This document shows, piece after piece, positions 1 to 64,000 of a stretch of 64,000 bases of DNA. Position 1 is the first letter of the stretch; the number at the start of each line of letters is the position of its first letter. The notes beneath the pieces were generated by a model. The model saw nothing but the letters and a program-made list of their open reading frames with translations. It ran no database searches and was not told where the DNA came from. Source of the stretch: Apostichopus japonicus. Its lineage: Eukaryota > Echinodermata > Holothuroidea > Aspidochirotida > Stichopodidae. The position numbers and the translations under genes are program-made. The stretch spans positions 27,811,841 to 27,875,840 of the forward strand of contig NC_092575.1 in NCBI RefSeq assembly GCF_037975245.1. Reading direction: 5' to 3'.

Positions 1-3000
1 TTTCATTAGAAAGAAGAACATTACCTTACAGTTTGTCTAATATTATATATTACATTAGAAAGAAGAACAGTACCTTACAATATGTCTATTAGTATACAGT
101 ACATCAGAAAGAAGAACATTACCTTACAATATGTCTATTAGTATACAGTAGATTAGAAAGAAGAACATTACCTTACAGTATATCTATTAGTATATATACA
201 GTACATTAGAAAGAAGAAAATTACCTTACAGTTTGTCTAATAGTAAACAGTACATTATAGAGAAGAACATTACCTTACAGTTTGTCTATCATTATACATT
301 TCATTAGAAAGAAGAACAGTACCTTACAGTATGTCTATTAGTATATATACAGTACATGAGAGAGAAGAACATTACCTTATTTGTCTATTAGTATCTAGTA
401 CATTAGAAAGAAGAACATTACCTTACAGTTTGTCTATCATTATACATTTCATTAGAAAGAATAACATTACCTTACAGTATGTCTATTAGTATACATTTCA
501 TTAGAAAGAATAACATTACCTTACAGTATGACTATTAGTATATACACAGTAGACTGGAGAGATGAACAGTAACTTACAGTATATCTATTAGTATACAGTA
601 CATTAAAAAGAAGAACATTACCTTACAGTATGTCTATTAGTATACATTTCATTAGAAAGAAGAACATTACCTTACAGTTTGTCTAATATTATATATTACA
701 TTAGAAAGAAGAACAGTACCTTACAATATGTCTATTAGTATACAGTACATCAGAAAGAAGAACATTACCTTACAATATGTCTATTAGTATACAGTAGATT
801 AGAAAGAAGAACATTACCTCACAGTATGTCTTTTAGTATATACAGTACATGAGAGAGAAGAACATTACCTTACAGTATGTCTATTATTTTACATTACATT
901 AGAAAGAAGAACATTACCTTACAGTATGTCTATTAGTATATATACAGTAGATTAGAAAGAAGAACATTACCTTACAGTAAGTCTATTAGTATACAGTACA
1001 TTAGAAAGACGAATATTACCTTACAGTATGTCTATACGTATACATTACATTAGAAAGAAGAACATTACCTTACAGTTTGTCTATTAGTATACAGTACATT
1101 AGAAAGAAGAACATTACCTTACAATATGTCTATTAGTATACAGTAGATTAGAAAGAAGAACATTACCTTACAGTATGTCTATATGTATATATTACATTAA
1201 AAAGAAGAACACTACCTTACAGTTTGTCTATCATAATACAGTACATTAGAAAGAAGAACATTACCTTACAGTATGTCTATTAGTATACAGTACATCAGAA
1301 AGAAGAACATTACCTTACAATATGTCTATTAGTATACAGTAGATTAGAAAGAAGAACATTACCTTACAATATGTCTATTAGTATACAGTAGATTAAAAAG
1401 AAGAACATTACCTTACAATATGTCTATTAGTATACATTACATTATAAAGAAGAACATTACCTTACAGTATGTCTATTAGTATACAGTACATCAGAAAGAA
1501 GAACATTACCTTACAGTTTGTCTATTAGTATGCAGTAGATTAAAAAGAAGAACATTACCTTACAGTATGTCTATTAGTATATATACATTACATTAGAGAG
1601 AAGAACATTACCTTACAGTATGTCTTTTAGTATACAGTACATCAGAAAGAAGAACATTACCTGACAGTTTGTCTATACGTATACATTACATTAGAAAGAA
1701 GAACATTACCTTACAGTATGTCTATTATACAGTACATTAGAAAGACGAACATTACCATACAATATGTCTATACTTATACATTACATTAGAGAGAATAACA
1801 TCACCTTACAGTTTGTCTATTATTATACATTACAATAGAAAGAAGAACATTACCTTACAGTTTGTTTATTAGTATACAGTACATTAGAAGATGAACATCA
1901 CCTTACAGTATGTACATATATTATTATACAGTACATTAGACAGAAAAACATTACCTTAAAGTTTGTCTATCAGTATACATTACATTAGAAAGAAGAACAT
2001 TACCTTACAGTATGTATATTAATATACAGTAGATTAGAGAGAAGAACATTACCTTACATTATGTATATATATTATTATAGAGTACATTAGACAGAAGAAC
2101 ATTACCTTACAGTATGTCTATTATACAGTACATTAGAAAGACGAACATTACCTTACAATATGTACATATATTATACAGTACATAAGACGGAAAAACATTA
2201 CCTTAAAGTTTGTCTATCAGTATACATTACATTTGAATAAGAACATTACCTTACAATATGTCTATTAATATACAGTAGATTAGAGAGAAGAACATTACCT
2301 TACAGTTTGTCTATTAGTATATATACAGTACATGAGAGAGAAGAACATTACCTTAAAGTTTGTCTATTAGTATACAGTAGATTAGAGAGAAGAACATTAC
2401 CTTACAGTTTGTCTATTAGTATACATTACATTAGAGAGAATAACATCACCTTACAGTTTGTCTATTATTATTCATTACAATAGAAAGAAGAACATATCCT
2501 TACAGTATGTCTATTAGTAAATATACAGTAGATCAGAGAGTAGAACATTACCTTACAGTATGTCTATTAGTATACAGTACATTACAAAGAAGAACATTAC
2601 CTTACAGTATGTCTATAAGTATACATTACATTAGAAAGAAGAACATTACCTTTCAGTATATCTATTAGTATATATACAGTACATTAGAAAGAAGAACATT
2701 ACCTTACAGTATGTCTATTAGTATACAGTACATTAGAAAGAAGAGCATTACCTTACAGTTTGTCTATTAGTATACAGTACATTACAAAGAAGAACATTAC
2801 CTTACAGTATGTCTATAAGTATACATTACATTAGAAAGAAGAACATTACCTTACAGTATATCTATTAGTATATATACAGTACATTAGAAAGAAGAACATT
2901 ACCTTACAGTATGTCTATAAGTATACATTACATTAGAAAGAAGAACATTACCTTTCAGTATATCTATTAGTATATATACAGTACATTAGAAAGAAGAACA

Positions 3001-6000
3001 TTACCTTACAGTATGTCTATTAGTATACAGTACATTAGAAAGAAGAGCATTACCTTACAGTTTGTCTATTAGTATACAGTACATTACAAAGAAGAACATT
3101 ACCTTACAGTATGTCTATAAGTATACATTACATTAGAAAGAAGAATATTACCTTACAGTATATCTATTAGTATATATACAGTACATTAGAAAGAAGAACA
3201 TTACCTTACAGTATGTCTATTAGTATACAGTACATTAGAAAGAAGAGCATTACCTTACAGTATATCTATTTAAAAGAAGAAAATTACCTTACAGTTTGTA
3301 TATTTGTATGCAGTACATTACAAAGAAGAACATTACCTTACAGTATGTCTATTAGTATACAGTACATTAGGAAGAAGAAAATTACCTTACAGTTTGTACA
3401 TTAGTATACAGTACATTAAAAAGAAGAATATTACCTTACAGTATGTCTATTAGAATACAGTACATTAGAAAGAAGAACATTACCTTACAGTATGTCTATC
3501 ATTATACATTTCATTAGAAAGAATAACATTACCTTACAGTTTGTCTATAAGTATACATTAAATTAGAAAGAAGAACATTACCTTACAGTATGTCTATTAG
3601 GTTACAGTACATTAGAAAGAAGAACATTACCTTACAGTATGTCTATTAGTATACAGTACATTAGAAAGAAGAACATTACCTTACAGTATGTCTATTAGTA
3701 TGCAGTACATTAGAAAGAAGAACATTACCTTACAGTATGTCTATTACTATACAGTACATTAAAAAGAAGAACATTACCTTACAGTATGTCTATTACTATA
3801 TATTACATTAAAAAGAAGAACATTACCTTACAGTTTGTCTCTTAGTATACAGTAGATTAGAAAGAAGAACATTACCTTACATTATGTCTATACGTATACA
3901 TTACATTAGAGAGAATAACATTACCATACAGTTTGTCTATTATTATATATTACATTAGATAGAAGAACAGTACCTTACAGTATGTCTATTACTATATATT
4001 ACATTAAAAAGAAGAACATTACCTTACAGTTTGTCTCTTAGTATACAGTACATTAGAAAGAAGAACATTACCTTACAGTTTGTCTCTCATTATCAATTTC
4101 ATTAGAAAGAAGAACATTACCTTGCAGTTTGTCTATTAGTATACAGTACATTAGAAAGAAGAACATTAACGTACAGTATGTCTGTACGTATACATTACAT
4201 TAGAAAGAAGAACAGTACGTTACAGTATGTATGCAAAATATTATACAGTACATTAGACAGAAGAACATTACCTTAAAGTTTGTCTATTCGTATACATTAC
4301 ATTAGAAAGAAGAACATTTCCTTACAGTATGTTTATTAGTATACAGTACATTAGAAAGAAGAACATTACCTTACAGTATGTCTATACCTATACATTACTT
4401 TAGAAAGAGGAACATCACCTTACAGTTTGTCTATTAGTATACAGTACATCAGAAAGAAGAACATTACCTTACAGTATGTCTATACGTATACATTACATTA
4501 AAAAGAAGAACTTTACCTTACAGTATGTCTATTATACATTACATTAGAAAGACGAACATTACCTTACAGTATGTCTATTTATTTATAGTAAATTAGAGAG
4601 AAGAACATTACCTTGCAGTATGTCTAAATGTATACATTACATTAGAGAGAAGAACATTACCTTACAGTTTGTCTATTAGTATACATTACATTAGAAAGAA
4701 GAACATTACCTTACAGTATGTCTATACCTATACATTACATTAGAAAGAAGAACATTACCTTACAGTATGTCTATTATACAGTACTTTAGTAAGACGAACA
4801 TTACCTTACAGTATGTCTATTAATATATAGTAGATTAGAGAGAAGAACATTACCTTACAGTATGTCTAAACGTATACATTACATTAGAGAGAAGAACATT
4901 ACCTTACAGTTTGTCTAATATTATATATTACATTAGAAAGAAGAACATTACCTCACAGTATGTCTATTAGTATACAGTACAGGAGAGAGAAGAACATTAC
5001 CTTACAGTATGTTTATTAATGTACATTACATTAGAAAGACGAACATTACCTTACAATATGTCTATTAGTATATATACAGTAGATTAGAGAGAAGAACATT
5101 ACCTTACAGTATGTTTATTAATATACATTACATTAGAAAGAAGAACATTACTTTACAGTTTGTCTATTATTATACATTACAATAGAAAGAAGAACATTAC
5201 CTTACAGTTTGTCTATTAGTATACAGTAGAAGAGAAAGAAGAACATTACCTTACAGTATGTCTATTAGTATAAATACAGTACATTAGAAAGAAGAACATT
5301 ACCTTACAGTTTGTCTATTAGTATACATTACATTAGAAAGAAGAACATTACCTTACAGTATGTCTATACGTATACATTACATTAGAAAGAAGAACATTAC
5401 CTTACAGTATGTCTATTATACAGTACATTAGAAAGACGAACATTACCTTAAAGTATGTCTATTAATATATAGTAGATTAGAGAGAAGAACATTACCTTAC
5501 AGTATGTCTAAACGTATACATTACATTAGAGAGAAGAACATTACCTTACAGTTTATCTAATATTATATATTACATTAGAAAGAAGAACATTACCTTACAG
5601 TATGTCTATTAGTATACAGTACAGGAGAGAGAAGAACATTACCTTACAGTATGTTTATTAATGTACATTACATTAGAAAGAAGAACATTACCTTACAATA
5701 TGTCTATTAGTATATATACAGTAGATTAGAGAGAAGAACATTACCTTACAGTATGTTTATTAATATACATTACATTAGAAAGAAGAACATTACTTTACAG
5801 TTTGTGTATTATTATACATTACAATAGAAAGAAGAACATTACCTTACAGTCTGTCTATTAGTATACAGTAGAAGAGAGAGAAGAACATTACCTTACAGTA
5901 TGTTTATTAATATACATTACATTAGAAAGAAGAACATTACCTTACAGTATGTCTATTATACAGTACATTAGAAAGACGAACATTACCTTACAGTATGTCT

Positions 6001-9000
6001 ATTAATATATAGTAGATTAGAGAGAAGAACATTACCTTACAGTATGTCTAAACGTATACATTACATTAGAGAGAAGAACATTACCTTACAGTTTGTCTAA
6101 TATTATATATTACATTAGAAAGAAGAACATTACCTTACAGTATGTCTATTAGTATACAGTACAGGAGAGAGAAGAACATTACCTTACAGTATGTTTAATA
6201 TTGTACATTACATTAGAAAGAAGAACATTACCTTACAATATGTCTATTAGTATATATACAGTAGATTAGAGAGAAGAACATTACCTTACAGTATGTTTAT
6301 TAATATACATTACATTAGAAAGAAGAACATTACTTTACAGTTTGTCTATTATTATACATTACAATAGAAAGAAGAACATTACCTTACAGTCTGTCTATTA
6401 GTATACAGTAGAAGAGAGAGAAGAACATTACCTTACAGTATGTCTATTAGTATAAATACAGTACATTAGAAAGAAGAACATTACCTTACAGTTTGTCTAT
6501 TAGTATACAGTACATTAGAAAGAAGAACATTACCTTACAGTTTGTCTATTAGTATACATTACATTAGAAAGAAGAACATTACCTTACAGTATGTCTATAC
6601 GTATACATTACATTAGAAAGAAGAACATTACCTTACAGTATGTCTATTATACAGTACATTAGAAAGACGAACATTACCTTACAGTATGTCTATTAATATA
6701 TAGTAGATTAGAGAGAAGAACATTACCTTACAGTATGTCTAAACGTATACATTACATTAGAGAGAAGAACATTACCTTACAGTTTATCTAATATTATATA
6801 TTACATTAGAAAGAAGAACATTACCTTACAGTATGTCTATTAGTATACAGTACAGGAGAGAGAAGAACATTACCTTACAGTATGTTTATTAATGTACATT
6901 ACATTAGAAAGAAGAACATTACCTTACAATATGTCTATTAGTATATATACAGTACATTAGAAAGAAGAACATTACCTTACAGTTTGTCTATACCTATACA
7001 TTACTTTAGAAAGAGGAACATCACCTTACAGTTTGTCTATTAGTATACAGTACATCAGAAAGAAGAACATTACCTTACAGTATGTCTATACGTATACATT
7101 ACATTAAAAAGAAGAACTTTACCTTACAGTATGTCTATTATACATTACATTAGAAAGACGAACATTACCTTATAGTATGTCTATTTATTTATAGTAGATT
7201 AGGGAGAAGAACATTACCTTGCAGTATGTCTAAACGTATACATTACAATAGAAAGAAGAACATTACTTTACAGTTTGTCTATTAGTTTACAGTACAAGAG
7301 AGAGAAGAACATTACCTTACAGTATGTTTATTAATATACATTACATTAGAAAGAAGAACATTACTTTACAGTTTGTCTATTATTATACATTACAATAGAA
7401 AAAAGAACATTACTTTACAGTTTGTCTATTAGTATACAGTACAAGAGAGAGAACAACATTACCTTACAGTATGTATATTAATATACATTACATTAGAAAG
7501 AAGAACATTACCCTACAATATGTCCATTAGTATATATTCAGTAGATTAGAGAGAATAACATTACCTTACAGTTTGTCTATTATTATATATTACATTAGAA
7601 AGAAGAACATTACCTTACAGTATGTCTATTAGTATACAGTAGATTAAAGAGAAGAACATTACCTTACATTATGTCTATACGTATACATTACATTAGAGAG
7701 AATAACATTACCTTACAGTTTGTCTATTATTATATATTACATTAGAAAGATGAACATTACTTTACAGTATGTCTATTAGTATATACAAAACATGAGAGAG
7801 AAGAACATTACGTTTCAGTTTGTTTATTAGTATACAGTACATTAGAAGATGAACATCACCATACAGTATGTATATATATATTATTATACAGTACAGTACA
7901 TTAGACAGAAGAACATTACCTTAAAGTTTGTCTATTAGTATACATTTCATTAGAAAGAAGAACATTACCTTACAGTATGTCTATTAGTATACATTTCATT
8001 AGAAAGAAGAACATTACCTTACAGTATGTCTATTATTATATATTACATTAGAAAGAAGAACATTACCTTACAGAATGCTTATTAGTATATAGTAGATTAG
8101 AGAGGAGAACATTACCTTACAGCATGTCTATACGTATACATTACATTAGAGAGAATAACATTACCTTACAGTTTGTCTATTATTATATATTACATTAGAA
8201 AGATGAACATTACTTTACAGTATGTCTATTAGTATATACAAAACATGAGAGAGAAGAACATTACGTTACAGTATGTTTATTAGTATACATTACATAAGAA
8301 AGAAGAACATTACCTTACTGTATGTATACATCATATTATACAGTACATTGGAAAAAAAGAACATTACCTACAGTTTGTCTATTAGTAAACAGTACATTAC
8401 AAAGAAGAACATTACCTTACAGTATGTCTATACGTATACATAACATTAGAAAGAAGAACATTACCTTACAGTTTGTCTATTAGTATACAGTACATCAGAA
8501 AGATGAATATTACCTTACAGTATGTCTATTAGTATACAGTACATCAGAAAGAAGAACATTACCTTACAGTATGTCTATACGTATACATTACATTAGAGAG
8601 AATAACATTACTTTACAGTTTGTCTATTATTATATATTACATTTGAAAGAAGAACATTACCTTACAGAATGCTTATTAGTATATAGTAGATTAGAGAGAA
8701 GAACATTACCTTACAGTATGTCTATACGTATGCATTACATTAGGGAGAATAACATTACCTTACAGTTTGTCTATTTTTATATATTACATTAGAAAGAAGA
8801 ACATTACCTTACAATATGTCTATTAGTATGCAGTAGATTAGAGAGAAGAACATTACCTAACAGTATGTCTATTAGTATATATACAGTACATGAGAGAGAA
8901 GAACATTACCTTACAGTTTGTCTATTAGTATCTAGTACATTAGAAAGAAGAACATTACCTTACTGTATGTATACATCATATTATACAGTACATTGGAAAA

Positions 9001-11546
9001 AAAGAACATTACCTACAGTTTGTCTATTAGTATACAGTACATTAGAAAGAAGAACATTACCTTACAGTATGTCTATACGTATACATAACATTAGAAAGAA
9101 GAACATTACCTTACAGTTTGTCTATTAGTATACAGTACATCAGAAAGTAGAACATTACCTTACAGTATGTCTATAAGTATACATTACATTAGAAAGAAGA
9201 ACATTACCTTACAGTTTGACTATTAGTATACAGTGCATTAGAAAGAAGAACATTACCTTACAATATGTCTATTAGTATACAGTAGATCAGACAGAAGAAC
9301 ATTACTTTGCAGTATGTCTATACGTATACATTACATTAGGGAGAATAACATTACTTTACAGTTTGTCTATTATGATATATTACATTAGAAAGAAGAACAT
9401 TACCTTACAGAATGCTTATTAGTATAGAGTAGATTAGAGAGAAGAACATTACCTTACAGTATGTCGAAACGTATACATTACATTAGAGAGAAGAACATTA
9501 CCTTACAGTTTGTCTATTAGTATACATTACATTAGAAAAAAGAACATTACCTTACAGTATGTCTATTAGTATACAGTACATTAGAAAGAAGAACATTACC
9601 TTACAGTATGTCTATTAGTATACATTACATTAGAAAAAAGAACATTACCTTACAGTATGTCTATTAGTATACAGTACATTAGAAAGATGAACATTAACTT
9701 ACAGTATGTCTATACGTATACATTAAATTAGAGAGAATAACATTACCTTACAGTTTGTCTAATTTTATATATTACATTAGAAAGAAGAACATTACCTTAC
9801 AATATGTCTATTAGTATGCAGTAGATTAGAGAGAAGAACATTACCTTACAGTTTGTCTATTAGTATACAGTACAGTAGAAAGAAGAATATTACCTTACAG
9901 TATGTTTATTAGTATACATTACATTAGAAAGAAGAACATTACCTTACTGTATGTATACATCATATTATACAGTACATTGGAAAAAAAGAACATTACCTTA
10001 CAGTTTGTCTATTAGTATACAGTACAGTAGAAAGAAGAATATTACCTTACAGTATGTTTATTAGTATACATTACATTAGAAAGAAGAACATTACCTTACT
10101 GTATGTATACATCATATTATACAGTACATTGGAAAAAAAGAACATTACCTACAGTTTGTCTATTAGTATACAGTACATTAGAGAGAAGAACATTACCTTA
10201 CAGTATGTCTATACGTATACATAACATTAGAAAGAAGAACATTACCTTACAGTTTGTCTATTAGTATACAGTACATTAGAAAGAAAAACATTACCTTACA
10301 GTATGTCTATACGTATACAGTACATTAGAAAGAAGAACATTACCTTACAATATGTCTATTAGTATACAGTAGATCTGAGAGAAGAACATTACTTTACAGT
10401 ATGTCTATACGTATACATTACATTAGAGAGAATAACATTACTTTACAGTTTGTCTATTATGATATATTACATTAGAAAGAAGAACATCACCTTACAGGAT
10501 GCTTATTAGTATAGAGCAGATTAGAGAGAAGAACATTACCTTACAGTTTGTCTATTAGTATATATACAGTACATGAGAGAGAAGAACATTACCTTACAGT
10601 TTGTCTAATTTTATATATTACATTAGAAAGAAGAACATTACCTTACAATATGTCTATTATTATACAGTACATTAGAGAGAATAACATTACCTTACAGTAT
10701 GTCTATTAGTATACAGTACATTAGAAAGAATAACATTACCTTACAGTTTGTCTATTAGTATACAGTACATTAGAAAGAAGAAAATTACCTTACAGTTTGT
10801 CTATTAGTATACAGTACATTAGAAAGAAGAACATTACCTTACAGTATGTCTATTAGTATACAGTACATTAGAAAGAAGAACATTACCTTACAGTATGTCT
10901 ATTAGTATACAGTACATTAGAAAGAAGAACATTACCTTACAGTATGTCTATTAGTATATATACAGTACATGAGAGAGAAGAACATTACCTTACAGTACGT
11001 CTATGAGTATACAGTAGATTAAAGAGAAGAACATTACCTTACAGTATGTCTATACGTATACATTACATTAGAGAGAATAACATTACCTTACAGTTTGTCT
11101 ATTATTATATATTTCATCACAAAGAAGAACATTACCTTACAGCATCTCAATACGTATACATTACATTAGAGAGAATTTCATTACTTTACAGTTTGTCTAT
11201 TATTATATATTATATTAGAAAGAAGAACATTACCTTACAGAATGCTTATCAGTATATAGTAGATTAGAGAGAAGAACATTACCTTACAGTATGTCTATTA
11301 GTATACATTACATTAGAAAGAAGAACATTACCTTACAGTATATCTATTAGTATACAGTACATTAGAAAGAAGAACATTACCTTACAGTATGTCTATTACA
11401 GTATACAGTACATTAGAAAGAGAACATTACCTTACAGTTTGTCTTTTAGTATACAGTACATTAGAAAGAAGAAAATTACCTTACAATATGTCTATTAGTA
11501 TGCAGTAGATTAGAGAGAAGAACATTACCTTACAGTTTGTCTATAC
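1..11546. repeat. Minisatellite array, left part (unit about 49 bp)
   Basis: The whole stretch is tandem copies of a unit close to 49 bp. Each unit has a purine-rich block (TTAGAAAGAAGAACATTACC), then TTACAGTATGTC, then TATTAGTATACAGTA. Variant units read TATACGTATACATTA or carry an extra TATA. About 235 units fit here, and the array runs off the left edge of the window. Units differ by scattered substitutions and small indels. Some blocks of several units recur as larger copies, for example around 5400-6200 and 6500-7000. Short open frames occur (for example 8865-9128) only because the unit is stop-poor; they look like repeat artefacts. The array resumes at 31012. Confidence 0.97.
11543..11546. 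repeat. Left target-site duplication of element A (ATAC)
   Basis: ATAC sits directly outside the left LTR end and again directly outside the right LTR end at 31012-31015. Removing 11547-31015 restores a normal minisatellite unit reading TGTCTATACGTATA. This shows that 11547-31011 arrived as one integration event with a 4-bp stagger. The neighbouring gypsy element C also has a 4-bp duplication. Confidence 0.9.
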
Positions 11547-11633
11547 TGTAACGCTAACTCAGTCTAAGATTCTGGGGCGTCCAAATATTCCCTGCTGAGG
11601 ACTGGTGGTGGTATGGAAACAAATGCGGCTTGG
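11547..11633 (-). repeat. Element A, LTR 3' end fragment (87 bp) at left boundary
   Basis: This is identical by eye to the reverse complement of 30925-31011, the end of the full LTR. It is fused on its inner side to protease coding sequence, with the shared word CCAAGCCGC at the join. The terminal GTTACA faces the minisatellite, so the exposed end is a U5 end. Confidence 0.85.
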
Positions 11634-12289
11634 TACCACGTGACTCTGGGGATTAACCACAGCTTTAGCTACCATAATCGAGTGTTTCTTTACAAAACTT
11701 TCACAAGGCTCTACAATAAACTCTGTTCCGTCTAATTTATTGGCAAGTTTACCTGGTACTACAATTTCCTGGCCTGGACTTATGCAGACCGTCTCAGCTA
11801 CCGTGATTCTATTCACTACGTTACTAGGGGCATTCAATCTCTCGTTGCCGAAACATTGAACCACAATATTCCCAATTTTTATCTGACCAAGGCCTAGATC
11901 TATTTGGCACTTGTATTTTGCGAGGAAATCACACCCTAATATGAAATCAGAAGATATGTTTGCAACCCACACCGGGTGGCTCGCCGAAAAATCTCCTATC
12001 TTCAATGAAAAATTACCACAACCGAACAACGGTATACTTCGATCATCGGCCATAACCAAGTCCTCTCCAGTTCTCTCTAACTTTGGCCGTGCACTCTGAA
12101 CAATTTCCTGATACATACTACGTTTCACCACACAAATATTTGCACCCGTATCAATCAAGCTATCTAAAGTCCTACCATGGATTTGTATTCTTGCGTACAA
12201 TCCATCTCTATTATTCTTTTCACTAAGTGACGTAACAAAGGGCCTTTTGGGACCACTAGCCGACTCATGGCCCGCTGAACCGGCTTTTA
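11559..12289 (-). pseudogene. Element A protease (aspartic, pol N-terminus), truncated
   Basis: Retropepsin-like protease of a Ty3/gypsy pol. The frame is -1 relative to gag and opens at the gag stop. The catalytic motif LIDTGA is about 45 residues from the shift site, and the flap and fold continue to a second hydrophobic motif (ILGCDFL). The last 23 residues or so are not protease. They are translated from the fused LTR end and stop at its TGA. The linker to reverse transcriptase that should follow lies 17 kb away at 29034-29159, minus strand, so the break is exactly between protease and linker. No ATG is needed because expression would be by frameshift. It acts in maturing the Gag-Pol polyprotein. 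Confidence 0.85.
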
Positions 12290-14330
12290 CTAGTTTCCCG
12301 AGTTATGACTTGTCCCATTGTTATCAGATACTTTTGGTTTTGGACAATCACGAGCAAAATGCCCAACTTCTTCGCAGTTGTAACATTTGTTGTCCCTGAT
12401 CATATTCCTACTCTCTCTCTTACGAGGCTTTTCCGAATTCCCGTGACTCTCCTCTAACGATTTAAAACATTCCTGGATTTTAGCTACCATTTTTTCTACA
12501 ACTTGGTCTAAATTACTCTGTACCTCTGTTGCCAGTTTCTGGTCAGTATCAGGGGGGCCTGACACAGCTCTAACTAACCTTCTACTATTTCTCTGATTTT
12601 CGGCCTGTTGAAACGTTTCAAATTCAATTGCTGTTTTTACTGCGCTGTCCAAACATTTTGGGCGAGACTGATATATTCCCCATCGCATGTCAGTATCAGG
12701 CAGCGCATCAATAAAATGATCTTTTGCCAAGGTCTCTTGTAGATCATAATTTAGCTTCAGGGTAGGCTAATTTAACCAATCTCCGGACTGACTGCGCTGA
12801 TTCTGGAAGGTTTTCACCTTTCTTTCTTTGTTTATTCTTTAACTGAGCACGGAATAATTCTGTTTGATTTTGTGACCCAAAACGTTTGGACAGGGCGGCA
12901 ACAAGCGAATAGTAATTACGACGCATCGAGGTGTCAAGGTCGCCTAATACTGACAGCGCTTCACCTCTTAAGGAAGCGGCAAGATGCATTCCTTTAGAAA
13001 GGGGATCCCATCTATTCATTTCTGCTATCAATTCAAACTGTACAATGTAATCATTCCACTCACTACTCCCGTCAAATGCTACGGGGCGTACTTCCGTTCT
13101 CTTTGGGTATATACGGGAATCTGAGGGAGGTACAGGCAAATCATTAGAATGGTATCTAACGGGCGGGGAATATTCCCCCAACTGCACATTTCTATCCGAG
13201 TTGTTGACAACTTGTCTATCATTAAGTTGATCATCTTCAATTCTCCTATAACTTCTACCAGCCTCCCTATTCACATAATGGCCAGCTCCATGGCGACTTA
13301 CGGAGGGACGGTGGTCCAAGTCGTAACCATAATTATTACATTTACGCCATTCGCCTACACTAGGATAACGTTTCTTATCGTCTGCTCTATCTAACCCCTC
13401 TAGAACTGACCTAGAATTACCTGCACCACTGATCAAATATTTATCTCTATACACTGTATCCTCACTAGGGTAACGGATCCTAGAGAGGGAATCACCCCTC
13501 GAAATTCCACTTGGCCCCGGGCCAGTTACACCACCCCGTGGCATACTGTCAGTCCCAGACTGACGAATTTCGTAACGCGCAGCCCTTGGCTGCAAGTCCT
13601 CCACCCCATATTGGGTCGCATTTCTTGTATCAATTTCCCTGGAACCTCGTCCAGGTACGCCCCCCAGTGGCATATGATCAGACCTAGACTGAAATAAATT
13701 GTACCCTGCAGTCCCTGACTGCGAATGCCTGACCCCCATATGGGCGGGACTTGACGTGTCTCTTTCTCTATCCGATAAACCATCACCAAAATTGATCAAC
13801 GGTGCATTCTCCCTATTAGACACAGTTCTACTGAAACCATTTCCCAGATCAAGTTTAACTACACTATTTGAAATAAAATTACGAGGGCATTCAGTAGGGG
13901 GCACATTTGCCCTCCTCTCACTCACACCATCGTCCACATTCCGGGGCTGCTGGTTTCTTTCTCTCTCCTCAAAATCACGAGAAACCCTCATACGTATGTC
14001 ACCCGTCACAGACAGAGACCTAACAGCCCCGAAGCTTGCTTCGCTATAACGCTTAGGCCCATTTAAGTAATGATTACGAGAATTTGAAAAATACTCACGT
14101 GGTAGCGTACTGCCATCCAAGCCGCCGTCACTGGGGACGCACTCGTCTACCACCATCCAATCCTGATTACACAAAACATTCCCATTCTGAATCTCACTAA
14201 GTGTGGGTTCTTCGCGAACTCTGTTCTCAAACTGTGAGCCCGAACAGGGTGCAACACTCTGTTCCCTACAGGAAACCAGTTCCTGCCTTGACACACAGGT
14301 GTCCGAATCAAAGCTAATTAAATCATTCAT
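12290..14330 (-). pseudogene. Element A gag, frameshifted
   Basis: Capsid/nucleocapsid gene. The reading starts at ATG 14330 (an upstream TTG at 14336 is in frame). About 350 residues rich in Arg, Ser, Asn and Gly come first, then a Retrotrans_gag-like capsid region near residues 390-530 (motifs WNDYIVQFE, MHLAASLRGEA). A frame change near 12745 splits it: the first frame stops at 12744, while the capsid C-terminus and a CCHC zinc knuckle (CYNCEEVGHFARDC) continue in another frame to the TAG at 12290. The knuckle would bind RNA. The long basic-polar N-terminal extension is unusual compared with element C gag (316 residues). The frameshift implies that this copy cannot make Gag. Confidence 0.85.
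12293..12299 (-). promoter_or_regulatory. Element A, -1 ribosomal frameshift heptamer GGGAAAC
   Basis: On the minus strand the gag frame reads TCG GGA AAC TAG. The heptamer G GGA AAC fits the X XXY YYZ slippery rule and ends right at the gag stop. A -1 slip leads straight into the protease frame, which is open from here. The heptamer and frames are seen directly; that ribosomes slip here is inferred from retroviral and retrotransposon practice. Confidence 0.7.
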
Positions 14331-14351
14331 GCTCAACAGAAAACAGAATCC

Positions 14352-14367
14352 GACCGCTTGCCACCAA
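14352..14367 (-). promoter_or_regulatory. Element A, primer-binding site candidate
   Basis: On the minus strand the LTR end GTTACA is followed at once by TTGGTGGCAAGCGG, beginning with the TGG expected to pair with a tRNA CCA end. Element C has the related TGGTGTCAGAAGTGG in the same place. The primer tRNA is not identified. It is not tRNA-Asp, whose complement would be TGGCTCCCCAGCGG. Confidence 0.6.
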
Positions 14368-14392
14368 TGTAACGCTAACTCAGTCTAAGATT
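14368..14392 (-). repeat. Element A, 25-bp LTR end joined to tRNA-Asp
   Basis: These 25 bp equal the last 25 bp of the LTR, in minus-strand sense, next to the primer-binding site and gag leader as expected for a 5' LTR. The LTR match stops abruptly at 14392/14393, where tRNA-Asp sequence begins. Confidence 0.85.
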
Positions 14393-14463
14393 TGGCTCCC
14401 CAGCGGGGAATCTAACCCCGGTCTTCCGCGTGACAGGCGGAGATACTCTCCACTATAGGCTAC
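14393..14463 (-). tRNA. tRNA-Asp (GTC)-derived sequence with templated CCA, fused into element A
   Basis: Minus-strand sense. The sequence shows an A-box region TATAGTGG, anticodon arm CCGCCTGTCACGCGG with anticodon GTC, the T arm CGGGGTTAGATTCCCCG, the acceptor 3' half CTGGGGAG and then CCA. CCA is not encoded in eukaryotic tRNA genes, so the source was probably a mature tRNA copied by reverse transcriptase. The acceptor 5' half is missing and is replaced by pol sequence, so this is not a functional tRNA gene. The T loop has TTAGATT rather than TTCGATT. The plus strand reads TGGCTCCCC immediately after the 25-bp LTR piece. Confidence 0.75.
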
Positions 14464-14737
14464 TTAGTTTTACTACGGGTTACAACCGTACATACGTGGG
14501 TGTCAAGGGTACCCCCACTTTCACTGAGTTGTTGTCCAGTAAGATTCCCCCCAGTATCTTCTACTGTACTTAATTCCGTTTCCTCTAAACGGAGGCAATA
14601 CCTATAATCTACGCACGGGCGTCGGGAAAGCGCATCTGCATTCCCGTGTTTACTTCCTGGACGGTGCTGAATTTCGTAGTTATAAGTGTCCAGCATTTCA
14701 AGCCATCGCGCAATCTGCCCCTCGGGTTGTTTAAAAT
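14460..14737 (-). pseudogene. Element A, RNase H C-terminus and RNase H-integrase linker
   Basis: The fragment starts around FKQPEGQIARWLEML and continues with the end-of-RNase-H signature GSKHGNADALSRRP, then a linker ending TRSKTK and a stop at the tRNA junction. This is the typical tail of a gypsy RNase H domain. The catalytic part of RNase H and the connection to reverse transcriptase (about 150 residues by comparison with element C) are absent. Sequence above 14737 does not look like pol. No integrase follows. Confidence 0.8.
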
Positions 14738-15168
14738 GAAAGTGGAACGATAGTGACAGAAAAAAATCTCTCATTTTCATATATAATGTAGTTTATATGT
14801 TACCAAGCAACATTTATTTTTAATTTTCCAAATAGCAGACCGGAAAGTTATAAAAAAGGGAATTAAAACATCGTTTTTTCGTCTCCGTAATTTAGGAATT
14901 TGCAAACACTGCAACGACCTTGAACAACCCTCAGGTCAGTGAATGACGTCACTGTGATGCTCTTTTTCTGTTGTGAACTGTTCAGTACGGAGCTGTGCGT
15001 GCATTTCGTGTCAGCATAACTGTTTTTCCCGGCGTAATGTTCAAGACATAAATAGATAATGAATATCATGGTGTTTCTTGATTTCTTCACCACGTGTTTA
15101 CAAGTTTTTTTTTTACGAAATTTGCGGCGATTTCGCAACGATTTCCCAATATCTGAAGAGGTAACTTA
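14738..15168. other. Unassigned 430-bp segment replacing part of element A pol
   Basis: This lies between the RNase H fragment and the left end of element B and has no resemblance to pol. A 91-residue open frame on the minus strand (14863-15138) is rich in Lys, Cys and Ser but I cannot assign it. About 450 bp of pol are missing at this place, so the segment probably came in with a deletion or template switch. It ends with AACTTA, and the TA at 15167-15168 borders element B. Confidence 0.5.
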
Positions 15169-15186
15169 TGGAACGCCAAAAGGGCA

Positions 15187-17180
15187 ATGTATTTTGTTGT
15201 CTCCTTTGATGTTGTCTCCTTCGATGCTGTTGTCTACTTTAATGTTGATGTTTACTTTGTGTTGTCTCATTTGATGTTGTTGTTTTCTTTGATGTTGTTG
15301 TCTACTTTTATACCGTTGTCTACTTCCATATTGTTGTCTCCTTTGATGCCGTTGCCTCCTTTAATGCCGTTGCCTCCTTTAATGCCATTGTCTACTTTAA
15401 TGTTGTTGTCTACTTCAATGTTGTTGTCTCCCTTAATGACGTTGTCTCCTTTAATGTTGTTGTCTCCCTTGATGCCGTTGTCTACTTTAATGTTGTTGTC
15501 TCCTTTGATGTTGTTGTCTCCTTTGATGCCGTTGCCTCCTTCAATGCCGTTGCCTCCTTTAATGCCATTGTCTACTTTAATGTTGTTGTCTACTTCAATG
15601 TTGTTGTCTCCCTTAATGACGTTGTCTCCTTTAATGTTGTTGTCTCCCTTGATGCCGTTGTCTACTTTAATGTTGTTGTCTCCTTTGATGTTGTTGTCTC
15701 CTTTGATGCCGTTGCCTCCTTCAATGCCGTTGCCTCCTTTAATGCCATTGTCTACTTTAATGTTGTTGTCTACTTCAATGTTGTTGTCTCCCTTAATGAC
15801 GTTGTCTCCTTTAATGTTGTTGTCTCCCTTGATGCCGTTGTCTACTTTAATGTTGTTGTCTCCTTTGATGTTGTTGTCTCCTTTGATGCCGTTGCCTCCT
15901 TTAATGCCGTTGCCTCCTTTAATGCCATTGTCTACTTTAATGCCATTGTCTACTTCAATGTTGTTGTCTCCCTTAATGACGTTGTCTACTTTAATGTTGT
16001 TGTCTCCCTTGATGCCGTTGTCTACTTTAATGTTGTTGTCTCCTTTGATGTTGTTGTCTCCTTTGATGCCGTTGCCTCCTTTAATGCCGTTGCCTCCTTT
16101 AATGCCATTGTCTACTTTAATGCCATTGTCTACTTTAATGTTGTTGTCTACTTCAATGTTGTTGTCTCCCTTAATGACGTTGTCTCCTTTAATGTTGTTG
16201 TCTCCCTTGATGCCGTTGTCTACTTTAATGTTGTTGTCTCCTTTGATGTTGTTGTCTCCTTTGATGCCGTTGCCTCCTTCAATGCCGTTGCCTCCTTTAA
16301 TGCCATTGTCTACTTTAATGTTGTTGTCTACTTCAATGTTGTTGTCTCCCTTAATGACGTTGTCTCCTTTAATGTTGTTGTCTCCCTTGATGCCGTTGTC
16401 TACTTTAATGTTGTTGTCTCCTTTGATGTTGTTGTCTCCTTTGATGCCGTTGCCTCCTTCAATGCCGTTGCCTCCTTTAATGCCATTGTCTACTTTAATG
16501 TTGTTGTCTACTTCAATGTTGTTGTCTCCCTTAATGCCGTTGTCTACTTCAATGTTGTTGTCTCCCTTAATGCCGTTGTCTCCTTTAATGTTGTTGTCTC
16601 CCTTGATGCCGTTGTCTCCCTTGATGCCGATGCCTCATTTAATGCTGTTGTTGTCTACTTCAATGTTGTTTTCTCCTCTGATGCCGTTGCCTCCTTTAAT
16701 GTTGTTGTCTCCTTTGATGCCGTTGCCTCCTTCAATGCCGTTGCCTCCTTTAATGCCATTGTCTACTTTAATGTTGTTGTCTACTTCAATGTTGTTGTCT
16801 CCCTTAATGACGTTGTCTCCTTTAATGTTGTTGTCTCCCTTGATGCCGTTGTCTACTTTAATGTTGTTGTCTCCTTTGATGCCGTTGCCTCCTTTAATGC
16901 CGTTGCGTCCTTTAATGCCGTTGTCTACTTTAATGTTGTTGTCTCCCTTAATGCCGTTGTCTACTTCAATGTTGTTGTCTCCCTTAATGCCGTTGTCTCC
17001 TTTAATGTTGTTGTCTCCCTTGATGCCGTTGTCTCCCTTGATGCCGATGCCTCATTTAATGCTGTTGTTGTCTACTTCAATGTTGTTTTCTCCTCTGATG
17101 CCGTTGCCTCCTTTAACGTTGTTGTCTACTTTGATGCCGTTGTCTCATTTGATGCCGTTGTCTACTTTGATGCTGACGGC
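15187..17180 (+). repeat. Element B left arm: 18-bp repeat with 180-bp higher-order unit
   Basis: Units are variants of TTGATGCCGTTGTCTCCT (18 bp). Ten variants form a 180-bp block that recurs nearly unchanged at 15421, 15601 and 15781, then with one 18-bp slip at 16141 and 16321. Because 18 is a multiple of three and the unit lacks stops in several frames, a 673-codon open frame spans the array (15187-17208), and other frames are also open. This is not evidence of a protein. Confidence 0.93.
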
Positions 17181-17478
17181 GCTGTTCACCAAAAGCAGTA
17201 TGGTATGACGTCAAAGTACGTAATATAGCGCGCATATATGGATTGATCAGTATGTACGTGCACATACATTTGCCCGTGACTACATTGCTTGGAAAAATAA
17301 AATCGCAATTCAAGGACATTAATATTAACAATTTCGAAGAAACAATAAACCATGCGCAAGATCGTGATACGTGGCGGAGGTTAATCACTGAGCATGTCGG
17401 ATAGACGAGACTCAACTTACTACTTACTACTACTACGTGCACATAAATGTGACGGCACTATCAAGTTCTAGCTAGATA
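17181..17478. other. Element B inner unique sequence, left
   Basis: Unique sequence between the left arm and MITE D. I see no gene, RNA or regulatory signal I can support. Short open frames here are not convincing. Confidence 0.5.
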
Positions 17479-18212
17479 GGCCCGGGCGCGAATAATTTTT
17501 TGCCAAACTGAACTGACACTGAAACTATTTCCTCGATTCTGATTGACTCTCAGCGAGCCAATAGGTTTCCGTACGTATAGGTTATAAGGCTATATACAAC
17601 TAGTTAACAAGTCAAAAGACACAGACATATCGTCAAATGCCTTTTTTGTGTACACTCACTGGCTGGCACACACTCGCTCGCCGTCTTCATGGCTACTACA
17701 TATTCGACTAGGCCTATCATGATTCATTGACTGAATACATTTGAATTTATGATTATAAAACTAAAAGTATTGTAACTCCGAATGTACACAAACACCTCGT
17801 GCATATGTACATCGGCTACATGTATACGATTACAAATGCACTGTGTTTTATTGTGTTGTATACTATACACAGTACAATAGGCTTCATTACATGTGTTGTG
17901 TTTAGAGAGGAGTCAAGCGAGTATACAAACGATCGAGGACTACCTATAATGGGCGCAGTAGTTGGGAACAGTTGCTTCATTGTGTTGAGGACACTTTATA
18001 CTTTCGTTCATATATACCTACCAAAAGTTTTGGAAAGTTGCTAATGTGAATATCTTGAATTTGTTCGTGTTGATCATACTGGTATCGACTGAGTATTGAG
18101 GGATCCGTGTTGAATACTTAAGTATATCACGTGCTCGCTGAGAGCCAATCAGAATCGAGGAAATAATTTCAGTGTCAGTTCAGTTTGGGAAAAAAATATT
18201 CGCGGCCCGGGC
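17479..18212. mobile_element. Element D: 734-bp TIR element (MITE) inside element B
   Basis: Terminal inverted repeats of about 80 bp (17479-17558 and 18133-18212) begin GGCCCGGGCGCGAAT or GCCCGGGCCGCGAAT and continue through CAAACTGAACTGACACTGAA and CTCGATTCTGATTG to CTCAGCGAGC. TA flanks both ends (17477-17478, 18213-18214). The interior has no transposase, so it is nonautonomous. The TA duplication is compatible with Tc1/mariner-type MITEs. Confidence 0.75.
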
Positions 18213-18214
18213 TA

Positions 18215-18414
18215 TGCTGACTTTATTACCCCTCTCTTCTAAAGTTGTCGATCACCAGTTGATTATACTCCAGTCTGGATAGAATTCCTTCCATACTTCT
18301 GAGCTGTTGTGAGAACCTTAATAACGGCAGTACAGGTGAAGCACGACAATAAGAAAACGCAGTAGGCCTAGGCCCTACATGTATTCTCGGCATATGCGAA
18401 TAGCGTGACTTTAC
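18215..18414. other. Element B unique sequence between MITE D and retrotransposon C
   Basis: About 200 bp that joins, after removing C, to 26781-26940. It contains a TAGGCCTAGGCC-type palindrome. No gene seen. Confidence 0.5.
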
Positions 18415-18418
18415 TACG

Positions 18419-19969
18419 TGTGAGGTAGTGCCCATTAGGCTACCGATTATTTACGTAATGTGCATGTTCTCTCTAGTATACTTTTGTTCTATTCGGCGTC
18501 CCATGTTCAGCGCTTGCGGTTTCGCTCAGTAAGCCCTGTTCGTTCTCTCTTTATTCTATTCATTACGAAATCACCTTGCTTTACGTTCAACGGCAGCCAT
18601 ATTGTATATTACTATTTTGTTCTCATTACCGTCATTTATTGAGAGATGTAGTTCATCAGCCAACATGTTAGAGGTAAATACTATCTTAACTGTATTTGAT
18701 ACTTTTCGTCTCTAATTAAGTAGTTTTGAAAGCGAGATTAGGCAAACTTTTCGTAGACCCACAGTCGGGCCTCGTAAACACTCGCTGTTCAAAGTGTGCA
18801 TACACTGTGCAACTTGTATTGTTCACCATATAGCTTCATTGTGTAAGGTACAGCGTGGTATTTCGTATAAACCCCGCAGATAGGCTGGTCTTTTTCAACT
18901 TAAATACATTTATCATCGGGCTTGTATCATGTAGATTTTATGTTCATTTTGTGGAGCAGATCCTTAAGATCATTATTGGATAACGTTGTATGAGCATTAT
19001 TGTTTTATTAACGGCAAAGGTTAAGTTAAGTAAAAGTATTTAAGACTGGGCCCTTTGTTTCGTTACTGGCCCAATATTATGTAAATATTGTATATATCGC
19101 TGACACGATTTCAGGTTAGCGCCCTCTTTTTGTAATTAAGATGGCGGCGCCCATGTGCGTTACACCAATGTACCGTATGGAGTTGTTTAGGCCTGAAGTT
19201 GTAACTGGTCTATTATACTAGAAGTTTTGCTTGTATTTTAGCTTGTATTGATATTACTCTCATGTTTATTTTATATTCTTTTATCTTATTTTATTGTTTT
19301 CTATTTTATATTCTTTTCTCTTATTTTATTGTTTTCTTAACCTATTTGCCTGGTCTATATAGCCAATAGCCTAGGGCTTAATTACTTACCTCTATGGGTT
19401 ATATTATTATCTCATAAGGAAATGTACTGGTTTAATTGTATGTTGGTTAAAGCCACCTGTTTTCTATATTTATCAAAGACTGTTTCACGATTACGATGAA
19501 GGTTATACTTGTTGTAGTATAGAGATTGTTGGGCAGACGTGTCCTTGGATTTAAATATCCCTCTCTCATTGGTTAGTTGAGCGAAACTATGTTAACCTGA
19601 CCCAAAATGGTCGCAGTTTAATGTATTGGTATTAGGTTTAACATAGGGTGTAGGCTTAAATGTCAGCCCTATTCAGTATAATTTTCTGCTATTGTTAGAG
19701 TTGCCTAATGGATATGTAAGAGTTCAGGTCATACAGTTACCAGTCATTTTTGTAAGATGTCTTGCCCATATATTTTCTTATTTTATATTTATTAGTTTTG
19801 TTCTTCCTTTTTATTTTGCAGTAGTTTACTCATCTCCAAGAGTAGATATTATCCACCGCCCTCTTACCATGCTTAAACATAACCCCCAATAAAGTTGCCA
19901 CCACGTACGGAGAAGTACGGAATCTATTTGATTTGTTTTGTTTGTTCTTCCTTACTCTCTGTCATTACA
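18419..19969 (+). repeat. Element C 5' LTR (1551 bp)
   Basis: Starts TGTGAGGTAG and ends CATTACA. A polyadenylation signal AATAAA lies at 19888-19893, near the 3' end, consistent with an R/U5 boundary shortly after it. The short open frames inside (18460-18642, 19692-19892) recur identically in the 3' LTR and are not genes. Confidence 0.95.
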
Positions 19970-19972
19970 TTT

Positions 19973-19990
19973 TGGTGTCAGAAGTGGGAT
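19973..19990 (+). promoter_or_regulatory. Element C primer-binding site
   Basis: TGGTGTCAGAAGTGGGAT begins three bases after the LTR end. Its start TGG fits pairing with a tRNA CCA end. The primer tRNA cannot be named from this alone. Confidence 0.7.
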
Positions 19991-20043
19991 AGGCAATACT
20001 ATTTTTAAAATCTAAAACGGCATAAAAGGGCGGTGGATATAAA

Positions 20044-20994
20044 ATGCCTAGATCAGCGATGAAAGACCTGCAGCGTCAGCTGGATGCTCTTGCAGAAAGT
20101 CTTGAGCATGAGAAGGCCAAGAGGGAGGAAAAACTGGCGGAACGGGAGGCTCCGAACACTGTCTATGTGCTAGAGAAGGAGAGGAAGATAAGAGCATTTT
20201 CCGGTACTGAGGGACCATCAGTGAGCAGCTTTCGGGAAGACATCCAAGCCGCACTGAAAGTACGAAGGTTATCCGATACCGATGCTGCAGACTTTATATT
20301 GGCCCACCTGGAGGGAGCAGCCAGGCAGGAAATGCGGCATCAACCATCAGAAGTGACCTTGGACCCAGACCTGATCCTTCAGAAGTTGTCGGACACATTT
20401 GGGGACCGCCGTACCCTTGGCTCCCTAATGAGAGAAATGTGCAACAAAGTCCAACGAGAGGAGGAGACGATTGCAGAGTTTGCATTTAAACTCATGTCTC
20501 TAGCAGACCAATTAAAGAAAGTACCTGGTGCCCCTGATGCGGAACAAGCCATCAAGGAGCAGTTTCGAGATGGGCTGCTTGACGGAGTGTTGCGGCGTGA
20601 AATTAAGAAGGCCTTGATACAAGATCCTGACGTGTCTTTTATTAAGTTGAGAGACTGGGCCCTTGATATGGCAGAAGAGGATCGTGACCTCCCCAGAAGA
20701 CGTGTACGAAAGCCTGTGAGTGCCGTCGAGGCAGACACCACTCAAATCACGAAAGCCCTGGTCGATTTGACAACTGCTGTAAAAAGCCAGGCTGAGGTGA
20801 TGGAAGCCCTGCAGATCCAACAGTCAGGCATATTATCACGACTTGACAAGCTGGAGGCACAGAACACCCGACCTGCCCGCATCCCGAAGAAGGATCTGAG
20901 GTGCCATCGATGCCAAAAGATAGGTCATTTGGCGAGGGAATGCCGCAGCCCAGCACCTCTGTCACCTGCCGTCACTCAACATCAGGAAAACTAG
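20044..20994 (+). CDS. gag: Element C Gag polyprotein
   Basis: 316 residues, starting at the ATG 54 bp after the primer-binding site. Residues 1-40 are a charged, heptad-like helix (LQRQLDALAESLEHEKAK). Residues 50-230 form the Retrotrans_gag capsid region (IRAFSGTEG, DFILAHLEGAARQEM, LMREMCNKVQREEETIAEFA). A single CCHC zinc knuckle CHRCQKIGHLAREC lies near residue 290. It forms the particle and packages the RNA. The stop TAG is preceded by GGAAAAC at 20985-20991, and the pol frame (-1) is already open there. Length is normal for a compact gypsy Gag and much shorter than that of element A. Confidence 0.93.
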   Translation: MPRSAMKDLQRQLDALAESLEHEKAKREEKLAEREAPNTVYVLEKERKIRAFSGTEGPSVSSFREDIQAALKVRRLSDTDAADFILAHLEGAARQEMRHQPSEVTLDPDLILQKLSDTFGDRRTLGSLMREMCNKVQREEETIAEFAFKLMSLADQLKKVPGAPDAEQAIKEQFRDGLLDGVLRREIKKALIQDPDVSFIKLRDWALDMAEEDRDLPRRRVRKPVSAVEADTTQITKALVDLTTAVKSQAEVMEALQIQQSGILSRLDKLEAQNTRPARIPKKDLRCHRCQKIGHLARECRSPAPLSPAVTQHQEN

Positions 20995-23900
20995 AAACAT
21001 CCAGCACAGTGAGCCATGTTCTGGGTGAGATTGTAACAGAGACGCAAGGGGGCTCAACAGATTTCTATTCATCTATTGTTGGGGAGCGACCTACTACCAC
21101 TGTGCTGATGAATGGCTCTCGGATTAAGGCAGTTATTGATACGGGTTCAGCTGTAACACTTCTATCCAAGGCTCATTTCTTGACCTTGTTTGCAGGGAAG
21201 TCACTAGTAGAATTAAGGTGGCTTGGGTTAAAGGCAGTCAATCAAACAAGGATTCCCTTCTTGGGATATTTTGAGATAGATGTAGAAGTTGGTGGCGAAG
21301 TGATACCCAACCGTGGTATTCTGGTGGTTGAAGATGATCAAGACCCTCCATTGTTACTGGGCATGAATATCATCCACCGAATGTCAGGAGAAGTTCTTGT
21401 TGACATGCTTGGGTACAAAATGGATGAGTCGATGCTGTCGAAGCCAGTCTCTACTTTGGCACGGATACCTGGGAAAAACAAAGTTAAGTTGCCAGCAAGA
21501 TCAGTCCAGGTGGTTAATGTCTCCTGTCCTGTGCATGCGTCGGCAACAGAAGTGGTAATAGAACCAGTCAGCCAACTGCCGAAGGGAGTTTCTGTAGGCG
21601 CAACTCTGACAGTTGGTACAAATAGACTTCATCTTCAAGTCATGAATCTTACCGATGAAGACATTTGGCTGGAACCTAGGACACCTCTAGGAATTATCCA
21701 GTCTCCATCCTTTGTTGAAGACGGTCTTGTCACTGGGGAGAAAGCTGAAATTCAAGTAAACCAGATCACCACAGAAACACCTTCATTCCATGAGACTGCT
21801 ATACCTTTTACCCTATCACCAAGTTTGACCCCAACTCAACGACAGCAGGCAGTTGACTTGATCAACAGAAATCAGGACATATTTGCTTATTCTGATGACC
21901 AGCTGGGTTTTGCTGAAGGAGTCACACATAAGATCAACACTATAGATGACATTCCAGTTAAGCAGCCTCACCGACGGATTCCACCTTCACAATGGGAAGA
22001 GGTCAAGGAACATATCCGGAAGTTGCTAGATAATGGGGTCATAAGGCCGAGTACCAGTCCGTACGCATCGCCGATTGTGTTAGTCCGCAAGTCTGACGGC
22101 AGTCTTCGTCTTTGTGTTGACTACCGCAAACTTAATATGAAGACTATTAAGGATGCCTATCCGATTCCCAGAATAGATGAGTCAATCGATGCTTTACATG
22201 GAACGAAGTGGTTTTCTACCATCGACCTTCTTTCAGGGTATCATCAAGTTGCCATGGAAGAGGCTGATAAACATAAGACAAGTTTTACAACACCATTTGG
22301 TTTGTATGAATATAATCGGATGCCATTCGGTCTGTCAAACGCTCCTGGTACCTTTCAACGGTTAATGCAGGCTTGTCTACATGACCAATTCTTCACCTCT
22401 GTGCTTTGCTACCTCGACGACATCCTGGTGTTTTCCAAGTCCTTTGATGATCATCTGGTCAATTTACAAAGAGTATTCGATAGACTCCGGCAACAAGGCC
22501 TGAAAATAAAACCATCGAAGTGCACCTTCTTCCAGTCTGAAGTGAAGTATCTGGGTCATCGAGTAACTGCGGATGGAGTAAGACCAGATCCTGACAAGGT
22601 TCAAGCCGTTAAGAATTGGCCTGAGCCACAGAATGTGAAGGATCTACGATCGTTTCTGGGATTTTGCTCCTTTTACCGACGGTTTGTCGTAGATTTCGCC
22701 AAGACGGCAAAGCCACTCCATGCACTGGTGTCCACTAGCCTACAAAATCAACGTGCTAAGAAAGAAACACCGTTTCTCTGGACAAACGAGCATCAGATTG
22801 CATTCCAAGAACTGAAGGATAAGATGTGCCGACAGGTTGTGTTAGCTTATGCTGACTACTCACAACCATTTGAAGTTGAAATTGATGCGTCACTCCAAGG
22901 TTTGGGTGCTGTCCTATTGCAACGCCAGGATGGACAACGAAAGGTCATAGCCTTTGCCAGCAGAACTCTCCGAGGTGCAGAGAGAAATATGCAGAAGTAT
23001 TCCAGTTTCAAGTTAGAACTGCTTGGTCTGAAATGGGCAGTAACCGAGAAGTTTCGGGAATACTTGCTGGGCAACAAGTTCATCGTCTACACGGACAATA
23101 ACCCCTTAGCTCACTTGGATAATGCTAAACTTGATGCAGCATCACAACGATGGGTAGGAGCTCTTGCTTCATTCGATTTCACTCCCAAGTACAAACCAGG
23201 AAGGTTGAACACTGGAGCCGATGCCCTGTCCAGACGCCCACATGTGCCACAGCCTGATGTAACCTTGAGTGAACTTGGTCAAGGAGTAGGACTAACAGTT
23301 GTTCCTGCAGAATTGATTGAGGCAATTTCCAAGCCAAATGTGGAAGTGAGTGTCAATCAAGTGAATGCCGTGAAGACATCACCTTTGGTGTTCCCATCCT
23401 ACACCAAGGACCAACTAAGAAATTTCCAACAGAACGATCCAGTAATTAGAAAGTTCTACACTTTCTGGTTGACCAAGAAGAAACCGTCAGTTGAAGAACG
23501 AGTAAAACATAGTGAGATGTCCCTACTTGTGAAGCAGTGGGAGAAAATTCAAGAGTATGAAGGACTCTTGTATCGGTCTATAGAAGATGGGAAGAAACTG
23601 CAGTTAATTCTTCCAAAAGTTCTCCAAGAAGAAGTGCTATTTGCCTGTCATGACCAATGCGGACACCAAGGGTACAAAAGGACATTGTCACTCATCCAAG
23701 ATCGGTGCTACTGGCCAAAATTTTCCCAAGACGTAGCCTCCTATTGTGAAAGGTGTAACGAGTGCACACGGTGCAAAAGGCCACCCAAGATCAGAGAACC
23801 ACTGAAGAGCATGATGGCAACCAGGCCAAACGAAATCCTTGCTATAGATTTCACCACCATTGAGAAAGACACAAGAGGCAAGGAAAACATACTTGTGATG

Positions 23901-25034
23901 ACCGATGTCTTTTCCAAGTTTACGCAGGCTATACCTACATCTAACCAGACTGCGGAGACAACTGCTAAGGTATTAGTTCGGAACTGGTTCCTTTTGTATG
24001 GACCACCAAAGAGACTCCACTCTGACCAGGGCCGAAATTTTGAATCGTCCCTTATACAATGCCTATGTAAAGTGTATGGGGTCAACAAGAGCCGAACAAC
24101 ACCCTACCATCCTGAAGGCAACGGCCAAGCAGAGCGGTTCAACAGAACTCTGCATGATCTTCTGAAGACTCTACCGCCAAACAAGAAGCGCCGTTGGTCA
24201 GACCATCTCCCAGAAGTCCTGTATGCTTATAATTCCACACCACACACTTCCACAAGTCTGTCTCCTTTCTTCTTGATGTTTGGAAGGGATCCAATCCTTC
24301 CAGTAGATTACCTGCTGGGGCGTGTAGATTCTCCATCTGACTCAGACGACACGGATCCCATTGCTAGCTGGGTGACGTCACACACCGAGAATTTACAGAT
24401 GGCGTTCAGGAAAGCAGGGGAGCAGATGTCTTTGGAAGCAGAGGCTCGTAAAACCCAGTATGACAAGAAGGCCAAATCGCATCCAATAACTCTTGGAACC
24501 AGGGTATACCTGAAAAACCATCCCCGTGGAATGCACAAGATAGCAGATGAATGGGGTTCCACAGTCTTTAAAGTGGTCTCTCGCCCCAATGCAGGTTCTG
24601 TGTACGTCATCGAACCGGCCGATGGTAGTGGTGGACAACGAACGGTACACCGGCGGGAAATACGGACATGCCCACAGCTGATAGACGTACCTGTTGCTGT
24701 CTTCAAACCCGTTGCCCCAGCTCAGTGTGATCGGGAAAGAGAGTCTTCCAGTGACTCTAGTAGTGACGAGGATTATGGTTTCCGTCGACGCTTTGAAGGT
24801 GCCCTAACGAGACGTAAGCAATCAACCAGTGATGACTCTGATTCATGGTCTGATGACAGCGAGGTCACCCAACCACTACGTCGCAGTGCTCGAGTCACCA
24901 GAGGGTTTCACTCTAACATCAGCCACCTGCCAAGAAGTATCAGCAGTGTGACAAATAGTACCTTGTATGATAGTAAGTTATCAGATTTGTGTCGGCAAAC
25001 CCAAAATTTGCTGGAGCGTGTCAAACGTTGTTAG
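20901..25034 (+). CDS. pol: Element C Pol polyprotein (protease, RT, RNase H, integrase)
   Basis: 1377 codons from the first in-frame ATG. Real translation most likely enters by -1 frameshift near 20985, because the frame overlaps gag by 94 bp. Domains in order: protease with VIDTGS near residue 75; reverse transcriptase about 350-610 with YLDDILVF active site; RNase H about 650-780 (EIDASLQGLGAVL, ending LNTGADALSRRP); integrase zinc finger with HxxxH and CxxC near 900-950 (CGHQGYKR, CERCNECTRCK); integrase core with D, D and E in LAIDFT, HSDQGRNFES and HPEGNGQAERFNRT; then a C-terminal domain and a Ser/Asp-rich tail. All catalytic motifs are present and no stop interrupts, so this copy could be active. 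Confidence 0.95.
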   Translation: MPSMPKDRSFGEGMPQPSTSVTCRHSTSGKLETSSTVSHVLGEIVTETQGGSTDFYSSIVGERPTTTVLMNGSRIKAVIDTGSAVTLLSKAHFLTLFAGKSLVELRWLGLKAVNQTRIPFLGYFEIDVEVGGEVIPNRGILVVEDDQDPPLLLGMNIIHRMSGEVLVDMLGYKMDESMLSKPVSTLARIPGKNKVKLPARSVQVVNVSCPVHASATEVVIEPVSQLPKGVSVGATLTVGTNRLHLQVMNLTDEDIWLEPRTPLGIIQSPSFVEDGLVTGEKAEIQVNQITTETPSFHETAIPFTLSPSLTPTQRQQAVDLINRNQDIFAYSDDQLGFAEGVTHKINTIDDIPVKQPHRRIPPSQWEEVKEHIRKLLDNGVIRPSTSPYASPIVLVRKSDGSLRLCVDYRKLNMKTIKDAYPIPRIDESIDALHGTKWFSTIDLLSGYHQVAMEEADKHKTSFTTPFGLYEYNRMPFGLSNAPGTFQRLMQACLHDQFFTSVLCYLDDILVFSKSFDDHLVNLQRVFDRLRQQGLKIKPSKCTFFQSEVKYLGHRVTADGVRPDPDKVQAVKNWPEPQNVKDLRSFLGFCSFYRRFVVDFAKTAKPLHALVSTSLQNQRAKKETPFLWTNEHQIAFQELKDKMCRQVVLAYADYSQPFEVEIDASLQGLGAVLLQRQDGQRKVIAFASRTLRGAERNMQKYSSFKLELLGLKWAVTEKFREYLLGNKFIVYTDNNPLAHLDNAKLDAASQRWVGALASFDFTPKYKPGRLNTGADALSRRPHVPQPDVTLSELGQGVGLTVVPAELIEAISKPNVEVSVNQVNAVKTSPLVFPSYTKDQLRNFQQNDPVIRKFYTFWLTKKKPSVEERVKHSEMSLLVKQWEKIQEYEGLLYRSIEDGKKLQLILPKVLQEEVLFACHDQCGHQGYKRTLSLIQDRCYWPKFSQDVASYCERCNECTRCKRPPKIREPLKSMMATRPNEILAIDFTTIEKDTRGKENILVMTDVFSKFTQAIPTSNQTAETTAKVLVRNWFLLYGPPKRLHSDQGRNFESSLIQCLCKVYGVNKSRTTPYHPEGNGQAERFNRTLHDLLKTLPPNKKRRWSDHLPEVLYAYNSTPHTSTSLSPFFLMFGRDPILPVDYLLGRVDSPSDSDDTDPIASWVTSHTENLQMAFRKAGEQMSLEAEARKTQYDKKAKSHPITLGTRVYLKNHPRGMHKIADEWGSTVFKVVSRPNAGSVYVIEPADGSGGQRTVHRREIRTCPQLIDVPVAVFKPVAPAQCDRERESSSDSSSDEDYGFRRRFEGALTRRKQSTSDDSDSWSDDSEVTQPLRRSARVTRGFHSNISHLPRSISSVTNSTLYDSKLSDLCRQTQNLLERVKRC

Positions 25035-25206
25035 ACAACCTTGATTGTAGATAAACAGTTTTTTTTGCTAGCAATAGTTTGCCTGAGTACTTTTAGTTGG
25101 TAGTGCGGATACGCATGTATATTTTTTTTGTAAAAGTTTTCTTTCGTATTAATCCATTTTATCGTATTTCAGATATCTCGTATACATTGGTCGTTTGAGG
25201 ACAAAC

Positions 25207-25225
25207 TTCCTTTAGCAGGGGAGAG
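25207..25225 (+). promoter_or_regulatory. Element C polypurine tract
   Basis: GCAGGGGAGAG abuts the 3' LTR start TGTGAGG. It would prime plus-strand DNA synthesis. The preceding T-rich stretch is typical of gypsy elements. Confidence 0.75.
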
Positions 25226-26776
25226 TGTGAGGTAGTGCCCATTAGGCTACCGATTATTTACGTAATGTGCATGTTCTCTCTAGTATACTTTTGTTCTATT
25301 CGGCGTCCCATGTTCAGCGCTTGCGGTTTCGCTCAGTAAGCCCTGTTCGTTCTCTCTTTATTCTATTCATTACGAAATCACCTTGCTTTACGTTCAACGG
25401 CAGCCATATTGTATATTACTATTTTGTTCTCATTACCGTCATTTATTGAGAGATGTAGTTCATCAGCCAACATGTTAGAGGTAAATACTATCTTAACTGT
25501 ATTTGATACTTTTCGTCTCTAATTAAGTAGTTTTGAAAGCGAGATTAGGCAAACTTTTCGTAGACCCACAGTCGGGCCTCGTAAACACTCGCTGTTCAAA
25601 GTGTGCATACACTGTGCAACTTGTATTGTTCACCATATAGCTTCATTGTGTAAGGTACAGCGTGGTATTTCGTATAAACCCCGCAGATAGGCTGGTCTTT
25701 TTCAACTTAAATACATTTATCATCGGGCTTGTATCATGTAGATTTTATGTTCATTTTGTGGAGCAGATCCTTAAGATCATTATTGGATAACGTTGTATGA
25801 GCATTATTGTTTTATTAACGGCAAAGGTTAAGTTAAGTAAAAGTATTTAAGACTGGGCCCTTTGTTTCGTTACTGGCCCAATATTATGTAAATATTGTAT
25901 ATATCGCTGACACGATTTCAGGTTAGCGCCCTCTTTTTGTAATTAAGATGGCGGCGCCCATGTGCGTTACACCAATGTACCGTATGGAGTTGTTTAGGCC
26001 TGAAGTTGTAACTGGTCTATTATACTAGAAGTTTTGCTTGTATTTTAGCTTGTATTGATATTACTCTCATGTTTATTTTATATTCTTTTATCTTATTTTA
26101 TTGTTTTCTATTTTATATTCTTTTCTCTTATTTTATTGTTTTCTTAACCTATTTGCCTGGTCTATATAGCCAATAGCCTAGGGCTTAATTACTTACCTCT
26201 ATGGGTTATATTATTATCTCATAAGGAAATGTACTGGTTTAATTGTATGTTGGTTAAAGCCACCTGTTTTCTATATTTATCAAAGACTGTTTCACGATTA
26301 CGATGAAGGTTATACTTGTTGTAGTATAGAGATTGTTGGGCAGACGTGTCCTTGGATTTAAATATCCCTCTCTCATTGGTTAGTTGAGCGAAACTATGTT
26401 AACCTGACCCAAAATGGTCGCAGTTTAATGTATTGGTATTAGGTTTAACATAGGGTGTAGGCTTAAATGTCAGCCCTATTCAGTATAATTTTCTGCTATT
26501 GTTAGAGTTGCCTAATGGATATGTAAGAGTTCAGGTCATACAGTTACCAGTCATTTTCGTAAGATGTCTTGCCCATATATTTTCTTATTTTATATTTATT
26601 AGTTTTGTTCTTCCTTTTTATTTTGCAGTAGTTTACTCATCTCCAAGAGTAGATATTATCCACCGCCCTCTTACCATGCTTAAACATAACCCCCAATAAA
26701 GTTGCCACCACGTACGGAGAAGTACGGAATCTATTTGATTTGTTTTGTTTGTTCTTCCTTACTCTCTGTCATTACA
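25226..26776 (+). repeat. Element C 3' LTR (1551 bp)
   Basis: Same length as the 5' LTR, with one visible difference (C at 26558). AATAAA at 26695-26700. Followed directly by the TACG duplication. Confidence 0.95.
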
Positions 26777-26780
26777 TACG

Positions 26781-26945
26781 TACATTTACATCACTCACAT
26801 CAGTCTATTACAGTCTAGTAACCGGTCGTGCAGCGCACCACTGCACCGTACGTATTACGTACACGTTGTATCCAGGGACCAGCTAGACCTCAACGAACAT
26901 TTAGATTCCCGCCATTTTACAATAGCGCTATTATATACTAAAAGT
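26781..26945. other. Element B inner unique sequence, right
   Basis: Continues the sequence interrupted by element C. Contains several ACGTAC/TACGTA words but no gene. It leads into the inverted minisatellite arm. Confidence 0.5.
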
Positions 26946-27472
26946 AAACAGCATATTAGAGAACGGCATCAAATGAGACAACAACATCAAAGTAGACAAC
27001 GGCATCGAAGGAGGCAACAGCATTGAAGTAGACAACGGCATTAAAGGAGGCAACAACATTGAAGTAGACAACGGCATTAAAGGAGGCAACGGCATCAGAG
27101 GAGACAACACCATTGAAGTAGACAACAACATTAAAGTAGGCAACAACATTAAACGAGACAACAACATTGAAGTAGACAACGGTATTAAAGTAGACAACAA
27201 CATTAAAGTAGACAACAATTAACATTAAAGTAGACAACGGCATTAAAGGAGGCAACTGCATCAGAGCAGACAACAACATTAAAGTAGACAACGGCATTAA
27301 ATGAGACAACGGCATCAAATGAAACAACGGCATAAAAGTAGACAACAACATCAAAGGAGACAACAACATCAAATGAGACAACATAAAAGTAAACAACATT
27401 AAATTAGACAACAGCATCGAAGGAGACAACATCAAAGGAGACAACAAAATACATTTCCCTTTTGGCGTTCCA
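26946..27472 (-). repeat. Element B right arm: inverted 18-bp repeats and terminal inverted repeat
   Basis: Reverse complement of the same 18-bp family as the left arm, but shorter and more varied, without the 180-bp order. The outer 70 bp match the left end closely (TGGAACGCCAAAAGGG then AATGTATTTTGTTGTCTCC). Open frames on both strands are repeat artefacts. Confidence 0.88.
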
Positions 27473-27474
27473 TA

Positions 27475-28441
27475 CAATAAGAGTGAAGTTTTTAACAAAC
27501 TTCCTGTAATAAGAACATAAACCTACAAATCCTCTCACGTAACGAACACAATTTGGCCTTGGCCAATTTTTAACAACAGCCACCTTTGACGGATCAGTCG
27601 AAACTCCGTCCTTGCTAACTACGTGTCCAAGGAAATCCACTTTTTGTTTGAAAAGAAAACATTTCTTAGGCGACAGTTTCAGTCCCGCTAATTTGAACCT
27701 CGTAAAAACATCATCTATGGCAGCAATGTGTTCCTCAAAATTCTTTCCAAAAATAATTACATCGTCTAGATAGACTAAACATGTTTGCCACTGCAAACCA
27801 GATAAAATTTTCTCCATCAATCTTTCAAAGGTGGCTGGTGCATTGCAAAGCCCGAACGGCATGACACAAAACTGATATAGACCACTGTGGGTGATAAAAG
27901 CGGTCTTTTCCCTATCAGACTCGTCCATTTCGACCTGCCAGTAGCCACTCGCTAGGTCGAGGGTCGTAAACCAAGTGGAGCCATTAAGACTATCTAAGGA
28001 GTCATCGATTCTAGGGATCGGGTAGCTATCTTTAGTGGTAATATCGTTAAGCCTACGATAATCTACACAAAAACGAGTTGATCCATCTTTCTTTTTAACT
28101 AAAACAACTGAAGACGCCCATGGGCTAGATGAAGGTTCAATCACCCCCCGTCTTAACATATCTGAAACCTCGTTAGCCGCATCCTCTCTTTTATTCAGAG
28201 GCAGTCTCCTAGCATGTTGTTTAATAGGGGTCACCTCTTTAGTTGGAATTTTGTGTTTCACAATATCAGTCCTTCCTAAATCCTCCTTACACTTTGCCAA
28301 AATACTCTCATGCTTCAGAAGAAGCCTCCTAACTAAAGCTTTTTGATTTTCATCAAGTGATCCTTCCAAAGAGTTGTACAACCCTAAAATGTGCTGTGGT
28401 AAGTCAGTGACTGTAGCAGTTACAGACTCAGAAATGGTGAC
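27475..28441 (-). pseudogene. Element A reverse transcriptase, truncated
   Basis: Ty3/gypsy reverse transcriptase on the minus strand. It shows the N-terminal approach (LPQHILGLYNSL), the fingers and palm motifs RFCVDYRRLNDI, YPIPRIDDSLD, LDLASGYWQVEM, MPFGLCNAPATFERLM, the active site YLDDVIIFG, and LGHVVSKDGVSTDP. It breaks off after FVGLCSYYRKFVKNF at element B. The thumb-connection and most of RNase H are missing from the other side of B, so B's entry or an earlier rearrangement deleted about 450 bp. On its upstream side it is cut by the 587-bp insertion. Confidence 0.9.
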
Positions 28442-29028
28442 AATTTTTTTCTATACTGATGATAGTTTATTCAACATCAACGTGAAAACTAAAAAGACAA
28501 AAAGACTAAAGTACATAAAAACCGGCACATAGTGCATATTACATACTAATGAAGCAATACAATAAATCCGATGACGTCAGCTCCTTGAGGTTGTAGACTA
28601 CACGAGCATATAACATAAAATGTGATATCACTATAATCATATCGTGGACGGAATTAAGGTAAGAACTTACAAAAATAAGGTTAAAACAACATCTTGATCT
28701 TAAAAGTTAATTATGTCACTTTAACCGGTACAATATTATTCTTAACACAGACAGGCACAAATTGCCTACATTGCTAACCTTGGTTGCCTTTCTGAGATCT
28801 CTGCTAAGTAAAAGTAAAGATGAATCGCTGCTTGTCGGTTTCCATTAATAATATTTGCAAGGCCAGCTTCAAACAAAGTATGATTGATCACTAAAATTAC
28901 ATTTTTAAAGGTTGCTAAAAGCTTATTCGGTTTCTCTGGTGCTGCAAGTTTCTAGTAATGGCAATAGAGGGCGCAATTAAAGAATAAAAAAAATAACATA
29001 AAGAAAATAGGTTAATACTACATTTACA
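28442..29028. mobile_element. Unclassified 587-bp insertion in element A pol
   Basis: GTGAC occurs on both sides (28437-28441 and 29029-29033). Removing the insertion and one GTGAC joins the protease-RT linker to the RT in frame (GGVT followed by ISES). The insert starts AATTTTTTTC and ends CATTTACA on the plus strand. It has no obvious terminal inverted repeat and no coding capacity, and contains a T-rich run and the word TGCGCCCTCTATTG. It could be a solo LTR-like or SINE-like element; I cannot assign it. Confidence 0.65.
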
Positions 29029-29033
29029 GTGAC

Positions 29034-29159
29034 TCCCCCACCCTCATTGGAAGTGTCACCCTCCGTGTTTTGTACCGATAAAACTTCCTCTACAGGCTCA
29101 CACGTGGCCGCCGTAACTCCTTCATACACCGTGACCGGCACTGAATCTACATTAATCAT
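29034..29159 (-). pseudogene. Element A protease-RT linker fragment
   Basis: The minus-strand frame reads a linker typical of gypsy pol between protease and RT (VPVTVYEGVTAATCEPVEEV). It is the natural continuation of the protease, whose pol-like part ends near 11634. The fragment starts sharply at 29160, where the element switches to plus-strand sense. Confidence 0.7.
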
Positions 29160-29162
29160 GGG

Positions 29163-29699
29163 ACTGGGCCACAGATTGCCAATTCAAAGTCGAGTCCTGC
29201 TGTGACACCGAATAACAATGAGTGGCTAAATGATATTTCTTTGGCTTTTGGCACCGAGGATCTACCCCCGTCACCTTTCGATCCGTTAGCTGCCCTCATC
29301 GAAGCGAGCGACCAATCGTGTGAGAACGCCCCCGCCTCAACGGTAGACTGCGGACCTATCGACCTTTCGTTTGGACCCAGTGATAAACGAGCGCCAACCC
29401 CCCTGACATCACCCATTGAGGATAGCTCTACACCTTCCCCAACCACTTCAACATCAACCCCTTCAACAGCATCGTCGGATTCAACTCTGGATGACAAAGA
29501 ACTGACCCGTCTGCGGAACCTGATGGTTACTTCAAGGATTCCACTCATCATCAACGCGGAAGTAAAAAACCTTGGTCTTGGAGTTATTTACAGGAAGGAA
29601 AAACATACTGTCCAATACCCAGATGGTACAGTCCTTACCACAGAGAAGGAGGGATTCGAATTACCCCCACAGACCAGCGAACTGTTGACTTACCGTTAA
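29163..29699 (+). pseudogene. Element A pol C-terminal tail
   Basis: An open frame of about 178 codons with no start at the junction. It is rich in Pro, Ser, Thr and Asp, then ends in a folded-looking segment (NLGLGVIYRKEKHTVQYPDG, LLTYR stop). Its place, just upstream of the 3' untranslated region and LTR, marks it as the C-terminal tail of pol or a small third ORF. I do not recognise a domain. It is in the opposite orientation to the RT and gag fragments of the same element. Confidence 0.55.
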
Positions 29700-30454
29700 T
29701 CCATAGAGATGTCCTCGATCGGGACTTTTGTGTTAAATAACGTGTTTCTTTATTATATATTTTTACTGTGGAAATATTATGGACATTTCACCTTATTACT
29801 ATGGACATTTCACCTTTTGATGCGGACCTCCGGTTTCGTTATGATATCTTTTTACTTTGGAAATCTTGTGGACATTTCATATTTTGATGCGGACTTCCAA
29901 TCAATTTATTTTGTGGTTTGGATCTCTGTGTTACAACAAGAGTGTTATGTTTTGATTCACTTGGATTGTTTTCATGTATTTATATCTATGTACGGCACCG
30001 TAAGTTGTTTTTAATTTTATCAGTTGTATCTGGAATGTGACCTCACATGAGTCCAAATTGCACTTTCGCGCGAGCCGCGTTATTCCTTTAGGGTATGGAC
30101 ACGTGCATGTAAGGTCATATTACTCTTCTATTACTCTCGGATTGCGTAACTTTCTTCTTTCGCAGTCGAGCTAGGACATTTTTTTTAGTCGGTACAGATT
30201 GACATGTGATACGTTTTTATCTCAAAAGTTAGTTCTGAACCCATATTAAGAGTTAATATCAAATGTTATTGTGTGTATAGGCTCTCGTGCATGGCAGGCA
30301 CTATTAGCTATACTTTGCTTTTATACGTATTCATGTATTTGGATTTCTTTTTATATTAGTATGTTTATGATTTTAGATTTGTGTCTAATTAGCGATCCTT
30401 ATACTATATTGTTTTCATAACTTGGGGACAAGTTAAGGACTGAGAAGGGGATAG
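29700..30454 (+). other. Element A 3' untranslated region and polypurine tract
   Basis: About 750 bp of non-coding sequence. It contains a short direct repeat of GGACATTTCACCTT near 29787-29817. It ends with the purine run AAGGACTGAGAAGGGGATAG directly before the LTR, which is the polypurine tract. Confidence 0.7.
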
Positions 30455-31011
30455 TGTGATGCCGTTAGTCATCATATATGTCGCCCTCTATTTGTCGTAG
30501 GCTACATTACGTAATAATTACAGGTCACGTGATGTCTGCTCACCAGCTCAGCTGAAGCAGACCTCACGACTTGTGACCAGTCTTCGCTCCCGATCTGAAT
30601 CGTTCGGTTCGGTAGTAGCCCTGGCTCCGACCATTGTGGTCGTACTTGTATCTGTCTTGTATTCGTCTTTTATACACTTTTGTACGTATCGTTATAGGAC
30701 TCTACTTCGGTATTGAGACCTCGTTTGTGACCATTATCGTTAAGTGCATGTTTTCTACCTATTTTTGAGGGCTTCGTGCCGATGTATTGTTCGTACCGTG
30801 GCTGGTTATAGTAATAGATTGCGAAATCTACACAGCACTTGTTCTTTACTCGTTTATCTATGTGTTATATCTTTTGCATGTAATAGCGAGATTTAAGGCT
30901 CGTCGTTTACTAACATACAACCATCCAAGCCGCATTTGTTTCCATACCACCACCAGTCCTCAGCAGGGAATATTTGGACGCCCCAGAATCTTAGACTGAG
31001 TTAGCGTTACA
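30455..31011 (+). repeat. Element A full LTR (557 bp)
   Basis: Starts TGTGATGCCG after the polypurine tract and ends TTAGCGTTACA before the ATAC duplication. Its last 87 bp and last 25 bp recur at 11547-11633 and 14368-14392 in reverse orientation, identical by eye. Confidence 0.85.
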
Positions 31012-32066
31012 ATACGTATATATTACATTAGAGAGAATAACATTACCTTACAGTTTGTCTATTATTATATATTACATTAGAAAGAAGAACATTACCTTAC
31101 AGTATGTATATATCATTATGCAGTACATTAGACAGAATAAAATTACCTTACAGTTTGTCTATTATTATATATTACATTAGAAAGAAGAACATTACCTTAC
31201 AATATGTCTATTAGTATGCAGTAGATTAGAGAGAAGAACATTATCTTACAGTTTGTCTATTAGTATACAGTACATTAGAAAGAAGAACATTACCTTACAG
31301 TATGTCTATTAGTATACATTACATTAGAAAGAAGAAAATTCCCTTACAGTTTATCTATTAGTATATAGTACATTAGAAAGAAGAACATTACCTTACAGTT
31401 TTTCTATTAGTATATAGAACATCAGAAAGAATAACATTACCTTACAGTTTGTCTATTAGTATACAGTACATCAGAAAGAATAACATTACCTTACAGTTTG
31501 TCTATTAGTATATAGTACATTAGAAAGAAGAACATTACCTTACAGTTTGTCTATTAGTACATAGTACATCAGAAAGAAGAACATTACCTTACAGTTTGTC
31601 TATTAGTATATAGTACATTAGAAAGAAGAACATTACCTTACAGTTTGTCTATTAGTATACAGTACATTAGAAAGAAGAACATCACCTTACAGTATATCTA
31701 TTAGTATATATACAGTACATTAGAAAGAAGAAAATTACCTTACAGTTTTTCTATTAGTATATATAGTACATTAGAAAGAAGAACATTACCTTACAGTTTG
31801 TCTATTAGTATATGGTACATTAGAAAGAAGAACATTACTTTACAGTTTTTCTATTAGTATATAGAACATCAGAAAGAATAACATTACCTTACAGTTTGTC
31901 TATTAGTATACAGTACATTAGAAAGAAGAACATTACCTTACAGTATATCTATTAGTATATATACAGTACATTAGAAAGAAGAAAATTACCTTACAGTTTG
32001 TCTATTAGTATGCAGTACATTAGAAAGAAGAACATTACCTTACAGTTGTCTATGTATACAGTCATG
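31012..32066. repeat. Minisatellite array, right part
   Basis: The same 49-bp family as at 1-11546, about 21 units, starting with the ATAC duplication and ending near GTTGTCTATGTATACAG. Several units carry TATATAGTACAT variants. Beyond 32066 the sequence is unique. Confidence 0.95.
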
Positions 32067-32161
32067 ATATGTTATGAAAACCAGTGCCAGTTAGTTTTCA
32101 TTAATCAATTAGAAGCTAATCAAGCTTATAATTTGAAGCATATACCAGTGAACTAACTGAT

Positions 32162-33402
32162 TTAATTCAAATGAATATCCGGTATTTCTCTTGTACAACA
32201 AGCAAGAGACGCGCAGCAACAACACTTGCAACGATGGAAACAGCAATGTACTGATGGGCAAAATGTGAACAAAAGAAAGCCCAATATGCTTCCACTGAAA
32301 CCACCTGCAACGCCCAATCCAATTTCTATGAAGATATCTATCCCGGTTGGCCACGGCCCGTGTTTACCTTCTAGGTACGCTTTGAGAATAACGCTAAATG
32401 ATACAACCCCCGCTATTACTAACATAGTGTGTAACACCATTCTAGTCGTAGCTTTGCCACACGCAATTGTACCCTCCACTTTTCTACAACATCCGCAACA
32501 AAGTGGAGGCCAGCCCATTTGTAAATTATACAGTTTTGGTGTATCAATGCACCAAGTGATACCTAAAGCTATAAGCAAATATAAAATTTCCAGCGCAATG
32601 TACAATATAGCTCCAATGATATCCAATGTATTTATAGAAAGCGGTTCATCTACTTGTGCACTACTTAAGTCGTTTACTTGCGTACTATTGTGTGGCTGTT
32701 CACTATCTTCGTGCGCTGCTTCAATTCCTTCTGTAACGGCAACAAAAAATATCAAACGGAACAAAAGAATGATTGATTTCACAATCAAGGATTGGACACC
32801 TATTTGGGTTTGATATACCTGGTTGCTACGATATACTCCAGTTTTACAAAATGTTGCGAAATGTTCACAGTTGTTAGTGAACAAGTTATATTTTTCTTCG
32901 CTTCTGCTATTATCTGCTTCCTGCAAGCGTGATACTGCTCGAACAATAACTAAATCAGGAGGATTTTGATCGAGTAATCCTTCTGTGTAATATGCTTTGT
33001 ACATAGGACTACAGATAGATGAGATACTTTGCTCGCTCCGGCATATTTTACACGACCTGCATGAAAGAGAGAACTCAATTAAATGCAAGGTGTTGTTAGC
33101 TTTATACTCTACTATACCATGATGCCAGTATCCACAACAGCGTACCCACGCAACGTGGTCTCCTGCTTTCAATCTCGTTGCGGATTCGTTGTCTTGAACC
33201 TTTTCCCAACAGCAGTTAGCAAGAGTCCCTGCATCAGAAGGAACTAAACAACAGAGTTGTGGAGAGAAGTAATGCGATTGAGAAGTTACCTTTACCTCAC
33301 GGTCTTCCGATTTACAATTAAACCACTCTTTCCTGCATTCGCTACAAACGTAGTACTTCGTCGGTTCATTTTTTAACTGTACAGGGTCCCCTCCATTTCT
33401 CT
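32162..33402 (-). CDS. LRAT-like membrane protein, main exon
   Basis: The protein has an LRAT (NlpC/P60 superfamily) domain: a His motif in AGDHVAWVRCCGYWHHGIV and the catalytic Cys motif NNCEHFATFCKTG, as in lecithin retinol acyltransferase and HRASLS/PLAAT enzymes, which transfer acyl groups. A Cys-containing segment (YYVCSECRKEWF) precedes it. Four hydrophobic segments and a Cys-rich tail (CCFHRCKCCCCASLACC) follow, suggesting a membrane-anchored, perhaps palmitoylated protein. The acceptor TTCATTCTTCAG ends at 33403, and the exon joins in frame to an upstream exon at 33953-34061, giving an uninterrupted frame. The C-terminal membrane part is unlike human LRAT. Substrate unknown. Confidence 0.82.
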
Positions 33403-33749
33403 CTGAAGAATGAATAAAATAAAATGACAATAAAATTAATTGATACGAAGAAAAAGGGCAGTCCAAACTGAGTACAATATGTGCGATATACGGCATTACG
33501 AGATGCACCTAAATAGTATCATGAGATTATCGGATGAGCTCCCGGTATCTTTGGGTAAAGGGTACGGTTAGCGGATCTTGCCTTGGGGTCTGATTAAATT
33601 AAGGTTAGGCTAAACGAAAGTAAATATTTAATTGATTTAGTCTCTGTCATCTCAAATGAAGTGAAGGAAATCATGATAAATATTTGATCAAGTTCAATCA
33701 ATAGTAACATCATTTGTAACTTAAGCAACATCGTTCATAGCACATGGGA

Positions 33750-33823
<74 letters not shown>

Positions 33824-33952
33824 ATGTAGGAAGGGATGGTCATTTTCAACACTTAATTTTGTTGTAAATTTAGTGGATGGGGACAAGCTTATCATATTTG
33901 TAACCATTCATTATGTTAAGATCATAATGTGTGTAAAAATATGTGGACTTAC
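33403..33952 (-). other. LRAT-like gene intron with (AT)n microsatellite
   Basis: Intron between the two recognised exons. It carries an uninterrupted (AT)n of about 70 bp near 33752-33820. The paralogue's intron has only a short AT run at the same place, so the microsatellite expanded in this copy. Confidence 0.75.
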
Positions 33953-34061
33953 GTGTGTAGGTGACATCGAAGCAAGAGATGGTACCTGTACAACCAGCAG
34001 TCAATTTAGTGTGTTGCTCGTTTTCGTCCAGTGGAGTAACCCGATTGGGTTTCTTTGCCAA
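33953..34061 (-). CDS. LRAT-like gene, upstream exon
   Basis: Encodes about 36 residues (QHTKLTAGCTGTISCFDVTYT) and ends with a strong donor C|GTAAGT at 33952. Its phase (one base over) fits the main exon. The paralogue at 39131-39275 has the same exon, confirming the frame. Here the 5' boundary is unclear: the triplet at 34061 is TTG, and no clean AG acceptor precedes GCAAAG, whereas the paralogue has TTTTTTAG|GCAAAG. The start codon must lie in a further upstream exon not recognised here. Confidence 0.65.
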
Positions 34062-35351
34062 AACAAAAACAAAAAATGAGAGACTGTTCGCTCCTTAATA
34101 TAGTTGTATTCATACATTCACACATACGCGGATACATACACGCATACACCCATACCCCTACCTCTACACACACAAACACACGCGTTTTGACCCCTCCTTC
34201 AGTCGTGGTCACCGCGGAACACCGCACACTGCGTGACCACCGAGAGTAGCTGCTCATAAAAAAATATCTATTGCCATGCCAACTGTTTGGCAACTGACAT
34301 AACAGTATATGGTTAAACTGACAAAGGAACTACAATATCTCATCCTCCATAGGGAGCGATGAGATAAAAAAAAAAACAGAATGCAAAAATGCATAGTGGT
34401 GTCGATGATATAACATGAGCAGTTTTCTTCATGAATCTGACGTAATGTATAGTGATGTTGTACATGTTTACAAGGGTACCACGATTTGACCTCTGATGAC
34501 CCAAATGACCTTTGACCTCCACCAAAAACAATAGGCTTCTTTAATCCAATTTGGTATTTCTACACACTACGTAAGATGTTGGTCCGACCTTCCCTTCTTG
34601 AGATATCGTGATTACAAGGTTTTCACAATTTGACCACTGGTGACTTCAAATGACCTTTGACCTTCAACAAAAACAAAGACTTCTTGTACTCATTGTGGTA
34701 CTTCTAAACACCAAGTATGAAATTTGTCTGACCTTCCCTTCTTGAGACATCGTGTTTAAAAGATAGGCGTCACAAACGAACTCACACATACCCTCACACA
34801 CGCACACACACATACACACATACTCCATTAAGAATACAAAGGTTACGATTATGATCGAAACCAATATTAAATAAAAAATTGTAGTCAAAAATGTTTTTAA
34901 CTAGTAGTTAATGAATGTGCTGTTCAACATTAGCACTCATGATAACTATCAACAAAAAGTTAAACAAAAAGATATATTAACTACTGTAAGTTAAAGTAAA
35001 AGTTTTTTCTTATGGTTCTGGACATCATATTTAGAGTTTATTCAAGGTCTCTAAGTTGTATGTGAAAACAAGTGTAACGAATACTGCTTTCTATATATCA
35101 AAGTGAATGTTTTGGTGGCGCTATCCACTTACAAGATTGTGTGACCTGTGGACAATTCCGTGAAAGGTTTCCACGCGGAATAACCTGGCCGCGGAAACAC
35201 GTTGCTTGGGAAAAAAACAATCAACCGTCAAGGTGAGCAGACGTATAATTACCAGTATACATCGCTAGGTCCTACGCAATAAGAGATATAGGAGTAAGTT
35301 TCATAAAAGTTAAGTACCTAGGCTAGGAATCAATAATCCTCTATACTGTTA
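34062..35351. other. Intergenic, with a CA-rich microsatellite and degenerate GACCTTTGACC repeats
   Basis: 34110-34190 is ACAC/ACGC-rich. 34480-34830 holds two degenerate copies of a unit of about 145 bp (words ATGACCTTTGACCT, CAAAAACAA, CCGACCTTCCCTTCTTGAGA), trailed by a CACACA run. The same family recurs near 48900-49300 and 59680-60690. I see no gene in the rest. Confidence 0.6.
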
Positions 35352-35359
35352 GTTAGGGA

Positions 35360-37099
35360 CAGTGGCGTCGCCAAGGGGGGGGGGGGAGGGGGGGCCAGGG
35401 GGGCACGTGCCCCCTGGAAAACACAGTGCCCCCCGAGTGCCCCCCCATCTGAGATTTGGGTTGGTAAAAATATATATATATATTTTGTTATATTCAACTC
35501 CCATCATCTGAGTTGGTTTTTCATAAGGACAAAGAAGCACAGTAATTCGTATTTTCTTCAAATGAGCTGCGAAAAAATGAAAAAGTTTATCCTTGAACGT
35601 CGGGTATCGAAGTCGTGACCTGCGCCATCACAACAGGTGTCGATATTTACAATGAATGTGTCAGTGCTCACGCCATACCAGCGGATATACACGTCCGCTT
35701 CGCGAGCTACATGACTGTGAGAAGGGAGGGTACTGCAATATGTTGCCTTGGTCTGAGGTTGACAGGTTAGGAGCTGACGAAATGTCAGAATGTGAGGGTC
35801 CGCAGGCACCATACTTGCCTATATTTGTGGACCCATATATTAACCCTGTTGTGTAGGGGGTGCAGAGGTCATTTGAGGTTAGATGCTTGTAGGAACAAAT
35901 GGCGAATGTTCACACCTGCATACTGAGCCATACTCGATGTGTGATCAAACTTTGGATTGCATGGTGAGATCCCTGATAGGAGCCAATAACGATGCTGGAA
36001 CCTGTTATATCTTAACAGATAATGGGCGAAAACGAGAAAGACAAGAAAGGAGTCGGGGGTCATGCACACATTAATTCAACAAATGTAGGTTCTATTGATA
36101 TAGGGTTAGGCATAATATCGACAGCATGTGGTTCATATCCTCTGCAAAATTCTGCCCCTTGTTAAAATCATTACCTCAAAAATAGCAATTTCTGGAGATA
36201 TCTTCAGATCGAATTTAGCATCAAATGTGGCAGCATTTTGCATCTAGCCCATCCTCCGTATGCGAAAATTTTCCAAAGGGGAGGGGGCAGTGGCGGCGGC
36301 ACCGGGGGGGGGGGCTTGGGGGCTCAGCCCCAATGAAAAAGTTGAGGGGGCAAATGCATGATAAGCCCCCCCCCCAATATTTACCAAGGCTCCGAAACGT
36401 GCATCTGCCCATTTTTCAATGCATACTTGTCGATCTGTCCGATGCACACGTATACTATATAGGTGTAATAATTTTAGTAAATGCTGGGGGGACCCTCGGC
36501 CCGTCCCCTGGCTATAGACCACATTGTCACCCCAACCGCGTCTTCACGCCCCGTGAAAAGTGGAAGCAGTGAGTGTGAGTACCGGTAAGCGCAACACAAC
36601 TTCGTCTTAGGCCAATGACTTGCTTCATTTCAGCCAGTTCTCCAACATCCCCTTACTACACTCAACAACGTCCTTTGCGAGTACACTACGAGTAATAGCT
36701 ACTCTCTTAAAACACCATCGAATATACAAATTACAATGTTTTTACAGACTTTTACGTGCAATCTGAGAAATTGCAGGCTTGAGACCCATATTTTAGGGCT
36801 AGGTATTCGCAGCATAAAACACTCGGGAAGTGCCGTTTCCGGCCATCTGGGGGTTTGAAAAACCCAAAAATTTCTTGTATGCTCCGCGCCAACCGATGGT
36901 GGCGCTCCGCTTAGATAGTCTCTACACATTAGCCCCACCAATAATTTTCCCATTCTGCCGCGCCTGGAGGGGGCACCCCCTCCCCTTAGATCCCTCCCCC
37001 AGGACGGCGATCCGTATCCACCTAAGTGCCCCCCCCATCAAATGCTGGTGCCCCCCTGTGCCCCTCCCCCCCAGACTGAAAAGTCTGGTGACGCCACTG
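35360..37099. mobile_element. Nonautonomous hAT-type transposon (1740 bp)
   Basis: Ends CAGTGGCGTCGCCA and its inverted partner TGGTGACGCCACTG are flanked by a perfect 8-bp duplication GTTAGGGA (35352-35359, 37100-37107), the size expected for hAT transposition. Sub-terminal G and C runs are conspicuous. A second CAGTGGCGGCGG block at 36286 with its own G and C runs suggests a nested related copy or an internal fusion. No transposase frame is visible. Confidence 0.8.
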
Positions 37100-37107
37100 G
37101 TTAGGGA

Positions 37108-37917
37108 GGGACATATCGGGAGGGCTCGCTTTTTTTTCTTGGTCAGCCGTACCTATCGTACTAGTAACAGCCGTTACTCACTAAGGCTAAGAACCGTATC
37201 CGGCTAGATGGAAAACAACCAGTGAGAGAGGTAATCCTTTTATCCAGTTTCTAGGCACCGAGGATGGGGCCTTTTTTTTTAAAGAGCAGACGGGTCCGAT
37301 AATACACAACTACCACTAATTAACAACCAGGCGGAGTTCGAAGGAACTACCAATGCTGAGTATCCAGTTAGCATCTGTATACGAGTTTACAGAAAGTAAT
37401 ATCAGATAAGAGTAATACGGCTAGCTAGGACTCTCCGACTGAGAATCTGCCGACTAAAGGTTAGCCTATCGGATTTTTGCCGACTGAGGATCAGTCTACT
37501 GAGATTCTGCGTAACGGGGCTCAGCGCACGGATGATCAGCCGACTAACAATGAAGAGAACACAACGATTCACTTTATTGCTTTGTAGATTCTTACATTTC
37601 CTAAGTTGCGTCGACCAAATGTAAGAAGTTAATCGGATAATCTTTTGTTTCTGTGCTTTCTAGTCTATTGTCTTTTCCATAGTAAGAGAGTTCATATGTA
37701 CATTTCCTGTCATTATAGCATTATTACTTAGGACTCACCGAGGACCGACGTTACACTAGGAACCTTAAAAAATATATATAAAGAAAACAAAAACAGAGTA
37801 GGTCTCTTTTATGAAGAGAATTGGTCAGGGGGGATTATCACCCATCAACAAACAGAACCATCTCGGAGAAAAAGGCTATATATGACTGTTGTATTCAAGT
37901 CTATTGAAATAGGAACG
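37108..37917. other. Intergenic with a short CCGACT(G/A)A repeat cluster
   Basis: 37440-37560 has several copies of CCGACTGAG/CCGACTAA with TCTGC spacers. A similar motif clusters at 53.3-53.7 kb. No gene in the rest. Confidence 0.45.
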
Positions 37918-39275
37918 CTTTGAGAAAAACGCTAAATGATAGAACTCCCGCTATTACAAACATAGTGTGTAACACCATGCTAGTCGTAGCTTTGCCGCAC
38001 ACAATGGTACCCTTCACTTTTCTATAACATCCGCAACAACATCGCGGCCAGTCCATTTGTAAATTATACAGTTGTGCAGTTATGGAGTATCAATGCACCA
38101 AGTTATACCTAAAGCTATAAACAAATAAATAATTCCAGCAAAATGTACAATATAGCTCCAATGATATCGATTATATGAGAATGTAGGTCATATACTTGTG
38201 TTCTACTTAAGTAGTTTACTTGTGTACTATCGTGTGGCTGTTCACCCTCCTCGTGCGCTGCTTCAGTGCCTTCTGCTAGGGCAACAAAATATATCAAACG
38301 GACCAAAAGGATGAGTGATTTCAAAATCAAGGATTGGGGAGATTTATTTGCGTTTGATATATCTGGTCGCTACGATAGACTCCAGTTTTACAAAATGTTG
38401 CGAAATGTTCACAGCTGTTATTAAGCAAGTTATAACCTGTTTCATTCAAGAGTGATATTGCTCGAACAATAACTAAACCAGGAGGATTTTGACCGATTAA
38501 TCCTTCTGTGTAATATGCTTTATACATAGGACTACAGATATATGAGTTACGGTTCTCGCTACGGTCTATTTTACACGAGCTGCATGAAAGAGAGAACTCA
38601 ATTACATGTAAGGTGTCGCTAGCTATATACTCTACAATACCCTGATGCCAGTATCCACAACAGCATACCCACGCAACTTGGTCTCCTGCTTTCAATCTCG
38701 TTGCGGATTCGTTGTGTTGAACCTTTCCCCAGCTGACAAAAGTCCCTGCATCAGAAGGAACAAAGCAAAAAAGTTGTGGAGAGAAGTAATGCGATTGACA
38801 AGTTACCTGTACTTCACGGTCTTCCGATTTCCATTTTAACCACTCTTTCCTGCATTCGCTACAAACGTAGTACTTCGTCAGTTCATTTTGTAGACTTTTC
38901 CCTCTTTTTCTCTCTGAAGAATGAATAAAATAAAATGACAATAAAATTAATTGATACGAAAAAAAGGGCAGTCCAAAGTCATATATATATATAAATGGAA
39001 TACGTAGGAAGGGATGGTCATTTTCAACACTTAATTTTGTTGTAAATTTAGTGGATGGGAACAAGCCTATCATAGTTGTAACCATTCATTATGTTAAGAT
39101 CATAGTGTGTGTAAAACTGTGTGGACTTACGTGTGTAGGTGACATCGAAGCAAGAGATGCTACCTCCACAACCAGTCAATTTAGTGTGTTGCTCGATTTC
39201 TTCTAGTGTTCCAATTTTGTTCCTTTGTTCCTTTGTTCCCTTGTTCCAATTTTGTTCCCAATTTTGTTCCTTTGC
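37918..39275 (-). pseudogene. LRAT-like paralogue, disrupted
   Basis: Second copy of the LRAT-like gene. Exon 39131-39275 (acceptor TTTTTTTTTTAG, donor GTAAGT) and main exon from 38913 downward match copy 1 in phase and sequence. The His motif region (CCGYWHQGIVEY) and catalytic motif NNSCEHFATFCKTG are kept, with one Ser inserted before the Cys. After YQTQI a 2-bp insertion shifts the frame to a stop at 38327. The membrane part continues in another frame (38115-38330) and shifts again. Similarity ends near 37918, before the last membrane segment and Cys-rich tail. The first exon has an expanded GGAACAAA repeat. A truncated product with the LRAT domain alone cannot be excluded. Confidence 0.78.
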
Positions 39276-39299
39276 CTAAAAAAAAAACATGAGAGATTG

Positions 39300-39515
39300 T
39301 TCGCTCTTAAATATAGTTGTATAGATACATACATACATACACACATACATACATACACACATACATACATACATACATACACACATACATACATACATTC
39401 ATACATACATACATACACACATACATACACATATACACACACGCAAACACGCACATACCTACGCACAAACACACCTACACACGCACATACATACATAATA
39501 CAGACAGACATGCAT
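39300..39515. repeat. CATA/CACA microsatellite
   Basis: Simple repeat of CATACATA with CACACATA interruptions. Long open frames on both strands here come from the repeat. Confidence 0.9.
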
Positions 39516-39604
39516 ACATGCTTCCATACATCGCAGCGTTCTGTTGTTCCATAAGAATAAAATGAACTCATCTTCTGCCCACATGTGTTCTTTGGTTTCG
39601 TTTT

Positions 39605-39634
39605 CTGAAGAAGATCCTGATAGGATCGAACGTC
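39605..39634 (+). ncRNA. Hammerhead-ribozyme-like core (degenerate)
   Basis: CTGAAGA is followed by a perfect 5-bp hairpin (GATCC-TGATA-GGATC, after one A) and then GAACGTC. This is the order of the hammerhead core CUGANGA, stem II, GAAA, with one A of GAAA lost. Such motifs are known in Penelope-like elements. I do not find the partner strand of stem III or the cleavage triplet upstream, so it is probably inactive. It may be the end of a decayed retroelement. Confidence 0.4.
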
Positions 39635-39639
39635 AGACC

Positions 39640-40573
39640 ATCTAACTTTACCAAATAAATAGCCGGCACTTCATTTAATTACTAGTTTCTTCTCCGCAGA
39701 TTTCATCCCGCATGTTTTAGCAGGATTTAAACCTGTTAAGCGGTTATAATAATTACATTTCTTTTATAGCTTGTCCCTTTTCACGAACTCAGGGGCCAAC
39801 TGAACGTTATTAATTATGTCATTTAGACGCTATACGTGATAGAGTCGTTATACATCGTACGTAGTTAACCATTACAAAGACTCACCAAGTTGATTTCATA
39901 GTTAGATAAGATGTCAGTCTGAAAGAAAAAGCAACTACGTACATCAAGCTACCACTAACCAACGGAAGAACCAAATTTATGTTTACAGTTGAAGATGTAG
40001 AAGGCCTACTATGGTATAGTTTTAACAGAAGGTATTACTGTAAAGCACATGTACAGTAAACGTTTTTGCAACAACACAGCTAATCATATGTGCTCACGTA
40101 AGCATGTTTTATTTTGTCTAGGTTAAGGATATAAATTACACATAAATTACACAAGTGTCGCAACAGTATAACCGTACTACCACTATATATATAAAATGAT
40201 ATCAAAATATGATATAAAATATCACACTAGTTAGATCCTTTAATTTCTGAGTTAACCCGTAATACAGGAACCTCCCGAAACTATTAGGACACGACCTGCA
40301 CAGTTGTGGTCAAAGAACTGTTACCTCTTCTGAACAGCCTTCTTGACTTCATAAACATGGACCGTTTACGAGCAGAGTATGATAATTGTTCCCGTCTATG
40401 AGATGTAGGCTTTGAGAAATATACCCTCGGTTACTTACAAATTATACATTAGCATGACAGTTTCAAACTTTCCACACTTTGACCTCTGCTGACCTAATAA
40501 TAATAATGGACACACATGTAGACTTCATGTACGCATTATTACTATCTCAGATTATTATCTCATGCTTACACTA
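39640..40573. other. Intergenic, no gene seen
   Basis: AT-rich unique sequence without a convincing frame or RNA. A weak GACCTCTGCTGACC word near 40482 resembles the dispersed repeat seen at 34.5 kb. Confidence 0.5.
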
Positions 40574-41826
40574 ATTTCCATATGACATATTTTCAAATTA
40601 TATTTGTATCTCCCGTACATGGATTGTGATTTATTCTGTTGTCAATTATACAAACGTCTTATGCACTAGACAAGGTGACACGACCTTGACCTTACAGGTC
40701 ACTGATATATTTTGTATCTAATTCGCTGGTCACAATACTACTCCCGTTACGAAATGGAAACATTAAATAGCCTACAAGCAAAATGAGCCATCAGAGCGTT
40801 TTATCCAAACTTTCAATATATTATGTTGAAATGCAAATGCATAAATGTTCCGGGTATTTTCCACATGGTTGTTATCACTATCATGTTCTCCGACATTGAA
40901 AATTGTTAAAGAAGACTACGTTAAAATGTCTCAGTGAACTTTAGGCAAAATGTTTTGAGGCTGTGTGGTAAAGTCATGCATTTTGAAACTTAGATATCAT
41001 GGACATTATTTGACTTTCATAGACCTTTAACCCTAGTGCTCATCTCCTATATTTATTGGGTTAGTGCAAAGCTGTCCATAAGATTCACCTGATGCCCACT
41101 GACCAATCCCTTACGCTCGTTCTTTTTGTCCGTTTGCACGTCCGTGGAGCCCTTGACAATGACGTCCAAGTCTTTCTGTTGAGTTAAATGGAGAAAATCG
41201 AATAACATAATTTGAATCAAACCCAACACCAATCTCATAATCCTATAGCCGAATATAATCATTTTTGAAATTGGAATAAAAATGAAAAATAGTCAAGTAA
41301 GACAAACAAACGTTTCTTTTAAACACGAGGCTTATTCACCTGACATTATCTAATACAGTATTCATTTTCGTCTCCTACTTTGAGATTATGTTGGTACCAA
41401 ACTGCAGATGTGCTAAATAATTGATATGATTGTAAGTTCTATACTGCAATAGTTTATTATTATGACAAAGAACATGAGAAACTCGAGAGAAATGTGAGTG
41501 TCAACTCCGATAGACACAAGAATCATTCGTATTAAGTTTGACCATGATGTTAACGTATAGTTTCGAGAGTTAACATTAAATTTGAGTTTTACCATAAATA
41601 TCATTACTATTCAAAATTGCCCAATAGAGCCTGAGGTAGACTTTTAACTTGACTAGCGGACCATTTCGACATATCAGACATTTAATAAAAGAGTACAAAA
41701 TCATAACCCACGTCGTGCCATCAAGTTCCAGTATCGGAGTACAGTTCCGTTGTTCTTGTAGCGATTTGCCTTAACAAGAATGTTTTGAAACAAAGAAAAC
41801 ACATTCCACACAATGTACTGTAACGT
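40574..41826. repeat. Segmental duplication, copy 1
   Basis: Matches 42415-43435 plus 47615-47908 closely across about 1.25 kb. Shared landmarks are TGTATCTCCCGTACATGG, GACACGACCTTGACCTTA and ACACAATGTACTGTAACG. It contains a conserved short exon at 41100-41262. Confidence 0.88.
41078..41262 (-). CDS. Putative short exon with signal-peptide-like start, copy 1
   Basis: Minus-strand frame starting at ATG 41262 (or an inner ATG at 41238). The N-terminus is hydrophobic (MRLVLGLIQIMLFDFL), like a signal peptide, followed by a polar segment and GLVSGHQ, where CAG|GTGAAT is a plausible splice donor. The stop otherwise is at 41053. The copy at 42890-43072 keeps the ends but differs in the middle. 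Conservation of start, frame and donor suggests a secreted-peptide exon, but no downstream exon is identified and a chance frame in a young duplication is possible. Confidence 0.35.
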
Positions 41827-42414
41827 TTTGTTGTTCGTCGGGTAGCTTCGGGCCGACACGATGGTGTCTTTGTCCAGGCAGATTTTGTATTTTAATTAGC
41901 CAGAAGACGTCAAAAACAAACGCAGACATGACAACAGTCCAAGAATATTTAAAAAAAAATGAAGTACTGTACCAAACGTCAGTATCAGATGCTTTAGAGT
42001 CTCGTGGTTACGTGGCGATGTCGCCTACTGACAAGTTGTTAAATACAGAGAAAAGATACTTCCTAGAAGGAACAGATCACAGCGAGACTCACACTGTTAT
42101 GAGTCGAGAGTCGAGAATGTAGAGACTATAGTGTCGGAGTGACCTGATGCTTCTACAGACACATTTTACATGAGCGTCTGAACTATATGCTTAAAACGTT
42201 GTTCCTATGACATACTTAACTTAGATTCCTTAATTCTTACTAATTATCAGCTCAATTTAAGACATGTACACGAATGCATAGTATGAACTCCCCTTGAAAC
42301 CTAAAATATCTATACGTATTCCAATCGAAGAATGAGACCACATAGGACATGCGTTATATCAATACCGATACATCCCATGTGTCACAGCATCACATTACAG
42401 ATTATTGAACACAC
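41827..42414. other. Spacer between the duplicated segments
   Basis: 588 bp not found in the second copy at this position. It has a 64-codon frame from ATG 41928 to 42122, polar and Glu/Ser-rich, that I cannot assign. Nothing else stands out. Confidence 0.4.
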
Positions 42415-43435
42415 AATTTCCAAAATGACATATTTTCAAAATATGTTTGTATCTCCCGTACATGGATTGTGATTTATTCTGTTGTCAATTATACAAACGT
42501 CTTATGCACTAGACAAGGTGACACGACCTTGACCTTACAGGTCACTGATATATTTTGTATCTAATTCGCTGGTCACAATACTACTCCCGTTACGAAATGG
42601 AAACATTAAATAGCCTACATGCAAAATGATCTATCAGAACGTTTTATCCAAACTTTCAATATATTATGTTGAAATGCAAATGCATAGACGTTCCGGGTAT
42701 TTACCACATGGTTGTTATTACTATCATGTTCTCCGACATTGAGAATTGTTAAAGGAGACTACGTTCAAATGTCTCAGTGAACTTTAGTCAAAGTGCTTTG
42801 AGGCTGTGTGGTAACGCAATGCGTTATGAAACTTGGATACCATGGACATTATTTGACTTTAATAGACCGTTAACCCTAGTGCTCATCTCCTATATATACT
42901 GGGTTAGTGCAAAGCTTTCCATAAGATTCACCTGATGCCCACTGACCAATGGCTGACCCTCGTCATCATTTTGATTGCTGCCACTCGCCATGGAGCCCTT
43001 GAAAGTGTCGTGAAAGACTCTCTGTTGAATTGAACGCAGAAAATCTAATAACATAATTTGAATCAAACCCAACACCAATCTCATAATTCATACCGGAAAA
43101 TAATCTTTTTTCAAATTGGAATAAAAAACTAACAGTCGAGTAAGATTTTTTGAAACACAAGGCTTACATTCACCTGACATATCTAATACAGTATTCGTTT
43201 TCGTCTCCTACTTTGAGATTTATTCTGAATTCTAGATGACTCCATGTCGGTAACAAACTGCAGATGTGCTAAAGATCCGAGATGATTGTAAGTTCTCTAC
43301 TGCAATAGTTTATTATAATGACGAAGAACATGAGAAACTTAAGGGAAATGTGAGTGTCAACTCCGATAGACACAAGAATCATTCTTATTAAGTTTGACCA
43401 AGATGTTAACGTTTAGTGTCGAGAATTAACAGTAA
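42415..43435. repeat. Segmental duplication, copy 2, left part
   Basis: Homologous to copy 1 from AATTTCC onward. It breaks at a TAA (43433-43435), where element E is inserted, and resumes at 47615. Confidence 0.88.
42926..43072 (-). CDS. Putative short exon with signal-peptide-like start, copy 2
   Basis: Same exon as copy 1: MRLVLGLIQIMLLDFL, a divergent middle, then PLVSGHQ before CAG|GTGAAT. Compared with copy 1, the first eight codons are lost through a 1-bp change upstream, so translation would start at the inner Met. The frame otherwise runs to a stop at 42890. Confidence 0.35.
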
Positions 43436-43737
43436 TAGACCATGGGATGATGTGGATTATCTTCTTGTTTTGTGAATATTTCAGGGCAGGACGAAAACAA
43501 TGCATTAAAATATATTGTTTTAAAAATGTTACAAGAAACTGAATGCTGTTTTGAGTAAAATCTGCTCAAACGGTTTAAATATGATAAAATGTATGATTAT
43601 TAGCAACATTCTATTGTCCAATCACATGCCATGTAAGAATAACGACAATCCAATCACAGCGAAGCTCTCATGTAGTAACATTTTATTTACAATCTAGCAT
43701 ATAGCATAGCGCAGTAGGTCTATATGTGTTAATCACC

Positions 43738-44070
43738 ATGGCAGCTACACCACACGCGGAGAACGAATTGTCTCCTAAATTTTGCTGTATGCACGTCGTA
43801 ACTAATACCAAACAGAGTTTGACACCTTTCAAAATTAAAAGCTGGTCGAAATTCATAGAATGCCAAAGTCGGTGGCTAAACAAAGACTATTTTGAGGGTG
43901 AAATTGCCAGGCGAACTACTGTACACAACAGTTTGGCCTGAGCCTAACACAAACGGAGCCTAATGTTATACCCGGTTCTGGTTATCACCGTGAGTGTTAC
44001 CAGAAATTTGTAACGTACGAAGGTTACAGACAGCAGAAAGCAGGAGAAGAAAATTGCAGACAGATGAAGG
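43738..44070 (+). pseudogene. Element E gene, 5' exon, frameshifted
   Basis: ATG at 43738. Frame: KFCCMHVVTNTKQ, then SWSKFIECQSRWLN, to a stop at 43941. A one-base frame change near 43925 continues as PNVIPGSGYHRECYQKFV and ends before donor GTAAGT at 44071. The YHRECYQKF block resembles the HxxC part of Cys/His-rich proteins widespread and mobile-looking in marine invertebrate genomes. Those proteins have no established function that I can name. The frame break makes this copy a pseudogene. Confidence 0.6.
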
Positions 44071-45838
44071 TAAGTAGGCCCATGTATAAAATTAGGGATT
44101 TGTATGACCCCTATGCTAGCCCAGAGCATACGATATACCTATGCTATCGTACTTAAAACTTGAAGCCTAGGCTAGGCCTAACTAGCCCCAGTGGTTAAGT
44201 GAGAGTAACTCCATGTTGACTGCATATTTGCAGTGGAGGGCTGAGTCACAGCTAGTGAAGCAGTGCCCTTTTATCTTGCTGGGAAACAATGGGGGTGGGT
44301 AATGCTTAGCCTATCATTGGTTATGATGGAAAAATGCTGAATTTTTCATTGTATTTTTAGTGGAGGACAGAGTGACAGTGATGTTTTGTGATGTCTGACT
44401 AAATTAATAATAAAGTTTTTCAAATCGAATGCAGGGCCGAGTGGAATTGAAGAAATGTAAAGTCATATTGTGTACCATGGTTAAAAAAATTATAAGTTCG
44501 GAGTTGCAGTTGAACTTCATGAGAATGACTCATCAATAATATAAGGGCCTAGGTAGCTTGATGAACTTAAGTTAGCGAATGTATTTTTTGGTGGAGGGTT
44601 CAGTCAATGTGATGAGATGATGTATTATTTTATATAGGTTAATGCGACTCTGCCCCCTGTAAAGTCGCAGTAATGGTTTGTTGTTGGAGTATTTTGGAGT
44701 TGTGCCCCTTTGATAATGTTGTCTCATATATTTGGTAGAATTTTATTCATAATTATTCCACTGGTTGTGTGTCATAAGTTAGGGTTTAGCCAGATAGAAA
44801 AAAAATGAGCCGAAAACGTCAGCAAGCTAAGCATAGCTTGGTAAAATTGTATGCTATGGTTTTGAAGTGTGCATGGCGCATATTCTGACGGCACCTGGCC
44901 GATGAACGTATATTTCTATAGTTTACTAGTTCTGCGAATAGGGCCCGAATGAGCATATTGTCCTGCTTAATAAACCAGCGAGAGCGTAGGGTGGTGATCA
45001 GTTGTTATATTTGTGGGATCCAGATATTTATGGATGATCTGATCTGACAAATGACCAATTTAATTTAATAAAGAAGGAATAATTGTTTCCTCCATACACT
45101 GCTATACATTGCACAGTAGCAGTAGTGTTGCAAATGAGGGTGGGCACATACCCCTACAAATTTCCCATGCAAAAACCAGGTGCTGCTCCCCCCTAAAAGG
45201 TGTCTGACAAAATAATTTGGTTTAGGCAACCCCTGACCACAAGGAACTGGGAGAGTTTAGGCTCACGCCCATTCACACAACCTTTCGGAGTAAAAAGAGA
45301 TATTGATGTTTTCCACGGTTGAGATCATATGGTTTTAGGATACCATAACATTCATATAGTTTCTCACCCAGGGGAAACAAATGATCAAAACTAGCCCACA
45401 CGTAGTAAATTACTTCAAAATGCTGACTTCAATACATCACAATGATCTTAAAACCAAGGAGCTACCATGAGTGGGGGTGGGGATGGGGCTGCGTCATAGC
45501 CCCAACCTCTTGCCTAGTTGAACATCTGTTTGATTTCACAATTTCTGAAAGTGGTTGTTGGCCTTTTTGTGTACATATGCTCCATAGTGGGTAGTTTACT
45601 CTTAGGTTTTAATCATCATGTAGCTTAGGCTGGTAATTACTCCTCGGCTAAAGATACTCAGATGCTAGGAAAGTTAAACATAGGCCTAGAGGTAAAGTCC
45701 TACACAATCATTAAGTCCCATAGTGTCTTATGAGGAGTTGAAGTTGGGAGAGTTTGTTGTTCCAGTCATCTCTGGTTGGAAGTGGTGATCTATATGGTAT
45801 CTGGTTCTAATGGACACCTTACTTAATTTTTCACACAG
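44071..45838 (+). other. Element E intron or internal non-coding part
   Basis: Begins GTAAGT and ends TTTTTCACACAG. The phases of the two flanking exons do not match directly, so a small middle exon may be hidden here. No other feature is seen. Confidence 0.45.
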
Positions 45839-46620
45839 ATGCTGATATCGAGTCTGATTGCGGTAATGAAGGGGAAGCATCAGTACTTTTACAGGCATCA
45901 ACCAATGGTTCGAAGGTCTTGAGGTCCAGTTTCAAAACTCCACAGCATGATAAACACCGAAAAGATGTGCTCTCGAATGTGTGTCTGATTTGTCAGAAAG
46001 ATGCATATCTCAAGACTATAACTGGAGCCAGAAGTAAAGTAAAGTTAACGACCTGTGAAAGGAAAGAGGCACACATTTTGCTGGAAGCTGCACGACTCCA
46101 TGATGATCACAGGATCCTACTGCAGATTGAACACAAAGATTTGGTTGCAATTGAAGTCCGATACCATAACTTTACACATGGTGTCACTGAAAAGAAGTCA
46201 ACAGCTGAGAAGGAAAGCAAATTTTAACCATCATTCAAAGTTTTTGCAAAGTCAATTGTAACAGCCCGCCTTATTAAAGGCCAGGAAATCCTCCGTCTCA
46301 AGACTCTAAATGTGTTGTTTTGTCAAATAGTCAAGAACACACAGGCTCTTGATGCTTCACATTTCACAACACAACGACTGAAGGTTCAGTTGAGGACACT
46401 GTTTCATAATCTGGTGTTTGTGAAACCATCAAAGAGGTTTGAAAGTGAAATTGTCTATGCCAAAGATATTAATGTTGTTGAGAGAGTAGCAGAACAATTC
46501 CAAACTCCCACTTCAGAATGCAGCACTAATACTTCTGATAAGTTGGATGCACGTACCACAGATGCCACAGCAGATGACCACACTAGACTGAGAACATTGT
46601 ATCATGCATCACAAGTATAG
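45839..46620 (+). pseudogene. Element E gene, 3' exon, with in-frame stop
   Basis: The frame runs from the acceptor through an acidic leader to CLICQKDAYLK, KLTTCERKEA, LHDDHRILLQIEHKDLVAIE and VRYHNFTH. This CxxC...YH pattern is the hallmark of the same uncharacterised family as the 5' exon. A single TAA at 46225-46227 interrupts, after which the same frame stays open (FAKSIVTARLIKGQEILRL, FVKPSKRFESEIVY) to 46620. One nonsense codon in an otherwise open frame points to recent loss. Function unknown. Confidence 0.65.
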
Positions 46621-46974
46621 TGATCGTCTTCTGTACTCCCTCTATCAATTATATTCTGTCTTTCCATTTGTCTACAAAATCTTCTTCAAATTGATGCTAC
46701 TGTTTACATAAGGGCATTTATGAATTATGCTGAAAAATCTATGATTACTGGATGATGAACTATGAGGGGTGTACCATCATTGATCTTTTCACTATCATGT
46801 AAACCCAAGAATTTTGAACTATTAACAAATTTGGTATTTCAAGTTTCTCAATTGGGATTCATTCAGATTGCAGTCATTGGTTTCACCAATGACCATGTAA
46901 ATTTCAGGAAAAAATAAAGTGCAGTTTCAATACTATGATTGTGGAGTATTTTTAATCAAACCAATATAGGCTAT

Positions 46975-47580
46975 ACAAATTCATTTTTTATGTGGGGTGC
47001 CCCTTTAATTATTTGAGAAGCTAATTAACCTTCCATCGAGCATGTTCAGAGAAAAACAACTTCTTCCAAAATCAACACCTTCGAAAATACTCAGTTGCCA
47101 AATTTAGCTCCTGTCTACAAATTTAATTTTTCATGTGGGGTTCCTCTTTAATTTATTGGGGAGCTAATTAACCTTTGATTGAGCAAGTTTGGAGGGAAGT
47201 AACACCCTTTTCAAAATCTGCCCCTTCAAAAGTACTTAGCTGCCAATTTTCAGCTCCTGCCTATAAATTCAATTTTTAATAGGGAGTACTCCTTTAATTA
47301 ACCAATTAGAGAGCTCATTAACTTTGATTGTGCAAGTTCAGAGAAAAAAAAAATCACTTATTCAAAATGAGCCACTTCAAAAGTACTCTATTGCCCAATT
47401 TCAGCTCCTGCCTATAAATTCAACTATTCATGTAGGGTTCTCCTTTAAATAATCAATTAACTTGTGATTGAGCAAGTTTAGAAAAAAACAACACATTTTT
47501 TCGAATTCAGCACCTTCGAAAATACTTGCTTGCCAAAATTCAGCTCCTGTCCACAAAATATGCACAGAATTCAAAATCTA
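46975..47580. repeat. Four-copy tandem repeat in element E (about 145 bp unit)
   Basis: Units recur from about 46978, 47117, 47264 and 47415. Each has AAATT(C/T)AA-TTTT, a TCCTTTAATTA block, GAGCTAATTAACC, GAGCAAGTT, a run of A with AACA, CTTC(G/A)AAA-TACT and TTGCC-AATTTCAGCTCCTG. Copies are diverged by substitutions and small gaps. Confidence 0.8.
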
Positions 47581-47614
47581 AGCATAATTTTGCCTATCAT
47601 CCCATGGTCTATAA

Positions 47615-47908
47615 ATATTTAGTTTTTCCATAAACATCATTATTATTCAAAATTGCCCAATAGAGCCTGAGGTAGACTTTTAACTTGACTGGCGGACCAT
47701 TTAGACATATCAGACATTTAATAAAAGAGTACAGAATCAAATAATTTACAAAACACGTAGCCCATAAGTATATCACAAATTACCCATAACCTACTTCGTG
47801 CCATCAAGTTCCGGTATCTGAGTACAGTTCTGTTGTTTTTGTAGCAATTTGCCTTAACAAGAATGTTTTAAAACAAAGAAAACACATACCACACAATGTA
47901 CTGTAACG
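47615..47908. repeat. Segmental duplication, copy 2, right part
   Basis: Continues the match to copy 1 (41580-41826) after element E. Contains a roughly 40-bp extra piece near 47740-47785 absent from copy 1. Confidence 0.85.
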
Positions 47909-50027
47909 TCATTTATTTGCGTGGAGCTTGTGGAGCTATGCTCCTGAAATAGCCAACCAAATAATTGTTCCCCAAGGGGCATTGATACTACCATCTCTAT
48001 CGAGCTACAGGCGATCTTCGCCACATCACAATACATATATACGAGGGTGCATGGGGTCAGACCCGTTTATATTAGGACACGAAGATGATATAAATGTTCA
48101 CGATGAGTAGTAAAATATAACACAATGTGTAAAAGTGCAGGATACTAATGTTAGTATACAGTGTGATACATCCTGATGTAAAGGTACACAACACTTTTGG
48201 ATTTTGTCTCCCATTATGATAAATATACACGATAACATACGTTGCGCGTCATTTGGCGTTCCTTTAAGTTCTTTTATCAGTAACGGATTGACGCAATTAA
48301 CACCGACTTTGTGTATGCTAACGGGTTGCATCGTGGACGGGACTGATAAACAACAGTCCCTGTGTTCAAATGAGTTCGATCACAATCAGATTATAATCAG
48401 ACTGTGTCCCAGAATTTGTTTTTGAAAATTTAGAAGTCAAATGGTGTATTCGAGGCACATCTAGACTATAAATTTAGGTCTTTATAAGTAAGTTTTTGCT
48501 AATAAATACTGTGAGTTTGAAAAAAATCAAAGCGACACTACTGAATGGTTCCAGGCGATTACAGGGCTGCAGGGTGTGCAAAGAACATAAACAACAGAGT
48601 TCCTTTTTGAAGCATAATGCAAACATTCATACTGGCTGTGATGATTTACAATTACTATTTGGTAATGAGTCGGACATGCTGCACATTGAGGGTTCGAACA
48701 TATTTTACGTAGGAAGAACAGCAAGACACATGTAAAGGTGACATGAATGTAATCACCGTAATAGATGTTGACCACCAACCTCCACTGATATGCGTCCAAT
48801 GTAGTATACATGTTCATACTAAACGTCAGATCTGTCCAAGTTCCCCATCTTGAAATTTATTTACGAGGTTGTGACTATTTTATCATTGTTGACTCCAACA
48901 GAATTTTGACCTTCAACATACACAGCAGTGTTCTGGCACTAATTTTGGTTCACCTACAAACCTAATCTGAGGTGAATTCAAGGTTTCCTTCTTGAGATAT
49001 ATTTTTTACATACTTTTGACATATGGACCTCAGCTGAACCCAAATCACATGTGACTTTCACATAGAATACAGATAATAGACGTAGAAGCATCCCCTCTTG
49101 AGAAGCACCCCCTCTTTACAATTATTTTGGGACTTTGCGTCTGCTCATCCAAAATTACCTTTGCTGAAAACAATAGAGCACATCTACATAATCAGAGTGC
49201 ATCAATATGTCAACAACGTTCCAACAAAGTTTCACCATTTGGCCACTACTGACTAGAAGTGTACTCAAAATGATATACCAGCAAACCCTAATAAAAGGAT
49301 TGTGTAAGGTTTTGGACCCTTAATGATATTCAGATTTACCAGGATAGCCTACTTGCATTCAACATGCTCTACCCAGATACCAAATATGAGACGTGTACCA
49401 GCTTTCCTTTCCACATACTGGTTTACATGTGAAGCGATAATAGACACACACCCTAGCATGACTAGGAAGGTTATGATTTCAAAAATTAAAGATACATTCT
49501 TTCCTGATAGATAGAGATTTTATTAAACACAGTGACACATTCAATACAGAAATTGGTACTACAACTACTAGCTATTGATTGGTACTACAACTACAAGCTA
49601 TTGGTACTAAAACTACTAAAATTACTGCTTACTGGATTAATATTGCAGCCTTGCCGGCCAGAAACGAATTTAAAGTGCTGATTTGGCCTAGTGCTGAGTA
49701 CCTACAGGTTACAATGTTAGTGTTAATGTCGTTCTACTCTTCAGGGACTAGCATATGCCTTAGTGACACTACCACGAACGTTAGACAATCCTGCGCATTA
49801 CTTTTTTCCATACAGGCGAAATAAGCACAGACTTGCCTTGGAAAGAATGAGTTCGGCTTAAACAAATACAATCTTTTGATTAATCGCACAACGATGCCTT
49901 CTCTGTTCAAAGCTTGTGACAGGGTTGTACCTCGAACAACGACGGTTCACAAACCTCTGTCGAGGTCACGTCGGGGTCAAAATTGTGTCAACAGATGAGC
50001 GAGAACAATGGTTCCAGGGTCCACCTG
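47909..50027. other. Intergenic with degenerate GACCTT-type repeats
   Basis: 48860-49330 holds diverged copies of the GACCTTTGACC/CTTCTTGAGATAT family. 49560-49620 has a short repeat of TTGGTACTACAACTA. A 79-codon frame at 48496-48735 has CRVCKEH and NANIHTGC but I cannot assign it. No gene is supported. Confidence 0.45.
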
Positions 50028-50029
50028 TA

Positions 50030-50491
50030 TGGCGGGCCATCAGTCTCAAATCAAGGGAGAGCGACTTATACCGATTTAAATCGACATATACCAGTTTCCT
50101 TCGACTTATACCAGTTTCATTCTACATATCATCGATTTAAATCGACATATACCAGTTTACTTCGACATATCATCGATTTATTCTACATATCATCGATTTA
50201 TTTTACTTATCATCGATTTAAATCGATGATAAGTAAAATAAATCGATGATATGTCGAAGTAAACTGGTATATGTCGATTTAAATCGATGATATGTAGAAT
50301 GAAACTGGTATATGTCAATTTAAATCGACATATCATCGATTTATTCTACATATCATCGATTTATTTTACTTATCATCGATTTAAATCGATGATAAGTAAA
50401 ATAATTCGATGATATGTCGAAGGAAACTGGTATATGTCGATTTAAATCGGTATAAGTCGATCTCCCATGATTTGAGACTGATGGCCCGCCA
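50030..50491. mobile_element. 462-bp palindromic MITE
   Basis: A near-perfect inverted repeat of the whole element. Ends TGGCGGGCCATCAGTCTCA match on both sides and TA flanks both (50028-50029, 50492-50493). Inside, TCGATTTAAATCGA palindromes and TACCAGTTT-CTTCGACATAT blocks recur. No coding capacity. The TA duplication and TIRs fit a Tc1/mariner-type foldback MITE. Confidence 0.85.
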
Positions 50492-50493
50492 TA

Positions 50494-51009
50494 TCACCTG
50501 GAACCAAAAAAGGGAGGGGGAGGGAACACTCGTAGAAATGGTGAAATTCACACCGGCTGAATGCAAACATCCCTTGACTGAAACATTTCCCAAACTGAAA
50601 CATTTCAGAGGTGGGGGCCAGGGGCATATCCCCCTATTGAACACGCCATTGCTAGCATATAGCAAAGAACGTCAACGGCATGGATTTATTATGCTGCTTC
50701 TTGCTGTAATGTTACCTTTACATAACTAGTTTACTTTTTAAGAAGTGGTAAATTAGAAAAAAAAGAGAAGTATAAGATGTAAGGCAAGAGCGATGAGAGG
50801 AATCAGGGCTGTGGGTGTAAACTGTGGGGTTTAACAATGGGAGTTAAACAGTGATGAGGGTGAAAAGCAGGGACAGGGGATTACATATATTAAAGAAAAC
50901 CTGTGAAAGTGGATAAGTGGGAAAGTGGATAGAAAATATAATAGACGCTGAGGGATGGAGGAGGAGGAGGAGGGGGGGGGGGGTTAGAAAGGAAAAAGAA
51001 TTGAGGGCT
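50494..51009. other. Intergenic, no gene seen
   Basis: Purine-rich stretches and a G run near 50975. Nothing else is supported. Confidence 0.5.
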
Positions 51010-51930
51010 GAAGTTTAGTCGTTCCCCTTCTTGGATGTTCAGACTACGTGGTTGAATGGAGAGAAGGCGGTGGATCCACAATCGTTCTCTGCTCAGGCGA
51101 ACTGTATCGGGCGGTTACCTAGAAATCCATTGCTTTGAATTATCTTATCCTAAATAGTGTGGTTAGGAAGGTTAAAATGCGGCCCAATTGGAGTTTCAGT
51201 GTTCAAATAGTTAACCGTGGAAATGTGTCTTGAGATACACACACTGAATGCTACAGACTCTGCAAGAAATAAGGTAAATTACATCAGAAGTAACATCAGT
51301 GATGCAACCCTTTATTGTGTATGCGCTGGGTGATGTGAAAGGTGAATGAATCTAATTCCGAGATATGGACCCATGCAGACAATGCAAATATAGGAAAGAG
51401 AATATTTGAAAGTATCATGCTGTAGAGGATGGAGTAGCCTATGCAGTTAAAGGATGTATAGCGGCACGAACCAGCAAATCCCACAGGCTGCGGAGGTTTA
51501 TGTATGCAACGGGTGGCTTGTCAGGAATGGCTTTTCTATGTTGAAGAAAATTAGAATTATTAGAGCAAATTCAGTGAAGGTAAAGAGCTTGACTGAAAGT
51601 AATACCAGTCTTACAGTGGTGTGGATGGCACCGGTGTTTGTCAATGGGTTATTGCAGAGATCGGTGGGGAGGGTGAATTTTTCGATCCGGATGCTGACAT
51701 CAAAGAAGTTAGCCAGCTGGAGCCTGTTATCAGAGATACATTTGATGGTGCTGTGGATGAATTGATGTGATCAATGAAACACGAGAGACTCGCCTCATCA
51801 CTTGTCCAGACAAATAATGTCATCAATATCAGACCACCAGATTAGAGGACGGCCGGTTACAAGAAGAAGCATGCGTTCCTCAAGCCTTGACATTAACAGA
51901 CAAGCCTATAGCACGGAGCCATCACAATGT
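51010..51930 (-). pseudogene. Penelope-like retroelement fragment (RT and GIY-YIG endonuclease), decayed
   Basis: Minus-strand frames, broken by stops and shifts. In order they give the Penelope RT block MAP-Y-(A/R)L-- followed by SRLEERM, then RPLIWWSDIDDI (RT active-site DD), FIDHINS, STIKC-SDN, NFFDVSIRIE and LPTDL. Next come DLLVRA, HISELDSFTF, YTIKGCITDVTSDVIYLISCRVCS (seen in pieces), which is the linker and start of the GIY-YIG endonuclease, and finally WIHRLLSIQPRSLNIQEG, the endonuclease end. The middle of the endonuclease is deleted. The element is typical of canonical Penelope elements. The RT N-terminal half is absent above 51930. Confidence 0.72.
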
Positions 51931-51944
51931 GATTAGAGTTAGTG

Positions 51945-52290
51945 TACCTTTGACACGAGAAATAGATGACGTTATCACAGCAATTGCCGATAGCCTATCC
52001 GTAATAGCTATTTCCTGACCATGGGAAGGGTTTACCTAGTGTATCTATTTACAACTCATTATAGAAAATTACTAATTATCCCCGAAATCAGCGTCTAAGT
52101 CTTCCCTTATAGGCGCAATCTACACGTTATAATGCTCACTCAAGCCTGTTTGGGCTTGAATGAATAAAATTGCGACGCGACGGGGTCATTTATCGCATTT
52201 ATAACAAGAAGCTTCGAGACATCATCTACACGTAGTCGACACAAGGAATATATGATTTAATCACTTCAATTGCATATAGACGCTCAGTCA
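51945..52290. repeat. Direct repeat, copy 1
   Basis: Matches 52556-52905 with few differences. Landmarks: CCTTTGACACGAGAAATAGA, AATTATCCCCGAAATCAGCG, GCGACGCGACGGGGTCAT. It starts right after the Penelope-like fragment. Confidence 0.85.
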
Positions 52291-52406
52291 TATACATTTA
52301 TTGACTGTGAAAACGTGAAAACAATTCATAGAATTTAGTTTTAAGAATGCGACAGATTGAAATGCGAATCGAAATATTTTCTACTAGAAAAAGAAAAGAA
52401 TAAAAA

Positions 52407-52495
52407 GGGTTGACGGGGATTCGAACCCGCGACCTCGCGCACACAAAACGAGAACCGTACCTTTAAACAAACAGGTCGCTTGCACATAAGCTAAC
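52407..52495 (-). tRNA. tRNA-like sequence, divergent
   Basis: The minus strand has a B box GGTTCGAATCC in GTCGCGGGTTCGAATCCCCG, an A-box-like TAGCTTATGTGC with a 4-bp D stem (GCTT/AAGC), and a TTTTT run after the 3' end, as for RNA polymerase III. The acceptor stem does not pair well and the T stem has mismatches. It may be a tRNA pseudogene or the head of a tRNA-derived SINE. Anticodon not determinable. Confidence 0.4.
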
Positions 52496-52555
52496 ATGGT
52501 AGCACAGCCTACGAAGCTTCGACACGTTGGCCTCGAGCCAACAGGTAATAGCGAT

Positions 52556-52905
52556 CGGTTTACCTTTGACACGAGAAATAGATGACGTGCTCACAGCTAA
52601 TGACTATAGCCTATCCGTAATAGCTATTTATTGACCGTGGAAATGGTTATCATAGTGTATCTATGTACAACTCATTATAGAAATTTACTAATTATCCCCG
52701 AAATCAGCGTCTAAGTCGTCCCTTATAGGCGCAATCTACACGTAATAATGCTCACTCGAGCCTTCTTGGGCTTGAAGGAATAAGATTGCGACGCGACGGG
52801 GTCATATATCGCTACCAAGCTTCAAGACATCATCTACACGTAATCGACACAAGGAATATATGACTTAATCACTGCTATTGCCTATAGACGCTCGGTAATG
52901 CACTC
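52556..52905. repeat. Direct repeat, copy 2
   Basis: Second copy of 51945-52290. The period is about 611 bp, so copy 1 plus the tRNA-like segment may be one unit of a larger repeat or a long-terminal-repeat-like pair. Confidence 0.85.
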
Positions 52906-53327
52906 AGCAAATTGTTTACACAGGTTAAGTAAAATTTTACTTGATTTTCATGTCAAATAAGAACACTAAAATATTTAAGTAAACTTTACTTAACCGATGT
53001 TTTGTAAAGTTTTACATGATCAGCATGTAACGTAACTACAAAACTATTATGTAAAATTTGTCCAGCGATTTCTATATAGCACCCGTTCAGAAAGCGTTTT
53101 ACACACGTTTTAGGTTAATTATTTATAGCAGCTTGATACATCTTTTTTTATTAAATCGATCACAACAGCACTGGCACATTTAGGAGACAACAAGAAGGAA
53201 TGACACACAAATAATTCAGACTATTTGATGAATCCAACCTTTTATTTCAACATCTAAGAAAGTATTCTGTGCATCTACAATCATGCATGAATAGTGAACT
53301 ACACCCACACTGAAAACTTAAATTGGT
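52906..53327. other. AT-rich spacer with GTAAA(N)TTTAC inverted motifs
   Basis: 52925-53060 repeats GTTAAGTAAA and its complement several times, perhaps the end of a transposon. No gene. Confidence 0.4.
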
Positions 53328-53700
53328 CTACCGACTAACCTAACGTTAGTCCATTTGGTGCCTCTACCGACTAACATAGCTCTAGTCAGTTGCTACCGAC
53401 TAATTTATTCCTTTGTCGGTTGGATTTCGTAGTCGGTCATCTTAGTCCGTCAGCTTAGTCGATCAACAATATCTTAGTCGGTAAATGTATAGTAGTCATT
53501 TACATTAGTTGGTGACATTAGTCGGTGTTTACCGACTAATTTATATAAGCCACCGACTAGTTTATAGCAGGTTTTACATTAGTCAGGATGGTGCCTCTCC
53601 CGACTAACCTTTCTTAGTCTGTATCGATTGACAAGTTGCACTGACTAGAGTCACTGAAAGAATTAAACCCGACTAGTTTCACTGACTAGAACCACTGAGA
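53328..53700. repeat. Cluster of ACCGACTAA / TTAGTCGGT motifs
   Basis: At least twelve copies or near-copies of the 9-mer occur in both orientations over 370 bp, with irregular spacing. Such clusters resemble sub-terminal transposase-binding motifs, but no TIR or duplication could be placed. Confidence 0.6.
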
Positions 53701-55081
53701 GAAAAGATAGTAGAAAAAACACAAATAATGTGTACGTTGGCAATGTTTATTTCTGATACAACTTTTGATTTCTACAAAAGCTGGCGTTCATAGAGGTTGA
53801 AAACGATACAGTAGTAAGGCAGGCAAGGCAGCATTAATCACTAACTTTAATTACTTTATTTGACTTAAGAAATACTTATGTTTGGCAAGGCTGTGTTTAG
53901 CATGTTTGTATGTATGTATATGACAATGAATATAAGGAGAAAACAATATGTGTATTAACATTTGAAAGAATTGGTAGGAATACCTTGGTTTAAATATCTT
54001 CACTTCAATAAATAAAAAAATAATAAAATGAATGACTTATAATGTATTTGGCTTAAGAAACACTTATGTTTGGCAAGGCAGCACCGACAGCATCAATGAC
54101 TATGACAAAGAATGTGAGAAAGGACTTGCTTCGAATATCTTGGTTCAAATATCTACATAAGGAAAAAAAAGAATGTCTGTCTAACAAATATAAAAAAAAA
54201 AGTTAACATAATAAACAAGTTCTCAACAATGCTACTAATAAATAGAAAAATGTGAGGGTGGAAAAAAATGTTTGTTTCAAAACTATTAGGAACTTTGATG
54301 CAAGGATTAAATTTTGGAAGCAAGCCCATAGCTGGCTACGTAATCACAACCTCGGAAACTGAAAAAAGGAAACTGAAGTTGCCTATGTTTCCATAATATT
54401 ATCACTTATCAACAATGGTGTAACAAAAGAGTTTGGGGGGGGGGGGATTTCCAGACAGAGTCCCAACAATTTAATGAAAGATGGCAAAAATAAGGGGCAG
54501 GACCATCCATTTTCCTTTTTACCATTATCCATTCCCTTATCCATTTGCCGACATATGTCAAACTTGCCAACAAACACAGTTGGGGAGTATGGCACCCCCC
54601 CCCCCCCTCCACCCTGGCTATGCTCCTGTTCATAACTTGACTGACTGCCAACTGAACATAAACTGATGCAAACAAACTCTTATCCTAAACCTAATCGATT
54701 GAAAATTATGTTTTGAAGGATATATGGAATATTAAATTGAGTATCTGACAGCTGATATGAAAAGGATCGTATCAGCTTCGTAAAGTAAAGTTAGGTATGT
54801 TAACATTACAATAGAGAATGACCAGTTCCACCAACAATTTTCATTTTGTCAATTTTCTCAGACCTTTCTTGTGACATTTGCAAGGAATTTTTTTATGGAA
54901 TTGTGAACATGTTACCCAAGAAATTACTAACTTTTTTTCCACCACTGGCTAATGGCAACCAGAAATAGAACTACCCCTTTGATAGTAGAAAAAGCAAAAC
55001 ACTCTTATTGGAATCTTCACTTAAGATGTCACATCAGGAAGGTTGTGCTAGGGTGTAAGGACATGCACAGGTATATTGAAG
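53701..55081. other. Intergenic, 3' of the SAMD3-like gene
   Basis: Contains a GGCAAGGC-bearing segment that recurs (53880 and 54070: CTTAAGAAA-ACTTATGTTTGGCAAGGC) and G and C runs at 54435 and 54595 that may bracket a small insertion. No gene is supported. Confidence 0.45.
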
Positions 55082-55372
55082 TCACTTACATTGTTGGGAA
55101 AAGTTGGCCAGTTTATTTGTTAAAGAAATGATAGATCTAGGTACTGGCACTCCATCATAAATATTAAGGATTACCCTCTGTATGAAACACAGACTTTTGG
55201 AGATGGAGGAAGGGTAAAAAAAGTTGAAAACATAAAAAGAGGAAATCCAGCATGCGATGGCCTTCATAACATTGTCAGTAGAGTTGATCACCATACCGTC
55301 TGCCATCAACTTAAAGGATGTGGTTATCCCAGGAGTGTCTCCATCCATCTTGATGTATACTGGATTACTAGT
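55082..55372 (-). CDS. SAMD3-like gene, last exon
   Basis: Acceptor AAATTTGCAG, then 96 codons and a stop. Contains GDTPGITTSFKLMADGM, then MKAIACWISSFYVFNFFYP, which resembles the family's conserved C-terminal helix where a lone polypeptide segment ends in a Tyr/Phe-rich stretch. Phase 0 at its start. Confidence 0.72.
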   Translation of the reverse strand, partial: TSNPVYIKMDGDTPGITTSFKLMADGMVINSTDNVMKAIACWISSFYVFNFFYPSSISKSLCFIQRVILNIYDGVPVPRSIISLTNKLANFSQQCK

Positions 55373-56394
55373 CTGCAAATTTAGAGCAAAACAATCACAT
55401 GTAAGTAAACATGTTAAAGACTTGAAATTTGGGAGGAGAGAGACTGTTGAATATTTTATCTTTGAAAACATGCCAAATGGGTACATTTAAAAAAAACTTT
55501 ATGTTGTCATCACTTAACAGATCAACTCAGTAGTAAAAGTAAACCAAGAGTACGGGGAGACTCTAAATTCCAACAAAGGGGGCCCAGCTATTGATATCAT
55601 CAATTATTTTGCGTATTTATTCTATTTTAGAAGGGGGCTCAACCCCCTGAAAAACAAAGCCTCCTATTATGCAGCACTGTTCAATTTGACATTTTGGTGT
55701 CATGTACAAGAATTGCTTTAATCAAAGGACTGATGGCAAAAGGGTAACTTTAAAAGAAAAACAGGAAATTTTAGTTGATTCTGTCTACATATATACATTA
55801 TGAATGGACATTTTGTGATTTTATTTTTTGTATTAATTTTATTTTCCACCATGATCTGATGAATGATTGCATTGGTGCCATAGTACCTAAATTCATTTAA
55901 TAATTTTTGATTTTCAACATGTGTTATGTAACATGTAATCACTGTAAGTATTCTTTACAAGTGGATGCGTCCGTGTTCGGAGTAATTGGTAATTGAAATA
56001 ATAGGCACTCTGATGGCAAAACCTAAGCTATACCTAAACCATTGATAGATAAAATTATCTGGTAAAGTGCACTTGTAGGTACTACACATTTTAAATGCAG
56101 ATATGTCTCTTAAAATGTTTGCTCATGACTCATATATTTGAGCTGTTTGTCAACTACTGCAAAAAGAACTCTTAAAGAAGCTCCGAGACAGTAAGTGAAC
56201 CTTTTATTGCTACTTATCAGGATAATCAGTTCCTTGCTTTTTCTTCTTCCTTTCAGTTTGATTCTTTACGCTTTTCCCTCATCCAGTTTTAAAAGTCATA
56301 TAATTTTACAAAAAGGTGAAGCTGTGCAAGTTTAATATACATCAAATTGGTTAACTAATAGTAACCAAAGAAATAAGGGGTGGTATTAAGAAGC

Positions 56395-56514
56395 ACACAC
56401 TTGCAAAAGAAACTGAAAAATTTCTTGCCTCTGAGCATGCTGGAACCAGAATTAGAGAAATATCCTCTTGCAGGAGACCAGGGATTGCCAGGAAAGCAGC
56501 TTTGTTTGATGTGT
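56395..56514 (-). CDS. SAMD3-like gene, penultimate exon (donor uncertain)
   Basis: Acceptor TTACTATTGCAG. Joined to the previous exon it reads DTSNKAAFLAIPGLLQEDIS and LILVPACSEA. The frame must end in phase 0 to meet the last exon. GT sites after TTTTTCA or GCAAGT would do so, but neither is a strong donor, so the left limit is approximate. Confidence 0.5.
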
Positions 56515-57466
56515 CTGCAATAGTAAAAGAGAAAAGTGATTGGAAAAGAAAAGTGATTGTTGAAACCTGGCTTTAAAAAATCATATGTTAAATCTATCAA
56601 TTATAACAGAATAACCAGTTATACCAACACCAAATATCATAACAATGCCACAAACCTGATTATCACTTTGTTTTGGCAGAGATTTTGTAATTCATTTTGT
56701 AGAGCTGTGAACATTTAGTAGAGTTACTAAATGTTTACACTCAAGAAAAAATCAGAAATTCAGCGTGTTACACTGCGTTTAGTAACCAAGTATTCCATAC
56801 AATCAGTCACTGGAACGATTACTAGGCCCATTGTCATCCAGGGGGCGCCGGGAGCTTTCCAAGAAGGCAGGAGGGGGGCAGCTGTGTCAAAAGGGCACTT
56901 ACTTTCTGAAACTGCAAATAACAAAAATGAAACTACCCAATTGTCTCTTCCTCTATTTACCCTTTTAATTCTACTGTGCTAATTACTTTGAGGCGTAGAA
57001 CCCTTTGTTCTGTGGATCTCCTTTGTCTCTTCAGGAATCTCATTAACAAGCATTTGTGACCATAGGCGGAGGTATGCGCTCTACCGAGTGCCCATTGTCT
57101 TTATATATATTTATTTAGTGCAGTTACAAACGTTTCAGATGAACACTAATCTGCTACAGCTCTATTTTACCCTGAATATTTTCAGATACTGTTTTTTTTT
57201 TTTAATTCACTGTTAGAGTTCAACTGTACAAGAGAACTATGAAATGTTTTTCCTTTTTTTTTATATATATAACCAAGCCATCCAAATTTAATTAAGCATT
57301 GTTGATCTTGTTCCCTTAATGTTAATATATCATCACCACAAACATGGACATGGACATCAACACCAAAACAGGCCTTACAGACAGGTCACTGCAGCAAATG
57401 GGAAAATGAACAGAGCAAAGTGTCATGTAACTGTTAAAGGAAGAATTTATTGTTTATTTACAATAC

Positions 57467-57650
57467 CTTTTATCTTCTGCTCTTCACGATATCCTTCCAT
57501 TTCAGTGGTAGCCTCCATGAAAAAAGCATGTGGTGCTCTCTTTCCTTTGCAGGCCTTGATGAGTCCAGACGCATATCTTCCCAGGCCAGCACGGAGCGAA
57601 TTAAAAAAAGTAACCTCTCCATCCTGTATGCGATTCATCTCTGTCAAAAG
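57467..57650 (-). CDS. SAMD3-like gene, sixth recognised exon
   Basis: Acceptor TTCTTTTAG and donor G|GTATTG. Encodes LLTEMNRIQDGEVTFF and KACKGKRAPHAFFMEATTEM. Phase 0 in, phase 1 out, matching both neighbours. Confidence 0.7.
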
Positions 57651-58590
57651 CTAAAAGAAAATGGTTGATTTTAAGATACAGCAACATACTAAAATTGCAA
57701 CACTTCCTAAATGTTCCCCCCAATTGGTATTGATACATGAACAAAATATAGCTAACCCCTCTGGTACCCATTTCAGTTGAGTGGACTGAAGCAATGAATG
57801 TTGATGCAATGGTTGGAAATGATGGCCTTCTTGATTATAACATGTTGCTGTGCAGGAAATGTAAACACCCACTGGCACTCGAAAAATAACACAGATAACA
57901 CCAATTTTTTCCATCTTTTGCGGAGTTGGTTGTTTTTTTAAGTAACACTAACAAGAAATGGTTTACCCTACATTCCTGCAGTTTCCAATATTTGTCCCAA
58001 TACTTGGCAAACAATCCCAACCATTTCCATTAATTTGCATATCAAATAATACACTCAATTTTAACAAAAGATATTTTTTGGAAATATTTTAAGTGAAGTA
58101 CTGTATTATTTAGACAGGGCCAGAAATCTATTGGCAAGTTAGAACCAACACACTTAACAGACAATTTTTTTTGTAAGAAAGCTATCTTTCCGCACGGTCT
58201 AAGACCCAGGCTCCCATTTAGATAGTGTGTGACAATGTTCCCACATAACACTTTTCACTCACTAGTTGGCTACTTATGCAAATGAATATAACACAGTGCA
58301 TATGCATCAAAAAATGGATGTGTTAATTGGCATGATTAAGACCTCTTAATAAAAGGAATATTCCTATTTATTTTCATAAATTTAAATTTAAGACAGGGAA
58401 CATTTAAAAAGAAACTGTGTCAATATCTTATTCTGTTTAAAATTTACAAACTTTTTAGGACTTTTCATTTAGGAAAACCACAAGGTAGATTGGCAACATC
58501 TGTGATGTCATGTTAGCACTTTCAGGAAATTTCTTTGAAACACAAATTGACATTTATCCTTACTAAACTAACTAAACAAGATATACTCAC

Positions 58591-58971
58591 TTGGATGTCA
58601 TCAAATAACCATGGGTACTTGCTCTTGATATCTGCGAGGGATGGAGTCTGGGGGGAAGAAATAATCCACGTCCTTCTGTCAGCCAACGTCAGTGCCATTG
58701 ACTGACTTACTCCTCGAAAGTCTGGCTGCCTTTTACGTTTTTCATCCTGAAGCCAACAAATGTGTCCATCAATGGATGCATCGTCTTCTGTTTCAGGGCG
58801 GTTCGGGAGATAGTTTTTCATACCCCATTGAGGTGGTGCTGCTGGTGATTCTGGTGCGGACTTTGGTTTCCTTGCTACTTTTAATTTCTTTTTTTGCACA
58901 GCCGCAATTTCAAATGCCACCCGCTTTCTGAAGTTCTGAAACTTATATTGCAGCCTATGCTTCCACAGCAT
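58591..58971 (-). CDS. SAMD3-like gene, fifth recognised exon
   Basis: 127 codons, phase 0 at both ends (acceptor TTTCTTCCAG, donor CAA|GTGAGT). A basic segment is followed by NYLPNRPETEDDASID, MALTLADRRTWI and KYPWLFDDIQ. This is the family's best-conserved block, comparable to NYLP, ED, RR and WPALF landmarks in annotated members. Confidence 0.78.
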
Positions 58972-61201
58972 CTGGAAGAAAGAATTGTAAAAGGAATATT
59001 GTGAGGATTAGGATAGAAAAAAATAAAGGTTACACGGACAATGTACAAACTAACAGTAAAATATCTCTTAGTTTAAGCACTGTTGAACAGTAAAACTTAT
59101 ATAGATTCAAAAACTAAGAGGATTAAGAAATGTTTCAAGCAACCTAATCAACTCTGCAGTTTATGTTGTGAGTTAAGTTCAAACTTCACTGCAGTATATC
59201 ATACTGCTTCTGATAAGTTTTGTACATGTTGACATTAATTTAAAGAGTAGTTATTTTTCTACTTCAATCCAAACAGTTTTGTTAAACACAATATTTCACA
59301 CACTCAATACACATTACCCTCGGCCATGCAAAAAAAAATTGTTTCCTGTAAAATTCTTAGATTGAAAAATCTCATGAGTGAGAGAGGAAAATTTGTTTTC
59401 CCTTTTTTTTTTAACATGACAGCCAAAGAAAGTACAGTAAAACAAGAGCCCAAGGGCATTGTGGTTCCTTGCATAGGGGTCTATGACAATACACATAATA
59501 TTATCAAGCAAGATTGGGCTCAAATAGTCTATATACTCAATAAGTAATTGTGGTCCTACATGTACCCATAAAGTAACCAACACTATAGCCAACACTTTTG
59601 TGATCACAAATTGTGATCAGATTTTTGATCGGAAAGCACTTTTGAGATCTGAATATGGCATCGAAAATCTAAGAAATATAGGGTCACCTACAAGCTGGTC
59701 AACAGATATGATAACATTGGTGACCTCAAATCACATGACTGTTAAGTTTGAAATTGTTCCACCACCCATTCACAACTTGTCCCAAAATATCAACCATGTC
59801 ACACCTTGGCATTGGGAGTTTATTGCATTGTATTTCAAAAAATTAACTGTGAACTTGTATACATAACTTCACACACAAAGGTCACCCGGGGGTCAACCAA
59901 TGGACATTTTTTATTGGTGACACGTGCATATACCATCAAAACTATAAAAATTCAAACAATTTTTTCTTTGCCCAAATAGCAGTTTCTTAAAATGAATTGA
60001 CCTTTGGTGACCTTGGATCACATGACCATCAATTTTGAAAATATACCCCTATACCATTTCCAACTTGTCCCAAAATATCAACCCTGACACACCTTGGCAC
60101 TGGGAGTTATTGCATTAAATGTCTGAAAATTTACTTTGACCTCATATAACTTTGCACACAAAGGTCACACAGGGTTCAACCAATTGACATTTATGATCAC
60201 AAGGTACTTTTTATGATCACAAGGTACTTAAAGGTCACCAGCGGTCAAATTGAGGTCAAGGGTCACCCAGATGCGGGTTGACAATTGGATTACATTGAAG
60301 CAACTCCCAAACCCTAACAGACAATTCGTTCTCAAGTGATCGCAAAAATACTAGTTTTTTATCATTAATTGACCTTTGGTGACCTTGGATCACATGAATG
60401 TTAAGTTTCCAAATGTTCCTCTAACCAGTTCACAACTTGTCCCAAAATATCAACCCTGTCGCACATTGGCACTGGGCGTCATTGCAGTTTTAATATTTTT
60501 GTTTTTTGGACCATAACTGACCTTTGTGGGCACCAAAAACAATAGGGCACACCTTCTCCATATGACAGATCTATAGTCCAAGTTTGGCCTTACTCCAATT
60601 TTCCCTTATTGAGATAGAGCGTACCCAAGCAAGTGTCACAGATGCACACACACATACACACACCCAGACACACGCCAACCTGACTGCATAGGTTCCTTTT
60701 GCTAAAGCAAGGAACCAAAAATTGATATATGGATACTCAGGTATAATACAGTATTTCCAGCCACAAAATAGTATGTATTGATAACAATGCCAAAATCTAC
60801 ATTTTTGAATGAATGCTTTCCAAATCATAGAAAAAAATATTCCTTCATTCTTAAATATTATATGTAAAATGTTTATAGAGATAAGGTTCAGAAGTAACAA
60901 AACTCTTTACTTTAATTACATTTAATCCAAATTAATTGCAACTTCAAGGACTAGTGAGAGTATAAATGATCTCATTCAGTATGCCTTATGTGCAAGCACT
61001 GTGACTGCCATATATCAATGATATGATATGAATGATATGCTTGTTGTATTTAAGACTAAGCTGCAAAACATTATTTCATTGGACAAAATTGTTGCTGGCC
61101 CTGACACAACTTGTCTTATGGTTGTCCAGATCAGTAACAAGATTTGTTGAACACTCCCTAAGGCTTTTAATATTGCTTTGTCAGAAAAATGGAAATATTA
61201 C
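58972..61201. repeat. Large intron with dispersed GACCTT-type tandem repeats
   Basis: Between 59680 and 60690 there are three copies, 290-370 bp apart, of a block with TGACCTTTGGTGACCT, GATCACATGA, ACAACTTGTCCCAAAATATC and GCACTGGGAGT. The last one passes into CAAAAACAATAGG, TTATTGAGATAGA and a CACACA run. Other parts of the intron show nothing I can assign. Confidence 0.7.
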
Positions 61202-61304
61202 CTTCAGATTACCAACTGGCATATTGTCTTGTGGAGTCTTCATGGAAGGGTACTTCACAAACAATTTGGTGATAATTTCATCGTACTGTGCCTTGGACGG
61301 ATAG
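61202..61304 (-). CDS. SAMD3-like gene, fourth recognised exon
   Basis: Acceptor TTTTTTCATAG, donor AAG|GTAATA. Encodes YPSKAQYDEIITKLFVKYPS, a helical segment typical of the family. Enters in phase 2 from the previous exon and leaves in phase 0. Confidence 0.72.
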
Positions 61305-61875
61305 CTATGAAAAAAATATAAACTGTAGTCATGCATCAAGCTCACATACGGATAAATTGCATACTCCTACAAATGAAGGTTATATAATGTAGTTTCGTCC
61401 TTTAATAGCCAGCAGCATATCAACAGCACACCTTGGAGGAAGAGTTAGAGATGGTGTATATTTGTTGCATGTTTGCTACACAGGGCTCTAGTGGGTAAAT
61501 CAGGGGGCTGAGCCTTGAAGGTCCCTGTTTTCCGGAGTATAGTCTGACTTGCTTGACTCCACTGGCAGCACATCGGGATCATGCTGCATATATTTCTGAG
61601 TTTGGACAATTTCTGAGGATTAACCATTTAACAACAAGCACATCTGGGAGGCATATTTGCTACAGAGGGCATTAGAGGGTTAACACCAAACAATCGGACC
61701 TTTGGCATGTATTTGTATAAAACCAATTTGCTTTAATTAGCAGGAAATTTACCCATATTTTTTAACATGTGAAAAATATACATGTACTGTACTACTGTAG
61801 GAGATAAATGTGTGCAGAAATAGTCATGAATTTGAAGGGTACCATAAAGGAACAAAAGGAATGCAGTGTACTTAC

Positions 61876-62000
61876 TAGATACCATACTTTTCTGTAACCT
61901 CTTTATAAATGCTGTCCAAAAAGAGGCTCCTCTCTGCTACGTTCATGGTGTATCCACCACTTTTGAGCTTAGATTCTATTGTTGGAGGTTGTACTGGGAT
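61876..62000 (-). CDS. SAMD3-like gene, third recognised exon
   Basis: Acceptor AACTAAATTTCAG, donor TA|GTAAGT. Encodes IPVQPPTIESKLKSGG and ERSLFLDSIYKEVTEKYG. The 3' end phase fits the next exon. Confidence 0.7.
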
Positions 62001-62019
62001 CTGAAATTTAGTTATATCC

Positions 62020-62267
62020 ATCCAGAATGAAATGACACAGGTGAAGTAGGATGGGGAGACACAAGGGAAGAAGTTAAGGGTGCAGCAGGTAAGGATGGTG
62101 GGTCATCAGCACTGGAAGAAGTGGAAGGCTGTTCGATTGAGACTGGGGTTGAATATGCATTTGGTGTTGGTGGTGGAGATGGCGAGTTCGGCGTTAACAG
62201 CGAAAAGTCAGAATTGTCACGTAAGAAGTCACTGCCGGCTGCATAGTCAAGTTGAGATACTGTGGAT
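62020..62267 (-). CDS. SAMD3-like gene, second recognised exon (donor uncertain)
   Basis: Acceptor CATTTCACAG at 62268. Joined to the first exon it reads SGSTVSQLDYAAGSDF and then a Ser/Pro/Thr-rich linker (LTPNSPSPPPTPNAY). The open frame reaches a stop near 62020, and no strong donor is evident before it, so the left limit is only the frame's end. Confidence 0.55.
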
Positions 62268-63095
62268 CTGTGAAATGATAGAGCAGTAATACTGTAAGGT
62301 TGAGATGGCTAACAGCTAAAAAGTGTTACTTACCATACACATCTTTTCAACGATTGGATTTTTGACCAAACAGATGCTTCTATTTGGAAATGTGATAACT
62401 TTGTGTACATACAGACAATATTAACTACATACATCTTAATTACATTTTGCCCCATTTTTCATTGATATACAAATGTAATTGCATTGGGAGTCAATGTAGA
62501 AACAAGTAGTGTGTGGGAAGAGATTTTCTGTCATAGGAAGCTTCATTGCACTATTTAGGATGTTAAAAGTGAGGTTAATGGAAATCTGAACATCTGCCAT
62601 GTTTGAATCCTATATGGCATATTAGATGTGCAATGTCTCATGGATCATTTTCACGTTTGCCCATGCCCTCCACTCACACATCACACCCAGCCCAAAAAAT
62701 TAAATCAGCTCAAAGTATGCAGTTGGTGGGCCATCTCCATATAAGATACAATGATGTTGAAAATTAAATAGTGCTTCACTGCCTTCATACAGTAGGCTGT
62801 TACACATCAAAAATAACTGAATGTGTAACCTTTGGAGCGGTCACTTCAAAAGGGATATGTCTCAACTGTACCTTTTCTACTGTAGATACATGTAAATTAT
62901 GAGATGATATTAACAAATACAAATACATAATTAACAAAGTATGTAGAATCTATTGTCGACAGTAAAAGCTAAATATTACAGAAAGAAAGTAAATTTATTG
63001 CACAAATATTGACAATAATTGAATAAGATGTTACCAAAAACAATCATTGTTGTTTATTCTACATAAACACAAAAGGTATATCAAAATGAACTTAC

Positions 63096-63398
63096 CCACT
63101 GTCACTAATTTCTGCATTTATACTGTCTTCTGCATTATTAATTGTAACTGGAAAAGTGGCAGGTTGCTCTTGTCCTTTAACAACTCTCAGTTTGGCAGGC
63201 CCATAGAACAACTCACCATCTTCAATGTCAACATAGTCACTGAAATCTCTATCATAGAGTTGAAGAATCAATTCTGATCCACCCAAACCAAAAGTTTTCA
63301 CTGCAGCAGCATGAAGTTCTGACTTTGATGCCCCTACGTCATTGGATTCAATCTCAACTTTTTTGTTATTTGGTCCAAATATGAGTAGAAATTTGTGA
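63096..63398 (-). CDS. SAMD3-like gene, first recognised exon (PB1-like domain)
   Basis: Acceptor TTAATTTTCAG, donor GG|GTAAGT. Encodes a ubiquitin-fold-like domain (HKFLLIFGPNNKKVEIE, then ELILQLYDRDFSDYVDIED and KLRVV), as found at the N-terminus of SAMD3-like proteins. An acidic tail follows. It begins in the middle of a codon, so at least one upstream coding exon is missing. Confidence 0.72.
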
Positions 63399-64000
63399 CT
63401 GAAAATTAAACAAGTCCAAAATAAAGTTATCATCTCTAAAAAAGCGACAAAGTAGCAATTGTCTTTTTAACGCCACTTACACCAGTATCAAACATGTTTG
63501 AGCATAGTCTCAAAGTCACAAGTGCATTTCACATATTTTTCCATTCAAATGAAGTTGATGAAAAGGAAATTACTGTCTATACTACTGTATTTTACTTTTC
63601 AGTAGACACATAACGATTTTACTTATGTTATGCTTGCAATAAAATTGATGTTACAGTACATTTGCTGTGTAAGAACAGTCAACACACTTGAACTTCAAAG
63701 TTAAACAAATGCCAATGATATGTACTGCACAAAAAAATACAAGGACCTCTTTTTACGTGGTAGTACTAACAACACGGCACTGAATGCGAAATCAAATACT
63801 AACTGACCAAGATTCGATCCAACCCGCTTGCAAAAGTATGTCTGTATGTTCTGCACACTGTGCAATAAAATACAAGGACTACTACAGAACATCTGCATAG
63901 GCAGAGTTGGAAAAAGTTTAAACAATTCTTGCATTTCAAATTCACAATCGCATAAAAATTACCATTGAAGATCATAAGGGCAAATTTTTATGGAACTAGC
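63399..64000. other. Upstream intron or 5' region of the SAMD3-like gene
   Basis: No exon is recognised. The minus-strand open frame at 63701-63934 has no family match or splice support. Confidence 0.45.

Follow-up and report, generated by a model that had tools for sequence, protein, structure and literature searches.

The locus at positions 11543..31015 of the window (the whole 64,000-nt stretch of Apostichopus japonicus NC_092575.1 analysed here) is best explained, with a probability of roughly 0.85, as a single insertion by a young Ty3/gypsy-type retrotransposon whose reverse transcription had gone astray. In place of the ordinary LTR-element layout of two direct LTRs with one U3 and one U5 outer end, this chimera carries the LTR 3′ (U5) end on both outsides, in inverted orientation and with ATAC on either side. 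The initial annotation had already recognized both ends as inverted LTR 3′ ends, and 11547–11633 is indeed the exact reverse complement of 30925–31011 (87/87). Its size of 19.5 kb has to be revised: the chimera measured about 6.1–6.5 kb when inserted, since 14738–27474 and 28413–29026, 13,351 bp (about 13.35 kb) in all, are not present in normal copies. The parts of the locus are as follows:

11543..11546, plus strand: left target duplication ATAC, 4 bp, inside a 49-bp minisatellite
11547..11633, minus strand: piece D, complementary to the terminal 87 nt at the LTR 3′ end and interpreted as strong-stop DNA of the minus strand (R-U5); 87/87 identical to the right end; inner end at LTR position 471
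11634..14392, minus strand: piece A, complement of protease (named by Pfam), gag (named by position, with no Pfam match), primer binding site and the last 25 nt of U5; 96.8–98.7% identical to ten normal copies
14393..14463, minus strand: reverse transcript of mature tRNA-Asp(GTC), running from CCA and nt 73 down to roughly nt 7
14464..14737, minus strand: piece B part 1, pol fragment downstream of RNase H, beginning at point W (from comparison with normal copies)
14738..27474, no strand assigned: insertion replacing about 375 nt of the normal element; a foldback-like insert (about 4.37 kb) holding an LTR element
18419..26776, plus strand: nested Ty3/gypsy-type LTR element; LTRs 18419–19969 and 25226–26776, TSD TACG, ends trimmed by eye
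27475..28412, minus strand: piece B part 2, RT region; PF00078, E = 7.9e-40; best solved match Ty3 RT
28413..29026, no strand assigned: 614-bp insertion relative to normal copies, with 8-bp duplication CAGTGACT
29027..29160, minus strand: piece B part 3, protease/RT linker as far as point X
29161..29162, plus strand: GG, 2 nt at the turn-round point, fitting neither side in ungapped alignment
29163..31011, plus strand: piece C, sense tail from point Y, polypurine tract (PPT) and complete LTR (30455–31011)
31012..31015, plus strand: right target duplication ATAC

In the family, pol runs from protease through RT and RNase H to integrase: protease and RT are seen in the window, RNase H and integrase in the normal copy L036, and the order in the mapped copies. 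Its LTRs begin with TG, end with CA and are flanked by a short, constant, TA-centred target duplication of 4 bp. The best solved matches of the window RT are 4ol8 (E = 1.3e-59), named as Ty3 RT in the accessible text of PMC5371799, followed by Ty3-G 7q5b (E = 1.1e-58), which places this RT closest to Ty3. LTR pairs of the family show no difference in six of eight cases and one difference in the other two; judged on these pairs, the family is young. Many of its copies (40 scored of 258 candidates) are near-identical. The chimera itself has no integrase coding: the stretch from W to Y, 1896 nt long in L036 and carrying the integrase domains, is absent. In the nested LTR element (18419..26776), the two LTRs differ at one position, and PR, RT, RNase H and integrase domains are found (Pfam).

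Each of the joins 11633/11634, 14392/14393 and 29159/29160 matches the genome (671.6 Mb, up to 3 mismatches) at one place. The positions first assigned to them are borne out, the last perhaps lying one base to the right. That search had been suggested with the initial annotation, and its outcome argues against a DNA transposon family of the TIR type with LTR pieces as its inverted ends by chance. Such a family is hardly conceivable here: inverted 87-bp ends and a short duplication do resemble TIRs, but the Pfam-matching ORFs of the chimera are retroelement protease and RT, the eight ORF pieces tested contain no transposase domain (Pfam), and the 87-nt end is cut at its inner side in the window only. 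Indeed, the first 27 nt of this piece have 91 exact genomic matches, and T, the normal base, precedes 89 of them, including the window's complete LTR; of the remaining two, one is the window's piece cut at 471 and the other a normal LTR altered by a point change. This search is blind to copies with a chance T neighbour, with differences inside the 27 nt or with other cut points. Inspection of the 91 places by eye yielded no second chimera, the window alone showing a minus-strand place with a plus-strand one after it at less than 40 kb. On C17, an LTR pair spanning 20 kb, considered as a possible second chimera, maps as a normal element broken by other DNA.

Four other copies mapped in full have the ordinary order. 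All ten copies read have the normal sequence at X and W, and point Y is readable in three of the ten. Identity to these copies is 96.8–100% for pieces A and B, 98.0–98.9% for the LTR and 87–99%, partly over short stretches, for the tail pieces; the comparison with the ten singled out no source copy for the pieces of the chimera.

The complement of a tRNA-Asp starting from its CCA, as initially described, is now on firmer ground. In all 39 other tRNA-Asp matches in the genome (40 scored of 87 candidates) the alignment ends just before CCA, and none of 19 tRNA-Asp genes inspected at the 3′ side runs on into CCA. Since the piece in the chimera carries a CCA that the tRNA genes seen do not encode, its sequence identifies it as a reverse transcript of mature tRNA-Asp. 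The genome search decided this identity: the Rfam tRNA match at the piece is below threshold (27.7 bits versus a gathering score of 29), and ARAGORN with the bacterial code reports no tRNA in the window. The copy is disturbed beside nt 9–10, with an insertion of 2 nt between nt 10 and 11, and has A in place of C56. Human tRNA-Asp carries an almost fully modified m1A9, and such methylation makes reverse transcriptases stop or err, according to the accessible portion of PMC7293042. The primer binding site of the family starts with TGG after the LTR and one T, and is unlike the 3′ end of tRNA-Asp. A role of tRNA-Asp as primer and not template was considered and rejected: by eye only CCA pairs before the 25 nt of U5, with one G skipped, and the final order requires copying of the tRNA anyway.

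The tRNA-CCA-U5 join was found nowhere in the genome besides the window. This bears on the possibility that pieces of several copies were joined by an assembly error, to which the many near-identical copies of the family could well lead. We consider such an error quite improbable, as misassembly does not produce a tRNA copy with a CCA that is not encoded, additional bases at the joins or an undamaged duplication.

The outer ends of the chimera read TGTAAC... and ...GTTACA, each next to ATAC; on sequence grounds, these family-type ends with their 4-bp duplication point to integrase-mediated insertion. The last 25 nt of U5 are present again at 14368–14392. When the flanks are joined with one ATAC, the spacing of the 49-bp minisatellite is restored. 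The duplication and the restored unit, from which a single integrase-type event had been deduced, are both seen, but they are weaker proof than supposed, since the family favours TA-centred 4-bp sites and ATAC stands at the matching offset in 19 of the 160 units anchored to the left of the insertion (a count that includes the unit it lies in). The two flanks share the first three bases of the target site in 18 of 18 insertions and all four in 13 of 18, as read by hand from the insertions with both flanks out of 30 loci, the window and three LTRs taken without their partners being left out. Given these preferences, two independent insertions of opposite orientation in one satellite array could also show ATAC on both sides with the phase kept, if later deletions and rearrangement left the outer U5 ends only. 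This course of events is improbable: several extra breaks would be required, and it would leave unexplained a CCA-bearing tRNA copy between two family pieces, two joins at one point X, and an 87-nt LTR piece that stops close to where the RNA is predicted to begin. The identity of the LTR pieces had further been taken to make the event recent; it dates the event poorly, because 22 of 29 other LTRs carry the same last 87 nt, and what stands is the youth of the family itself.

The single aberrant insertion is further characterized by its inner joins. Piece D was initially labelled as U5; it is an LTR-end piece (87/87), better read as R-U5. An A situated 31 nt past the first T of TTTAAG would, in our promoter reading, be the transcription start, and the piece ends 2 nt downstream of this A. 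Because its end falls 2 nt from the predicted start, the piece probably represents strong-stop DNA of the minus strand that was transferred to an incorrect place inside the element. Of its last 11 nt, 10 match at X and 8 at the next best internal site, and X is the best site over 8 and 11 nt and equal to other sites over 13 and 15 nt. A 10/11 match is not rare, since 34 of 547 LTR 11-mers have one at some internal site.

Two of the joins map, to within 4 nt, to a single point X of the normal element, which shows no duplication but a loss of about 4 nt. A single RNA may have been read twice after RNase H cleavage at X. Alternatively, the repeated use of this point may reflect similarity and not a cut template, as X resembles Y (TGG-ACCAC, by eye). 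The 25-nt U5 remnant and W are putative RNase H ends. Inverted segments in circular retroviral DNA were reportedly described by Shoemaker et al. in 1980, which recalls autointegration, that is, integrase joining the cDNA ends to their own interior to give an inverted form integrated later. Autointegration is very improbable here, given that the inner joins use no LTR end (their positions are 87 nt into the LTR, the 25-nt mark of U5, and X, W and Y), that X shows a loss of about 4 nt where a duplication would be expected, and that the tRNA copy would remain unexplained.

From this anatomy we infer the following order of events for the aberrant reverse transcription. A tRNA-primed minus strand would first give the R-U5 strong-stop DNA of 87 nt, whose end would anneal not at the 3′ R but at X in the protease/RT linker, and copying from X would take in protease, gag, the primer site and 25 nt of U5. 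Where the remnant of template RNA ended, synthesis would jump to the CCA end of mature tRNA-Asp and copy it to about nt 7, and then jump to W, behind RNase H, and copy back to X. At X it would turn onto another, normally started minus strand, entering at Y in the tail and copying this strand to its 5′ end, which would give the tail, PPT and LTR in sense. Finally, integrase, supplied from outside the chimera's own coding, would join both U5 ends to the genome with the usual 4-bp duplication. Both ends of such a product are U5 because each is set by where the primer tRNA sat, and it was probably because both happened to be the same correct end that insertion proceeded normally despite bad copying. 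The initial annotation's outline of one cDNA with several template changes, a tRNA copied from CCA, a turn-round and integration by two U5 ends is supported, and our count agrees with its three template changes and one final switch. Its proposal that the final switch was to the cDNA's own strand does not hold: the chimera's own start has only 87 nt of LTR while the sense part comprises tail, PPT and the LTR in full, so that a further minus strand, one that had started normally, would be needed. In Ty3, RNase H hydrolyses the template R and U5, which allows the first transfer, as stated in the available part of PMC5371799. Tentatively, and at somewhat less than even odds, the locus may record a failed round of reverse transcription that used the same RNA genome twice, with ends cut by RNase H (U5-25, W and X) preserved in the joins and a mature, modified tRNA as bridging template. 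It may also mean that in a living genome the integrase of a Ty3/gypsy element inserts a cDNA whose two ends are both U5, with U3 at neither.

The locus thus appears as a single event and a fresh variant of an already known kind of aberrant reverse transcription. Aberrant cDNAs with inverted or internal transfers are known chiefly from unintegrated DNA and from retroviral vectors. For such vectors, Pulsinelli and Temin are said to have found in 1991 that misplaced strand transfer gives large deletions, and the chimera shares with them large deletions by strand-transfer errors; we know of no turn-round, tRNA copy or two-U5 integration in these vectors. Among Ty3/gypsy elements (Metaviridae), yeast Ty3 likewise uses a tRNA-primed minus strand, strong-stop DNA, RNase H removal of R-U5 and transfer, according to what is accessible of PMC5371799. 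The chimera differs from Ty3 in its first transfer, which we read as going to an internal site, in its two U5 ends and in having no 5′ LTR. Retrogenes made by template jumps of LINE reverse transcriptases (PMC2104539; for U6 pseudogenes PMC4476161; both as far as their available text goes) similarly fuse DNA copies of several RNAs, but by LINE-type insertion, whereas the chimera has an LTR-type RT and integrase-type ends. The R2 reverse transcriptase in OTTR also jumps across RNA templates, is used in tRNA cloning and misreads at modified bases; unlike the agent of the chimera, it is an engineered non-LTR enzyme acting in vitro (PMC12140624, from the portion available). For HIV-1 proviruses with asymmetric LTRs, template switching has been put forward as the source of integrated proviruses whose 3′ LTR is deleted, which is comparable, but the accessible text describes no inverted two-U5 provirus (PMC9278108). 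Among the papers listed from the open-licence literature, judged by titles and abstract openings, we found no description of an integrated element with two U5 ends.

Here an aberrant cDNA is fixed in a chromosome, with an anatomy sufficient for every template change to be read. The locus suggests that two U5 ends are enough for integration in vivo, that integrase worked on a cDNA not encoding it, and that an LTR-type reverse transcriptase can use mature tRNA as a template from its CCA end. It is also a warning that a retroelement can generate inverted, TIR-like ends together with a short duplication.

Alignment with ten copies elsewhere in the genome, four of them mapped fully against the window and all read around X and W, with their pieces compared with the window, reveals how the chimera, an aberrant Ty3/gypsy-type copy, departs from a normal element. 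In sense order, a normal copy shows LTR, primer site, gag, protease, X (in the protease/RT linker), RT, RNase H, W, integrase, Y, tail, PPT and LTR. In the window, Pfam recognised protease and RT. RNase H and integrase were recognised in a single normal copy, L036. Pfam matched neither the gag ORF, which owes its name to its position, nor the tail. Among solved structures, Ty3 RT is the best match to the RT piece. Since the tail is variable, the normal sequence around Y was found in only three copies (L036, L043 and L051). On the plus strand of the window, where ATAC flanks the chimera on both sides and GG separates pieces B and C, the parts are:

4–11544 and 31016–32053, 49-bp minisatellite housing the chimera
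11547–11633, piece D, complement of the last 87 nt of the LTR
11634–14392, piece A, complement of protease–gag–primer site–last 25 nt of U5
14393–14463, complement of tRNA-Asp from its CCA
14464–29160, piece B, complement of pol from W to X, with inserts
14738–27474, large foldback-like insert, substituting for about 375 nt present in normal copies
18419–26776, nested Ty3/gypsy-type LTR element inside the large insert, target duplication TACG (by eye)
28413–29026, 614-bp insert bounded by the 8-bp duplication CAGTGACT
29163–31011, piece C, sense, tail from Y, PPT and LTR
30455–31011, complete LTR of the chimera, 557 bp

Pieces A and B adjoin at X in normal copies (window 29159 corresponds to L036 position 7591 and window 11634 to 7601), and the W–Y stretch, 1896 nt in L036 and containing the integrase domains, is missing from the chimera. 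Without inserts the pieces sum to 6114 nt, or about 6.5 kb including the ~375 nt lost to the large insert. The initial annotation of a 19.5-kb retroelement retains its two U5 ends and ATAC flanks but loses its length, which had counted in both inserts. We infer that these arrived after integration, because both sit within B, where the mapped normal copies run unbroken. The large insert (14738–18417 and 26783–27474, on either side of the nested element) carries inverted arms of an 18-bp minisatellite, the host sequence being replaced rather than simply interrupted. The nested element is very young; its LTRs differ at one position, and protease, RT, RNase H and integrase pieces are recognised. 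The duplication around the 614-bp insert is of a size that we take to be hAT-like. At 29168, 6 nt past the turn-round join, the chimera has GGG where the three readable normal copies have GGA, possibly a copying error close to the template switch.

The genome searched comprises 671.6 Mb in 35 contigs (window at C15:27811841–27875840), and counts of repeat matches are lower bounds. The best 40 of 258 candidate LTR matches were scored, all 40 showing 98–100% identity and many being paired at a spacing of about 7–8 kb. The family is very young, because eight LTR pairs differ at 0 (six pairs) or 1 (two pairs) positions. Its target duplications are 4 bp long and TA-centred, all four bases being shared in 13 of 18 insertions and the first three in all 18 (10 solo LTRs and 8 pairs with both flanks; 4 of 30 loci left out). 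In the other five (L002, L011, L014, L016 and L023), a G precedes the 5′ LTR, and the right-hand duplication has a different base in fourth place. The normal PPT, too, has ATAG at its end, so that an extra base may be retained at the U3 end of family insertions. The chimera is flanked by ATAC on both sides, and its joined flanks restore the 49-bp spacing. These two features are insufficient alone to rule out two separate insertions in the minisatellite, because ATAC recurs at the same offset in 19 of 160 anchored units, the insertion's own unit included; however, the tRNA piece and the coincidence at X, described below, speak against such an origin. The minisatellite itself includes variant units, with >230 units on the left side, and LRAT (lecithin retinol acyltransferase) domains occur in two minus-strand ORFs, at 32162–33508 and 38327–39085.

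The 71-nt tRNA piece matches 39 other places among the best 40 of 87 candidates scored, and all 39 alignments stop at query base 68, immediately before CCA. Indeed, CCA is absent after the tRNA gene in all 19 genomic copies whose downstream sequence was read; mature tRNA-Asp therefore acted as a reverse-transcription template. The primer site fails to match its 3′ end, which indicates from sequence that it is not the normal primer of the element. ARAGORN assigns tRNA-Asp(GTC) in 6/6 loci tested, and the best genes (L055 and L056, 98%) differ by one base over the aligned stretch, C56 read as A, a position that we do not tie to a modification. At the far end, two extra nucleotides lie between tRNA nt 10 and 11, followed by GTAG (nt 7–10). 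In human tRNA-Asp, A9 is nearly fully modified to m1A9, and at methylation of this type reverse transcriptase stops or errs (PMC7293042); by analogy, m1A9 may likewise occur in A. japonicus. Some tRNA-Asp genes form a tandem array with units of about 190 bp (L057–L073, C17 about 32.083–32.093 Mb), with one further match at 32.073 Mb.

The inner end of piece D falls at LTR position 471. The LTR contains TTTAAG at 438–443, and the A at 469 lies 31 nt past its first T, the usual distance from TATA box to start site; in 7 of 30 LTRs the stretch between them is one base shorter (position 452). This spacing suggests that the 87-nt piece is close to full strong-stop DNA, the transcription start being predicted. 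The last 11 nt of D match X at 10 positions, the next best internal site reaching 8; in copy L047 only the LTR itself matches better. When the comparison is extended to 13 and 15 nt, X ties with other sites, and 34 of 547 LTR 11-mers show some 10-of-11 internal match, so that the similarity favours a misdirected first transfer, short of proof. Ty3 reverse transcription, including removal of R-U5 by RNase H, has been described (PMC5371799).

The three joins that the initial annotation had named for checking (11633/11634, 14392/14393 and 29159/29160) were each found once in the genome, with up to three mismatches allowed. Among 91 exact 27-nt matches starting at LTR 471, 89 are preceded by the normal T, one by a point change and one is the cut piece of the window; this search, confined to chimeras cut at that point, showed no second one. 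A literature search of titles and abstract starts of open-licence papers found no description of this combination of features.

X is used twice, D joining A there and B leaving there: B ends after CATG, and A begins at or immediately past TTGG; CGGA lies between the two. We estimate a chance near 0.2% for a second exit within 4 nt of X, assuming exit to be free anywhere in the roughly 4.5-kb template from W back to U5. On one reading, a single RNA served as template twice: pass 1 would start at X and destroy the RNA upstream, because of which pass 2 would run off at X, add 2 nt and switch template. On another, X would be a hub of similarity, since by eye it also resembles Y (TGG-ACCAC). The main claim holds under both: the locus most likely records one genuine, natural failure of reverse transcription, whose product was still integrated by two U5 ends.
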